DNA of 64,000 bases from Malania oleifera (lineage: Eukaryota > Streptophyta > Magnoliopsida > Santalales > Ximeniaceae): NCBI RefSeq assembly GCF_029873635.1, contig NC_080420.1, forward strand, positions 28,635,032 through 28,699,031, given 5' to 3'. Below are positions 1 through 64,000 of the stretch, one piece after another. The notes beneath the pieces were generated by a model, which did no database searches, was not told where the DNA came from, and saw only the letters and a list, made by a program, of their open reading frames with translations. Each line of letters begins with the position of its first letter. The first letter of the stretch is position 1. Made by a program: the position numbers and the translations under genes.

Positions 1-52
1 AAACATATGCTTTATCAGCATTAAAACAGGGATCAGACTCAAAAAGTCAACA
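1..52 (-). mobile_element. Right end of a Sirevirus family A LTR (cut by window edge)
   Basis: The first 52 bases match the ends of the LTRs at 36252-38946 and 58259-60400: a GGGATCAGACTCAAAAAG block followed by TCAACA. No PPT follows, so this is the outer end of a 5' LTR or of a solo LTR whose body lies left of the window. The minus orientation is inferred from the related copies, whose primer-binding sites (PBS) lie on the minus strand. Confidence 0.8.
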
Positions 53-965
53 AGATATGTCTAATTTATTACAACATACTTATTTCTGATTCTGACTTTA
101 TAATAGTACAAAATGACTATATTGTTTTAATTATTAATCCTATATCATGGCTCCAAAACGTCTACATGAAATTTTTCTAGAGACAATGATGAGTCTAGTT
201 TCATGTAAAATAATATTATAATTTTTAAACTCTCGTGGAATAAAATATAGAATTAGATTCACAAATAGTACATAATTACAATCTAACTTTTTTCTTAAGA
301 CATTGGATGCACTTTTACAAAAACACTCATTTTAGCTCTCGATATGTAAGAGTCAAATTGAATGTTTTTTAAAAGATTTAGGAATTAAATTTTAAATATA
401 AACTCTCTCAAAATATTCTACTACTAATTTTTTAATTATTTTTAAAATACAACAATACTTTTTAAATCCCCTTAGGTAGCGTTTGAGAACATGGATTTCG
501 GACCTTAAAATTAAATTTTAATAAATTTAGATAAATTTTAATATAATGTTATGCTATATTTTATTCAAATTCAATATAACTCCAAATCCAAGACTTCTCC
601 AAATTATAGAATTATCAATAGGAGGGGAGGTAGGGACAAGAGTGCCACTGGTTAGGTATCACAGACTTTTAAACACTAATGGTTTGAGCTTCAGTTGGAT
701 CTAAAATTATTTTCCTAAATTCTCTAGTCCACATAACTTTATTAAGTCTTAGGAGCCTCTGTCTTAAATTTAGATTAAAAATTTTATTGCTCAGTCTTTG
801 CTCGTCTAGTTGCACTTGAATAATTCCAAAATTAACACATACCCTCTTCTCTATCTTTTGAGTCTGAAGTTCTTTTTTAAACATGTATTTTTGGAACTTT
901 AGATCATAAAAGTAAAGTATAACTTGGGTATGAAATATTTTTCTTACAAATATATGTGCACATAT
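53..965. other. AT-rich intergenic DNA, no gene seen
   Basis: Low-complexity AT-rich sequence with many stops in all frames. A minus-strand frame at 669-1007 exists only because it reads through the plastid rRNA fragment at its upstream end; it has no recognisable domain. Confidence 0.6.
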
Positions 966-1115
966 CTTCATCCTGGTCATGGATAGATCACCCAGGTTCG
1001 GATCCATAAGCAGTGATAATTGCCCTATGAAAACTCGCTTTCGCTATAGCTCCAGTGGATTTTCTTAACCAAGTCACTACCTATGAGTCGCCGGCTCATT
1101 CTTCAACAGGCGTGC
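966..1115 (-). pseudogene. Nuclear plastid DNA: fragment of chloroplast 23S rRNA
   Basis: On the minus strand this stretch reads as a conserved plastid large-subunit rRNA segment. It runs from CTGTTGAAGAATGAGCCGGC through GACTCATAGG, CAGTGG-like and GCGAAAGCGAG, and then through CCGAACCTGGGTGATC to CCATGACCAGGATGAAG. The order and spacing agree with what I recall of chloroplast 23S rRNA. Differences are mostly C-to-T or G-to-A, several at former CG sites, as expected for methylated, non-functional nuclear DNA. Only about 150 of roughly 2,800 bases are present, so it is a fragment. Mitochondrial or bacterial origin is less likely. The exact ends are approximate. Confidence 0.85.
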
Positions 1116-2771
1116 GATCTACCTTATGCAACACGTTGAGATTATTAAGCTACTATGTTCACAAAAACAATAACTGGAAATGCACCAGAATAATTGGGAA
1201 ATATCCAAATACCTAAAAGAGCCAGCAATATCATTGCTAATGTGAATAACACAATCTCACTTATTCCCTTCTTTCTCCCACTTTCTATCTCTTCTCCCTT
1301 CACCAAATGTTCATATTGTATTGAGATTATATTAAGTTTCATTTAAATATACTTATTGTGCATTTGGAAGCATATTAGAAGTTGATTTTCGAATTGGAAT
1401 TATGTGTATTTGAACAAAACGCAGTTTTAAATTGCTCTATCAAATCTACAAAAAAATAAAATCCAACTCCCGAAATACATGCTTCAAATACTACCTTAGA
1501 AGTCCCACACTTGTACAACTGCATTGAAAAAAAAGATTCACACTTAAAAGAACCAATTAAAGAGGTTTGTAATTCTGTTCTTTTTTTTTTTTTTTTTTTC
1601 AATTTTGCTTTTATAATCAATCATGAATGGATTACCTCTCTTAAAAAGAAAAATCAATGATGAATGGATTGATTCTTGGTGTGGATGCATTTGTTAAATT
1701 TTAATCTTCTGCTATGTTATTGCATCCATTGACAAATAGCAAGGGGAGCATTGTGCAAGGACACATGAGAAATTCACTACAGTAAGCAGATAGACATGTG
1801 ATACATAGTAGTCAAGTTAGAGGGGTTGAGAGGGGGTGCCAAAATTAAAAGAGAAACACTTTGGTAGGAAATGGTGCAATATAAAACAAGACCAATGAAT
1901 GACAAGACCAGGTGGATAACATGAAGGAGATAAAAAGAACTATCAATTAATAATTCACAAGGCTCCATATATAGAAAGCACATATTCAAGTTGTAGTTCA
2001 CTCGAGGATTGTTGAGTTGAATTTCAGTAATACAAGATTAGAACTTTTATATCTGTTGGACGTCTCAAATTCACGACATCAGAGATAAATTATCTTCCAT
2101 TATATAGTTTAGGTTAGACTTTCAACCAATAAAAAGAAAAAAAAAATTTTAAAAAAAAGAATCCGATTCATAACATAACACGTATAGTGATACAAGTAGT
2201 GACTTGCGTATATTAATTATATCCATATTGAATTGAGGATCTATGAGTCGCTGCATTATGTTTGTTCGGTTGATATGACTATCAAACTTTTCATTCGCTC
2301 GAATTAGGCATTATTGCTTAATTTATATCCAACTAAATCAAAATTGGGCTAGGGTGCTTTAGTGTGCCATACACTCACCTATTTTATTGCTTATGTGCAA
2401 TGCAAATTAGGTTAATTTGGATACAAATTAATCAGGTAATAATATCTAAATTGATCCAATTAAAAGTAGTATGGCCACCCATCATTCATAGTTCAATGGG
2501 TTGTAGCTAGGCACTTACAATCCCATCAATATTTATATATTTTTTATATAATGTTAAAGATTTTCTCACTTGTTAAATATTCAATTCTGATCCCATCCAT
2601 ATTTTTTTAATGAATAAAATTTCAATTATGCACATATCATTTAATTTTTCTTAATTTTTAATCATGTTAGGAAAAAATTATTTTAATTATATTTAATTAA
2701 ATAAAAATATAATAAATTATATTCATTTTTTGTTTTTATTTCTTGTTTTTTTTTTCAGCTCAAATCCTAAA
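1116..2771. other. Intergenic DNA, no gene seen
   Basis: AT-rich sequence with scattered short frames and no recognisable domain. There is a run of about 21 T at 1579-1599 and an A-rich patch near 2131-2160. Nothing else is supported. Confidence 0.6.
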
Positions 2772-3346
2772 ATTAGGGCTGCACATGAGTCAAACTAAAA
2801 CTTGGTTCGTTGATTTGAGTTTAAAGTTACCTTTCAAGTTCGATTCATTTAGCATATATATAACTCGAATTTGGCTCAACCTCGACTCAACTAAAACTCA
2901 TTTCACTTTAATAAATTATGCGTAGTCTAAGTATAGCTCAAAACCTCAGGCTAAAGTTCAAATTCGACTTGAGAAACTTGTTTCAAATTCATAAAGGAGT
3001 CAAACAGCTAAACTAATTAAATTAATTGATAATTAATACGATAATTAGATAAAAAACTATACTTTAAAATTAAAATTAAATATTTAATTAGTATCGAGTT
3101 AGTTCACGAGTCAAATATCAAGTTAGTAAATGAGTTAGTTCATGAGGGTGCTCAACGAGCTAATAGCCAAGTAGCTCATTAGCCTAACAAATCGAATGTG
3201 CCTCAATTCAAACTCAGCTCATTTATTTGACAAGCTTGAAATTTAAGCCCTAGCTCACTCATTTAACTTAATAAACGAGTTCAAGCGAGTCATTATCAAA
3301 TCGAGCACCAAGTAACTCGCAAGCGACTCAATTCATTTGTAGCCTT
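2772..3346. mobile_element. Possible MITE-like DNA transposon (hAT-like end)
   Basis: The left end reads TTAGGGCTGCACATGAGTC. The reverse complement of the right end reads AGGCTACAAATGAATTGAGTC, giving imperfect inverted ends. The interior is full of diverged CGAGTC/AGCTC repeats, as in a common plant repeat beginning AGGGCTGCAAACGAG. No transposase frame and no clear target duplication is visible, so class and limits are tentative. Confidence 0.4.
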
Positions 3347-5060
3347 GTCGTTAATCTGAACCGAGCCTAAATTTATTATAAATGATTAATTTTAATTTTT
3401 AGTAAATTGAAAAATAGGTGTGTTCCTTATCAGTTGGCCTTGCAGGCCTCCTAGGCAAGAGTAAGAGATGGAATGCTGCAGTCCAAAAGGACCACCGGAA
3501 CATAGGAGTTGGTCAATAGAGATAGTGTGGGAGGACCACTTGAGACGACAAAGACAATATGAGAAGCCATTTATGTGGCTTGCAAATCGGTCAACATGCA
3601 CATTAATAACTTCCATATTTCTCAATTCAAGTAATTGAAATGCCTATATTTTAAATTTAGCACCAGAAAGAATTGTTTTTAGTTAGAAAAATTTTGATCT
3701 TTCATATTTGTCATCTTTGAAAGTGAAGACAAATGAGCATTTTCAGTAGGGACATTCCCTTAATTTATTAAAATCCCGTCCTTGTTTTCAGTTCTAGGTA
3801 AGCGGACCTTGTCATTATCCCGTGTCAAAATTGAGAAAAGTATAATTTTTTTTTTTTTATTGCACAAGAACTCTAACCACCAATGAACCCTTCGGACCCC
3901 CTGGTGCAGCACCAAACCTATAGATAAATTTTGAAACACTCATTTAAACATATTATATGAACACTTAAACTCATATAGATGACAGGTCTACTTTGGTGTG
4001 AGTGCCAATAATGTCAGTTTCAAATCACTTTAAAGTGTCCAAATATTAATACAACATCTCGTGGTTGGTGGATTTCAAGGAGCGATACAGTGCAAATATT
4101 TTTTGAATTAGTTATTAGTAGTTAGAGCTATAAATAGGATTTATACTTACGAATTTATCTATTAAGCGAAGATTTTATTTTAAATAAGAATTTGAGAAAA
4201 AAAGACGTCTTTAGAAATTTAGGAGGAAAATTGAAAATTGTATCCTCTTCTTTTAATTAATATGTGTGTAAGATAACTGGAATTTAATTACTTGTAGACT
4301 ATTCATCAAAAGATAACTCTAGAAAAAATTTTGTCTGCATTTTTTTAATTCACTGTGTTATATTTATTTATTTATCTTTAAAAATCCTTCATCATTAAAT
4401 TTTAACACTCAAATTTATGTACTCCAAAGAAGGGTGCATGAGTAATTTAAGAAATAAATATTAGAACAAAAATATCTTTCCCCATAAAACCATTCACTTA
4501 CATTTGTAACGGTTTAAAACTACTCATTATAGCAAATACTGTAAACTTATTGGATCAATCAAATAATGGTAAAGCTTGCACTAACTATGCACATTTTGTG
4601 AAACTTAATTTGCATCTGAAGTAGACAGTGTTAAAGAACCAATTCATTTAAAAGTTAAGAACCTAAGAATAACCTTCATTATCTCTTTAACATGGTCCTA
4701 TACCGATAGTCATACTAGTCTTGAAAAGCAAATAAAAAGCACAAAAACCAATACAACTAAAAGCTCAAATTTATTAGGCAATAATACAATGATGATGATG
4801 TGATTTATTGCTACTAGATTTATCACTTGTGATAGCCCACACATATACGTACAGAGGATGAGCCTTGCATCTTTAACAAGCAGCGAGTGTAGGAGAGGGC
4901 CATGGATTGCCAATGATATTATTCTTATTCTGCGCCGGTAATGGAGGCCATCTGATTCTATGGTCTTTGCATACTCATTAATCAACAGAGACAAGCCAAC
5001 GCCCTAATGATAAGAACTTGGCCATGCCACCGCCAATTAAACATAAACCAATCTCGCCTT
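3347..5060. other. Intergenic DNA upstream of the gene
   Basis: No gene is supported here. A minus frame at 3392-3625 and another at 4710-4994 have no family motif. A T-rich run lies at 3846-3858. The last few hundred bases are the likely promoter region of the gene starting at 5138. Confidence 0.55.
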
Positions 5061-5067
5061 TATAAGG
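5061..5067 (+). promoter_or_regulatory. TATA box of the gene at 5138
   Basis: TATAAGG preceded by CGCCTT lies 77 bases before the main ATG. A plant start site about 30 bases downstream would give a 5' leader of roughly 45 bases. This is inferred from position only. Confidence 0.6.
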
Positions 5068-5132
5068 AAACACCCTCACACTCAACTCCTTCATATTGCC
5101 CACTTCATTCTTCTTTTTCAAGCAACCGTTTC

Positions 5133-5219
5133 ATGCCATGTTTCGTTCGTGCAACGGATGTGAGGGTTCGGAATTGCTTTTGGCAATTGCCATTTTCGCT
5201 TCGGCATCGGTCTTGGTAG
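5133..5219 (+). CDS. Upstream ORF overlapping the main start codon
   Basis: An ATG at 5133, five bases before the main ATG and in another frame, opens a 28-codon frame ending at TAG 5217-5219, inside the main coding sequence. Its start context is weak (T at -3, C at +4), while the main ATG has G at -3, so leaky scanning could serve both. It may lower translation of the main frame. No peptide function is claimed, and the overlap could be chance. Confidence 0.4.
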   Translation: MPCFVRATDVRVRNCFWQLPFSLRHRSW

Positions 5220-5599
5220 CTCTATGCGCCAAACATGCTCGGCGAGTTTCGAGAAACCAAGAAACAAGCACAAGTAACTCAAGTGCTGGTGCACCCAAGT
5301 CACCCTTGAGATCACCCATGCACCTACTCACTGCCATTGGTAACAAGTCTCTGCCTTTCATGCACAAGATCAAGGGTGTGGAAGAGACTGAAGAAGGCAT
5401 GGCCGCTGCCTTGCAGGAGGAAGGATTTGGGGAAGGTGGACTGTGGCAGAAGGCAATTTTGATGGGGGAGAAGTGCCGGCCGCCGGTATTTTCCGGCGTA
5501 ATATACTACGATTGTTGTGGGAGTAGGATTTCTGAGATGCCGAGGTCGCCGAGGGCAAGTCTGCTTGCCAAGTATTCTGAAGGAGACGTATCAGTTTGA
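5138..5599 (+). CDS. Uncharacterised plant membrane-anchored protein, 153 aa
   Basis: Intronless frame of 153 codons. Residues 13-31 form one hydrophobic helix, followed by a basic stretch (K-H-A-R-R, residues 32-36). This suggests a single-pass protein with a short N-terminus and a soluble C-terminal part. Residues 40-60 are Ser/Pro/Asn-rich and probably disordered. The best marker is the C-terminal block at residues 102-139: L-W-Q-K-A-I-L-M-G-E-K-C, then F-S-G-V-I-Y-Y-D, then P-R-S-P-R. I recognise this as a block shared by a family of small, functionally unassigned plant proteins. The open frame extends 42 bases upstream to a TTG, so ATG 5138 is the first usable in-frame start. A TATA box lies 77 bases upstream, and an overlapping short ORF begins at 5133. 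It is the only clearly intact host gene in the window. I cannot assign a function or gene name. Confidence 0.8.
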   Translation: MFRSCNGCEGSELLLAIAIFASASVLVALCAKHARRVSRNQETSTSNSSAGAPKSPLRSPMHLLTAIGNKSLPFMHKIKGVEETEEGMAAALQEEGFGEGGLWQKAILMGEKCRPPVFSGVIYYDCCGSRISEMPRSPRASLLAKYSEGDVSV

Positions 5600-6506
5600 T
5601 CTGAGCTGCATAGGAAGGACCTTGTTAGCTGCAAACCTGCAGCGGTAATAATATACAATGAGCAGAGAGAAGCAGCGTTGCTAGCATAGAAACTTGTTTT
5701 GGTGGGGGGGCGGTAAGAATTAGTTTAGTTGTATTTGTTTGTTAGATTTGAAATGGCCAGCCTTTGTGTTGTTCTAGCCTGTGCTCTGTTTTCCTCTGTT
5801 TTAGTTTCCCTGTTTTTGGTTAAAAAGTTGCCTATTCATCCCAACCCCCCTCCCTCAAAAGAAAATATATTATTTTTCTTGCTTTGCTTATGCTTGTGTC
5901 AAATTTCATTTATTTTTTTTTTATTTTTATAATTTGCTTGTTACATTGCATGTAGGAGAACTAGTAGTAGTTGCTCAGAGATAACTAAAACAATGAACTT
6001 GTTTTAAGCTACTAGTGCCAATTAAGAAAATTCTCTGAAGGGTCATGTTGTACAATTTTTACACTAAACAATGAAATTATGTTTAGCTCTTAAAAATAGA
6101 GATAGAATGAGAATTTGATATAATAAAACAAATGATAATGCATACTTTTTTGTTGATCCATAATATAGAATAAATTATTCCCTAATCTTACAGTACAACT
6201 TCTCATCTTTCATGTTCGATGAACTAATGTAGGGTTTTGCTGACTTTCTTCTAAATTTATATCCTTTTACAAATTTTGTTATATTTTTATCTTACTCTAC
6301 TATGTTTTCAAAAATAGATATTCTACAAATAAAACGTGATCTAAGAGAAGGAATCACCAATGTCATGCCTTTGACCGAATAAATAATTAGATAAAACAAT
6401 TTATCATACCTAAAAACTTGGTCATGTAAATGTTCACCTATTGTGTTGCATAGCAAAATGTTAAATGAGATATTCAAGAGCTAACCAAGAAATTGAGAAA
6501 ATCATT
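5600..6506. other. 3' UTR and intergenic DNA
   Basis: The first 200-300 bases after the stop are T-rich and resemble a plant 3' UTR; the poly(A) site is not resolved. Beyond about 5900 the sequence is AT-rich with no supported gene. Confidence 0.5.
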
Positions 6507-6734
6507 TTACATAGTATTTGGTATATCAGTTGAGTTTAAAATGTTTAAGAGAAAATTGAGAAGTAATTGCAATAAATTATTTTTCCTGCCAGAGGAGGCT
6601 CTTAAAGAATAACTTTTGTTCAGATCATCCCTCCTAGTACATAAGAAAAGAGTTGCTGCTTTTAATGGTGTTGGAGGAAGAAAAGTCTTAGAATCTACTA
6701 TTAGTGAAGGAAGTGTAGTGCTTTGAACTGCCAT
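6507..6734 (-). CDS. Doubtful ORF with a transit-peptide-like N-terminus
   Basis: A 75-codon minus frame starts MAVQSTTLPSLIVDSK and contains S-L-R-A-S-S-G-R-K near residue 45. An early Ala, Ser/Thr richness and few acidic residues resemble a plastid transit peptide. The last codons before the stop contain TATGTAAAATG, a possible 5' splice site, so this could be a first exon. No downstream exon was identified. It begins about 50 bases from the end of LTR D, and a degraded PBS-like sequence lies near 6768-6780, so it may instead be retroelement leader. Treat as hypothetical. Confidence 0.2.
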   Translation of the reverse strand: MAVQSTTLPSLIVDSKTFLPPTPLKAATLFLCTRRDDLNKSYSLRASSGRKNNLLQLLLNFLLNILNSTDIPNTM

Positions 6735-8303
6735 GTGGGCTCGCAGTGCTAGTAAAACATATAAGTCTCTATGATATCATAAATACGACAACCCGCCCTA
6801 ACCAGAGAATCTTAGGTGCACCTGTCATTACTAAAATTAAAACCATACAGTGAAAATACTAAAACATCAAAACACTTTACTAGAGTTCTAACTGTTCCCA
6901 AACATATACATACAACTACCTGTTTATATAATACAACCCAACAAAATAATAAAATGTAACAGCTGGTGGCTCACCAACTCTGTTTATCACTCCCAAAAGT
7001 CTAATCTCTGCCTCGTTGTAAGCTAGGCACAGTTTCTTGAAAGACCTAAAAAATGATTTATATAATGGGGGTGAGAAACTTCTCAGCAAGACGGGTTATA
7101 TTATTGTTAGTGCGTGACTAGCATAAGTTCCTATGTGAATATTAAACTTCCATTATTTAACTGTATATGAAATGGAATTTTAAAACTGTACTGCACTATA
7201 TATCTAAAAATACGTAATTTCAGAATAATAAATTTTTGGCTCAATATAGCTCATTTTATAGTAAATTTGCCCACATATGCATAAAAGATACAATCTGGAC
7301 TGTTGAACTAGCATCATCACGCTTTCACATACTTATACGACATGCTTCTCCCCATGATGGCTTGTGCGGCTCAAAGGCTGGACTCGGCATATGGTCGACC
7401 AATCATAGCTGAGTCAGAAAAGGTAATAAGTACGATTGTACCTACCCTTAACCCGGAATTGCATCGAGAAGGGTCACCTGGAACTACTTTGGATGAGGCC
7501 CCTGGAACTGCCTCAGGGTAGTACTGTAGCCAAGTCTCCAATTGACTATCCATCATCACACTATCATCCTAGTGTGATTGCACCACCTCCCAAAACTAGT
7601 TACGATACCGTGCTCATAATATAACATCACATATCCACAGGGTTCTTAAATCATATATGGCAATTTACGCAATAAAAACTGTATAAAACATACGTTGTTC
7701 ATAATCCTATAAAATATCTGTCATATTCTGTCTCGATATAAAACCGACATATCAAATCTCGGGTTATAGTCGTCACATCACATCTTAGCTTATAGTTATC
7801 ACATCATACTGTGTAATATCAGTTAAAACATTCTATTCATATACGTCATTTAAAAATTGCTCTCATGCCACACAATTTTTATCTGATAAACCATAAATGA
7901 AATAAATTGATTGGGAAATATACAAGTTGTTGAAAACAGGGGTATGAGCATCTCCAGGGTTTTATTTAACTCAAACTACATATTTTATTGAAAATATGAG
8001 ATGTTCAAACCATTCACGTTAGTTTTCTCTAAAAACGTATAAAACTCAAAATAACCATTTCCATATACCTAATTCATTCAGAAAATCATATATACTATTT
8101 CTATAAACAAAAATTGCAATTTAATCAATCCATATTTCAAAAATAACTAACATAATATAATCCTCTTAAGTGTTCTTGAAGAAAAAGCCTAAAACCTTCA
8201 AAACCACCAAAGCCTAACTGCACGAACTTGCTGAAGATCAACGACCTACGTGTCGGGAGAAGGGAAAGAGAGTCGAAGAGCACTTGCGGAGAGTTCCCGA
8301 GGC

Positions 8304-8304
<1 letters not shown>

Positions 8305-8364
<60 letters not shown>
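8305..8364. repeat. (AG)30 microsatellite
   Basis: Uninterrupted AG dinucleotide run of 60 bases inside LTR D. On the element's own strand it is a CT run, as often seen in plant transcript leaders. Confidence 0.97.
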
Positions 8365-8366
<2 letters not shown>

Positions 8367-8417
8367 GTGAGAATTATGAAGAAATAAACATAACTTAACC
8401 CTTAAGTAAGCAGACCC

Positions 8418-8555
8418 GCAGGAAAACCGTCGACAATTTTTCTAGACTTGACAAAACCGTCGACGATTTGGCCCTTAAACAACTTTTGGTAGTTTACCTA
8501 CAGGAAAACCATCAATGGTTTTTCTAATCATGAAACCGGTGACGGTTTGGTCCTG
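8418..8555 (-). promoter_or_regulatory. GTCGAC palindrome cluster in LTR D
   Basis: AAACCGTCGACAATTT, AAACCGTCGACGATTT and two decayed relatives (ACCATCAATGGTTTTT, AAACCGGTGACGGTTT) occur within 140 bases. All derive from an AAACCGTCGACGGTTT-like palindrome. The cluster lies near the start of the minus-strand LTR, on the U3 side of the CT-rich leader. Confidence 0.6.
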
Positions 8556-8630
8556 GCCAAACCAATTTCCTCTTTTTCCTTTTCCTTTTCTTTTATTTAT
8601 TTCTTTATTTTCTTGGATCGGGTTACTACA

Positions 8631-9079
8631 GAAGTGTTAACTAAATTTCATTATATTCATTTAACTTTAAATTGTTTTATAGTACTGTACTTTATATATT
8701 ATCTCTATGTCCATTTACATGACCAAATATAGCATAACATGGCAAACCTTGATTTCACCCCTTGCCACTTTGTTCATTTTCCAAGCCCTAAAATGAAATG
8801 AGAAGTTAAGTTCCAATTCTTCAAGTGGAATTTTGGGGTTTTGGAGTGATTAAGGGTATAAATTGTAATTGATTTTTTCTTAGCCACTTAATAGTGAATT
8901 AGTCATTGGTACGCACTATATGTGTTGTGATTTGACAGTTTGTGATCAAGTTGGGTGTTTGATATTTAAATAGGAGTATATTGAAATTTGTGCTATGAGG
9001 ATGGTTAGTTAATTTCAAAGTTATGTAAAATGATCGGTTAGCAAATTTCGAGGACGAAATTTTTATAAGGAAGGGAGAA
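8631..9079 (+). mobile_element. 3' end of a Ty3/gypsy element with polypurine tract
   Basis: Noncoding AT-rich remnant. TTTCGAGGACGAAATTTT at about 9046-9063, followed by AAGGAAGGGAGAA at 9068-9079, is the typical end of plant gypsy elements: a conserved GAGGACGAAATTT block and then the PPT directly before the 3' LTR. The same block ends G1 at about 26872. No coding domain survives. Confidence 0.6.
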
Positions 9080-9253
9080 TATAGTAACCCCAAAATAAAT
9101 TATGAATCAATTAATTATTTAAATATTATTAAATTAAAGTAATTAAATAGATGATATGATGGATATATATATATTGAATCTTCCTTAGGAAGATTCAATT
9201 TAATCTTTCAAATTGAAAGATTGAAACCTTCCCAAAATAGAAGCTCTACTCCG

Positions 9254-9294
9254 TCTCTCTCTCTCTCTCTCTCTCTCTCGCTCGCTCGCTCGCT
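9254..9294. repeat. (CT)n-(CTCG)n microsatellite
   Basis: A CT run of about 25 bases passes into several CTCG units, inside LTR E. Confidence 0.9.
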
Positions 9295-9710
9295 AGCTCT
9301 CTTCTCTATTTCCTCGGCCAAATGTGCGCCGATCGAAGAACGAAAAATACCTTTAGGTTCCAAATTCGACCACCAACATTTTAACCGGATTGGATTTGCA
9401 ATTAAGGCATCGTAGGCACCACTCCTAGGCTAAGGTAAACTCTTTCTCTCTCTCACTCACTCAATTTCTCTCAAATCTTCAGCCAAATTGACGATCAGAC
9501 ACCATCACAGGGTCCTAACTTCAATCCTCGTCATTTTAATTGGAGCAGATTCATGGTTTAGGGATCATAGGAACAACCCCTAAGGAAAGGTAAAGGGAAT
9601 AAATTATGTCAGGAATTTTTATAAATTAATCGATTAAATTGTGATAAGAGATTACAAAAATTATATACACGTTTTTTTTTAATATTCTGGTATATGGAAT
9701 AGGATTTTGG

Positions 9711-9786
<76 letters not shown>

Positions 9787-9787
9787 G
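9711..9787. repeat. (ATT)n microsatellite, about 25 copies
   Basis: Nearly perfect ATT trinucleotide run inside LTR E. Confidence 0.95.
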
Positions 9788-10237
9788 TTAATTAAATTGG
9801 TTTTTATGAGTCTAGGGATTTTATAATAATTGTTATTTTAAAATTGAACTAATTGAATTAAAGTATTTGATTTCTAGATTATTGAAGTAGATTTTATGAA
9901 TGATTTGACCAATTAAAATTGTTGGTTTGATTTATTATACGTATTTTGTAAAGAATTAAAGTGAGTAGGGTTGATTATCTTCGTTTTCTTTTAAATACAT
10001 ATTTTGAGTTAAATAAACTGTGGAGATGATTAAACATGTATTTTCGATAAAACAAATATTGGGTATAAAAGGCCGGTTTTCCAGTAATTTATATAATTAT
10101 GAGAAACACTCAAATTGTGTGGCATGAGAAAGAATATTATTGTTTAATTAAAGTTATGAGTTTATTGTAGAGACCCGAAGGATTATTGCAAATAAATAAT
10201 AAAAGGAAGGAGAGAAGGAAATTTCAAAGGGGGGACT

Positions 10238-10425
10238 CAGCAAGTTCTCGTTGATGAGCGCAGAGCTTTCGTCAACGAGCAGTCTTCTTGGGCACGTCGA
10301 CAGGAACATGTGTCTCATCGACGATAACTTACCGAGAGGGCTGATTTTAGGGTCTGAGATTTGTCAACGAGAGTTATGTGTTCTTCAACGAACTTCCTTC
10401 TTGGTCTCGTCGACAAGGCCACATG
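10238..10425 (+). promoter_or_regulatory. GTCGAC/TCGT-TGACGA palindrome cluster in LTR C
   Basis: The cluster includes TCTCGTTGATGAG, TTTCGTCAACGAG, CACGTCGACAGG, CTCATCGACGAT, TTGTCAACGAG, TTCAACGAA and CTCGTCGACAAGG. All are variants of a TCGTCGACGA-type palindrome. The last unit ends about 20 bases before the TATA box. Confidence 0.65.
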
Positions 10426-10435
10426 GCCAGCCATC

Positions 10436-10444
10436 TATATATAG
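10436..10444 (+). promoter_or_regulatory. TATA box of LTR C
   Basis: TATATATAG follows the palindrome cluster and precedes a CT-rich leader, the usual arrangement in a plant LTR promoter. Confidence 0.65.
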
Positions 10445-11429
10445 CCAAAAATTCACTTTTCAGCGAAAAAATTGTCTTCTTCCCCTTTCTCTCATTAGAA
10501 TTCAGTGCTCTCTCCTTCTCTCTAGATTTTCGACTCCATTTCTCCATGGTTCGACGATCAGAAGCTACCATGATGATCCTGGGGTGATTCTCTACAACCT
10601 AACCAGAGCAAAATGTTGATTTGAGAAGTGTGGGAACCATCCCAATTTCAAGGTAAGTAGATTATTTTGGTATTTCCAGTATTACCAGGTTTATCTGAGT
10701 CTAGATTTTGTGTTGTATGCGAATATACTAGTGATTTGTGGAGTAAAATTAGGGTTTTATGATTTCAGGGTTAGGGTGTTTTCGGGACCCTGCAGGCATG
10801 GAGTAAGGACCTCGGCGGTTATTTTTTTGAGGAACCCAGGTAAATTATAGTTTAGGAAATTACGAATAAGCAGATTCTGGAAATGCGAGTATGATGATTT
10901 TCTAGGACATTCAGTGTTATACTGGGGAATTTGTATATATGTAATTACAAGATTTTGAGGTTGGAATGCCGAGGGCGTGAGGGTTGAATTGGAGGCAAGC
11001 CTCTCAGTCAAATAAGTAAGGGAAATATGTTATGCCAGGAATTTTGGAATGTTTATCATTAAATTATATGTTTGTCTAGATTATTATCCAGTACACAAAT
11101 TATTTGTATATTAGAAGATACAATTTTTAGAATATGAAATATTTATTTATTTAGTTGTGTGGCATGATACATTATTGGATCAGTATAGAAATCCTACAGT
11201 TTTCATATTATTATGATTTACAGTATTTATGCAAAAATATGTTTTATCAAATTTTACAGAATTATGAATTACAATGTATACAGACATATATTTTATAGCA
11301 TTTACAGATTACCATGTTTCTTAGAATTTTAAAGTCACAACACTATGATATTACAGTTGTTGTAAGAACCTGACCCAAGAATTTTAGATTGAATAAATGA
11401 GAAAGGGTAAAAAGGTAAATTTTGCAGGC

Positions 11430-11625
11430 TTCATTGACAAAGCCATTGTTCTCGTCGATGAAGGCCCTCGTACTGTTCGGCGATGAAATTCAGAGCCTCA
11501 TCGACTAAGAGATACCGAGCATGTTGTAAAACATCAGAATAGCGTTCATCGCCGAAGGAGCCGGTTCGTCGACGAAATGTGTGGATGATTCGTTGACGAA
11601 GGCATCATCTCATCGATGAATTGGA
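11430..11625 (+). promoter_or_regulatory. TCGTCGACGA palindrome array in G1 5' LTR
   Basis: A perfect 12-base palindrome TTCGTCGACGAA at 11565-11576 is flanked by decayed copies (CTCGTCGATGAAGG, GCCTCATCGAC, TTCATCGCCGAAGG, TTCGTTGACGAAGG, CTCATCGATGAATT). Most differences are single C/T or G/A changes at the CG steps. The array ends shortly before TAGAAATAGGATAT, a weak TATA-like region. Confidence 0.7.
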
Positions 11626-12356
11626 CTAGGTCAAGGGTCTAGAAATAGGATATTTTTTTGCTTCATTGCTAAGAAACCTCAAATCCTCTCTCTGTCTCTC
11701 TGTCTCTCTCTCTCTCTCTCTGTCTCTCTGTCTCTCTCTCTCTCTCTTCGATTCTTCGTTGTTCATTGCCTGATTCGACGATTCGACATTACTACGTGGA
11801 TCGGGGGAGGAATCTCTACATTTTTAGTGGATCGGAAAGTCGTTTCGAGGATTTTTGGGTTTTGACCCAAAATTGAGGTAAGGGTCTAATTTCAATTTCA
11901 TTTCGGAATATATGTAATAGTAAGAATTATAGTGAAGTTAGTTCTTGGATGTTTAGGTTTTGGGAACTCGGTTCGTAGTTTTGGAGCCATAAGGTTCGTA
12001 TTTTGGTATTCGGGAAAAGGTCAGGGGATTCTGTTTATATTAATTATTTTTGAAATCGGGATCGATAAACCTGTAGTTTACGATCGTATATATGTTTTGG
12101 CTACTTATTTGGAAAAATCTATCGGGTGAAAATGTGGGATTTTTGGCTTAAAATTTTTGGTAAAATTTGGGGGTTTCGGTATCATCTCTTTTTTGTTGGA
12201 GAAATCTTATGTTGTATTAAAATTGTAGTATTAAGACAATCGTACCCATACTTGTATTAAACTATATTCTTAAACTGAAAACGATAGGATTTGTTGTATA
12301 CCAAATAAGTGTGGAATGAATTGTTGTATGTAAAATGTTCTAGGTTTTATAAAATA

Positions 12357-12500
12357 GTTAGGGGTTGCTAATTACCGTACGCTGATGAGTATAGGGACAT
12401 GAGTTTCAAATTGTTCTAAGTTTTGTAAATCAGCTAGGGGCGTCTAATTACCATATGCCGAATCAACTAGGGGCGGCTAATTACCGTATGCTGATGTCAT
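12357..12500 (+). repeat. Short direct repeats in G1 5' LTR
   Basis: A unit of the form TAGGGG-GGCTAATTACCGTA-GCTGA occurs three times, irregularly spaced and diverged. The right LTR has the same three copies at about 27868-28005, so the repeats predate insertion. Confidence 0.7.
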
Positions 12501-13255
12501 GTCTTAGCCAATTATCGTGGGCGAGAGTGTCCGACTCTATATCTGAGCGTGTGAAATATCGCCTGTTCTTTCCGATTGGTCACCGATGGGTGTGAGTTGA
12601 CACCGTATTGGTAATGTTATCGCTGGGAGGCTTTGGTTATTGTAGGGTAATTGGGTGTTTAGTGTGACGACACTAACCGTATTTTTGGGTATCGTATGTA
12701 TTGGAACTGGATTGTGAAAAATACTAGAACTGTATTGAACTGTATTGTATTGTATTGTATTATGTTATGTTTTACGCTGAAATAACACTCATATGCCATA
12801 CACTGATATAACATGTTTTCTTCCTTATTGAGAGGTGTCTCACCCTGAATTTACAAATATTTTTTAGGTCCTTCGAGTAGCCGTAACTGGCATCCTAGCG
12901 TTCGGAAGCGTGGGTGTCGGTTAGCTATGTAGAGTACTTCAGTAAGTATGGATTTTGTAACTAGGTTGTCATTAGTGGGTTTGTAGACACTTCGGGGTAT
13001 GTATTGTATTTTGGGAATGCATATTCTAGTTATGTATAGACTCTAGTATGGTATGATGTATGTAAAGAAAGAACATTTTCGATGCGTATTTGATGACTAT
13101 GGATATGTATATGAATGTGTATAAGGTGTACGTGTACCCCACGGGGTCGAATCCTCATTCAACATAGTATCATGTATGTTTTAATTGATATAGAGATAGA
13201 TTAGGTTACTAAATTCACACCTAGAACCCATCCGCGGGTACGGGGCGTGACAGCT

Positions 13256-13267
13256 TGGTATCAGAGC
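13256..13267 (+). other. G1 primer-binding site (tRNA-iMet)
   Basis: TGGTATCAGAGC, four bases after the LTR end, is the plant initiator methionine tRNA primer site. It confirms the LTR border and the plus orientation. A noncoding leader follows to 13579. Confidence 0.95.
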
Positions 13268-13579
13268 TAACTAAGTTGTTAGGTCTTGTACACTTGGTTA
13301 GGCGTAGTTATGTGTACATACCAGAGTATAGGATGTAGGAAAAGGGTAGAGTAGGTCGAGGGTTGTTTTGTTCCTAGACGGGGACTCATTGGCGGTGTTA
13401 TGTGTTTTTCCTAGAATGAAGATTTTAGTAAAGTCACGACAAACTCTTGATGGTTTCGTGTCGGTATGGTTGGATAGACTTGGACCAGTGAGAGTTGTAT
13501 TTAACATGATTAGTTTTCAATGATTGTGTTAAGTGTGTACGATATAGGAATTCTAACCAATTCCTACCTTGCTTTCTAA

Positions 13580-14570
13580 ATGGAACCCAAGGATAACAAC
13601 TTGGATAGTGGTTTCAAGAGGATTGCAAGTGATGAGTCTCCTTCCGTGCCTCGAGGTTTGACGAGGCAAGTTATGGGGAGATCAAACGTAGTGTTAGGAG
13701 ACTTGAGAGCTCTCCTACTAACATGGGTTGTACCATAGAGAGATTCACCCATATGCACTCTCCGATGTTTATGGGAGGACCCGATCTGATAGTAGTAGAG
13801 AACTGGGTGCAGAAGATTGAGAAGATATTGGAAGTTAGGCACTGCACCGACCAGCAGAAGGTTCTCTATTCTACTTTTCAGCTGGTAGAAGAAGCTGAAA
13901 GATGGTGGATGGTTGTGATTCTTCTTGAGAAGCAGAGAGCTAGTCCATTTGGTATGACTTGGAGTCGTTTCAAGGAGGTATTTTTCGAGAGATACTTCCC
14001 GACTTCTACTCGTGACGTGAAAGCTGATGAGTTCTCGAGCCTGACTGAGGGAACCCTGATGGTGCAGAGATATGTTGCCAGATGTATTGAGTTATCTCAT
14101 TTCGAGCCGTACTTGGTCTCGAACAAATATAAGAAGGCTTAGAGGTTTGAGAAAGGTTTAAGGAAGGACATCCGTAGGCTTGTGGGGATGCTACAGATTC
14201 GAGAGTTTTCTGTCCTGGTGGATAAAACCACCATAGTTGAGGCTTACCTCTAGGGGGATGAGGTGATATAGGAATAGAGGAAGAGGCCAGTATCTTTTGA
14301 TTCTTAGACTGGTCCTCAACAGGGACAATGGAAGAAGAAGAAGAACTATAGTTCGGGTTATCTCCAGAATATCGAGGGCAGAGTTCTCAGGGGAATCCGT
14401 CCTCCGCACCATGCACCAAGTGTCGTAAATGGCACGACGGTGAATGTCAGCCGTTCTGGGGTAACTACTACAACTGTGGGAAACCGAGCAACATATTTTG
14501 AAACTATCAGGCACAGAGGAGCGATATGCCTACATAGAGTCAGAACCGTGGGAGTAATCAGATACCTTGG
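13580..14570 (+). pseudogene. gag: G1 gag (broken)
   Basis: Begins MEPKDNNLDSGF at 13580, matching G2 gag (MEPKDNDLGSGS). A frameshift near 13675-13720 moves reading to the frame MGCTIERFTHMHSP at 13723. Several in-frame stops follow after 14140. The retrotransposon gag core motifs H-C-T-D-Q-Q-K and R-F-K-E-V-F-F-E-R-Y-F-P are visible. Near 14412 there is C-T-K-C-R-K-W-H-D-G-E-C. The following zinc knuckle (Y-Y-N-C-G-K-P-S-N) has lost its first Cys and its His. It would have made the capsid that packages the element RNA. Confidence 0.85.
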
Positions 14571-14603
14571 GGGAACTATCAGCCAAACACGACTCTGGCA
14601 ATT

Positions 14604-15083
14604 GTGTACTCTCTTACTCTAGCAGATGCGAAACACACTGGGAACGTGGTGATAGGTACCATTTTATTGCTTTCGAATAGAGCTGTTGTTTTATTTGATT
14701 CGGGAGCAACCCATTCATTTATATGTGCTAGTTTTGTGAAACGGTGTGAGGTTAAAACCCAAGTGATGGATGAGTGGTTGTCTGTAGCTACACCGATTAG
14801 GAGGGTAACAATTTGTAGTAAGATGTTAGGAAACTGCCCAGTGGTTATTCAGGAAAGACTGCTACTAGGGAACCTAGTAGTGTAAGACATGTATGGATTT
14901 AACGTCATACTGGGGATGGATTGTCTATTCTCTAACAATGCAGTGATTGACTATCGTAGGAAGGTAGTAGTGTTCAGACCTCCTGGGGAGCAGGAGTATG
15001 AGTTCGTAGGAACGTGTGTGCATTCGACGCCACAAATTCTATCAGCTATACAGGTAAGAAGATTACTTTTGGACGATTGTTAG
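14604..15083 (+). pseudogene. G1 aspartic protease
   Basis: The active-site motif V-L-F-D-S-G-A-T-H-S-F is intact around 14690-14725, followed by the downstream I-L-G-M-D block near 14908-14922. A stop codon at 14883-14885 cuts the domain between them. In the family this domain releases gag and pol proteins. It continues directly toward RT. Confidence 0.85.
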
Positions 15084-15122
15084 GGGTACTTAGCTTTCGT
15101 AAAGGAACCACCTTGGGATGAT

Positions 15123-16043
15123 ATGAAACTTGAAGATATCCGAGTGGTTAACGAATTTCTGGATGTATTCTCCGAAGACTTACCCGGTTTACCTCCTGAT
15201 TGGGAGGTGGAGTTCACTATTGATCTGCTGTCAAGCAAGGCGCTGATTTCTAAAGCTTTATATAGGATGGTTCCAGCTAAACTAAGGGAGTTAAAGGAGC
15301 AATTGCAGGAACTACTGGATAAGGGCTTTATCAAACCTAGTGTTTCGCCATGGGGAGCTTTAATATTGTTCGTAAAGAAGAAGAAGGATGGGTCGATGCG
15401 AATGTGCATTGATTACCGTGAGATCAACAAGGTAATAGTGAAGAACAGATACTCGTTGCCTCGTATAGATGATCTATTTGACCAGCTGCAAGGAACGCAT
15501 GTCTTTTTAAAGATCAATCTACGGCCAGGGTATCATCTGGTGAAAGTTAGGACTGAGGATGTTGCGAAGACTGCTTTCCGAACCAGATACCGTCACTACA
15601 AGTTTCTGGTCATACCTTTTGGGTTGACTAAAGCTCTGGCAGTATTTATGAACCTAATAAACAGGGTTTTCCATGAAGACGATATTCTGGTATATTCTAA
15701 GAGTTTGGAAAAGCACGGAAACCATCTGAAGTTGGTACTTCAAGTTCTACGGGAAAAGAAACTATATGTTAAACTGAAGAAATGCGAGTTCTGGCTGAAT
15801 CAGGTTATGTTTCTAGGTCATTTCGTGTCGAAGGGTGGTATCTCAGTTAATCCTGGTAAGATAGAAGCAGTGGTTGACTGGATAAAACCGAAGAGCGTAC
15901 AGGATGTTCAAAGTTTCCTAGGACTATTTGGGTATTACTGGCGGTTCGTGGAGGGATTCTCTAAGTTATCTGGCCCTCTGACACAGTTGACAAGGAAGGG
16001 TGTAAGATTTGAATGGACCGATGAGTGCGATCAGAGTTTCTAG
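15123..16043 (+). pseudogene. pol: G1 reverse transcriptase
   Basis: A 306-codon frame covers most of an RT domain: P-P-D-W-E-V-E-F, then [23 protein letters not shown], and F-R-T-R-Y-x-H-Y-x-F. Two active-site faults are visible. The first catalytic Asp (normally K-I-D-L-R-S-G-Y) is Asn in [10 protein letters not shown]. About 10 residues just before the Asp pair are missing: the sequence goes [12 protein letters not shown], where G2 has a longer stretch ending F-V-V-V-F-I-D-D. It is inactive by inspection. A stop at 16041 separates it from RNase H. Confidence 0.9.
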
Positions 16044-16046
16044 GAG

Positions 16047-16500
16047 TTGAAACACCAACTAGTCACTACTCCGGTTTTAACCACCCCATCTGGGGACGGT
16101 GGTTTTGTGATTTACAGCGACGCATCGCTGAAGGGGTTAGGATGCGTGTTGATGCAACAGGGGAAAGTAATTGCTTCTACTTCTGGGCAACTCAAGGAGT
16201 ACGAGAAGAATTACCCTACGCACGATCTGGAGTTGGCGGTAGTATTATATGCGTTGAAGATTTGGAGACACTACTTGTATGGTGAACAGTGTGAGATCTT
16301 CACGGATCACAAGAGCCTCAAGAACTTTTTCACACAAAAGGAGTTGGATATGAGGTAGAGGAGGTGGGTGGAACTAATCAAGGACTACGATTGCACTATT
16401 AGCTAACACCCGGGAAAAGCTAATGTGGTAGCTGATCCGTTGAATCAGAAGTCAGAGCACGCGTTGGTATTTGCAGTAGTAAGTCAGCATCACATCAAAA
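16047..16500 (+). pseudogene. G1 RNase H
   Basis: [16 protein letters not shown] carries the first catalytic Asp, and H-D-L-E-L-A-V-V the conserved Glu. F-T-D-H-K-S-L-K is the next conserved block. Stops at about 16356 and 16404 interrupt it. Its role in the family is to remove template RNA during cDNA synthesis. Confidence 0.85.
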
Positions 16501-16562
16501 GGGATCTGGAAAGTCTTGGTGTGGAGTTAGAGGATGGTAATCATTAGGCTTTCATTGTTATC

Positions 16563-17205
16563 TTGGTGATCCAGCCGACATTATTTGAGAGGATTAAACC
16601 CGCGCAAGCTAATGATGCGGAGTTAGTCGAGGTTGTAGAGAAAGTGCAGCAAGGGTTGGTTATAGATTTTAACATCTCCGAGGGAGGTGTATTGCAGTTT
16701 GGAAATAGACTATGTGTCCTAAATGACGAGGGGATAAAGAGGACGATCCTGGAGGAAGCGCATCGTTCTTTGTATACGATACATTCGAGTAGTATGAAGA
16801 TGTATCGGGATTTGTGCGAATCTTTCTAGTGGAGTGGCATGAAACGAGAGATTGCCCAGTTCGTGGAGCACTTTTTGACGTGTCAACAGGTAAAGGCTGA
16901 ACATCAAAGGTTGGCAGGGCCGTTGCAGCCATTGAGTATTCCATAGTGGAAATGGGAGCACATCTCCATGGACTTTGTCACCGAGTTACCACCAGTAGCA
17001 CTACGTGGGCATAACGCCATCTGGGTAATTGTGGATAGGTTGACAAAATCTACTCACTTTATACCGATGAAGATTAGCTACTCTTTGAGTAGACTAGCAG
17101 ATTTGTACGTGCAGGAGATAGTTAGAATGCATGGGGTACTGGTATCTATTATTTTAAATCGAGACGTGAGGTTTACTTCTCGATTCTGGAAGAGCTTACA
17201 GGAGG
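16563..17205 (+). pseudogene. G1 integrase, N-terminal and core part (cut by G2)
   Basis: The zinc-binding region reads E-E-A-H-R-S-L-Y-T-I-H and, after a stop, H-F-L-T-C-Q-Q-V-K; the first Cys of the usual C-L-T-C is gone. The core has M-D-F-V-T-E-L-P and D-R-L-T-K-S-T-H-F. The second acidic residue (S-D-R-D in G2) is Asn here (L-N-R-D-V-R-F). The frame stops at L-Q-E, where G2 entered; the remainder is at 25797-26588. Confidence 0.88.
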
Positions 17206-18988
17206 TGTCTAACCTATCCTTGTATCCAATAAAACATCCACAGATACAGTACCAAGGATGAGGGTCCCGTGGGATTCCCAGGCACCCTAACACATCCAAA
17301 CACAATCATATACACAGCGGAAAAAGGTCATTATATATATTCATATGCAGTACCATACCAGAGTCTATATAAGAGTAGAAACAGGCTCTATCAAAACGTA
17401 CAAACGGGTGCCCAAATACATCTCAAAATGGCAACCCACCAAAATAAAGTCCTAGCACTTATCCAAGCGCTAACAGCAGTACACCGGCCACTACGCTCCC
17501 TACACCAGGATGCTAATTCCAGTTACTTGAAGGACCTGTAAAAATGTACGTATAGCAGGGGTGAGACACCTCTTAGTAAGGAAGAACACAGGTTATATCG
17601 GTGTGTGGCATTTGAGTGTTATCATGATGCAACATACACGCAGTTAAATGTATTCCAGTAATAGTTTTACACAGTGCATACACGTACACATACACATAAT
17701 CAGCAATCCTGGTGTTGTCACACCCTTCGGCCCGAAGCCGGCCCGCGACATACGGCGTTGGCCCGCAGCCAACCCGCAAACACGGCGCCACTGGCACATG
17801 GCTAGTCCCTGACTCCCATGGCATCGTACCGGCGCTAACTGGTGGATCCACACCCTTCGGCATGATCTGCCAGTATAGGCTCACGCTATCGGATATAGAG
17901 TCGGACACTCTTGCCTACATGGTAGGTGATAAACACACGCCCTCAGACATAGAGCCAGACACTCTCAGTACCTAGAATAATTCGGAACCCCGTTCCTACT
18001 AGCATTTCAACAGTCACACACACATGCATGCTCATATAACCAAACAAACCACACCCATTTGGTAATCTAAATCATGGTTTTCCAAACAAATACAGTTTAA
18101 ACAAGTCAAGGAACAACCATCCCAATAACATAGTATAAATCAACATATACGTTCGGTTTTCAACAAAACTAGGGATGCAGCCCGTCGCCCCCTTTTTTCC
18201 CAAAACTGTAATAATGAAAAACCCATAGTTTTTCCCATTAGATCCCCTCCAAATGAGTAGCCAAAACACATACAGGACCGTGAACCACAGTTCCACCTAG
18301 TCCAATTACAAAAATAACCAATATAAACACAGTTCCCCTTACCTTTTCCCTGAATAGCAAATCCTGAACGCCAAGGCCCCTAAACAGCGAACCAAGTTCC
18401 AAAACCTACAATTAATAGTATAGAATATACTCATAACACTTTTCCCTACCAAACTACCAGATCAGAATTGAAAACCGAGCCTTACCTCGATTTTTCACCG
18501 AACCCAAAATCTCCAAAACAAGATTCTAATCCGTAGAACTTGTAGAGAATCCTTCCACGATCCTTGTGGTAACTTTAGATTCACGATTCTAATGACGAAC
18601 GGTGAAGGAATCTAGAGAGAGAAAGTGAATCCCAAGTTCCTAGAGCGAGAGAGAGAGAGAGAGAAACCATTACTTCACTACTAAGCAACTCAAAATATCC
18701 TTTTAAAGAGCCTTTGACCCGGGTGGATTCGTCAACGAATTGGCGTCTTCGTCGACGAGTCCGCCATTAGCTTCATCGATGAGACGGTGGCCTCGTTGAC
18801 GAGCCGAATATTTCTAATTTCCCCGAACCTCTCGACATTCTCTCGTCAACGACCCTCTGAATTTCGTTGACAAGAAGGACGAAGACTTTGTCGATGAAAT
18901 TTGGCTTCCTCGACGAGGCATGCTCTTTTACCAAAATGCCCCTCTCTTTAAATATTTAAAACCACTTATCACGGTTCGAGTGCTTACA
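17206..18988 (-). repeat. G2 3' LTR
   Basis: Matches 23985-25796 throughout, but 43 bases next to its outer end are missing. It begins TGTCTAACC, where the other LTR has TATCACGCCCGAACCCC before its TCTAATC. The target duplication is intact, so the loss is internal and probably followed insertion. It contains the TAAGAGGTGTCTCACC-type block at about 17561-17580, a GC-rich CCCTTCGGCCCGAAGCC patch and palindromes at 18725-18920. Confidence 0.92.
18725..18920 (-). promoter_or_regulatory. TCGTCGACGA palindrome array in G2 3' LTR
   Basis: Units such as TTCGTCAACGAATT, TTCGTCGACGAGTC, TTCATCGATGAGAC, CTCGTTGACGAGCC, CTCGTCAACGACCC and CCTCGACGAGGC occur about every 20-35 bases. The matching array in the other LTR is at 25550-25735. 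Confidence 0.7.
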
Positions 18989-19001
18989 ATCTCCCCTCCT
19001 T
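18989..19001 (-). other. G2 polypurine tract
   Basis: The minus strand reads AAGGAGGGGAGAT directly before the 3' LTR, matching the G1 tract AAGGAGGGGAGG at 26890-26901. It primes plus-strand DNA in the family. Confidence 0.9.
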
Positions 19002-19256
19002 ACAAAAAGTTCGTCCTCGAAATTTGCCATCTCTCATTCATAGACTCATACATACAATCGAACACATATATACCACTCTAGAGAAAAACTGGCGACCACC
19101 ACAGCGTAGCCCCATCATACTCATACCCATACATACCCTTACTTATGGCGGAGGAATACCATGGTTACATATACAACTGTCTCAAGAGTTCACAATACAC
19201 ACACTCTCGACGACTAACCACCTATCCCAACCCATAGTAGGATCATGTACAAGTGC

Positions 19257-19673
19257 TCAAAACAACTGTGGATACTTCCGGCGTATTTCCATTTCCAGTT
19301 CCCAAGAAGTTTCCTCAACCTTGTGATTCCGCTACAATACCTTCACTAACGGTATATCTTTAGTACGAAGCTTTTGAACTTTATGGTCCAGAACCTAAAC
19401 AGGTATCTCCTCATACACTAAAGTATCCCCAATTTCCAACTCATCATAACTGATAACATGTGATGGATCCAGTACGTACCTTTTCAACATGGATACGTGG
19501 AACGCATCGTGGACCCTCGAGAGTGCTGGAGGTAATGCAATCCTATAGGCTACCGGATCCACTCCCCCAAGAAACTCAAATGGTCCGATATACCTCAGAC
19601 TCAGCTTGCCCTTCCTCCCAAATCTCATCACCCCTTTCATCGGAGCAATACACAAAAATACCTTACCTCCCAC
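19257..19673 (-). pseudogene. G2 integrase C-terminus and chromodomain-like tail
   Basis: The minus frame shows G-K-V-F-L-C-I-A-P-M-K-G-V, Y-I-G-P-F-E, and P-A-L-S-R-V-H-D-A-F-H-V-S-M-L. Then come D-P-S-H-V-I and, after a stop at 19395-19397, V-L-D-H-K-V-Q-K-L-R and E-E-T-S-W-E-L-E. A second stop replaces the Trp of V-L-W-R-N-H. The end is TGA at 19257-19259. This tail is typical of Tekay chromoviruses, where a chromodomain steers integration toward marked chromatin. Confidence 0.87.
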
Positions 19674-19775
19674 TTCGAACTCTAACTCACGGTGACGAAC
19701 ATCTGCGTAACTATTCTACCAACTCTAAGCTGATCTAATCCTCTCCCGGCTCAAACCCACCTTCTCAGACGCTTG

Positions 19776-20774
19776 CTACACGAGTTCAAGTCCTGACACC
19801 TGACGTTCACCAACCTCATCCCAACACAAAAGAGATCGACACCTCCGACCATACAATTCCTCGAACGGTACCATCCCGATACTAAACTGGAAGCTGTTTT
19901 TATAAGCGAACTCTACAAGTGACATAAACTGTATCAAGCTACCATTGAAGTCTAACACACAAGCTCGCAACATATCTTCCAAAATCTGTATCGTCCTCTC
20001 TGTCTGTCCATCAGCCTGGGGGTGGAACGCTATACTAAAAGTAAGCTTCGTCCCCAAAGCCTCCTGCAAGCTTATCCAGAATCGAGAAGTAAACCTCGGA
20101 TCCCGATCTGATACTATGGACACCGGTACTCCATGCATTCTCACAATCTCATGCACATACAAGTCTGCTAGCCTACTTAAAGGATAGCCAACTTTCATTG
20201 GTATGAAATAAGCAGATTTCGTCAATCTATCCACGATCACCCAAATAGCATCCTACCGGTGAAGCGCTGGCGGCAATCCGGTCACAAAATCCATGGAAAT
20301 ATGCTCCCATTTCCACACCAGAATAGGCAAAGGATGCAACAGCCCTGCCGGCCTCTGATATTCAGCTTTCACCTACTGACACGTCAGACATCGCTCCATG
20401 AACTGAGCAATCTACCTCTTCATACCAGACCACCAGAAGGTCTCGCGCAGGTCCCGATACATCTTTGTACTACCAGGATGTACCGTATACATAGAACGAT
20501 GCGCCTCCTCTAGAATCGTCCTTTTGATCTCATCATCGTTCGGAACACATAGTCTGGTCCCAAACCTTAACACACCTCCCTCAGAGATGTTAAACTCTGT
20601 AGCCAGTCCCTGCTGTACCTTTTCCATAATCTCTGCCAACTCTGCATCACTAGCCTGCGTGACTTTTATACGCTCAAATAAGGTCAGTTGGACCACCAAA
20701 CTAGTAAGATAAGCCTGATGATCACCAACCACCAACTCACAATCGCAGATACAGTCATAGGCCCTAACTTCCAA
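19776..20774 (-). pseudogene. G2 integrase zinc-binding and catalytic core
   Basis: The zinc part reads E-E-A-H-R-S-M-Y-T-V-H and M-E-R-C-L-T-C. The core has M-D-F-V-T-G-L-P, then [13 protein letters not shown], then D-G-Q-T-E-R-T-I-Q, so all three acidic positions remain. Stops occur near 20417, 20373 and 20255. This domain inserts the cDNA into chromosomes. It is better preserved than the G1 copy. Confidence 0.9.
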
Positions 20775-20847
20775 CTCAATGCATCAGCTACCACATTAGC
20801 CTTCCCCGAGTGATAACTGATTGCACAATTGTAGTCCTTGATCAACT

Positions 20848-21348
20848 TTAGCACCGTCTCTGCCTCATATTCAACTCCTTCTGTGTGAAGAAATACCTGA
20901 GACTTTTATGGTCAATGAAGATCTCATACTGCACCCCGTACAGATAGTGTCGCCAAATCTTCAGTGCATGCACCACAGCAGCCAATTCTAGATCATGCAT
21001 AGGGTAATTCTTCTCGTACTCTTTCAATTGTCGAGAAGCATTCGCTACTACCTTACCTTGCTGCATAAGCACACATCCTAGACCTTTCAGAGATGTGTCG
21101 CTATAAATCACAAACTCACCATCCCCCGAAGGAATGGTCAACACTAGAGTAGTAACCAGTAGGTGCTTCAACTCCTGAAAGTACTGCTCGCAATCCCTGG
21201 TCCACTCAAACTGGACTCCCTTCCTGGTCAATCGCGTCAAAGGTCCAGACAGTTTAGAGAAACCCTCTACGAACCGACGATAGTAACCCGCCAGTCCCAG
21301 AAAACTCCGAACCTCCTGCACACTCTTCGATCTTCCCCAATCGACCAC
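20848..21348 (-). pseudogene. G2 RT connection and RNase H
   Basis: Starts [26 protein letters not shown], the RT thumb/connection. RNase H follows with [22 protein letters not shown] and F-I-D-H-K-S-L-R. A stop near 21372 separates it from the RT fingers and palm. Confidence 0.9.
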
Positions 21349-21372
21349 AACTTCAATCTTGCTAGGATCAAC

Positions 21373-22143
21373 TTATATACCATCCCCAATAACCACATGG
21401 CCTAAGAACGCAATTTGACTTAACCAGAATTCACACTTCTTCAGTTTAGCATGCAGCTTCTTCTCCCGCGGAATCTGTAACACTAACCTCAAATGTTCCA
21501 CGTGCTCTTCCGTACTTCTCGAGTATACCAGAATGTCGTCAATGAATACCACTACAAATCGATCTAGGTACTCATGGAAAACCCTGTTCATCATATCCAT
21601 GAACACCGCCGGAGCATTCGTTAACCCAAATGGCATGACCAAGAACTCGTAGTGGCCATATCTGGTTCGGAAAGCAGTCTTCGCTACATCCTCCGCTCTA
21701 ACTCTCACCTGATGATATCTTGATCGCAAGTTGATCTTCGAAAAGACCCATGTTCCCTGCAATTGGTCAAAGAGATCATCTATACGAGGTAAAGGATAGT
21801 GATTTTTCACAGTCACCTTGTTAATCTCACGGTAATCAATGCACATCCGCATCGACCTGTCCTTCTTCACAAACAATATAGGAGCTCCCCATGGTGAAAC
21901 ACAAGGTCGAATGAATCCCCTGTCTAGTAATTCTTGTAACTGCTCCTTCAACTGCCGAAGTTCTACATGAGCCATCCAATATGGAGCTTTAGAGATCGGT
22001 GCCTTACCAAGCAGCAACTCTATCGCAAACTCCACCTCATGATTCGGAGGTAAACCAGGTAAATCATTTGGAAACACATCCGAGAACTCGCTGACTACCC
22101 AAATGTCCTCGAGTTTCAACTCATCTCGCGGCAGTTCTTTCAT
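21373..22143 (-). pseudogene. pol: G2 reverse transcriptase (fingers and palm)
   Basis: A 256-codon frame shows [41 protein letters not shown] and an intact [12 protein letters not shown]. The first catalytic Asp is Asn ([10 protein letters not shown]), the same change as in G1. This is the longest undamaged stretch of gypsy pol in the window. Confidence 0.92.
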
Positions 22144-22159
22144 ACAAGCTAGGTACCCC

Positions 22160-22716
22160 TAACATCCATCCAAGAGTAGTCTCCTCGCCTGTAGTGCCGA
22201 AAGAATCTGTGGCGCTGGACGCACACACGATCCCACGAATTCGTACTCCTACTCCCCAGGAGGTCTAAAAACTACCACCTTCCTACGACAGTCGATCATA
22301 GCATAACTGGAGAACAACCTATCCATCCCCATAATGACATCGAACCCCGACATGTCATATACAACAAGATTTATCGGTAGTAGCTTTCCCTAAATTTCCA
22401 CTGGGCAGTATACCAACATATTCTTACAGAAAGATACACTCCCAGATGGTGTAGTAATAGATAACACCTTGTTCATGTCTTGGGTTTCAGTCCCTTACCA
22501 TCCAACAAAAATCACAGATACAAAAGAGTGGGTTGCACTCGAATCAAATAAAACAGAAGCCTTATTCAAAAGCAATAATAAGGTACTTGTCACCACATTC
22601 CCTGCATGTTCAGCGTCTTCTGAAGTAAGAGAATATACTCTGGCCAGAGTTGTATTCGTCTGAACGGTTCTCGGAGGTATCTGATTGCTCCCTTGGTTCT
22701 CACTGAATACAGGCAC
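22160..22716 (-). pseudogene. G2 aspartic protease
   Basis: The minus frame reads A-R-V-Y-S-L-T-S-E-D-A-E-H-A-G-N-V-V, then V-L-F-D-S-S-A-T-H-S-F. The Gly after Asp-Ser is Ser, which breaks the D-S/T-G active-site rule. The second half is interrupted by stops, and the downstream F-D-V-I-M-G-M-D block lies near 22320-22345. Confidence 0.82.
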
Positions 22717-23660
22717 ATCTCGCTTCGGTGTACGACAATCACGAGCTATGTGACCAGGCCGACCACAGTTATAGCAGTTACCTTCAAAAGACCGACACTC
22801 ACCCTCGTGCCGTCTGAAACACCTAGTACAACGACCACTAGTCTGGCTCCCTTGAGAATCCTAGCGCTCCGTATTCTGGTGGTAGCTCGAGCCCTTATTT
22901 CTCTTCCTCCACGATCCCTGTCAATATCCTATCTGAGAACTGGAAGGTACTATCCTCTTCCTTGATTCCTGATCAACCTCATCCTCTCGGATACCGGTCT
23001 CAATCACCATGGCTAAATCCACCAACACCAAAAACTCGCGGATCTGAAGCATACCCTCTAACCTGCGAATATCCTTCCTCAAACCCTTCTCGAACCAATG
23101 ATTCTTCTCATACTCGCTCGAGATCAAACATGGTGCAAAGTGGGACAACTCTATGTACCGAGCCGCATACCCCTGCACCGTCATACTCCCCTGAGTCATA
23201 ATAGAAAATTCATTTGCCTTCACATCACGTATAGAAGCCAGGAAGTATCTGTCGAAGAACACCTCCTTGAAATGGCTCCATGACATCTCCCTAGACCGGC
23301 TCTCTACTTCTCCAGCAGACTCATCGCAGTCCACCATCGACCCGCCTCCCCAGACAGCTGGAAGGTGGCATAAAGGACCCGCTACCTATCCATGCAGTGC
23401 AAGATCTCCAAGATCCTTTCCGTCTTCTCCACCCAGTCCTCCGCCATCGTTGGGTCAAGTCCTTCAGAGAACGTCGGAGGATGCATGTGTGTGAACCTCT
23501 CAATGGTGCACCCCATAACAACAGGAGAGCGCTCGCATCTCCTCACACTCCGCCCGATCTCCCGTAACACCTGCCCCGTCAAACCTTGAGGCACAGAAGG
23601 TGACTCATCACTCGAAGTCTCCTCGGAGCCACTTCCCAAGTCATTATCCTTGGGCTCCAT
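22717..23660 (-). pseudogene. gag: G2 gag
   Basis: ATG at 23660 opens MEPKDNDLGSGSEETSSDE. The gag core follows with A-E-D-W-V-E-K-T-E-R-I-L, then W-S-H-F-K-E-V-F-F-D-R-Y-F in a second segment (22921-23337) after a frame change. There is an intact zinc knuckle C-Y-N-C-G-R-P-G-H-I-A-R-D-C at about 22737-22778, preceded by a C-x2-C-x3-H-x3-C cluster. One stop lies at about 22921. This is structural capsid protein. The leader runs from the PBS at 23981 down to 23661. Confidence 0.88.
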
Positions 23661-23969
23661 TCTGTAACACAATAGGAATCTATCAATATCCCTACGACAC
23701 ATACAGTTAACACCATAATCTACACTAATCGTGTTAACTATTCCCTACTAGATCTAAGTCTGTCCTATCACACCGACACAAAAATCATCAATGATCTGCC
23801 ATGCTTTTACTGGGATCGTCATCCCAGGAAAAACACGAAATAACATCGATAAATCCTGGTCTAGCAACCGAACAATCCTCAACCAACTCTACCCATATCC
23901 ACATCCTATACTCTGGTATGTACACATCAATACTCCTAACCAAGTCTATAAGATGTAACAACTTGGTTA

Positions 23970-23981
23970 GCTTTGATACCA
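23970..23981 (-). other. G2 primer-binding site
   Basis: The minus strand reads TGGTATCAAAGC, the initiator Met tRNA site with one change (normally TGGTATCAGAGC). It sits next to the 5' LTR end at 23985. Confidence 0.9.
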
Positions 23982-23984
23982 AGT

Positions 23985-25796
23985 TATCACGCCCGAACCC
24001 CGAAATGGGACCTAGGGGTGAAAATGTAATCTAATCTGTCCCTGTATCCGATAAAACATCCACAGTTATAGTACCAAGAATGAGGGTCCGACCTCGTGGG
24101 GTTCTCAGGCACCCTAAGCACATCCAAATACAATCATATACGCAGCGGAAAAAGGTCATTATATATATACATATGCAGTGTCATACCAGAGTCTATACAA
24201 GAGTAGAAATAGGCTCTCTCAAAACATACAAATGGGTGTCCAAATACATCTCAAAATGGCAACCCACCAAAATAAAGTCCTAGCACTTACCCAAGCGCTA
24301 ACCGCAGTACACCGGCCACTACGCTCCCTACACCAGGATGTTAGTTTCGATTACTCGAAGAACCTATAAAAAAGTACGTACAGCGGGGGTGGGAAACCTC
24401 TCAGTAAGGAAGAACATGGGTTATATCGGTGTGTGGCATTTGAGTGTTATCATGATGCAACATACATGCAATTAAATGCAGTCCAGTATTAGTTTTACAT
24501 AGTGCATACATGCATACATACACATGATCAGCAATCCTAGTGTCATCACACCCTTCGGCCCAAAGCTGGCCCGCAACATACGGCGTTGGCCCTCAACCAA
24601 CCCACGAACACGGCGCCACCGGCACATGGCTAGTCCCCGACTCCCATGGCATCGTACTGGCGCTAACTGGTGGATCCACACCCTTCGGCCTAATCTGCCC
24701 GTATAGGCTCACGACCTCGAATATAGAGCCGGATACTTTTGCCTACATGGCAGGTGATAAACACACGCCCTCGGATATAGAGCCGGACACTCTCAGTACC
24801 TGGAACAATTCGGAACCCCGTTCCTACTAGCATTTCAACAGTCACACACACATGCATGCTCATATAACCAAACAAACCACACCCATTTGGTAATCTAAAT
24901 CATGGTTTTCCAAAAAAAAATACAATTTAAACAAGTTAAGGAACAACCATTCTAATAACACAGTATAAATCAACATATACGTTCGGTTTTCAACAAAACC
25001 AGGGATGCAACTCGTCGCCCCCTTTTTCCTAAAACTGTAATAATGAAAAACCCATAGTTTTCCCTGTTAGATCCCCACCAAATGAGTAGTCAAAACACAC
25101 ACAAGACCATGAACCATAGTTTCACCCAGTCCGATTTCAAAAATAACGAATATAAACACAGTTCCCCTTACCTTTTTCTTGAATAGCAAATCCCAAACTC
25201 CAAGGCCCCTAAACAGTGAACCGAGTTCCAAAACCTACAATCAACAATACAAAATATACTCACAACACTGTTCGCTACTAAACTACCAGATTAGAATTGA
25301 AAACCAAGCCTTACCTTGATTTTTTGCCGAACACGAAATCTCCAAAACGGGATTCCAATCCATAGAACTTGTAGAGAATCCTTCCATGATCCTCGTGGTA
25401 ACTTCAGATTCACGATTCTAATGACGAACGACAAAGGAATCTAGAGAGAGAGAGTGAATCCCAAGTTCCTAGAGAGAGAGAGAGAAATAAAAACCATTAC
25501 TTCACTACTAAGCAACTCAAAATATCCTTTTAAAGAGCCTTTGACCCGGGTGGATTCATCGACGAATTGGCGTCCTCGTCGACGAGTTCGCCATTGGCTT
25601 CGTCGACGAGATGGTGGCCTCATCGACGAGCCAAATATTTCTAATTTCCCCGAACCTCTCGGCATTCCCTCATCAACGAGCCTCTGAATTTTGTCGACGA
25701 GAAGGACGAAAACTTCATCGACGAGGCCTGCTCTTTTACCAAAATGCCCATCTCTTTAAATATTTTAAACCCCTTATCACGATTCGGGTACTTACA
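23985..25796 (-). repeat. G2 5' LTR
   Basis: On the minus strand it starts TGTAAGTACCCGAATCGTG at 25796 and ends GGGCGTGATA at 23985, with the final CA mutated to TA. It contains the palindrome array 25550-25735, the probable TATA-like CTTTAAAAGGATATTTT near 25521-25540, GA-rich leader DNA, and the CTGAGAGGTTTCCCACC block at about 24389-24410. Confidence 0.92.
25550..25735 (-). promoter_or_regulatory. TCGTCGACGA palindrome array in G2 5' LTR
   Basis: Units include TTCATCGACGAATT, the perfect 12-base palindrome CTCGTCGACGAG (about 25576-25587), TTCGTCGACGAGAT, CTCATCGACGAGCC, CTCATCAACGAGCC, TTGTCGACGAGAAG and TTCATCGACGAGG. On the element's strand they lie just upstream of the TATA-like sequence. 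Confidence 0.75.
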
Positions 25797-26588
25797 GGAG
25801 GCACTAGGGATAAAGCTTACTTTCAATACAGCGTTCCACCCCTAGACTGATTGAAAGTTAGAGAGGACAATATAGATCTTAGAGGATATGTTACAAGATT
25901 GTGTATTAGACTTCAGTGGTAGTTGGATTCAGTTTCTACCATTGGTGGAGTTTGCCTATAACAATAGCTTCAGGCTAGTATCGGAATGGTACCGTTTGAG
26001 GCATTGTATGGTAGGAGGTGTCGGTCTCCTCTATATTGGAATGTAGTCAGTGAATTGCACGTATTGAGGCCCGAACTCATACATCAGACTTCTGAGAAAG
26101 TTGGTTTGATCAGTGATAGGATTAAATCAGCTCAGAGTCGGCAAAAGAGTTACGCGGATGTTTGCTGTCGTGAGTTGGAATTCGAGATTGGGGGTAAGAT
26201 ATTTCTGAGAATCGCTCCAATGAAAGGGGTGATAAGGTTCAGGAAGAAGGTGAGCCCAAGGTATATCGGACCATTCGAGGTACTGGAACGAGTGGGTCCG
26301 GTGGCCTATAGGATTGTGTTACCCCTAGCGCTCTCGAGGATCCACGATATGTTTCACGTATCCATGTTGAGGAGGTACGTGCCGGATCTATCGCATGTGA
26401 TTGGTTACGAATCCTTAGAGATTGGGGATGCTTTGGCGTATAAGGAGATACCCATTCAGATTCTGGACCGTAAAGTTCAAAAGCTACATACCAAGGAGAT
26501 ACCATTAGTGAAGGTACTGTGGCGAAATCACGTGGTTGAGGAAGCTTCTTGGGAGTTAGAAACGAAAATACCCTGGGAGTATCCATAG
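25797..26588 (+). pseudogene. G1 integrase C-terminal part with chromodomain-like tail
   Basis: Resumes at the GGAGG duplication. After several stops (25797-25985), a 200-codon frame begins [15 protein letters not shown]. It continues I-A-P-M-K-G-V-I-R-F, Y-I-G-P-F-E-V-L-E-R-V-G and L-S-R-I-H-D-M-F-H-V-S-M-L. It ends P-L-V-K-V-L-W-R-N-H-V-V-E-E-A-S-W-E-L-E before TAG at 26588. The tail is the chromodomain-like end of Tekay elements and is intact here, unlike in G2. The part holding the third catalytic Glu is in the damaged stretch. Confidence 0.9.
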
Positions 26589-26902
26589 TTATTTTGAGTA
26601 GTATTTTTGGGTAGGAGGATCGGTATGGGTATGTATGTATGTATGTAATATTCTTCTAATGTACTAACGTTGTGTGGTTAGTCTCTGGGAGAGTTATGTA
26701 ATATTGTGAGTTCACAAGATGGTATGTATGTAACCACAGTATTCCTCTACCATAAGTGAGGATATGTATGTATTTGGGATGGGGCTGCTGTGTGGGTGGT
26801 CACCGACTCTTTGTAGAGTTGGGTATGCGTTTGGGTATGTAGTTGCATTGGTAAATGAGAGATTACAATTTCGAGGATGAAATTTTTGTAAGGAGGGGAG
26901 GT
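26589..26902 (+). other. G1 3' noncoding region and polypurine tract
   Basis: Noncoding DNA after the pol stop. It ends in TTTCGAGGATGAAATTTTTG and AAGGAGGGGAGG (26890-26901), the conserved block and PPT before the 3' LTR. Confidence 0.85.
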
Positions 26903-28347
26903 TGTAAGAACCCGACCCGAGAATTTCAAATTGAATAAATGAGAAAGGGTAAAAAGGTAAATTTTGCAGGCTTTGTTGACGAAGCCTTTGTTCTCATTGA
27001 CGAAGGCCCTCGTATTATTCGGCGATGAAATTTAGAGCCTCATCAACGAAGAGATACCGAACGTGTTGTAAAATATCGGAATAGGGTTCGTCACCGAAGG
27101 AGTCGGTTCGTCGACAAAATGTGTGGATGATTCATCGACGAAGGCGCCGTCTCATCGACGAATTGGATCGGGTCAAGGGTCTATAAATAGGATATTTTGT
27201 TGCTTCATTGCTAAGAAACCTCAAATCACCGGTGGGATCTCTCTCTCTCTCTCTCTTCGATTCTTCATTGTTTGTCGCCTGATTCAACGATCCAATGTTA
27301 CTAGGTGGATCAGGGGAGGAATCTCTACGTTTTTAGTGGATCAGAAAGTCGTTTCTAGGATTTTTGGGTTTTGTCCCAAAACCGAGGAAAGGGTCCGATT
27401 TCAGTTTCGTTTCGGAATATATGTAGTAGTAAGAATTAAAGTGAAGTATAGTTCTTGGATGTTTAGGTTTTGGGAACTCGGTTTGTAGTTTTGGAGTCGT
27501 AGAGTTTGTATTTTGGTATTCGGGTAAAGGTAAAGGGATTCTGTTTATTCAGTTATTTTTGAAATCGGGATCGATAAACCTGTAGTTTACGATCGTATGT
27601 ATGTTTTTGGCTACTTATTTGGGAAAATTTATTAGGTGAAAATGTAGGATTTTCGGGTTACAGTTTTTGAGAAAATTTGGGGGTTTCGATATCATCTCTA
27701 TTTTGTTGGAGAAATTGTATGTTGTATTAAAACTGTAGTATTGAAATGATCGTACCCATATTTGTATTAAACTGTATTCTTGAACTGAAAACGATGAGAT
27801 TTTTTGTATACCAAATAAGTGTGGAATGAACTTTTGTATGTAAAATGTTCCAGGTTTTGTAAAACAGTTAGGGGCAACTAATTACCTACGCTGATGAGTA
27901 TAAGGACATGAGTTCCAAAATTGTTCCAGGTTTTGTAAATCAGCTAGGGGCGGCTAATTACCGTACGCTAAATCAGCTAGGGGTGGCTAATTACCATACG
28001 CTGACGCCATGTCTTGGCTAATTATCATGGATGAGAGTGTTCGACTCTATATCTGAGGGTGTGAAATATCACCTGTTCTTTTCGGCTGGTCACCGATGGG
28101 GGTGAGTTGACACTGTATTGGCAACGTTATCGCTGTGAGGCTTCAATTATTGCAAGGTAATTGGGTGCTTAGTGTGGCAACACTGATCGTATATTTGGGT
28201 ATCGTATGTACTGGAACTAGATTGTGAAAAATATTGGAACTATATTGAACTGTATTGAACTGTGTTATATTGTGTTATGTTTTACGCTGAAATAATACTC
28301 GTATGTCACACACTAATATAACATTTCTTCCTTACTGAGAGGTGTCT
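26903..28347 (+). repeat. G1 3' LTR, first part (interrupted by LTR H)
   Basis: Begins TGTAAGAACCCGACCCG and matches the 5' LTR up to TGAGAGGTGTCT, where LTR H is inserted. It resumes at 31050. A palindrome array lies at 26968-27165 and a short CT run at 27238-27257. Confidence 0.92.
26968..27165 (+). promoter_or_regulatory. TCGTCGACGA palindrome array in G1 3' LTR
   Basis: Units include TTTGTTGACGAAGCC, CTCATTGACGAAGGCC, CTCATCAACGAAGAG, TTCGTCACCGAAGG, TTCGTCGACAAAAT, TTCATCGACGAAGG and CTCATCGACGAATT. Each decayed unit differs from its 5' LTR partner at different CG steps. Confidence 0.7.
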
Positions 28348-28360
28348 TGTAACGTCCCTT

Positions 28361-28532
28361 AATTTCTTAACATAAAATACCACATAATAAATAAAATGGT
28401 CAACCTGAACTCGTGGGTAGCAGGGACACCTGTCAAACACAGCGGCAATTTCTTAACATAAAATACCACATAATAAATAAAATGGTCAACCCGAACCCAT
28501 GGGTAGCAGGGACACCTGTCAAACACAGCGGA
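28361..28532. repeat. 86-base tandem duplication in LTR H
   Basis: Two adjacent 86-base copies (28361-28446, 28447-28532) each begin AATTTCTTAACATAAAATAC and end CAAACACAGCGG. They differ at only a few sites, so the duplication is fairly recent. Confidence 0.93.
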
Positions 28533-29320
28533 AAACCTAGCAGCAGTAAACATAAAATCTCAACATCCAATCATAAAACATAGTACCAGAGCTTTCTATA
28601 ACATCAAAATACTGTTATAATATATAACCTCCAAAAGTCAAAATAACACTAGGATTAAATAACAAAAACTCCCAATCCTAGTTCAATGCTTACCCTTCTG
28701 GGAGGGAAGCTCCAATCACTCAATGGCGGCTCTAGCCCGTCGGTCTTACTGGATTTCCTGAAAATCATTTAATGTTCGGGGATGAGACACTTCTCAGTAA
28801 GAGAAAATAAACTAAATACAGCTGTGTAGTAACATGAATATTTAATGCATTTATACGTATACAGTACATTTCATAATTCTATAAACATCATCATATCGTA
28901 CTAGGTAAATATATATTTTCACATCTGTTAATAAATCATAACATACGTAAAATCATATGTTATAACTGTAGTACTGAAAACAAACCCAAGACGAATAACT
29001 AGCTGGTGTCATGTATTACCCCCCATGACGGGTTGTGCAGCCCGAAGGCGGGATCCGACAATGGCTGGCCGACCACTGCCGAATCAAATATGTCTGTAAG
29101 TACGATGAGCCCACCACACCCTGGTCCGAACTGTCAAGTAGACATCCACACTCTACTGAAAGCCACATTGACTATCCATCTCCCATCCCCTCGTGGGACA
29201 GTAGCACTAATAAGGCCTCATGCCAAAATTAACCCATATCGACGGTACCGAGCTCCTGGTCTGAACTAAACTAACATCTTGGTTGTGAAAACATATAATA
29301 CATGATCATAAGTAACATCA

Positions 29321-29645
29321 TTACGGCCTCGTGCCGAAAACATAGATACGACCTCGTGCCAAAAACATAAATATATGGCCTCGCGCCAATAACATAAATA
29401 CGGCCTCGTGCCGATAACATAAATACGGCCTCGTGCCGATAACATAAATACATGGCCTCGCGCCAATAACATAAATATGGCCTCATTCCGATAACATAAA
29501 TATATGGCCTCGCGCCAATAACATAAATACGGCCTCGTGCCGATAACATAAATACGGCCTCGTGACGATAACATAAATACATGGCCTCGCACCAATAACA
29601 TAAATATGGCCTCATGCCGATAACATAAATATATGGCCTCGCGCT
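29321..29645. repeat. Minisatellite of about 12 units (25-27 bases) in LTR H
   Basis: The unit GGCCTCGTGCC-GATAACATAAATAC repeats about 12.5 times. Variants (GCGCCAAT versus GTGCCGAT, with or without an extra AT) recur every third unit, giving a higher-order period near 77 bases. Two long minus frames here are translations of the repeat and not genes. Confidence 0.95.
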
Positions 29646-30663
29646 AAAATTGTTTCAGGTATATATATTCTAAAAATACATCATTTATCATATAATCGTC
29701 AAAACCATCACAACATAATTCATCTTTTCATAATACCTGAAAACATGTTTTGTTCGTAAAATCTTTTACATCATAATACATTTCACATAAAATAATATTC
29801 ATGCCACACATATGCTATTAAAAGTCATACTTCATATTCTAAAATCGTGATTTCCTTATATCTCATACATACATATACATTTTAATCATCATAGCAGTAT
29901 TTTCCCAATCGTACATTTCATTCATAATACACAATATAACATATGCTTTTCTGAAAATAAATTTACTCATAATCAATAATAATTTACATGGAAAATTAGT
30001 GCTTTAGTTTATTCCCTTACCTGGCTATTGAGAAATTCCTTAGGACCCAAATCTTACGCTCTTAACGCCCGAAATTCAACTCCTGAAATTTACATTTTCT
30101 CCAGATTAATTAATTTATTTATCCAAAATAGTACTCATCTAGCCTTTTCTAGGCTCCATATACTTCAAATTAATATTTAAACTATTATTTAACATCCCCA
30201 CTTAATTTTCCAAGTTTTGCCTGCGGGTCCCAAAATTACACCCGCGGCGCTCACCCGGGTCCTAAATTTCAGAAATCCTACTTCAGTCCTAGATGCTTAA
30301 TATTTTAGCATTTCTAAATTAATGTTAATTAATTAAAAATAAGCCCCTTAATAACCGCCGCACCCCAAATTTGGGGTTTTGGCCCGACACCCCCACGAGA
30401 ATTTCGTCCCACTAGACTTGTAGAGAATCATCCCTAGATTCTCGTGGTGGTGTCCATTCATCAATTGGGCTTATATTTTGTAAGAAATTAAAGAAAATGG
30501 GAAAAATGGCTTACCCCAGGGAAATACGCTTACGCCGCTCCTACCACCGATCCGCTTCGGTAGAAATGACGGCAGCAGCGAATGGAGTCCAGTGGTATCT
30601 TCGGATTTTCGATCGGGCAAAAATCTGTCATGAAATCGAGGAGAGAGGGAGAGAGAACGTGAG

Positions 30664-30797
30664 GAGAGAGAGAGAGAGAGAGTTCAGAGAGTTACAGAGA
30701 AAAGAAAAGAAAAGAAGAAGAAGAAGAAGAAGAATAATAATAATAATAATAATAAATATACTTTGAATCACCTAAAGCTTGTTGAAGCTTTAGGAGG

Positions 30798-30872
<75 letters not shown>

Positions 30873-30961
30873 TTTTTTTAATAAAAAAATTAATTTTAAT
30901 TAATTAATTTTTTTTCTTTTTCTTTTTAAATTCGTTTAATTAATTAATTAATTAATTAATA
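30664..30961. repeat. Simple-sequence cluster: (GA)n, (AAT)n, (ATA)n, (AATT)n
   Basis: GA-rich run at about 30664-30690, AAT run at 30731-30756, ATA run at 30798-30872 (about 25 copies) and TTAA/AATT run at about 30936-30961, all within LTR H. Confidence 0.93.
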
Positions 30962-31049
30962 TATTTTTTTTAATTAATTTTTTTTTAATTTTTTATTTGG
31001 AATCATTCTATTAATCTTTTATATCTCTTTTTGGGGTTTTTACATGTCT

Positions 31050-31460
31050 CACCCCAAATATACAAATGTTTTTCAGGTTCTTCGAGTAGCCGTAACTAGC
31101 ATCCTAGCGTTCAGGAGCGTGGGTGTTGGTTAGCTACGTAGAGTACTTGAGTAAGTACGAATTTTGTGATTGGTTTGTCATTATTGGGTTTGTAGACACC
31201 CAGGGTATGTATTGTATTTTGGGAACGCATATTCTAGTTTTGTATAGACTCTGGTATGGTATAATGTATGTATAGAAAAAACATTTCCGTTGTGTATTTG
31301 ATGAGTATGGATATGTATGTAAATGTTTATAGGGTGTAAGTGTACCCCATGGGGTCGAACCTTCATTCAACTTAGTATCATGCATGTTTTAATTGATACA
31401 GAGACAGGTTAGGTTACTATATTCACACTTGGAACTCATCTGTGGGTTCGGGGTGTGACA
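31050..31460 (+). repeat. G1 3' LTR, second part
   Basis: Resumes CACCCCAAATATAC after the TGTCT duplication and ends GGGGTGTGACA at 31460, matching the 5' LTR end at 13252. Confidence 0.92.
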
Positions 31461-32546
31461 ATTTTTATAGATATTACAATATTTTCAAAACAGTTTACGG
31501 TCTTATGGTTATTTTGGAATCATGATGAAACAGTAAGATGTATATATATAGAAAATAGTATTATGCAGTATCAGACCCTGATGAATCAGTTCAGATATCA
31601 ATAGAGCACGGTACCGTTACTATTGCATATCAGAGTGCAACCACACATCTCAAATAGTGTGTGGAGGATTCCGTCAACAATGCTTGGAGAGATTGCAAGC
31701 TCCTCAGGAGACTGGGTTGAGGTGGCCAGTTCGACAAGGTAGATAGCAGTACTGTGCCTTGGAGAGATTGTAGATGGCCGGGTTAAGGATTGGTGGAGTT
31801 ACTGTTGACTTATCCTAGTAGGCCAACCAGAGTTAAGCCTCGCCTACGAGCTGCACAACCTTGTCATGAAGGGTTAAATCATGACGTACAGTTTTCCAGG
31901 ATAAATATCACAATTTTGTATATGTATATAGATTTACAGAATATCAGCAGATATATTATGATACTAAAAGTATGAAAAAGTAGAAAACTCAGATATTACA
32001 GTTGTATAATAAACCTACTTGTATGGGCGGGTAGACTTCTCTATTCTCGGGAATAATCAGTAAAAATAATTATGTATGTGTGTATGTGATTGGGCGACTG
32101 AGAACTTGATGATGGTGTGTTTATAAATGTGTTTACTTGGCTGCTGTAAATAGTGGAATACAACTGTATGTATATTTTGAAATTGTATATTAAACACTTC
32201 AGCCACACACTGTTATAACTTGTTTCTTCCTTACTGAGAGGTGTCTCACCCTGGCGATTATTTAATCTTTTCAGGTCTTCTAGGTGATCGAACTTTGAAA
32301 GCTCCAGGGCGAGGTAGTTTTGTGAGTAAATAAATATAACAGATATGTATAGTTTTATGTTTAATTATTTTGGTCATGTGATATGGAGGATATGGTTGTA
32401 ATTTTATAGGTTTGCTTATGTAAATATAGAACTCTGGTATTATGTTTGAGGTTATTTTATTATTTATGCTGCGTGAATGGTATTAGAGACGTATGATTGG
32501 ATGCCATAACACTCCGAGCCCCACGTGGTGGGTCCAGATCATTACA
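31461..32546 (+). mobile_element. LTR C, right half
   Basis: Continues LTR C beyond G1. It contains TTACTGAGAGGTGTCTCACC (about 32231-32250) and ends GGTCCAGATCATTACA at 32546. The next bases are already LTR B sequence, with a shared TACAAA at the joint and no target duplication matching the left side of C (TTTAT). Confidence 0.62.
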
Positions 32547-32635
32547 AATATACTCTCAACAACAGCTAATTAGTACAACAATTAAGCACTAAAATATACT
32601 TCAATTCAAAATAACAATTGAAAGAATTTGAAGCC

Positions 32636-35193
32636 TGTTAGCTTTGGTGCAATCCCAAGAGGGGGGGTGAATTGGGTATTTAAAAATTATCACCTAGGTT
32701 AAACCAGATAAGCAGTATTACTTAACCTAGGGTCTGTCTATGCAAATGTAAATCTAATCATTTATAATATAACATACACGTGCAGTAAGTAAATTGCGGA
32801 AATGTAAAGAACACGCACGATATGTTATCGGGGTTCGGCCAACTGTGCCTACGTCCCCGCCTCTAGCTCGCAAGTAAGAGGATTCCACTAACAGCTCACT
32901 TAAGGGTGGAGCGGCACCGTTTACAACCAGGTCAAATTAACACAGGGCTGACCTCAACCTTAACCAGGTCAATTAGCGGGGCTGACCTCAACCTACACGC
33001 CTTAACAGGACGACGCACCTAGCTTTCCTAACCGGGTCTAAGCCAATCCGGGACTATTCCAGGGCTAGTCTCCCTCTTCAGGCCCGTGCTTGGAAATACA
33101 ACCAAAGTGTATAAAATTTGTACACGGAAATATGCTTCTAGAAAAGCAGATGTGTGCACCAATACAGCTCAATCAATAAAGCAAGCACGAATGATATGTA
33201 GATATGCTCAGTGCTCTAATGTGTGCTAAACACTCAATCAAGTATGATAATCAATCAAGATCTAGAGTGTGTATCTAAGCAAGATTTGAAACTCAATATT
33301 CGAATATCACAAAATCATATTAGGGTTTCAAATATGCTAAGCAAGATAGATCAAACAAACTCAATATGATATTTCAATTTCTAAAGAACAATGGAGTTGT
33401 TTGAAAGATTAGCTTTTCACAAAAGGATTTTGCACACAAAATCTAGGTGTAGGTATCTTGCAACAACAATGCAAGAACCACAACCCTCAAAGTCTTCCCA
33501 CACAAGATTTATCAAATGAAATCCGTGGAAGAACTTTAGGCTATACTCTCAAATAAAATCAATCAACCTTTATACCAAAAGAGAGTATTAGCTAGAAAGA
33601 TTACGCACAACAGCCTTATAGAAATACTCACAATGCTTAGAGAAATAAAGATTGAAGAGTATGTGAGTGTTTGCAAGAAGTTTTTGGCTAATATAGGGTT
33701 TTAAGAGTTGAGAGAGTTTTGCCCTAATCAAGTTTGCTAATCCTTGCTAATAATGATAAATGAATGGGTATATATAGGCAAGGAGGTATTTTTGACCGTT
33801 GGGGACCTATTGGGCATTATTAGGAAAGTTTTAAATTATTTTAAAATAATTAACCCTGTTTAAAAAATATTAAGTGTGGTAAAAAATCAGGGCAACCCGA
33901 GAGGTCCGGTCGACCAAAAATGTTTCGGTCGACCAGGACTCAATTGGCTCGGTCGACCAGGGGACTTTTGAACTGAAAGGCTCGGTCGACCGGAGAGGGC
34001 GATTTGCCAATTTTCCGAGTTTCGGTCGACCAGGGCATTTTGAACTACCTGGTTCGGTCGACCAGACCGCTGAAAATTCACCCGAGGACCTTCCGGTCGA
34101 CCAGGTAGTTGTAGTATAAAAGCTCTCGGTCGACCGAATGGTCAAATGTTGACTCAGGAAGGTTTCGGTCGACCAGAGCATTTTGAACTATAAGTTTCGG
34201 TCGACCAAGTGGTCAAAATTTGACCCAGGGAGGTTTCGGTCGACCAGGGCTTCTTGAACTACATGTTTCGGTTGACCAGGGCGAGTTTCGGTCGACCGTG
34301 GTGAAGGCTCGGTTGACCGGGAGGTCAAAAAGTTGACTCCCACGTGGTTCGGTCGACCGGGGTCAAATGAACTGAAAGGGCTCGGTCGACCGGCCCCCTA
34401 CTTTTCTGCACAGACACTATTCAGTGTTTTGGCCATAACTTTTTCTATACAACTCCAAATTGGATTTTCTTGATACCAATAGAAAGGTAAGAGAAAATTC
34501 CACAACTTTAATGTTGAACACATTTTAAGATAATGACTTTTGGACTGAGAAAAATTTCCATCAATGAGACGGAAGAAACATGAAGGGAGTTTTTCTCTTA
34601 CGGACACGTTTCAATGTTTTGGCCATAAATTTTTCTATGTAACTCCAATTTGGACGTTCTTGATATCAAACTCAAGCTATGGTAAAATGACACAATTTTC
34701 ATTTTGAACATGATTTGATGTGACATCCAATTGAGTAAGAAAATTGTTCATTTCTAACATTTGGTCGACTAGCCGGTTGACTGACCCCTTTGAAAATTTT
34801 AGTTTTTGCCTTCTTTTAACTTTAAAACCATTTAAAAACCTTTGTATAAGTTAGGCATTTTATGACAAAAGTTTTTCATGTTATTTGGAGGTCCTATGGT
34901 CAATCTAAGGTCAGTTTGAGCATACCTACCTATCATGCATGATGCAAATTATTACAAGCCATATGAGTGCACAGTCCATAATAAAATTACATCCCAGAAT
35001 GAAGAAACTGAAAAATAAATACAAATGTAGCAGAAGATTCTTCATTCATCGGCACGAACACCGCACACCATCATAATAAGTCTTTTAGTCCCGAAGCGCG
35101 CACAAGGTGATCCTGCATACAATTCTCAGTACAACCATTAGTACCAAGAGTATTTGTCATAATCAAAACTGGGTGTGACCAATCAAGTCAACA
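32636..35193 (-). mobile_element. Family A solo LTR inside Sirevirus B 3' LTR
   Basis: A 2,558-base unit from TGTTAGCTTTGG to AAGTCAACA is flanked by the perfect duplication AAGCC (32631-32635, 35194-35198). Removing it restores LTR B sequence as seen at 42870-42890. A TATA box on the minus strand (TATATATA, 33769-33776) lies just downstream of a dense GGTCGACC array. Two diverged copies of a roughly 185-base block occupy 34420-34720. Confidence 0.93.
33897..34395 (-). promoter_or_regulatory. Dense GGTCGACC array (14 exact copies) in family A LTR
   Basis: The exact 8-base palindrome GGTCGACC occurs 14 times in about 500 bases, usually as TTCGGTCGACCAGG or CTCGGTCGACCGG, plus two GGTTGACC variants. 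A TTTTGAACT-type spacer recurs between many units. The array lies about 130 bases upstream of the TATA box on the element's strand, in U3. Confidence 0.88.
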
Positions 35194-35198
35194 AAGCC

Positions 35199-36247
35199 TT
35201 TAGAAGTATATCACCGTGAGCTTTCTTTCTAGATTGAAAGAATTCAAAGTAGGCTCAGAATTTTTGTAAGAGATTCCTAGCAAACCTTGGTAGAGAAATT
35301 TAGAAAGTAATTGCACAAGAGAGCTTTTGAGAGTATTGATATTTTTGAGAGCAAAAAAGCTTGATTGTTGTAATTGCTTGGTGTTTTTGAATCCTTAGCC
35401 ATGGGGGGTATTTAGATGTTTAATCAAGAGTATTACGCGCTACCCAAGTGACTTGGGGTGTTTCACAAGTTTTTATAACATTTAGAATTCAAAAAATCAA
35501 ATTTGAAAACTTCTCGTTTTGTTTAAAATTTAAAATCTCGAAGAGTTAGTCGACTGGGAAATAGGAGTTAGTCTCTTAGATCCATTTAAAACATTGAGAT
35601 TTTCAAAGTCAGAATGAGTTAATTGACTGGGAACACACAAGTTGCCTGAACGGACCAAACAATTGATTTTTTAATTTGGTTTTCTCGAGTTGTTTCAAAA
35701 TCAGTTCAAATATTTGCTAGTCGACTGGAAAAACCTTGTCAGTCGCCTGGACAAACCAAACAATTGATTTTTTCAATTTTGTTTCCAAATTCTTTTTGCT
35801 CTTTTGCTTTCCCCAAAATAATTTAAGATTTTTGAAAAGTATTTTCTGGGATTTTTCAAAACATGGTCTCTAAGTCAATGAGATTCCTAATAAGCTTCAA
35901 ATTCAATCTAATCATCATTTGAATGAAGTATTTACATAGAGACTCTCTTAAGACTTTAAGACACATTCTAAGTTTGGAGTCTTTATGCTTGTCTTTTGTT
36001 TAGTACATCTTGTCTTTGAGTTTCAAATCCTTTAAGTTTTATCAAATCATCTTTGAATCCATGCTTTAATAGTATAAGCTTTATAAGATCTTCTTTCTTT
36101 GGAGTATAAGCTTTCAATAATCCTTGTGTGCACTTGATTTTGTATTCACATACTTGAGTCTTGAAATATCATCACTTAACCAAATATATTAAATTCCTCT
36201 GATTTGTTATCATCAAAACAAGATTTTTAAGCCTTGTAAGGCCAACA
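35199..36247 (-). repeat. Sirevirus B 3' LTR, right part
   Basis: Matches 42886-43903 closely and ends TGTAAGGCCAACA. GTCGAC units (TTAGTCGACTGGG, CTAGTCGACTGGAA and decayed forms) lie at 35537-35755. Confidence 0.85.
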
Positions 36248-36251
36248 ATCT

Positions 36252-38946
36252 TGTTGGAATTGGTGTGATCCCAAAAGGGGGGGGGTGAATTGGGTTTTAA
36301 AACATTTTTCGCTAATTTAAACAATTACGCCGATTCACCACATATCATATCACATTCAATGTATATACATGCATGTAAAATAAATTTAACAGTGAAAGCA
36401 AAATACACTTGTGCAATATCTTATTTAAATCAAATGTGTGTATGCAAATAATTTTGATATTAAATATACATTCATACACATGTTGAAATTAAAGTGCAGG
36501 AATTTAAATAAGATAGAGAGAGTGACAGCAGATTTGTTATTGAGGTTCGGCCAAACTAGACTACGTCCCCGCCTTGGGCATACCCCCTAAGGATTCCACT
36601 ATACCTGCTCACTTAATCGGGCGGAGCAAAAGCCTTTTACATCCTCTCCTTACGGGGCAAGAAAAACCTCAGTTCAATTTTCGGGTTGAACCAAACCGGT
36701 CTCACTTACGGGGCTGAGACTCCCCAGTTCAATTCTAAGCTGAACCCAACCATCACACCTTACTAGGATGGCACACCTAGCCTTCTAACCAGGTCTAAGC
36801 CAGTTCGGGACTTTCTTAACCAAGTCTAAGTCTATCCGGGACTCTTCACAGGGCAAGTCTCCCTCTTCAAGCCATGCTTGGAATACAAATATATTTAAAA
36901 GAATTTGCGTACAAACAAATGCTTCTAAACTAAGCAGGGACGTACAACATTAAAATCTAATATGCACTCTCATATGATTTTGAAATGAAGCTTATGTAGA
37001 GTATGGGTTTTCATTCAAAATATTTTTCAAGTAAAACTTGAGAGTTTGGAAAATGATTTTCTTTTCCAAAATGATTGACCTTTCAAATTCAAATCATAAA
37101 GGTTACCAAGCAAAAATGAATATATGCTTTAGCATTTTTTTCAAGAAGCTTTTCAAGCCAATATATATTAATGAATATATGTTCAAAGCTCTTAAATAAC
37201 CCAAAAAGTTTCGCCAAAAATATACTTCAAGATAAGTAGGAGAAACTAAGATTTTGCTATCAAAATGATTGACCTTTATAAAATAAAAAGAGAAGTCTCT
37301 CAAGCAAGTATATATTAAATTGATATATACTCAAGGCTCCCTCTTGTATAACCCAAAGAAATTCTCCAACAAATGTATTTCAAGATAAGAGTAGGAGAAT
37401 ATTAGGGTTTTCTTCAAAATGATTGACCTTAGTAAATTTAATCCCAATAAGGCATTCAAGCAAAATATGAGCAGGAATATTAGCCCAAGCCTTCAAGACA
37501 TTATTTACAAGAAATTTCTCCAAAAAATATTTTTCCAAATAAAAGAATATGGGAGAAATTTAATCTTTGAAAACATGAAAAATAGAAAGGCCTTCAAGCA
37601 ATATACATATAGAGAATGTTATATGCTCAAGCCTCTTCAAATATAACCCCAAAAATATTTTCCACAAAAATGGTTTTCAAAAGAAGAGAATAAGAGACAT
37701 TTTAATCTTTGAAAATATACAACAAATGAAAGAAGAAGGCCATTAAACAATATATATGTATATGATATATGCTTAAGCCTCTTCACATAAAACCCCCAAA
37801 AATATTTTCTCCCAAAATGATTTTCAAATAAAAGAAGAGTAGGAGAAAAATGAAAACTTAAATAACAAATGGGGTATAGAAGTGTGGGAGAATCAAATAA
37901 TGATAAACTAAATTAACAAAGGGATTCTTCAACAATTTTCAAGTGTTTTGGGGTTGTATTTTAGGCAAAAACCCCTTGTGACCGTTATATAGCCGTTGGA
38001 ACCTTCAAATATTTTTTTATTTTGAAAATTAGTCATTTTTTGGTCTTTGGGATGCTTTCCCGAGAAGTTCGATCGACCAAGGTCCAGGTACGGTCAACCG
38101 AGGCTTGAAATCCGCAAGTTTCGGTCGACCGTAGTGAAGGTTTGGTCGATCAGCCTCGACTTTTCTACGAGGACACTGTTCAGTATTTTGGCCATAACTT
38201 TTTCTATACAACTTCAAATTAGATTTTCTTGATATCAATAGAAATGTAAGAGAAAATCCCACAACTTTCATGTTAAACACAGTTTAAGATAATGAGTTTT
38301 GGTTTAATAAAAATGCCTATCAATGAGACGGAAGAAACATGAAGGGAGTTTTTCTATTACGGACACATTTCAATGTTTTAGCCATAACTTTTTTCTGTGT
38401 AACTCCAATTTGGACGTTCTTGGTATCAAACGAAAGCTATGGAAAAATGCCACAATTTTTATGTTGAACATAATTTGATATGAGATTGAATTGAGTGAGA
38501 AAATTGTTCATTTCTAACATTCGGTCGACTAGCCGGTTGACCGACCCCTTTGAAAAATTTAGTTTTTGCCTTCTTTTAACTTTAAAACCATTTAAAAACC
38601 TTTGTATAAGTTATAAATTTTATGAAAAGAGTTTTTCATGTTATTTGGACATCCTATGGTCAATCTAAGGTCGAGTATAGCTTCAATTTTAAATCATGTA
38701 AGATGCATACACATTCAACCCTAATTACTATTACAACTAAGAAAATAAATAAAGTCTTCGTGTCTTCTACACCTCAATGCTCCATGGAATACGCCGATTG
38801 GTGTTCTTCTCAGTGCTCTTTACGACTTCAATTTTGCATTCATCACTTGTACTTACAAAAATATAAACCTATTCACACTTAGTTACACAAGTGGGATGCT
38901 GTGGTTTGTCATTATCAAAACAGGGATCAGACTCAAAAAGTCAACA
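36252..38946 (-). mobile_element. Family A solo LTR next to Sirevirus B 3' LTR
   Basis: A 2,695-base unit from TGTTGGAATTGGTG to AAAAAGTCAACA has near-matching flanks AATCT (36247-36251) and GATCT (38947-38951). The bases after it (CCCCTTTTTTATGATGAC) are the PPT of B, so it landed four bases from the end of B's LTR. It has fewer palindromes (38065-38155, 38520-38550) than the copy at 32636. Confidence 0.88.
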
Positions 38947-38951
38947 GATCT

Positions 38952-40019
38952 CCCCTTTTTTATGATGACAAACATGGAGCAAAAATGAGTAAACCTTAAA
39001 AGGCTCCCCCTTATAATAAGCATTTTAACAATATTTGTAATATCAAGATCAATTTCATATTAATTTCAATATCATGCTCATATATCAAGATTAGCTCAAT
39101 ATCAAATCATGTCATAATTCAAGATCAATTATCATGCTCAATTTTTGCCCAAAACTTCTCCCCCTTTTGACATTAATGAAAAAGAGTAAGATATCAAGAA
39201 AAACATATAAATACGAAGACAAAGAGCAACCATAAGTAAAAGTATATATCCAGTGAAGGCACAAAGCAGAAACAAAAGATAGACAATAAGTCCCAAAATA
39301 GCATGAGAAAATATATAAAAGATTGTGTATCAGAATTCTCAATAATTTCTAGTAATCATGTTATCATTACAAGCAAAGCTCCCCCTGAATGAAATGTATT
39401 TCATGTTCAATAAATTCATAATTTCATTCTTGAAGTGTAAACTATATTCATGAAGGTGTCAAGATTACCCATCATGCTTTTAAATTTATCATGTCATGCT
39501 CAAATATCAATTAATTTCATCTAAGTGCTCATGGATACCAATATCAAGAATAATACCAATATCATAACATGCTCATGTTTAGCAAGTTATTTTAATTTTG
39601 CAACTCAATCTCTCTATTTTGATTTATCATTTGATGAAGCTTCAAATGACTTTCTAAATTGGTTTTTTGATTTCAAAGATAAGCCTTGTACAATCCAAGC
39701 TTTCTGGATTTGTGGCCAACAATACCATTTTTGTATTCATTTGTTTCAATGTCAGTCATCAATAAGCTCATAAACTCTTCTTTAAGATTTTCCATTTCAA
39801 CTAGTTCAATATCCTTGTATTAAATTTGATTAAGTAGCTTTCCATATATTGAACAAGGAGAAATTTTCTTCTTATATGTGAATTGGCTATCTTGAATCTT
39901 GTAGGCTATGGAGGCATCCTTTTTCATTTTAGTATAGATTTAGCTTTCTTAATTTCTAAAAAGGGAATGACTAATCCTAATATCTTTGGAGTCTTAGTTT
40001 GTGAACTAGGTTTTTTATC
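38952..40019 (-). other. Noncoding 3' interior of Sirevirus B
   Basis: No pol domain is present. Besides the main PPT, AGGGGGAGC/AGGGGGAG motifs (minus strand) recur near 39002, 39170 and 39382. Extra polypurine tracts upstream of the 3' LTR are a known feature of Sireviruses. Confidence 0.65.
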
Positions 40020-41815
40020 TAGGTACCCATACATTCTTGGGTCCAAATAGTTTAACAAGAGTTGATTCTTTTATTCTCCAAACTTGTTTGATTTTTGCAC
40101 CATTTCTTTTTAATGGACATTCAAACTTAATGTGTCATTTCTCCTTACATAGAAAACATGTGGTATGTGTGTGGGCATTTGAGGAGTTGCTAGCATAATC
40201 TTTGGAGAATTTTGCAAGGTACCCGATGTAGAGGTTTTTTTCCTTGTATTCTTAACTCCATTGAATCTTATGCTTTCTTTATTCAAGGACATTCTTTGTG
40301 CGCCAATCATTTTATCAAGATTTTCTTTTCCTCTAGTGAAGTTGTAAATAATTTTATTTTGATCCTCAATTTTCTTTTCAAGATCACAGATTTTTAGGTC
40401 TTGTGTATTTTTACCATTTTCTTGATTTTGAGATATTTTGCTGATTTTGTTTTCTTGTTCGGAAATATATAGATCTTTCTCATTATCAATGGAAGTTTGG
40501 GATCTTAGATCTTCCAATTCTTTCATCACCTTTTCATTCTTACTTTCTAATCTCTTGATTTTTAAATTCTTTTCTCTTTCAGTAAGATTTTTAGATTCTA
40601 ATTCTTTCATAATAGCTTCATTCTTATTTTTCAATGAAGTATATTGTTTAGTTACTTTAACTAGAATTTTATGAACCTTGAATAGTTTGCTTTGTAATTT
40701 TTCATAAGATGGCATACTCTAATCATTGGATTCATCAGATGAGCAAGATTCATTGTATGAGTCATTTAATGATTTGGATGTAGAACTTTGTTCTTTATCA
40801 TCGTCTCATGCCATAAAGCAAGTATAAGCAACTTCTTGGTCACTTGATTCACTTTTTGAACTACTAGAACTTATATTGTCCCATGTAGTTGCCTTCATCA
40901 CCTTTTTCTTTTTCTTCTTAAAATCCCTCTTGAGCTGTGGACAATCCGGTTTAATATGCCCAACTTTCTTACAATTATAACAAGTATGGGGTTCATTTTT
41001 AGTTTCTTTTTTACTTGTTTCCTCTTCATATGATTTGGAGTCCCTCAAATTTTTTGTAAATTTATTCTTCTTTCTAAGGATTTTTACAAGTTTCTTGGTC
41101 ATGAAGGCTATATCATTTACATCCATCACTTCTTCATCTTCATCACTAGAGCTTTCATATGAAGCTTTAAATGCAATGGGTTCCTTATTTTTAGATTTTT
41201 CACTTCTTTCGTTTATTGTCATCTCATAAGTGAGTAGAGAACCTATTAATTCATCTAGGGAGGTGTTTTTCAAATTTTTTCCTTCAATTATTGCAGTGGC
41301 CTTAGGTTCCCAAATCGGTAGAAGTCCTCTAAGAATTTTTCGGATCATTTCATAAGTTGAGTAATTCTTTCCTAAGGCATTGAGAGAGTTTATTATATGA
41401 GTGAACCTAACATACATACTAGTGATGGTTTCATCCGGGTTCATCCTAAAGGCCTCATACTCGCTTATGAGCATGCTGATTCTACTATCTCTAACATCAA
41501 TAGTTCCTTCATAGGTTACCTCTGACTTTTCCCAAATTTCTTTGGCTGACTTACGTGTCATGACCCTATTAAACTCATTACATCCAAGACACAATATAGT
41601 GCATTCATGACACTGGAATTAACTTGCGGCATCTTAAAATCATTATCGGTCATGTCTCTTTCCTCTTTGGGTACTTCTTTGTTATCTATGTTTTTGGTAG
41701 GGACAAGGTCACCATGTGTGACAACTTTCCAAACTTTCCAATCTATGGTTTGGAGGTATATTTTCATTTGTTGTTTCCAAAAAGTATAGTTTAGACTGCA
41801 AAAGAGGGGTGGTTT
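40020..41815 (-). pseudogene. gag: Sirevirus B gag
   Basis: Minus-strand gag in several frames. It starts F-W-K-Q-Q-M-K-I-Y-L-Q-T-I-D near 41780, with N-A-L-Y-C-V-L-D up to a frameshift at about 41580. It resumes N-E-F-N-R-V-M-T-R-K-S-A-K-E-I-W. The UBN2-type core follows (S-K-I-like S-R-I-S-M-L, then W-E-P-K-A-T-A-I), ending L-I-G-S-L-L-T-Y-E. An intact zinc knuckle C-Y-N-C-K-K-V-G-H-I-K-P-D-C lies at about 40943-40984. A long coiled coil follows (40160-40715, Glu/Lys-rich heptads), typical of Sirevirus gag. Stops at 40806 and 40716 break it. The upstream start codon is missing. Confidence 0.87.
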
Positions 41816-41907
41816 ATAAGAGGATTAACCCTCGATAAAGCGAGATACACCTAGGTGTGCCATAGGGATTTTTATGTAGCTTCTAGTTTAAGATTTACTA
41901 CAACCCC

Positions 41908-41919
41908 GCTCTGATACCA
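41908..41919 (-). other. Sirevirus B primer-binding site
   Basis: The minus strand reads TGGTATCAGAGC, the initiator Met tRNA site, two bases from the 5' LTR end at 41922. Confidence 0.95.
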
Positions 41920-41921
41920 AT

Positions 41922-43903
41922 TGAAAAAGAAGGTAAATTCCCAAGAGGGGGATGAATTGGGATTTTAAAAATTCTTTTTAATTTCTTTGATTTATTCTTC
42001 CTTAACTTATTTTAAGTTCAGCAACCACTCAAGCAAAGTTATTTTTTTCATTTTATTACAAGTTCAGTGGAAAATTAACTTTACAAAACTTTTATGAATG
42101 TATATACCAAGTTGAATATCTCGTTCAACACCTTAACACAATCCAATCAACACAATCACAACATAATACACAATAGATAAAGCATTCGGCAATGCTTTCG
42201 AAGTTTAAGCACTTTTGTAACTCAAAGTAGAGTTTGAGAATATATGTTTGCTGATTAGAAGCCCTGTATTTGGTACCAGTTTTCTCAATATGAAATACAA
42301 TTCAAACTTTCAACATTCTTCCAAAACCTCAGACTTTGAATAAACTTTTAGTTAATAAGTCTTAGGTGTTAACCAATCAATGTACTCCCTTTATGGTTTC
42401 CGCAATTTTATTGATCAAACAACGTACTCCCTTTCGGTTTCCATAATCCCAAAATCAAATTAATCCTTGGTTTATTTATTTTCCAATCCACGTATTTATT
42501 AAGAATAAAAAAATTAAAATCCAACCACATAGCTTATATGAACATAAAATTAAATGAGAGTAGGGAAGAGAGTGAGACGAGAGTTTTTATGAGGTTTGGC
42601 TATACCCGCCTACATCCTCGCCTTAGGTTAAACCACCCAAGGATTCCACTATAACCACTCCTTTACGAACAAAAGCAACCTTACAATCTCTCCTTCAATA
42701 GGCTAAAGTTCACCTCTCCAAACGATACCCCATGCTTGGTCTAACAACGATTCAAAACCTGAACCGTCTACAAAACAAGAACAAGTTTTAGTGTACAAAG
42801 ACACTCTCAACAAGAGCTAATTAGTACAACAATTAAGCACTAAAATATACTTCAATTCAAAATAACAATTGAAAGAATTTGAAGCCTTTAGAAGTATATC
42901 ACCGTGAGCTTTCTTTCTAAATTGAAAGAATTCAAAGTAGGCTCAGAATTTTTGTAAGAAATTCCTAGCAAACCTCAGTAGAGAAATTTAGAAAGTAATT
43001 GCACAAGAGAGCTTTCGAGAGTATTGAGAGTTTTGAGAGTGAGAAAGCTTGATTGTTGTAATTGCTTAGTGTTCGAATCCTTAGCCTTGGGGGTATTTAT
43101 AGATGTTTAATCAAGAGTATTTCGTGCTTCCCAAGTGACTTGGAGTGTTTCCCAAGTTTTTATAACGTTTAGAATTCAAAAAATCAAATTTGAAAACTTC
43201 TCGTTATGTTTAAAATTTAAAATCTCGAAGATTCAGTCGACTGGGAAATAGGAGTCAGTCGCCTAGATCCATTTAAAACACTGAGATTTTCAAAGTCCGA
43301 ACGAGTCAGTCGATTGGGAACACATGAGTTGGTCGCTTGGGGCCTCTCGGATTATTTCAAAATCAATTCAAATATTTGTCAGTCGACCGGAAAAACCTTG
43401 CTAGTCGCCTAGATGACCAAACAATTAATTTTTCAATTTTGTTTCCAAATTCTTTTTGCTCTTTTGCTTTCCCCAAAATAATTTAAGATTTTTGAAAAGT
43501 ATTTTTTAGGATTTTTCAAAACATGGTTTCTAAGTCAATGAGATTCCTAATGAGCTTCAAAGTCAATCTAATCATCATTTGAATGAAGTACGTACATAGA
43601 GACTCACTTAAGATTTTAAGACACATTCTAAGCTTGGAGTCTTTATGTTTGTCCTTTGTTTAGTCTATCTTGTCTTTGAGTTTCAAATCCTCTAAATTTT
43701 ATCAAATCATCTTTGAATCCATGCTTTAATAGTATAAGCTTTATGAGATCTTCTTTGGAGTATAAGTTTTCAATAATCCTTGTGTGCACTTGACCTTGTA
43801 TTTACATACTTGAGTCCTGAAATATCATCACTTAACCAAATATATTAAATTCCTCTAATTTGTTATCATCAAAATAAGATTTTTAAGCCTTGTAAGGCCA
43901 ACA
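41922..43903 (-). repeat. Sirevirus B 5' LTR
   Basis: A 1,982-base LTR bordered by the PBS and by TGTAAGGCCAACA at 43903. GTCGAC-centred units (TCAGTCGACTGGG, TCAGTCGATTGGG, TCAGTCGACCGG, with related AGTCGCCTAG) lie at 43228-43400. It cuts into copia element F at 43904. Confidence 0.87.
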
Positions 43904-44670
43904 CTGTCCCTTTTCAAGGGATGTCTCTTCAAGAGTTTTCTCTTCAGGAGATTCTTCTTCAGGAGGTTCCTCTTCAAGAGGTTTTATAATAGGAATTTCA
44001 TTTTTAGGAGAAATGGGTTTGTTAATGTCGAACGAATTATCCACCTATGAAACCTCTTTTGGAGTGTTTACAGATTTTAATCTTCTACTTATGGGAGTTT
44101 TATCTTTTGCACCAACAGGTCTTCCACGCTTAACTTGTGGTCTAGGTTCATTAGCCGGCTATTATCCTTCAGGAACATCAATATGTGCTGAAATATTTGT
44201 AGCAAGTATATGGAATTTTAGTATGGTCTTGGTATCTGCAAAAGAATCTGGTAATTGATTTGCAACTCCTTGCAAATGGATAATCCTCTGAACTGCAAGT
44301 TCACTTTGATTTGTGCGAGAATCTAAATAAGATAAACTCATGGCATTCCATGTGATTTCATGTTGTGCTTCAAGCACTGATTTAGCTCCCCCAAATGTAG
44401 GGAATACTGCTTCATCAAAACTGCAATCTTGAAACTGTGCTTTAAACAAATCACCTGTTAAAGGTTCAAGATATCTAAAAATAGAAGGGGAATCAAAATC
44501 AACATAGATACCGAGCTTATGTTGAGGACCCATTTTAGTTCTTTGAGGAGGGGCAATAAGAACATATACTGCACAACGAAAAGTTCTTAAATAAAAAATA
44601 TCAGGTTGTTGCCCAAAAACTAATTACATTGGTGAAAGATTATTGTAAGTAGTTGGCTTTATACGAAATG
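43904..44670 (-). pseudogene. Copia element F: integrase C-terminal region
   Basis: Minus-strand reading continues the integrase interrupted at 55626. It shows L-V-F-G-Q-Q-P-D-I, then A-P-P-Q-R-T-K-M-G-P-Q-H-K-L-G-I-Y-V-D-F-D, then Y-L-E-P-L-T-G-D-L-F-K-A-Q-F. Next come R-G-R-P-V-G-A-K-D-K and a Glu/Pro-rich repeat (P-P-E-E-E-S-P-E-E-K, about 43910-43990). Stops occur at several places. It ends abruptly at the B border. The RT that should follow is not in the window. Confidence 0.88.
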
Positions 44671-46949
44671 TTAGAATTGGTGTATTCCTAAGAGGGGGGG
44701 GTGAATTGGAATTTTAAACTTTTCTCCTAAGTTGAACTGGATATTAGTAGAATATCCCAACCTAAGGTCTTTCTATGTAGTTCTAAATATGCCAATAAAT
44801 ATAATATACGAAAATTTAAATCAAGTGCATCACTCACATAATAACATACACGGGGTAAATATAAAGTGTAGAAATATAAACAAACACACGATATGTTATC
44901 GGGGTTCGGCTAACTGTGCCTACGTCCCCGCCTCTAGCTCGCAAGTTCGAGGATTCCACTAATAGCTCACTTAAGGGTGGAGCGGCACCGATTACAACCA
45001 GGTCAATTAGCACAGGGCTAACCTCAACCTTAACCAGGTCATTTAGCGGGGCTAACCTTAACCTACACACCTTAACAGGATGGCGCACCTAACTTTCCTA
45101 ACCGAGTCTAAGCTAATTCGGGACTATTCCAGAGCTAGTCTCCCTCTTCAGGCCCGTTCTTGGAAATACAACAGATGTGTATTACAATCAAATGGTACAG
45201 TGATTGTTCTTTCGTGTAAAGCAGAGATGTATCCAAATACGCCCAATTACATACACCACAATATGATTTAATATGTAAGCTCAATGTGGTCTAATATTTT
45301 AACTATCGGATATACATATATATATATTTACTATCAGTGTAATGAGTGCATGAGAATATCAATCAAGAAATCTTTGCATCACAAGATATTCAGCCAATAA
45401 GTTCACACAAAGATGTCAAGTCTCAAGTATTCCAATCAGCAGGATGTCTCAAGCATGTAAATATCAAATGATGTATATGCTTGGTTTGCAAAAGATGTGT
45501 AATCTTTGTATTCAGCAAATAAAATATGAGTGAATAAATATTGCAACAAAGATCACTATCACATAAACAAATATCTTCCCAAAGTTATATCAAAATAAAG
45601 ACCACAAGATATTTGAAAATGTTTTGAAGAGATTTTGCAATCCATAAAAAAATACGAACTTCTTAAGATATTGCAATGGATATGCAACACTCGAAAGTTT
45701 AATACAAGTTTTCTTTGGTAAGACTTATTAACAAAGTCTCTTAAGAATACTTAGGTTTAGCTCTCAAGAAAATTATATCAAGCAACTAGAGCAAGGAGAG
45801 CAAACCTTTATGCACAACCACACTTAAACACACTTACAAAGATATTAGAAGTAAGATCTGGTAAGAATAAGTGTTGGAGGCTCAAAGATAAGTATTATGG
45901 GTTTTGGGATTTTCAGAGAATTTTTCCCTAATCAAATCTGCTAATCTCTTACTAATTTTCACAAATGATCTCATATATATAGACATGGGAAGAGATATGA
46001 CCGTTAGGGACCTATTGGGCATTATTAGGGAAGTTTAATGACATTTCAAATATTTTAACCCTGTTTAAAAAATGTTTAACTGCGGTAAAAATCAAGGCAA
46101 CCCGAGAGGTCCAGTCGACCAGAACAAGTTTGGTTGACTAGGACTCATACGGTTCGATCGACCAGGGCATTTTTGAACTGAATGGTCGATCGATCGAAAG
46201 TGCCTTTCCAAAGGTGATTTTCCATTTTTATCGAGGTTCGGTCGACCAAGCCATTTTGAACTAGCTGGTTCGGTCAACCAGACAGTTGAGAGTTTTCCCG
46301 AGGACCCTCAGTCGACCAAGTAGTTGGAGTTCATTTTTTGTCTCAATTGACCAGATGGTCAAATTGTTGACCCAGGGGGTTTCGGTCGACCGGGGTTTTT
46401 TGAACTGCAATGGTTCGGTCAATCAGGACCTTGTTCAACTATTGACGTAGGCCTGTTTCGATCGACCAGGGCAAAATGAACTACCTTGGCCGGTCGACTG
46501 AAAGTGCACAATGTGTGCATTTCGGTCTTGTTATGCATCACACAAACCCTAATCAAGTGCCTATCAAATATAGGTGCAAATGTGTGTCCTAGGGTCACTT
46601 GGGATCCAATTTAAAGACACCGAAAAAATGCGATGTCGGTCGATCGGAAGGGAAAACCCTAAGGTCTTTCTAAGGTCATTTTTCATTTATGGTTTGTTTG
46701 AACTTACATATTATCATGCATTTGATATGTATGAGCTTATTACAAACCAAAGGCCTATTTACTATTACAGACCAATTTCCCTACTGAATATATATATTAC
46801 AACTGAAAAATATGAATTGGTCTTTAAGCCTTAAGCTTTCACGTGTCATCAATGTATCTGCTAATATAGACCTGCACATGAACTAGATATTCATTAAATA
46901 TATGAATATTAGTCATTATCAAAACGGGGTGTGACCTATTAGGTCAACA
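44671..46949 (-). repeat. Sirevirus A 3' LTR
   Basis: 2,279 bases from TGTTAGAATTGGTG to TTAGGTCAACA, closely matching 53367-55625. A palindrome array lies at 46105-46500, mostly decayed (GGTTGACT, GATCGACC, GGTCAACC). The minus-strand TATATATA sits near 45973. The PPT (AAAAAAGAGGGAGAA, minus) is at 46950-46964. Confidence 0.93.
46105..46500 (-). promoter_or_regulatory. GGTCGACC array in Sirevirus A 3' LTR
   Basis: About a dozen units, most carrying one C/T or G/A change at the central CG. A few exact GGTCGACC copies remain. The array lies upstream of the TATA box on the element's strand. Confidence 0.75.
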
Positions 46950-49900
46950 TTCTCCCTCTTTTTTGATGATGACAAATACGATTGGCAAAAATATAGAGTT
47001 AAGCCTAAGAAGGCTCCCCCTCACAATATGCATCCAATTTATTTTTAAACAAAAGTCCTACCCATTATTTTTGCCTCTTTCCATCTCCCCCTTTTGACAA
47101 CAGTAAAGAGGGTCATTTGAATTAAAATCCTAGGCAATGGATAAGTATTACAGTTATACAAGAAGAATTTTGGAAAGATTTTTAAAAATTTCGGCAGAGT
47201 GTCGTTTGTAAATTAAACTTTACAAAATAAAACCTGTATAAGTGTAACCTGTTTGAGTTTATATTTCCTAACAATTTATCCACAACTACTCAAACAGTTC
47301 AGTATGGTCCAACAAGTAAATAAAACTATCAAGATGATCACGAAGTGGCCAAGTTGGGCATTACAAATGATAATCATTATTCATTACATTCAATACGATC
47401 ATGTAATAGATATATATTTGACATGTGCACACAATCAATAATCAACTTTCACAAAGGCTAAAGCAAGAATACAAGTCAACAATAATATTAGTTGCTAAGT
47501 CTTAGAAAGTTCTCATTTGAGTGCTCCCCCTAAAATTATGCAATTTATGAAACATCTAAGAAGCATCTCTACTGTGCATTAGACCTATTAGCTACTTATA
47601 TTGATGTTAATTATGAGAGTTCATTAGGTTTTTAACACAGTATAAGTAATGGAACAAATGAGACTCACAAAGTAAAACCAGTTAATAGCATGAGTCCAAT
47701 GAGCTAGGTGAGTTATAATTCTCTTCTCAAGGATGGGGCATAAACTCCTCGATATAGTCTCAGGCATACATAAGTGTGTTTATGCTCAAGAATGAATTTC
47801 ATTTAAGTACATCCATCATATGTTCATTCTTCTTAGTATTACTTAGCATGCAAGAGATTTTAGGCATAAAGTTCTTACTGATTTATTCTAAGATTGGGAC
47901 TTAAATTCCCATGTATTTTTGCATGCACACTTACTTGAATTAAGCTGAGGGATGATGTTCTCTTAAGTGCATTTCTTATATACTCATTCTATCAAATAAA
48001 TTCAGCATGCAACAAATATTAATCATTCAGCGCATATGCATGACATATTGCATTTCATTTTAAAAACATGATAGTCAATTAAGACTATACTCAAAGTTAT
48101 GCAATTTTGAAATGGATGTATGTATATAATAATAATGAGGTAAGTGGAAAAAGAGTTTGTCTTGAAATTTGATCTTGCCAAAAGTTAATGTAGATAAATA
48201 TATATATGTGTATATAATTATAATATACATCCCTTTTTTAATGTTTGCAAAATGGTGTTGGGGGTGCTTGCAGAAACAGAAACTTTAATTTAAAAACTCA
48301 TGCAAGCGAGCAACAAATTTTTTGGTATGTCAATAAAGCACATACTAAAAATAACCAGAAAACCAAAACCATAATGATCCTAAAAGTTCAACAATCACAT
48401 GCAAGATCATATGGCAAATACAAACAGTTGTGGCAATATAAACATGCTTCAGATTATGATTTTCAATAAAATCTTTTCATTCAAGTACATGCCACAATGA
48501 ATTCATTCAAGATCTAAGCTAAACATATGGGTAAGCAAAACAAGGTAGTAATTTAATTCTAGATGCTCCCCCTATCAATTTGAATATATGCTTAGATTCT
48601 TTAACTACTGATACTATCCAAAGATTAATTTCATTATGCTTAATAGTATAAGCCATCAATCCAAATCTTTAAAATCAACTATACTGAGTATTTGTCAATT
48701 ACATGTTATCATTTGATTAGTATAGTTGTCCCTATAGACCATGGATGCATCAGAAGATATATATTAAGGCATGCAATAATGTTCATGACCCAAGAACATT
48801 TCATATCAAAACATAAGCCTTTAAGCACTAGATATAATGTTTTAGGTATTCTCAAGAGTCTCGATATTCAATAAATGAAAGTGATGCATATGGATCATTT
48901 ATGCACTTCCTATAAGGATGGATCTGAGCCTTTCTAAACAATTGATGATTATGCTAGGATGAAGATTAATTATCTATTTAAGTTTTCACTTATCCTTTTC
49001 AAAAATATTTTAAAGTTAATTTCATCATAATCATCTTTAACACAAGGTTTTGGTTTGGGAAAAGTCCTGTTGAAATTTCGACAGCATGTAGTCTATAAAT
49101 TGGATATTTACCAAATTTTCATGCACCAAAACCTGATAGATTTAAGCAATCAATTCAAAATAGTATTTTAATCATGCGAGAACCTATAATCCACTACCAG
49201 CATGCAATTCTCATCAACTGCATCCACAATGCAGGAGGCTTTCAACACAGGCATGCAATCTAGTAGTATAATCAACAGATGATACAAAAGATAAACTATC
49301 CATTATAAGATATACTCATTTAACACATAATGAATAGTAGGAATTCAGTACTTTTCATATGAAGGCATATGGCCATGAAAGACAAAAATTCATGAGAGCA
49401 TTTAATGTATATATATTCATGAAGAGTAATGTTCCCCCTGAGTTATGCACTTATTCAAGGACCAAACAGTCACAATAGATATTTCTTTAAGTGAGCTAAG
49501 TCAGTATTGCCTCTATTGATATGAATTTCGATATGTGTGAGAGGCACGAATTAGAATAACTTTCAATTTAAAAGTACACATGCATAGGTCTACTTGAATT
49601 TTATGCATTCATCTAGATTGAGACCTAGGCAATCAAGTTAGTCATTCAACTCATCTCTAAGTATATAAAGCTCTAAAAGATATGACTTAATAATTTGAGA
49701 GCTTGTGAAGTGAAAATGAGTAAATACTCTTGACAATCAAATTATCATTTAGTTTAGAAGAGTATTTAGAATGAGTGGACATTTTCAAAAATATTTTTGT
49801 GCTTGGTAATCATGTCCATGCTTGGGCAAAGAGCATATAGGATATGTGAATGTTGTGAACAATACTCTTCAAAGAATGGAAAGTATCCTATAAATATAAT

Positions 49901-50250
49901 TACAATCTAAAGCAAGGATACAAGTAGATAGGTGAAACCTTACCGAATATGATCATGGTTTGGTAAGGATTTCCTATAGATGAGACAATTCAAAATTAGA
50001 GTATTTTTTGTATTTTTGGTTCAAAGGGAATATTTTGATTTTATCAATGAAATGTGAATCCCTTAGTGGTTGCCTCTAATCTTGATTAAGAATGATGACT
50101 TTTAATATGCACACAATAAATATGGAATTTTAATGAACAGTGCTTATACCTAAGGTGATGACTAGAGTTTGGTTGATGAGATTAGGGTTAAAGATATATA
50201 GAATAGGATGAGACCCTAAAGTTCATTTTTGTGCAATGGACAATAGTTGC
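46950..50250 (-). other. Noncoding 3' interior of Sirevirus A
   Basis: No coding domain. Polypurine motifs (AGGGGGAGC or AGGGGGAAC on the minus strand) recur near 47017, 47090, 47524, 48568 and 49433. The stretch near 49165-49225 (GCGAGAACCTAT, CCACTACCAGCATGCAATTC) recurs at about 62842-62890 in A3, showing common descent. Confidence 0.7.
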
Positions 50251-50751
50251 TTAACTTAAGATGTTTTGTTTTAAAGTATGAGTTAAGCATTTTGGAAATA
50301 TTTGCCTAGCAATGATGCCCAGTCCATTTGGAAGTGGATAATGATTTTTAGTATGACTGGTTAGTGCGTATACTAAGATTGTCATTTTAAGCAACAACCA
50401 CTTCCCAAACCTACAATCGTCACAACCCCCTAAACCTAAACCTAAAATCCAAGGAAGCATTAAATAATTAAATAGTATTAATTTAAATCCATTTTCCTTA
50501 GATCCTACGAGGTTTGCTTTGCTAATTATCCATTTCATTTCTTTTTCTAAGCCTTTGGCACTTTTAAGTAAACAATTAAACCATACGTGCCACATAGTTT
50601 TGCAAAATAAGCAGGTATTGCATTTTCGTGAAGGGATATGCTTATTTATTCTGTTTTTACTCAATTAGGCATGAAACTTTTGATGACAATGGAATTTATA
50701 AAATGAACCCTTGTTTTTAAACGATTTATTTGTTTTAACTCCAAAGGGTTT
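50251..50751 (-). pseudogene. Sirevirus A gag, C-terminal part with zinc knuckle
   Basis: The minus strand continues the gag cut by the LTR at 50752-52446. It reads K-P-F-G-V-K-T-N-K-S-F and, after a stop, the zinc knuckle C-L-F-C-K-T-M-W-H-V-W-F-N-C (C-x2-C-x4-H-x4-C). K-A-N-L-V-G-S-K-E-N-G-F follows, a decayed form of the N-L-x-G-P-K block usual after the Sirevirus gag knuckle. No pol follows. Confidence 0.72.
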
Positions 50752-52446
50752 TGTGGCCTAATAAGGCTTACAATTCTTATTTTGATGATAACAAATCAAA
50801 TGATATATTTAATATGTTTCAAGTAAAAGTGTTCAGGAAAATAACAGAGCTCAATTGTATAAGAAAGTTCATGGATTACAAAGAGCATGAAAAATGAAGT
50901 CATATTGTGAAAAGCTCAAAGGAAAGAATGCAACTACAAAGATGGTGGAAGAACAAGTTTTGAAGACTAGATTATACTTTTAAGGATATTCTCAAATGTA
51001 AGTACTTCAAAGTAAATCTTAAGTATAAAGAAATTTGAAGCTCATAAAAATTCAAAAATATGTTTTTATATATACTCAAAAGAATATTTCTTAAATCCAT
51101 AAAAAGAAAGGGTTTAAGAAAAGAAATTTTTTTTTGAAATAATGAAGTTTTTAAACATATTTATTTCAAAATATTTGGAAAATAAAAAATATTTTTTTTA
51201 AACATATATACTCTAAAAAGTATTTTTTTTAATAAATAAAAAGGGCTTAAAAAGTGAAGATTTTTTAAACCTTGCTTTTAAACATATTTATTTCAAAATA
51301 TTTGGAAATGAATTTTAGAAATCCTTGGGAGTAATGGATGATTTCAAAAAAAAAAAACTCTATAAATAGTTCTAATCTCAAACATTTTAAATTAGAGAAA
51401 AGAAAGTACAAAGAAAGAGAGAAAGAACTTTGATGAAATATTCAAAAGAATTTTGAAATTGAGAAATCCTCTAAAGTTTCCAGATCAAGTGCTTTTCAAC
51501 AACTTTTCTAATCCAGAGAGATTCAAAGGCTTTTAGATCAAAGTAAGTTTTTTTTAAAGGTTTTAGATCAACTAATCTTCAAGTATTCAAAATTTTATTT
51601 TCAAAGGATCTGAAATTCTTTTAAGATAAACTCTCTGATCTGAAATCGATTTACATTCTGAAATTAAGTTTTCCAACGATCAAAATTTTTATCTTCTTTG
51701 GAAAATTATTTGATAATCCATACCAAGTAATTGAGCTTGAAATTTCTTATATTTAAATTACTTTGAGGTATAAAGTGAGCTGATTGGTGTATTAATTCAC
51801 TCTACTGTGAGAGTTTTCTTTTGCACACATATTCCTTCGTTATCTTTCTTAAACGATTCTGAGTTGTTGAATCGTTGAACCAAATAAGGGGTTGTTATTT
51901 GGAGAGGCGGGCTCTAGCCTAATTGAAGGAGTGCATTGTAAGTTGGTATTGTTCCACCAGGTAAAGGAACTGAGATAGTGAAATCCTTTGGTGTTTTTGC
52001 CAAAGGCGAGGACGTAGGCTGTGTTGAAGCCCGAACCTCGTAAAAACTCTTGCCTCCTTCTCTCTATTTTAATTTACATACTTCATTCACTTTTGTTATA
52101 AAATTCATGAGTGCAGGTTGCAGGATTTAAATTAAGTTCTTGATCAATAGAAAGTACGTTTTGATTAATCTTTTGCGGAAACCCAAAAGGGGAGTACGTT
52201 GATTAATTTGCGGAAATCTTAATCAAGTAAAGTGAATAATAAAATGTTACATGGAAAGCAACGGAAGCCTAAATGTTATTGATTGATTGATTACGTTGAT
52301 TGAATTATTATTTTAAATTCCAGTTTTCTTAAGTGTTGTTATATATTGTATTTTGTTGGGTTATTAAAATTAGAAAACTTAAAAATCAAATAAAATTAAA
52401 AGATTTCCAATTCACCCCCCCTCTTGGGAAGCTATTCTTCATTTTA
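50752..52446 (+). mobile_element. B-like solo LTR inside Sirevirus A gag
   Basis: A plus-oriented LTR begins TGTGGCCTAATAAGGC. It contains TTTTGATGATAACAAATC (reverse of the B LTR end) and ends in AATTCACCCCCCCTCTTGGG followed by CTATTCTTCATTTTA. The duplication GGTTT flanks it (50747-50751, 52447-52451). It is the only opposite-strand Sirevirus LTR in the right half. Length is 1,695 bases. No GTCGAC array was seen in it. Confidence 0.85.
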
Positions 52447-53180
52447 GGTTTATTATGATTATTCTTCTCATTTTTAGCTTTGAGTGTAAATCTAGAATAA
52501 TCATCTATTTCTTCATCTAAGCATGCAATTTTCAATATTTTCTCAATCTTTTTCTTTTCAAGAATGGCACAAGAATTTTCCAACCCCTTTAATTGTTTTT
52601 CTATTCTTTTGTTCTCACTTTTCAAAAATATTTTATGCTTTGAAACTCTAACTAGAAACTTGTGCATTTTCACTAAAGTCTTTTCTAGTTTTTCATGCGA
52701 CAACATGCTTTTAATATTTAATTCAGCACATGATTCATCAAAAGATATGTCATAATTATTATATGAATCGTTGCATGCATGTTCAACAATATTATCATAG
52801 GGAATATTTGATGATTCATCATATGACATAATATAGCATTCAACATAAGAATCATCACACACATCATCACAAGAATCATCAAATGAGCGAGAGTGAAAAT
52901 CATATACCTCCTCGTTGATTTCTAGCTCATGATTTACCTCATCCTGATCATTTGAGCTTGGAATATTCGGAAGAGTTACGATCTCCATCTCCTGGGATTC
53001 TCCATATTTCTTTTCTAGTTCATCCCAGATTTCCTGTGCACTATGACATGCCATGATCTCAAGAAGGATGTAAGAGTCCAAAGCACAATGTAATAGTTCC
53101 ATGGCATATGAATTTGCATGCATCAAGATATTATCATTTTCATTTACAAGCATACAAATTCCTTTGAAAATCACCTACCA
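52447..53180 (-). pseudogene. gag: Sirevirus A gag, N-terminal part
   Basis: The minus strand shows A-M-E-L-L-H-C-A-L-D-S, then A-Q-E-I-W-D-E-L-E-K-K-Y-G-E-S, the start of a UBN2-type gag. It then runs directly into an acidic Asp/Ser-rich stretch and a coiled coil (L-S-H-E-K-L-E-K-T-L-V-K-M-H-K). The usual gag core between them is missing compared with B, so an internal deletion is likely. The frame ends in LTR sequence at 52446. Confidence 0.78.
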
Positions 53181-53352
53181 AGCCCTCCAACTCTTAGATT
53201 TTATAAATATGCTCATTCTAATTTTTCAAGTGATGTAATCGACACCACAAATCAATGGAGGACTAGTAGGTGACTATTCCTCTCCGAATGGGGATACACC
53301 AATTTGAGTCATTGCGATCTTTTGCAAAAATGTTTAAGTCTAGTGCAACGAG

Positions 53353-53364
53353 GCTCTGATACCA
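53353..53364 (-). other. Sirevirus A primer-binding site
   Basis: The minus strand reads TGGTATCAGAGC, two bases from the 5' LTR. Confidence 0.95.
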
Positions 53365-53366
53365 AT

Positions 53367-55625
53367 TGTTAGAATTGGTGTATTCTCAAGAGGGGGGGTG
53401 AATTGGAATTTTAAACTTTTCTCCTAGGTTGAACTGGATGTTAGTAGAATATCACAACCTAGGGTCTTTCTATGTAGTTCTAAATACCCCAATAAATATA
53501 ATATACGAAAATTTAAATCAAATGCATCATTAATATAATAACATACATGTGCGGTAAATATAAAGTGCGAAAATATAAACCAACACACGATATGTTATCA
53601 GGGTTCAGCCAACTGTGCCTACGTCCCCTCCTCTAGCTTGCAAGCCCGAGGATTCCACTAATAGCTCACTTAAGGGTGGAGCGGCACCGATTATAACCAG
53701 GTCAATTAGCACAGGGCTGACCTCAACCTTAACCAAGTTAATTAGCGGGGCTGACCTCAACCTACACGCCTTAACAGGATGATGCACCTAACTTTCCTAA
53801 CTGGGTCTAAGCCAATTCGGGACTATTCCAAAGCTAGACTCTCTCTTCAGGTCCGTGCCTAGAAATACAACAGATGTGAATTACAATCAAATGGTACAGT
53901 GATTGTGCTTTCTTGTAAAGCAGATATGTACCCAAATACGCGCAATTATGTACACCACAATATAATTTAATATGTAAGCTCAATGTGCTCCAATATTTTA
54001 ACTCTTCGATATATATATTTACTATCAGTGTAATGAGTATGTGAGAGTATCAATCAAGCAATCTTTGTATCATAAGATATTCAGCCAATAAGTTCACACA
54101 AAGATGTCAAGTCTCAAGTATTTCAATCAGCAGGATGTCTCAAGCATGTAAATATCAAATGATGTATATGCTTGGTTTGCAAAAGATGTGTAATCTCTGT
54201 ATTCAGAAAATAAAATATGAGTGAATAAATATTGTAACAAAGAGCACTATCACATAAACAAATATCTTCTCATAGTTATATCAAAATAAAGACCACAAGA
54301 TATTTGAAAATGTTTTGAAGAGATTTTGCAATCCACAAACAAATACGAACTTCTCAAGATATTGCAATGGATATGCAACACTCAGAAGTTTAATACAAGT
54401 CTTCTTTGGTGAGACTTATTAACAAAGTCCCCTAAGAATACTTAGGTTTAGCTCTCAAGAAAATTATATCAAGCAACTCGAGCAAGGAGAGCAAACCTTT
54501 ATGCACAACCACACTTAAACACACTTACAAAGATATTTTAGAAGTAAGATCTGGTAAGAATAAGTGTTGGAGGCTCAAAGATGAGTATTATGGGTTTTGA
54601 GATTTTCAGAGAATTTTTCCCTAATCAAATATGCTAATCTCTTACTAATTTTCACAAATGATCTCATATATATAGACATGGGAAGAGATATGACCGTTAG
54701 GGACCTATTGGGCATTATTAGGGAAGTTTAATGACATTTCAAATATTTTAACCCTGCTTAAAAAATGTTTAACTGCAGTAAAAATCAAGGCAACCCGAGA
54801 GGTCTGGTCGACCACGACTCATATGGTTCGGTCGACTAGGGCATTTTTTAACTGAATGGTCGGTCGATCGAAAGTGTCTTTTCAAAGGAAATTTTTCATT
54901 TTTACCGAGGTTCAGTCGATCGGGCCATTTTGAACTGGCTGGTTCGATCGACTAGATCGTTGGGATTTTTCCCGAGGACCCTCAGTCGACCAGGTAGTTG
55001 GAGTTCATTTTTTGTCTCGATCGACTAGATGGTCAAATTGTTGACCTAAGGGGTTTCGGTCTACCGGGGCTTTTTGGACTGCAATGGTTCGATCAATAGG
55101 GACCTTGGTCAACTATTGACCTAGACCTATTTCGGTCGACCAGAGCAAAATGAACTACCTTGGCCGGTCGACCGAAAGTGCACAATGTGTGCATTTCGGT
55201 CCTATTATGCATCACACAAACCCTAATCAAGTGTCTATCAAACATAGGTGCAAATGTGTGTGTCTTAGGGTCACTTGGGGTCTAATTTAAAGACATAGAA
55301 AAAGTCCAGTGTCAGTCGACTGGAAGGGAAAACCCTAAGGTCTTTCTAAGGTCATTTTTCATTTACGGTTTGTTTGAGCTTACGTATTATCATGCATGTG
55401 GTGTGTGTGAGCTTATTACAAACCAAAGACATATTTACTATTACAGACCAATTTCCCTACTGAGTATATAGATTACAACTGAAAAATATGAATTGGTTTT
55501 CAAGCCTTAAGCTTTCACGTGCCATCAATGTATCTGCTAATATAGACCTGCACATGAACTAGATATTCATTAAATACATGAATATTTGTTATTATTAAAA
55601 TCGGGCATGACCTATAAGGTCAACA
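53367..55625 (-). repeat. Sirevirus A 5' LTR
   Basis: 2,259 bases, closely matching 44671-46949 along the whole length. The palindrome array is at 54795-55320. The minus-strand TATATATA lies near 54668. Confidence 0.93.
54795..55320 (-). promoter_or_regulatory. GGTCGACC array in Sirevirus A 5' LTR
   Basis: Exact and decayed copies (TTCGGTCGACTAGG, TTCAGTCGATCGGG, TTCGATCGACTAG, TTTCGGTCGACCAG, CCGGTCGACCGAAAG). Comparison with 46105-46500 shows that different CG steps decayed in the two LTRs after insertion. Confidence 0.75.
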
Positions 55626-56747
55626 CGAACTAAACATTCAGTATGAAGAATAGCATCTCCCTAATCAGATAAAGGCAATTTAGTTCTCATAATCATGAGT
55701 CTAGCAATGAGTTGAAGTTTCTTAATAAAAGATTCAGTTAAACCATTTTGTGTATGGAAATGAGCAACGAGATGTTCAACTTCTATTCCAAATGACATGC
55801 AATAGTTATCAAAAGTTTGGGATGTAAATTCACCAGCTTATCCAAACCAATTGATTTAATTGGATAATCGGGAAAATGAGCTCGTAATCTAATTAGTTGA
55901 GAAAAAAGTCTAGCAAATGCAATATTACGAATAGAAAGTAGAGAAACATGTGACCATCTAGTAGATGCATCAATTAAGAGCATAAAGTATCTAAATGGTC
56001 CAGATGGTGAATGTATTGGTCCACATATATCACCATGAATTCTTTGTAAGAAACTGGGTAATTCAAGACTTACTTTTGAAACAAATGGTTTCAAAAGAAC
56101 CTTCTACTTCTTTAGTGGATGACCATGTGAATTCTCAATGATTCTACACATCATTACATCCCCAGGATGTCCAAGACGATCATGCCAAAGTGTAAATAAC
56201 TTTGGGTCATTGCACTTCTGGTGCAAGACATTATATGATTCAACTGGTTTAATCTTTGTATAATACAATTTAGAAGATAAAGTTGGCAGCTTTTCTAAAA
56301 TTTGTTTCGTCCTAAAAACAATAGAAGTAATATAAAAGAATTCTTTACTACCTTCATTTGTAGTTTCAATGTGATATCTTAAGTCTTAAATCTTTAAAGC
56401 TTAACATATTTTTTTTGGATCTGCTAGAATATAAAGCTTCATCAATTTGTAATAAAGTACCATTGGGTAACTTTATATTAGTTCTTTCGAAACCTTTAAT
56501 TAAATTTATAGAACAAGATATTGTATTAACATTTGTTAAATATATATTCAAGTAATGGAAATATTTCCTATCTCAAAGAATTATGTGTGTTGTAGCACTG
56601 TCAGCTAAACAAATTTCTTCGAAAGACATCTTAGAATCGATCAAAGCTTTAAGACAATTCACACTACAACAAATATTTTAAAAACTCATTACTATAATTG
56701 AAAATAGTAGCAATTTATCCAAATACAATATTACTTACTATATATCC
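55626..56747 (-). pseudogene. pol: Copia element F: protease, pre-integrase and integrase core
   Basis: On the minus strand, C-L-A-D-S-A-T-T-H (about 56590-56620) is the protease active site. I-K-L-P-N-G-T-L-L and L-W-H-D-R-L-G-H-P-G-D-V (about 56155-56200) are the pre-integrase zinc region. L-Q-R-I-H-G-D-I-C-G-P-I-H and L-L-I-D-A-S-T-R-W-S-H-V are the integrase core. A frameshift near 55840 spoils the second acidic block. The stretch ends V-R at 55626, where Sirevirus A is inserted. Confidence 0.88.
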
Positions 56748-57760
56748 TAAAATATTACATCATTATTTTCATTTGAATTTACAAGAAAATCAACAACATC
56801 AAGATAAATAGAATTGGATGGTCCAACATCTATTGGAACAACATTTTTAGCAAAATTTGTTTCAACCTCTTTAGTTTTTTCTTTTATAGATGCTTGGTAT
56901 AGATCTACCAAGTGCCAAAGCGTACGACAGGTACGCGACCAATGACTTTTTCCTCCGCATCTATAACATTCAATTTCATGTTGTATAGGTCGCTGATTTT
57001 GATCATTTACCCACTTCTGGGGGCCATCCCTCTTCTGGGGGTTATCCCTCTTCTGGGGAATTGCAGCCTCACATTAATGTTAGTGATTATTTCAACAACG
57101 GTCACAACCATGCCCACGACCATGCCTACGGTCTCGTCCTCGACCACGAGATGTATTCATATTCACTTCAGGGAATGGGATCGAACCAGTTGGATGAGTT
57201 TGGTGATTTTTCATCAAAGGCTCATTATTTTGCTCAGTGACAAGAAGACATAATATAAGTTCAAAAAATTTAATAAATTTTCTCTCCCTATATTACTGCT
57301 GCAGGAGCACATTAGTGGGATGGAAAGTAGAAAAAGTTTTTTCTAACATGTCTTCATCAGTAATATTTTCACCACATAATTTTAGCTTCGAGCTAATCTT
57401 ATATAGGGTTGAGTTATATTCACCAACTGTTTTAAAATCCTGCAACCTTAGGTGCAACCATTCATATCGAGTTTTTGGTAAAATTACATTTTTCTAGTGG
57501 TCAAATCTATCCTTTAAATTTTTGCATAGGACAAGTAGGTCTTTAACACTGAGGTATTCGGTCTTTAATTCTTCATCTAAATGATGACGGAGGAAGATCA
57601 TAGCTTTTGCGCGATCCTGCAGGGATGTAGTATTTCAATCTAAAATAGTATGTCCCAAGTTCATCACATTTAGATGAATATCAACATCAAGAATCCATGA
57701 TAAATAATTGTTGCCTTTGATATCAAAGGGTATAGATTCAACTTTGTTTAGGTTCGACAT
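56748..57760 (-). pseudogene. gag: Copia element F gag
   Basis: ATG at 57760 opens MSNLNKVESIPFDIKGNNYL, then S-W-I-L-D-V-D-I-H-L. K-A-M-I-F-L-R-H-H-L and F-K-T-V-G-E-Y-N-S follow, the latter typical of copia gag. R-G-R-G-R-D-R-R-H-G-R-G-H is an Arg/Gly basic stretch. C-Y-R-C-G-G-K-S-H-W-S-R-T-C is an intact zinc knuckle at about 56922-56963. At least five stops interrupt it. A short coding repeat (P-Q-K-R-D, about 57015-57055) precedes the knuckle. Confidence 0.88.
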
Positions 57761-58258
57761 CTGAATAAATTAACAATAATAAAATAATTTAGAAAATAGA
57801 ATGTAAAAAACTGAAATAAAACTAAGATAATAATATAATAGTATTTCCACCCTTCTGGGGTACTTAAATATGTTCCTTCTGGAACATTATCTTATTTTTC
57901 TCAATTTGTATTCTTCATGAGTATGATTCCAATTTACAATATTAAATTGAGTAACTATTTAACACTTCTTTCGGAGGTTGAATATACTATTTTATATGGA
58001 GAACAAATGTTTCACTTCTTCAAGAGGTCGAATTTAACATCTCTTCGGGAGGGTAAAAATATAGACGGGAAATTTAAATATATTGCCTCTTCAAGAGGAC
58101 TATTTCTTCAAGAGATTTAAATATGTAAATGAAAATTTTAAATATATTGCCTTTTCAGGAGGATTTTTCTTCCGGAGATATATATACAGAAGATTTTAAA
58201 TGTATATAGCCTCATTTGAAGGACTATTATACCATCTCTTCTGGAGATTGGTAGTTTA
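57761..58258 (-). repeat. Leader of element F with short palindrome array
   Basis: Noncoding. About ten imperfect palindromes of the CCTCTTCAAGAGG / GTTCCTTCTGGAAC / CTTCCGGAG type lie between 57849 and 58248, roughly 30-50 bases apart, joined by AT-rich spacers (AAATTTAAATATATTG). No PBS was recognised. A3 cuts the stretch at 58259, so the 5' LTR of F is not visible here. Confidence 0.65.
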
Positions 58259-60400
58259 TGTTGGAATTGGTGTGATCCCAAGAGAAGAGTGAATTGGGTT
58301 TAAAACATTTTTTGCTAATTTAAACAATTACACTGATTCACCACAGTTCATATCCTATTCAATATTGAAAACGTGTACGTACAACAATTAAGTTATTAGT
58401 GTGTGCATACATACACGTGTGTTGTATATCACATTTAAATTAATTATGTGTGCATGCAAGATGGTTATAAAAAGACATGAACAAGCATACACATACTGAA
58501 ATTTAAGTGCAAGAATTTAAATAAGAAAGAGAGAGAATGACACACAAATTTGTTAACGAGGTTCCGCCAATACTGCATGCGTCCCTGCCTTGGGCATACC
58601 CCCCAAGGATTCCACTATACTTGCTCACTTAATCGGATTGAGCAGAAGCCTTTTACATCCTCTCCTTACGGGGCGAGGAAAACCTCAGCTCAATTACTAG
58701 GCTGAGCCGATCTAGCCTCACTTACGGGGCTGAGACTCCTTAGTTCTATTCCAAGCTGAACCGAATCGGTCTCACTTACGGGACTGAGACTCCCCAGTTC
58801 AATTCACAGGATGAACCCAACCGTTACAATAAAAATATTTTTGTATATATGAAAAAGCTTCTAAATACAAGCATTGATGTACACACTAAGCTCATAAAAA
58901 TACACACTCCAATGATATGAGATAATGCTCAGGGAGTAAGGGTGCTTAATTATATTTAAACCCTAATGAAAAGTTTTCTCCAAAAAGATATTTCAATAAT
59001 AATATAGGAAAACCTAGGGTTTTGCTCTTTCAATAATTTTTGTACAAATAGAATGTGTATGAAAAATAAGTATTATGTTCTCCAACAAAGATTTATGCAA
59101 ATGAGAAATACTCAGAGAATCTAGGAGTTAAGCCCAAGAAAATATTTGTGCACTAAATAAATTCTCCCAAAAATATTTATCATGAAAATAATCAAGAGAA
59201 ACCAAAGCTATACTCTCAAAAATATTTTCAAAAATAAAGCATAAGTGAGAGTATGCATATGAAAATAGATGCCTCAAAAATAAATATGCTCTCTTCAAGA
59301 GTGATTTTGAAATGAAAGAGTGGAAGAGAGTTTGAGAGTTTTGTATAAAAGTTTGAACCAAAAGAATGATTTAAACAATAAAAAGCATTTTAGGGGAACT
59401 TTGATTAACAATGGATTAGAAAGAAAATTTAGGTTAATCAAAGTTGCTAATCTAAGTTATGGAGGGGGTATTTATTGATTTTCAACAAATCTAACCGTTG
59501 AGGGAACGCTCGATATATTGAAAAAGTTTAATTAAATTTTAATGACGTTTTAGCACTTTTAAAAAATTCTAACCCGAGCGGTTCGGTCGACCGTGGAGCC
59601 AAGTTCGGTTGACCAGGAGAATTTTGAACTGAGAGTTCGGTCGATTAAACTTAGTGTCCCAAGGGTTTCCATTTCCGCGCAGTTCGATCAACCAGCTCAA
59701 TTTGAACTAAGTAGTTTGGTCAACAAAGCAGTTGGCAATCCCCACGTGTGGGTTTGGTTGACCAGGGCGTTGCCTGTATAAATTTGGTCGGTCGACCGGG
59801 AGGTAAACTTGTTGATCAAAGGAGGTTTGATTGACTAGGTCTACCTATATATATCTGGTCGGTCAGCGGAGAGGTCAACCTTTTGACCCGGTGGCAGTTC
59901 GGTCGACCGAACATGCCAATTTGGGCATTTTCGATCCTTTTTCTCTTATAAAATTTTTCCTATTCATTAAATGATTAATGTTAAGACTATAGGGGATTTT
60001 TTATGCAATATTTAGGGTCCTAAGGTTAGTCTAAGGCCTTTGAGAAATAACCCTAAAAGTCCAGTGTCGGTCGACCAGCCCTAAGGTCATTCTGTCCCTA
60101 TGATCATTTTACAGTTATCTGAGCATTTAAAACATATCATGCAAGATGTATGCATTATTATAAACCAAATATAAAAATAAATGCATATACAAGTAAACAC
60201 ACAGATGTCTTCTTCTTTCTTCTTTGCTCTTTAACTCTATGAAATATGCCAGATATGAGCTTTAAGTAGTGTCATGGCTTCCATGTCTTCTTGATCTTAT
60301 GTGTGACCTGAATTATACATGTTCGCGCACTTAAAAGCACATATAAGAACCGCTTGTGTTTGTTAACATCAAATTGGAGATCAGACTCAAAAAGCCAACA
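58259..60400 (-). repeat. Sirevirus A3 3' LTR
   Basis: 2,142 bases from TGTTGGAATTGGTG to AAAAAGCCAACA, closest to the solo LTR at 36252. The palindrome array is at 59580-59905, with one more unit near 60068. Confidence 0.9.
59580..59905 (-). promoter_or_regulatory. GGTCGACC array in A3 LTR
   Basis: TTCGGTCGACCGTGG, TTCGGTTGACCAGG, TTCGGTCGATTAA, GGTCGGTCGACCGGGAGG, TTCGGTCGACCGAAC and decayed relatives occur about every 30-60 bases. Confidence 0.75.
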
Positions 60401-63400
60401 ATATTCCTTTTTATGATGATGACAAACACATAAGAGCAAAATGGGTACAACCTAAAAAGGCTCCCCCTAAGAATATGCATAAAGAAAAATATAATCAGTA
60501 AAGCTCAAACATATTCATGAAAGAAGACACTTTAACAAATTATACATTCAGTTTTAACGTTAAAGCACATGCTCAGATATTTGCTCCTATGTTCATAAAT
60601 ATTTTGCTCAAAAATATTCTCTCCCTTTTAGCATCAACAAAAATGGCTAAGCTAAGTAGAGAATAATTTTATCATGTAAAATGGGCTCAACAAAGAGAAC
60701 TCCCCCTTTTTGAAAAACTCTCCCCTTATGTGATATAACAGTTGGGCATAAAAATTTAAACTGTTTTAAAGATATAACAATTAAGCATACAGACAAAATA
60801 ACTGGTCATTTAAAAGATTAAAATGATATGTAAAACATGACTAGACCAGAAATATACACAAATCATTTTAGTTCAAGCACAATGTAAGTTCCCTCAAAGA
60901 TTGGAATTTAAGAACATGTGGCATATAAAAAGTAGGTTTGAGCATAGATATGATCTAACTAGTTCACATGCATTTCATGCAAGTCAATGAATCAGTTATG
61001 TAACACCCTTTAAAAAAAATTTCATGACACAAGATTTTAACATAGAAAGACACAAGTCATGAAAGCTTTTAAGCACACAAGCAAGAGACAAGATGTATTC
61101 CATATAAGTTCAATTCTTGCTTTTGAAAATGTATATATAAATAAATATAGATATATATATAAATAAATAAATATATATATATATATGTGTGTGTATAGAA
61201 ATGTATCCCCTTAAAATTTTGATAAATACTGGGGGTGATGCTTGCTAAAAAAGAAACTAGTTTAAAGATCAAGCAAGCAATATTTTTCTGGTTTGTCATT
61301 TAAGCATAAATCACAAAGTACCAAAAAAATGCAACCATATAGATCCAAGGATATTAAATAAAATTACGAATGGGAATCATATGGTAAAACCTAAAACACT
61401 GTGGCAAGCAAAATATTTTCATTTATTATATTCAATGAAGACATTACAATTAAGCACAAGCTACAATGAATTCAAAAACCAAATCTAAGTTAGAAATGTT
61501 GTGAATTCAAAAACCAAATCTAAGTTAGAAATGTTGTGAGCACAACAAGATAGAAAAATAATTTTTAGGTACTCCCCCTATCAATTTGAATGCGTGCTTA
61601 GATTCTTTTAACTACTTATACTCATATAATTTGTGAAAGTCCAAATAGTATAAGTATTTATTTCAGATTTTACTGGATATGTGTTAAACAAATAAATTTC
61701 ACCAGTAAAATGTCCCTAAATACACATGCGCTAAATATCAAGTACTAAGTCATGCATGGTGTTCATGTGTACCTGGAACAATCCATATCAAAGATGTTCA
61801 GTAAAGACAGGATATGATGTTCAAGGTATTTAGAAAGGCTTCAGACTCAAAAAGTATAAACAATAGAAATAATGTGAGTCCATGGGTCAGGTGATTTTTA
61901 TCTTTTTTCAAGGATGGGGCTTAACCTCCCCAGTATAGTCTCAAGCATACAAAAGTGCATTAATGCTCTAGGATGGATTTCATTTAAGCACACTTAACAC
62001 ATATTCATCCTTCTAAATATTACTTAATATGCAGGAGATTATAGGCATTAAGTTCATTTTTCTTAAAAGTGGGGCTTAAACTCTCCCTATATATTTGCAT
62101 GCATACATACTTGCATTAAGTTCAGGATGATAGTCATTTAACAGCATTCCTCAAAAATTCATCCTTTCAAAAGAATTTTAGCATGCAGCAAATATAGACA
62201 TTTAGCACATACTAGCATGACATGTTGCATTTCGTTTTAATACATGATAGCCAATCAAGGCTATACTCCAAATGTAATGCAATAGGGGTTCAAAAGTCGA
62301 TTCCCCCTTGACTCATGCAATTTTCCTAGTTACATGGACTTGAAATGTATGACATGATTATTAACCATTTGGGTCCAACATGAAGTTCACATCCTAGGGA
62401 TTAGGACCAAGTGGTGTCCATGAACTAATTCCTTTTAGGTCCATAAAATGTGTACATGCTTTCAGTTCAACACAAACAAATAGGATTTAACATGTACTAA
62501 TCTATTTAATTAACTAGCATCCTAGGAAATAAACATGAAGACTATGCATGTTATTCAATTTAGCATATAACATTTGAAACGTTCAACATGCACCAATAGA
62601 CAATTTAGCATGCACCTATAACTAAGGATGAAAAATAAAATTCTTTTATGATTCACTCATCCTTTCAAAAATATTTTAGCATGCATTGAATTATCTATCC
62701 TAATACATGGTTTCATTTATGGGAAAAATTCTACTAAAATTTTGGCAACATTTTGTTTGTAAATTAAACATTTCCCATTTATGCATGTACCTAAAACCTT
62801 ATAGATTCACGCAATCAACAAATAATAATCCAGTTTAAGCATGCGAGAACCTATATCCACTACCAGCATGCAATTCTCATCAACTGCATCTGTCATGCAG
62901 GATGCATTTTAGACTAAGCATGCAATTAGGTAGTTCAATCAATATATCAAATAAAATATAAACTATTCATACGAAGATATAATCATTAGGCAAGTGATGG
63001 ATAGTGGCATTCAACTCAAAGCATATCAAATTTAGAAAAAATATTCATCCATCGGAAAATATATTCATTTAGCACAAATGGATATTTGCATTCAGCTCAA
63101 CAACAAATCATCCAAAAAATATAAGCACAATATAATAAAATACATATTGGATGAATTTTGAAAAACAAGGCTGCTCCCCCGCAATTATGCAGCCAAAGAG
63201 TTTTATATTCAATTAAGTATCTAGCATAACTGATATTTTCAAATGGGAGGATGAGCTTATGAATGTGTTTGAATATGATTAAGTGTTTAAGCTCCATGAT
63301 TAGTTTAGGGTAGCATGATATATAATAAATACTATGATAGATTCCCTAAACCTCAATCTGTGTGATGGACAAAACATGCTATATTTAAGATTTTTCAAAT

Positions 63401-64000
63401 TATAGCACATATATATATATATAGCATTACGAATATAATGAAATTTTAAAATTTGTCCATTTGAATGAGTTTTTATTTAAACATGCTTATAACATTTGAA
63501 TTAAGAATTGATAGTTCTATATAAGCATGTTATAGCCAATATTATCAAGTAACATCAAATCATGAGGATGTATATACCGTAGGCCAAATGGATTGGATAT
63601 TTCACTAAAGTTCTCATACTGGCTTGATCTTCCTAAGGTTCATAGTATGATGATAGTGTATATTAAAATTTAGAGTTTAAGCATAAAACACTATTTAAGC
63701 GTTCAAAACATTATAACCTCTTAAATATTTTATCCTAAAATCTTATGAGTATAAAAAGAATTCTTTGAAAGTACACCTCATAAGATGGTATGCAATCATC
63801 ACAAGATTCTCATAATAAGAATAAGCATAAAACAAACAATATGCGAATCAATCATCAAATAAAGTAGAAGGAGGAATATATATACCTTTCCATTTTTCTC
63901 CTTCTTAATCATTTAAGGTTGGAGTGGTGTTCATCTCTCTCTTGGTTTCTTGTACCTCTTATGTTTCCCAAAGGACCTTAGCACTCAAAAGAATAAACTT
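60401..64000 (-). other. Noncoding interior of Sirevirus A3
   Basis: No gene. Polypurine motifs on the minus strand recur near 60462, 60702, 61574, 62305 and 63175. An AT/TAAA simple repeat lies at about 61126-61195. Two copies of a 33-base stretch (AATTCAAAAACCAAATCTAAG start) adjoin at 61469-61534. Confidence 0.7.

Follow-up and report, generated by a model that had tools for sequence, protein, structure and literature searches.

Short repeated sites that lie in U3, upstream of the TATA box, and bind host factors are a known feature of the Tnt1 and Tto1 enhancers. Closer to the subject of this work is the repeated motif (RM) of Sireviruses which, in the available excerpts of Bousios et al. 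2010 (PMC2829016), is palindromic, occurs in many copies per LTR and is located upstream of TATA, within the LTR's upper half. These excerpts also give CGGTCGACCG as the RM of a Vitis Sirevirus, describe RMs as confined to Sireviruses and missing from the classic retrotransposons used for comparison (a Ty1/copia set), and report that no single binding factor common to the RMs was found. In maize Sireviruses, excerpts of two articles that refer to Bousios et al. 2016 (PMC5311732, PMC10760457) describe a palindromic cis-region, in which palindromes cluster within the regulatory part of the LTR and which is associated with small RNAs.

The 64-kb window considered here, that is, the whole stretch of DNA analysed, contains 47 copies of GTCGAC, compared with a mean of 4.29 and a maximum of 10 in 100 dinucleotide shuffles. 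The initial annotation had proposed that GTCGAC palindromes are common to gypsy-type and Sirevirus LTRs, that they form arrays just upstream of TATA, and that a U3-specific excess in both superfamilies would support this notion. The distribution in the window bears it out: with U3 ends set at TATA-like sites, partly by eye and weakly for the LTRs denoted below as D and S2, 46 of the 47 copies fall in the U3 of 14 LTR copies (8,504 bp), upstream of TATA-like sites, while the rest of these LTRs (16,448 bp) holds a single copy and the non-LTR DNA of the window (39,048 bp) none.

The gypsy-type LTRs are Tekay-like. LTR D (6900..8632, minus strand, inner end approximate) is solo or truncated; its U3 sites at 8429 and 8459 have one decayed arm of AAACCGTCGACGGTTT each, and a third GTCGAC follows downstream of U3, at 7394. 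Symmetric AAACC and GGTTT flanks had been attributed to D; in the window D holds no complete AAACCGTCGACGGTTT, but the full palindrome is real, with 2,219 copies in the genome against 1 for its control. LTR E (9082..10170, plus strand), which follows a PPT-like end at ~9045-9080, contains no GTCGAC, in agreement with its earlier description as lacking the array. LTR F (10173..11358, plus strand), a further gypsy-like LTR with an array that had not been clearly named before, has its sites at ~10247-10417 and its TATA at ~10435, and stops where element C starts, suggesting that C was inserted into it. The 5' LTR of C (11361..13252, plus strand) carries an octet of sites at ~11431-11620 with gaps of 21-25-21-48-20-24-20 bp, followed by CTAGAAATAG at the TATA position, whereas the 3' LTR (first part 26903..28347, plus strand; rest at 31045-31461) has its octet at ~26973-27162 and CTATAAATAG beyond it, at ~27182. 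Between them lie the remains of gag-pol (13636..17205, plus strand; with RVT_1 at 15084-16040), which element G interrupts, and the end of pol with a Tf2-1-like SH3 (25968-26585, plus strand). Element G is nested in the integrase of C and comprises a 3' LTR (17208..18988, minus strand) with an octet of the YTCGTCGACGAR type at ~18729-18916, a 5' LTR (23988..25797, minus strand) with an array including GTCGAC at 25578, 25602 and 25693, and RVT_1 at 21376-22158.

RVT_1, which we take to be the Pfam profile for gypsy reverse transcriptases (RTs), is thus found in both C and G, and the SH3_Tf2-1 integrase end in C; the rve profile scored under the cut-off in G, and no chromodomain match appeared among the pieces of C and G searched. 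We assume the lineage name Tekay/Del for both elements. The octets of C, G and F do not conform to the Sirevirus RM, as their site is TCGTCGACGA, without CGG-CCG, and their host is not a Sirevirus, an assignment based on coding domains for C and G and on the LTR for F.

On the Sirevirus side, the solo LTR A (32636..35193, minus strand; target-site duplication AAGCC) lies inside an LTR of element B, and its array (33909..34390, minus strand), upstream of a TATATA at ~33772, is made up of CCTGGTCGACCGAAAC units with 14 exact GTCGAC as well as GTCAAC forms; 15 exact copies were counted for LTR A. Element B, with a copia-type gag (Retrotran_gag_2, 40809-41618), shows two TAGTCGACTGG-type sites in the right part of its 3' LTR (35194..36247, minus strand) and sites at 43236 and 43382 in that of its 5' LTR (42882..43904, minus strand); with two exact sites in each LTR part examined, LTR B falls short of the at least eight clustered copies of an RM, and it shows no significant GTCGAC array. 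LTR S3 (36252..38950, minus strand, outer end approximate) has two GTCGAC. Element S1 has 5 exact copies in its 3' LTR (44671..46950, minus strand), with a PPT-like AAAGAGGGAGAA just outside, and 6 in its 5' LTR (53368..55626, minus strand), adjoined by a primer-binding-like TGGTATCAGAGC; the two LTRs are 91% identical. The PPT- and primer-binding-like sequences, together with a copia-type gag at 52389-53174 (Retrotran_gag_2, 28.3 bits versus a cut-off of 27), identify S1 as a Sirevirus, while A, S2 and S3 were assigned by LTR similarity and ends only. LTR S2 (58259..60401, minus strand) has 4 exact copies, at 59586, 59791, 59902 and 60070. Including decayed forms, A, S1 and S2 carry 18, 14-15 and 11 sites, respectively, upstream of a TATA-like site, and their CGGTCGACCG units show the CGG-CCG palindrome with arms partly decayed or asymmetric. 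That Sirevirus palindromes were already known is confirmed by the identity of CGGTCGACCG with the Vitis RM, as given in the excerpts of PMC2829016. The symmetric flanks ascribed to the Sirevirus LTRs did not hold: only the GGTCGACC in the middle is palindromic, and what flanks it is asymmetric (CCTGGTCGACCGAAAC).

When all palindromic 8- and 10-mers of each U3 were compared with 100 shuffles, TCGTCGACGA ranked first and above all shuffles at 10 bp in F, both LTRs of C and both LTRs of G; at 8 bp, CGTCGACG passed in F and in the G pair but failed in the 5' (P 0.16) and 3' (P 0.20) LTRs of C. In A and the S1 3' LTR, CGGTCGACCG and GGTCGACC were at the top and above all shuffles; the S1 5' LTR also exceeded all shuffles, with TCGATCGA and GTCGATCGAC leading and GGTCGACC and CGGTCGACCG second. 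In S2, GGTCGACC passed at 8 bp but not at 10 bp (0.07). Taken singly, D, S3 and the B 3' LTR were non-significant in this test, and the B 5' LTR passed solely through an A+T word.

The possibility that the pattern is limited to these few copies could be discarded. In the 1.49-Gb genome, TTCGTCGACGAA occurs 37,861 times, compared with 67 for its reversed form and 7 for TTCGACGTCGAA, a palindrome matched in composition and CpG; TCGGTCGACCGA occurs 17,197 times versus 47 for its control, and a further count gave 3,309 versus 488. Among palindromes of 6, 8, 10 and 12 bp in a motif-blind 200-kb sample, GTCGAC, CGTCGACG, TCGTCGACGA and CTCGTCGACGAG ranked directly after two (AT)n words. In motif-blind, PPT-anchored samples, which comprise the exact matches listed first for C1 and are not a random draw, the TCGTCGACGA grid was present in 13 of 20 Tekay-like U3s (exact GTCGAC in 12, no palindromes in 5) and exact GTCGAC in 5 of 16 Sirevirus U3s; the motif-selected loci L023-L026 and L047-L056 were left out of these frequencies. 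Many Sireviruses of this genome have other palindromes, or none detected. The Sireviruses of this host therefore do not carry GTCGAC as a general rule and, since many Sireviruses and a quarter of the Tekay-like U3s sampled do without it, the core is not needed for the success of an element.

The Tekay-like arrays are characterized by their rigidity. The octet of TCGTCGACGA sites follows a grid of ~21-25-21-(44..52)-21-25-21 bp, so that two quartets lie 44-52 bp apart and the 19-21 bp distances correspond to about two helical turns. Of 86 gaps in 13 arrays, 82 measured 19-21, 24-25 or 44-52 bp; likewise, the 97 intact pairs listed out of 25,387, each within the first 3 Mb of C1, were without exception at 19-21, 24-26 or 43-44 bp, though distances of 14-44 bp were allowed. 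Across 45 array pairs, non-CpG site positions were 96% identical, a figure inflated by the choice of sites at no more than three mismatches, and spacers 52% (42% when shuffled). Each TCGTCGACGA contains three CpGs, and 116 of 135 site mismatches were CpG transitions, such as might be expected of methylated silent copies. All 16 Tekay-like arrays examined against shuffled controls were positive, with a mean z of 1.82, whereas the six controls ranged from -0.58 to 0.61.

It had been proposed that the two superfamilies either converged on this module or exchanged it, and both parts of this alternative find a place. The Sireviruses of the window share with the Tekay-like LTRs only the GTCGAC core, on a different grid, and for them convergence or a chance choice of core is enough. 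An exchange, probably from the Tekay-like side, is supported for one amplified Sirevirus family outside the window, denoted L028-type, whose LTRs appear as mosaics of a Sirevirus 5' U3, a Tekay-homologous octet and, weakly, a Sirevirus TATA side. A first look gave 4,095 candidates, of which 40 were scored and ten further copies read. In all ten, the 5' U3 matched Sirevirus LTRs only; in nine, the array matched Tekay-like LTRs only (8-18 of 27, versus 0 of 23 Sirevirus LTRs); and the TATA side gave Sirevirus-only matches in seven and none in three, the best E value being a weak 3e-5. The Sirevirus PPT, or a close form, lay beside the LTR start in 6 of 12 upstream stretches, and the other six had different flanks, as for a 5' or solo LTR.

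Convergence alone, in which both superfamilies independently evolved sites for the same factor, the L028-type octet included, seems unlikely for this family. It would fit the core-only likeness in the window, and a further Sirevirus U3 (L068) has a related palindrome at a similar pitch of 21-22 bp with gaps of 50-51 bp. However, all seven gaps of the L028-type octet agree with those of element C within 1 bp, and in all six copies compared (those of the ten with all eight sites, set against 10 full-grid Tekay-like arrays of 32 listed, D and two Sirevirus rows being kept apart) its spacers match Tekay-like ones even without the palindromes, with ATACCGAGAG in the mid spacer of three. Among 500 shuffles, 0-3 attained the spacer score, and among 500 random Sirevirus segments, 0-2. 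In the case of L028 itself, 3 of 119 spacer re-orderings matched Tekay-like arrays no worse than the original order did, and its best single match was equalled by 6-9 of 1000 random sets. This argument is not absolute, because the spacers might themselves contain functional sites. A candidate intermediate, the junction of a Sirevirus array with a Tekay-like array at L047, was not counted as an amplified mosaic because the exact junction occurs once; seven further similar places differ from it at three bases on the Sirevirus side.

These observations could be integrated, with a probability that we put at roughly 0.6, by assuming that the arrays are promoter-proximal regulatory modules and that the octet was captured by one Sirevirus family. 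In this model, the CpG-centred, spaced palindromes just upstream of the TATA box would act as LTR control modules, most likely bound as DNA by a dyad-reading host factor (a homodimer or paired monomers), which would make them candidate sites for a dimeric factor, as initially suggested. The Tekay-like octet would be one inherited module, which one Sirevirus (copia) family captured, perhaps through template switching or through a nested insertion followed by deletion, before that family multiplied; the window Sireviruses carry the known RM with the same core on another grid, for which common use of the core, not copying, suffices. From the DNA alone we infer the binding of a factor, activation, a single factor family serving both superfamilies and the direction of capture.

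Two other roles are rather improbable as the main explanation. If the arrays acted as RNA, the U3 transcribed in the 3' LTR would form hairpins through pairing of its copies that feed or evade small-RNA silencing, DNA symmetry being incidental. Two arrays tested do fold beyond all shuffles (z -3.80, reached by 0 of 200; z -7.73, 0 of 100) and, in the excerpts of PMC5311732 and PMC10760457, palindrome-rich LTR regions of maize Sireviruses are small-RNA hotspots. However, any palindrome array folds strongly, the fixed 21/25-bp spacing and the position just upstream of TATA are left unexplained, and the rest of the LTR, also transcribed, is nearly devoid of sites. Alternatively, the CpG-centred palindromes could be methylation sensors, methylation shutting off the promoter or drawing methyl-readers, with mainly the symmetric CpG being relevant. 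The abundance of CpGs and of CpG transitions agrees with this, as does the finding, given in the excerpts of PMC2829016, that clusters of the RM border predicted CpG islands, but the scarcity of TTCGACGTCGAA, with the same three CpGs and composition, indicates that it is the sequence, and not the CpG count, that is kept; such a switch could coexist with the promoter-module reading. A neutral minisatellite, which slippage or unequal exchange would have built up from a short unit and which would have been inherited without function, is very improbable: units recur, and array A partly self-aligns at a 72-bp shift (34091-34207 to 34163-34278), but the spacers of gypsy arrays diverge between families while sites and distances are fixed.

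Other readings were rejected. Since the sites show conservation within LTRs, insertion-target palindromes, as described in excerpts of PMC6911290, were discarded. A search of viral contigs for related RTs and paired sites revealed no RT relative; paired sites were present in 22 contigs, all of which lacked a primer-binding-like site and 19 of which had a GC content of at least 0.58. For a CBF/DREB reading of the core, presumably RYCGAC, and for the presumed creation of W-boxes by deamination (GGTCGACC to GGTTGACC), nothing decisive emerged, and no factor is named here.

If the octet was captured by one Sirevirus family, such cassettes can move between superfamilies. We advance only tentatively, as somewhat doubtful in its entirety, the wider picture of U3 arrays as exchangeable control cassettes, in which a rigid gypsy octet became spliced into an LTR of copia type, where it spread, one host factor reads the 21/25-bp code, and methylation-driven decay scatters altered sites over the genome. 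So many copies could influence genes in their vicinity and titrate the factor that binds the sites, and the grid yields sharp predictions, for instance for a spacing altered by half a turn. Together with the gypsy-type arrays, the mosaic family, by carrying the array across the superfamily border, makes it possible to test which host protein reads the sites and whether retrotransposons trade promoters.

To our knowledge, the Tnt1 and Tto1 enhancers are neither made of GTCGAC palindromes nor arranged on an octet grid. The Sirevirus half of the pattern is known, whereas our literature searches found nothing in print on the gypsy-type arrays. The maize cis-region, as seen in the excerpts of PMC5311732 and PMC10760457, resembles the present arrays in its clusters within the LTR regulatory region, and differs in its palindrome (CACCGGACnnnGTCCGGTG) and in belonging to copia elements. 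The Vitis RM, as given in the excerpts of PMC2829016, recurs as CGGTCGACCG in A, S1 and S2; here, however, Tekay-like gypsy LTRs also have arrays, on a fixed grid and without CGG-CCG, so that palindromic arrays, hitherto reported as a Sirevirus feature, exist in a stricter version in gypsy-type elements, in tens of thousands of copies.

The window was found, by self-comparison and boundary reading, to consist mostly of nested and decayed LTR retrotransposons. On the forward strand lies the gypsy-type element C (LTRs at 11361-13252 and at 26903-28347 plus 31045-31461), into whose integrase a second gypsy-type element, G, is inserted on the reverse strand (LTRs at 17208-18988 and 23988-25797). 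D, E and F are further LTRs, and the Sirevirus-type LTRs, all on the reverse strand, comprise the S1 pair, the solo LTR A (target duplication AAGCC), the B pair, S2 and S3. A Pfam search (10 pieces submitted, from 125 of at least 75 aa; 7 matched) identified RVT_1 in both C and G. C also has a Tf2-1-like SH3 domain, and B and S1 have a copia-type gag. The gypsy-type elements probably belong to the Tekay lineage and are called "Tekay-like" here. The 3' LTR of C is split by an insertion that contains a minisatellite with a period of about 25-26 bp (29269-29654), and a stop-to-stop open frame of 177 codons lies beyond the mapped elements (5066-5596).

The initial annotation held that unlike LTR families share U3 arrays of palindromes centred on GTCGAC. 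The shared pattern proved to be real, since the window contains 47 GTCGAC against 4.29 expected, 46 of them in U3 and none outside LTRs, but the cases of B and D are weaker from the window alone. Palindrome tests of each LTR were positive for F, G, A and S1, for C at 10 bp though not at 8 bp, and in part for S2; they gave no support for D, B and S3 taken singly. Across the genome (1.494 Gb, window included), TTCGTCGACGAA occurs 37,861 times, versus 67 for its reversed form and 7 for a control palindrome of the same composition and with the same three CpGs; the counts for TCGGTCGACCGA, AAACCGTCGACGGTTT and TCAGTCGACTGA were 17,197 (control 47), 2,219 (control 1) and 3,309 (control 488). In 20 stretches of 10 kb sampled blindly to the motif, GTCGAC-centred words came directly behind two (AT)n words among the over-represented palindromes of 6, 8, 10 and 12 bp, and eight of the 20 stretches held nine clusters in all, each of at least three sites and including one or more exact GTCGAC.

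The Tekay-like array is made of eight sites in two quartets, each spaced at about 21-25-21 bp and separated by a gap of 44-52 bp. The 86 gaps in 13 sampled arrays included 45 of 19-21 bp, 25 of 24-25 bp, 12 of 44-52 bp and four others. Genome-wide, 25,387 intact site pairs lie 14-44 bp apart (control 0), and the 97 distinct pairs among the matches listed, which cover the first 3 Mb of contig C1, are spaced at 19-21, 24-26 or 43-44 bp. Non-CpG site positions were 96% identical, versus 52% for spacers and 42% for shuffled spacers (45 comparisons, 10 full arrays), although the choice of sites at no more than three mismatches biases this conservation toward the sites. CpG transitions account for 116 of the 135 mismatches in 99 sites and affect both arms, which makes it probable that the sites descend from a perfect palindrome and decay in the manner of methylated DNA.

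Sampling U3s beside polypurine-type ends regardless of motif (all on contig C1 and exact to the end pattern) made it possible to compare the superfamilies. Among the first 20 Tekay-like ends in the matches listed (9,443 in the genome), exact GTCGAC was present in 12 U3s and the TCGTCGACGA grid in 13, including one, L088, without an exact core; two (L077 and L084) carried a decayed D-type array, and the array was absent from five. Exact GTCGAC was present in five of the first 16 Sirevirus ends listed (20,035 in the genome). These counts indicate that the core is the rule for Tekay-like LTRs and, in Sireviruses, one choice among several. When compared with 12 shuffles each, the top Sirevirus palindromes stood above them as CAGTCGACTG and TCAGTnnACTGA in L068, CGGTCGACCG in L069, TCAGAnnTCTGA in L057, TCGGGnnCCCGA in L063 and A+T-rich words in L060 and L071, while in the remaining 10 of the 16 the top palindrome did not exceed them. 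As L057 and L063 carry other palindrome types, the sequence of the Sirevirus repeated motif appears to undergo turnover between related LTRs of Malania oleifera. L066 shares the palindrome word of the L057/L063 set, not above shuffles. The L068 array holds about 15 decayed CAGTCGACTG-type sites at a pitch of 21-22 bp, near the Tekay-like pitch despite differing flanks, with gaps of 50-51 bp. By eye, most of the 13 array-bearing Tekay-like LTRs show a (CT)n run after the TATA box (as at 27240-27256 in the window and in L073-L092), possibly an initiator or GAGA-factor region.

A single random stretch yielded a Sirevirus-type LTR, L028, bearing gypsy-type sites: its 5' U3 matches the Sirevirus LTR L057 (E 4.6e-49), and the matches of its array are Tekay-like U3s, among them the 5' U3 of element C (E 3.6e-8). 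The family is large, as the 40 scored matches of 4,095 first-look candidates were L028 itself and 39 copies at 93-96% identity. Ten further copies were read. Six show the complete octet, spaced at 21-25-20-47-20-25-20, and seven sites of this grid are present in L096; L095 and L101 seem to have lost sites through deletion, and in L099 an interruption follows the first site. When these copies were compared with 23 Sirevirus and 27 Tekay-like LTRs, the 5' U3 matched exclusively Sirevirus in all ten, the array exclusively Tekay-like in nine (L099 had no match), and the TATA side exclusively Sirevirus, weakly, in seven and neither group in three. Because palindromes alone could produce the Tekay-like matches, they were removed, and the palindrome-free spacers still matched Tekay-like spacers in six of six copies, with scores that shuffling reached in 0-3 of 500 trials and random Sirevirus stretches in 0-2 of 500. 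For L028, none of 1000 shuffles, 0-1 of 1000 random stretches and 3 of 119 re-orderings of its own spacers attained the mean spacer score, and 6-9 of 1000 random sets attained its best single spacer score. ATACCGAGAG, a word found in the Tekay-like L050, is also present in the mid spacer of three of the six copies. The simplest reading of these sequence matches would be that a Sirevirus LTR captured a Tekay-like octet in place of its own array and then multiplied, the direction being inferred from the wide distribution of the octet in Tekay-like LTRs. Elsewhere, near position 93,400 of contig C1, an S1-type Sirevirus LTR is fused, within its array and with no gap, to a Tekay-like U3 and array (L047), and this exact junction occurs once genome-wide.

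Their place, spacing and dyad symmetry favour the notion that a dimeric host factor would bind the palindromes as DNA and work on the promoter; 21 bp correspond to two helical turns, which would set paired sites on one face of the DNA. In the array of A (33909-34390) there are deaminated forms, GGTTGACC, which derive from the GGTCGACC of Sirevirus arrays and include the W-box core TTGACC. Strong RNA folding was also found in both arrays tested, and maize studies, in the portions considered here, connect palindromic Sirevirus regions with small RNAs (PMC5311732, PMC10760457); hence, the DNA and RNA levels may both matter.

No report of gypsy palindrome arrays or of a Tekay-Sirevirus swap was found in searches of the open-access literature, mostly at the level of titles and abstract openings, and the passages considered from PMC11963269 mention neither. 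In the corresponding portions of Bousios 2010 (PMC2829016), no common factor for the Sirevirus repeated motifs had been found, the motif of the Vitis Sirevirus is CGGTCGACCG, and palindromic repeated motifs upstream of the TATA box are reported as specific to Sireviruses.
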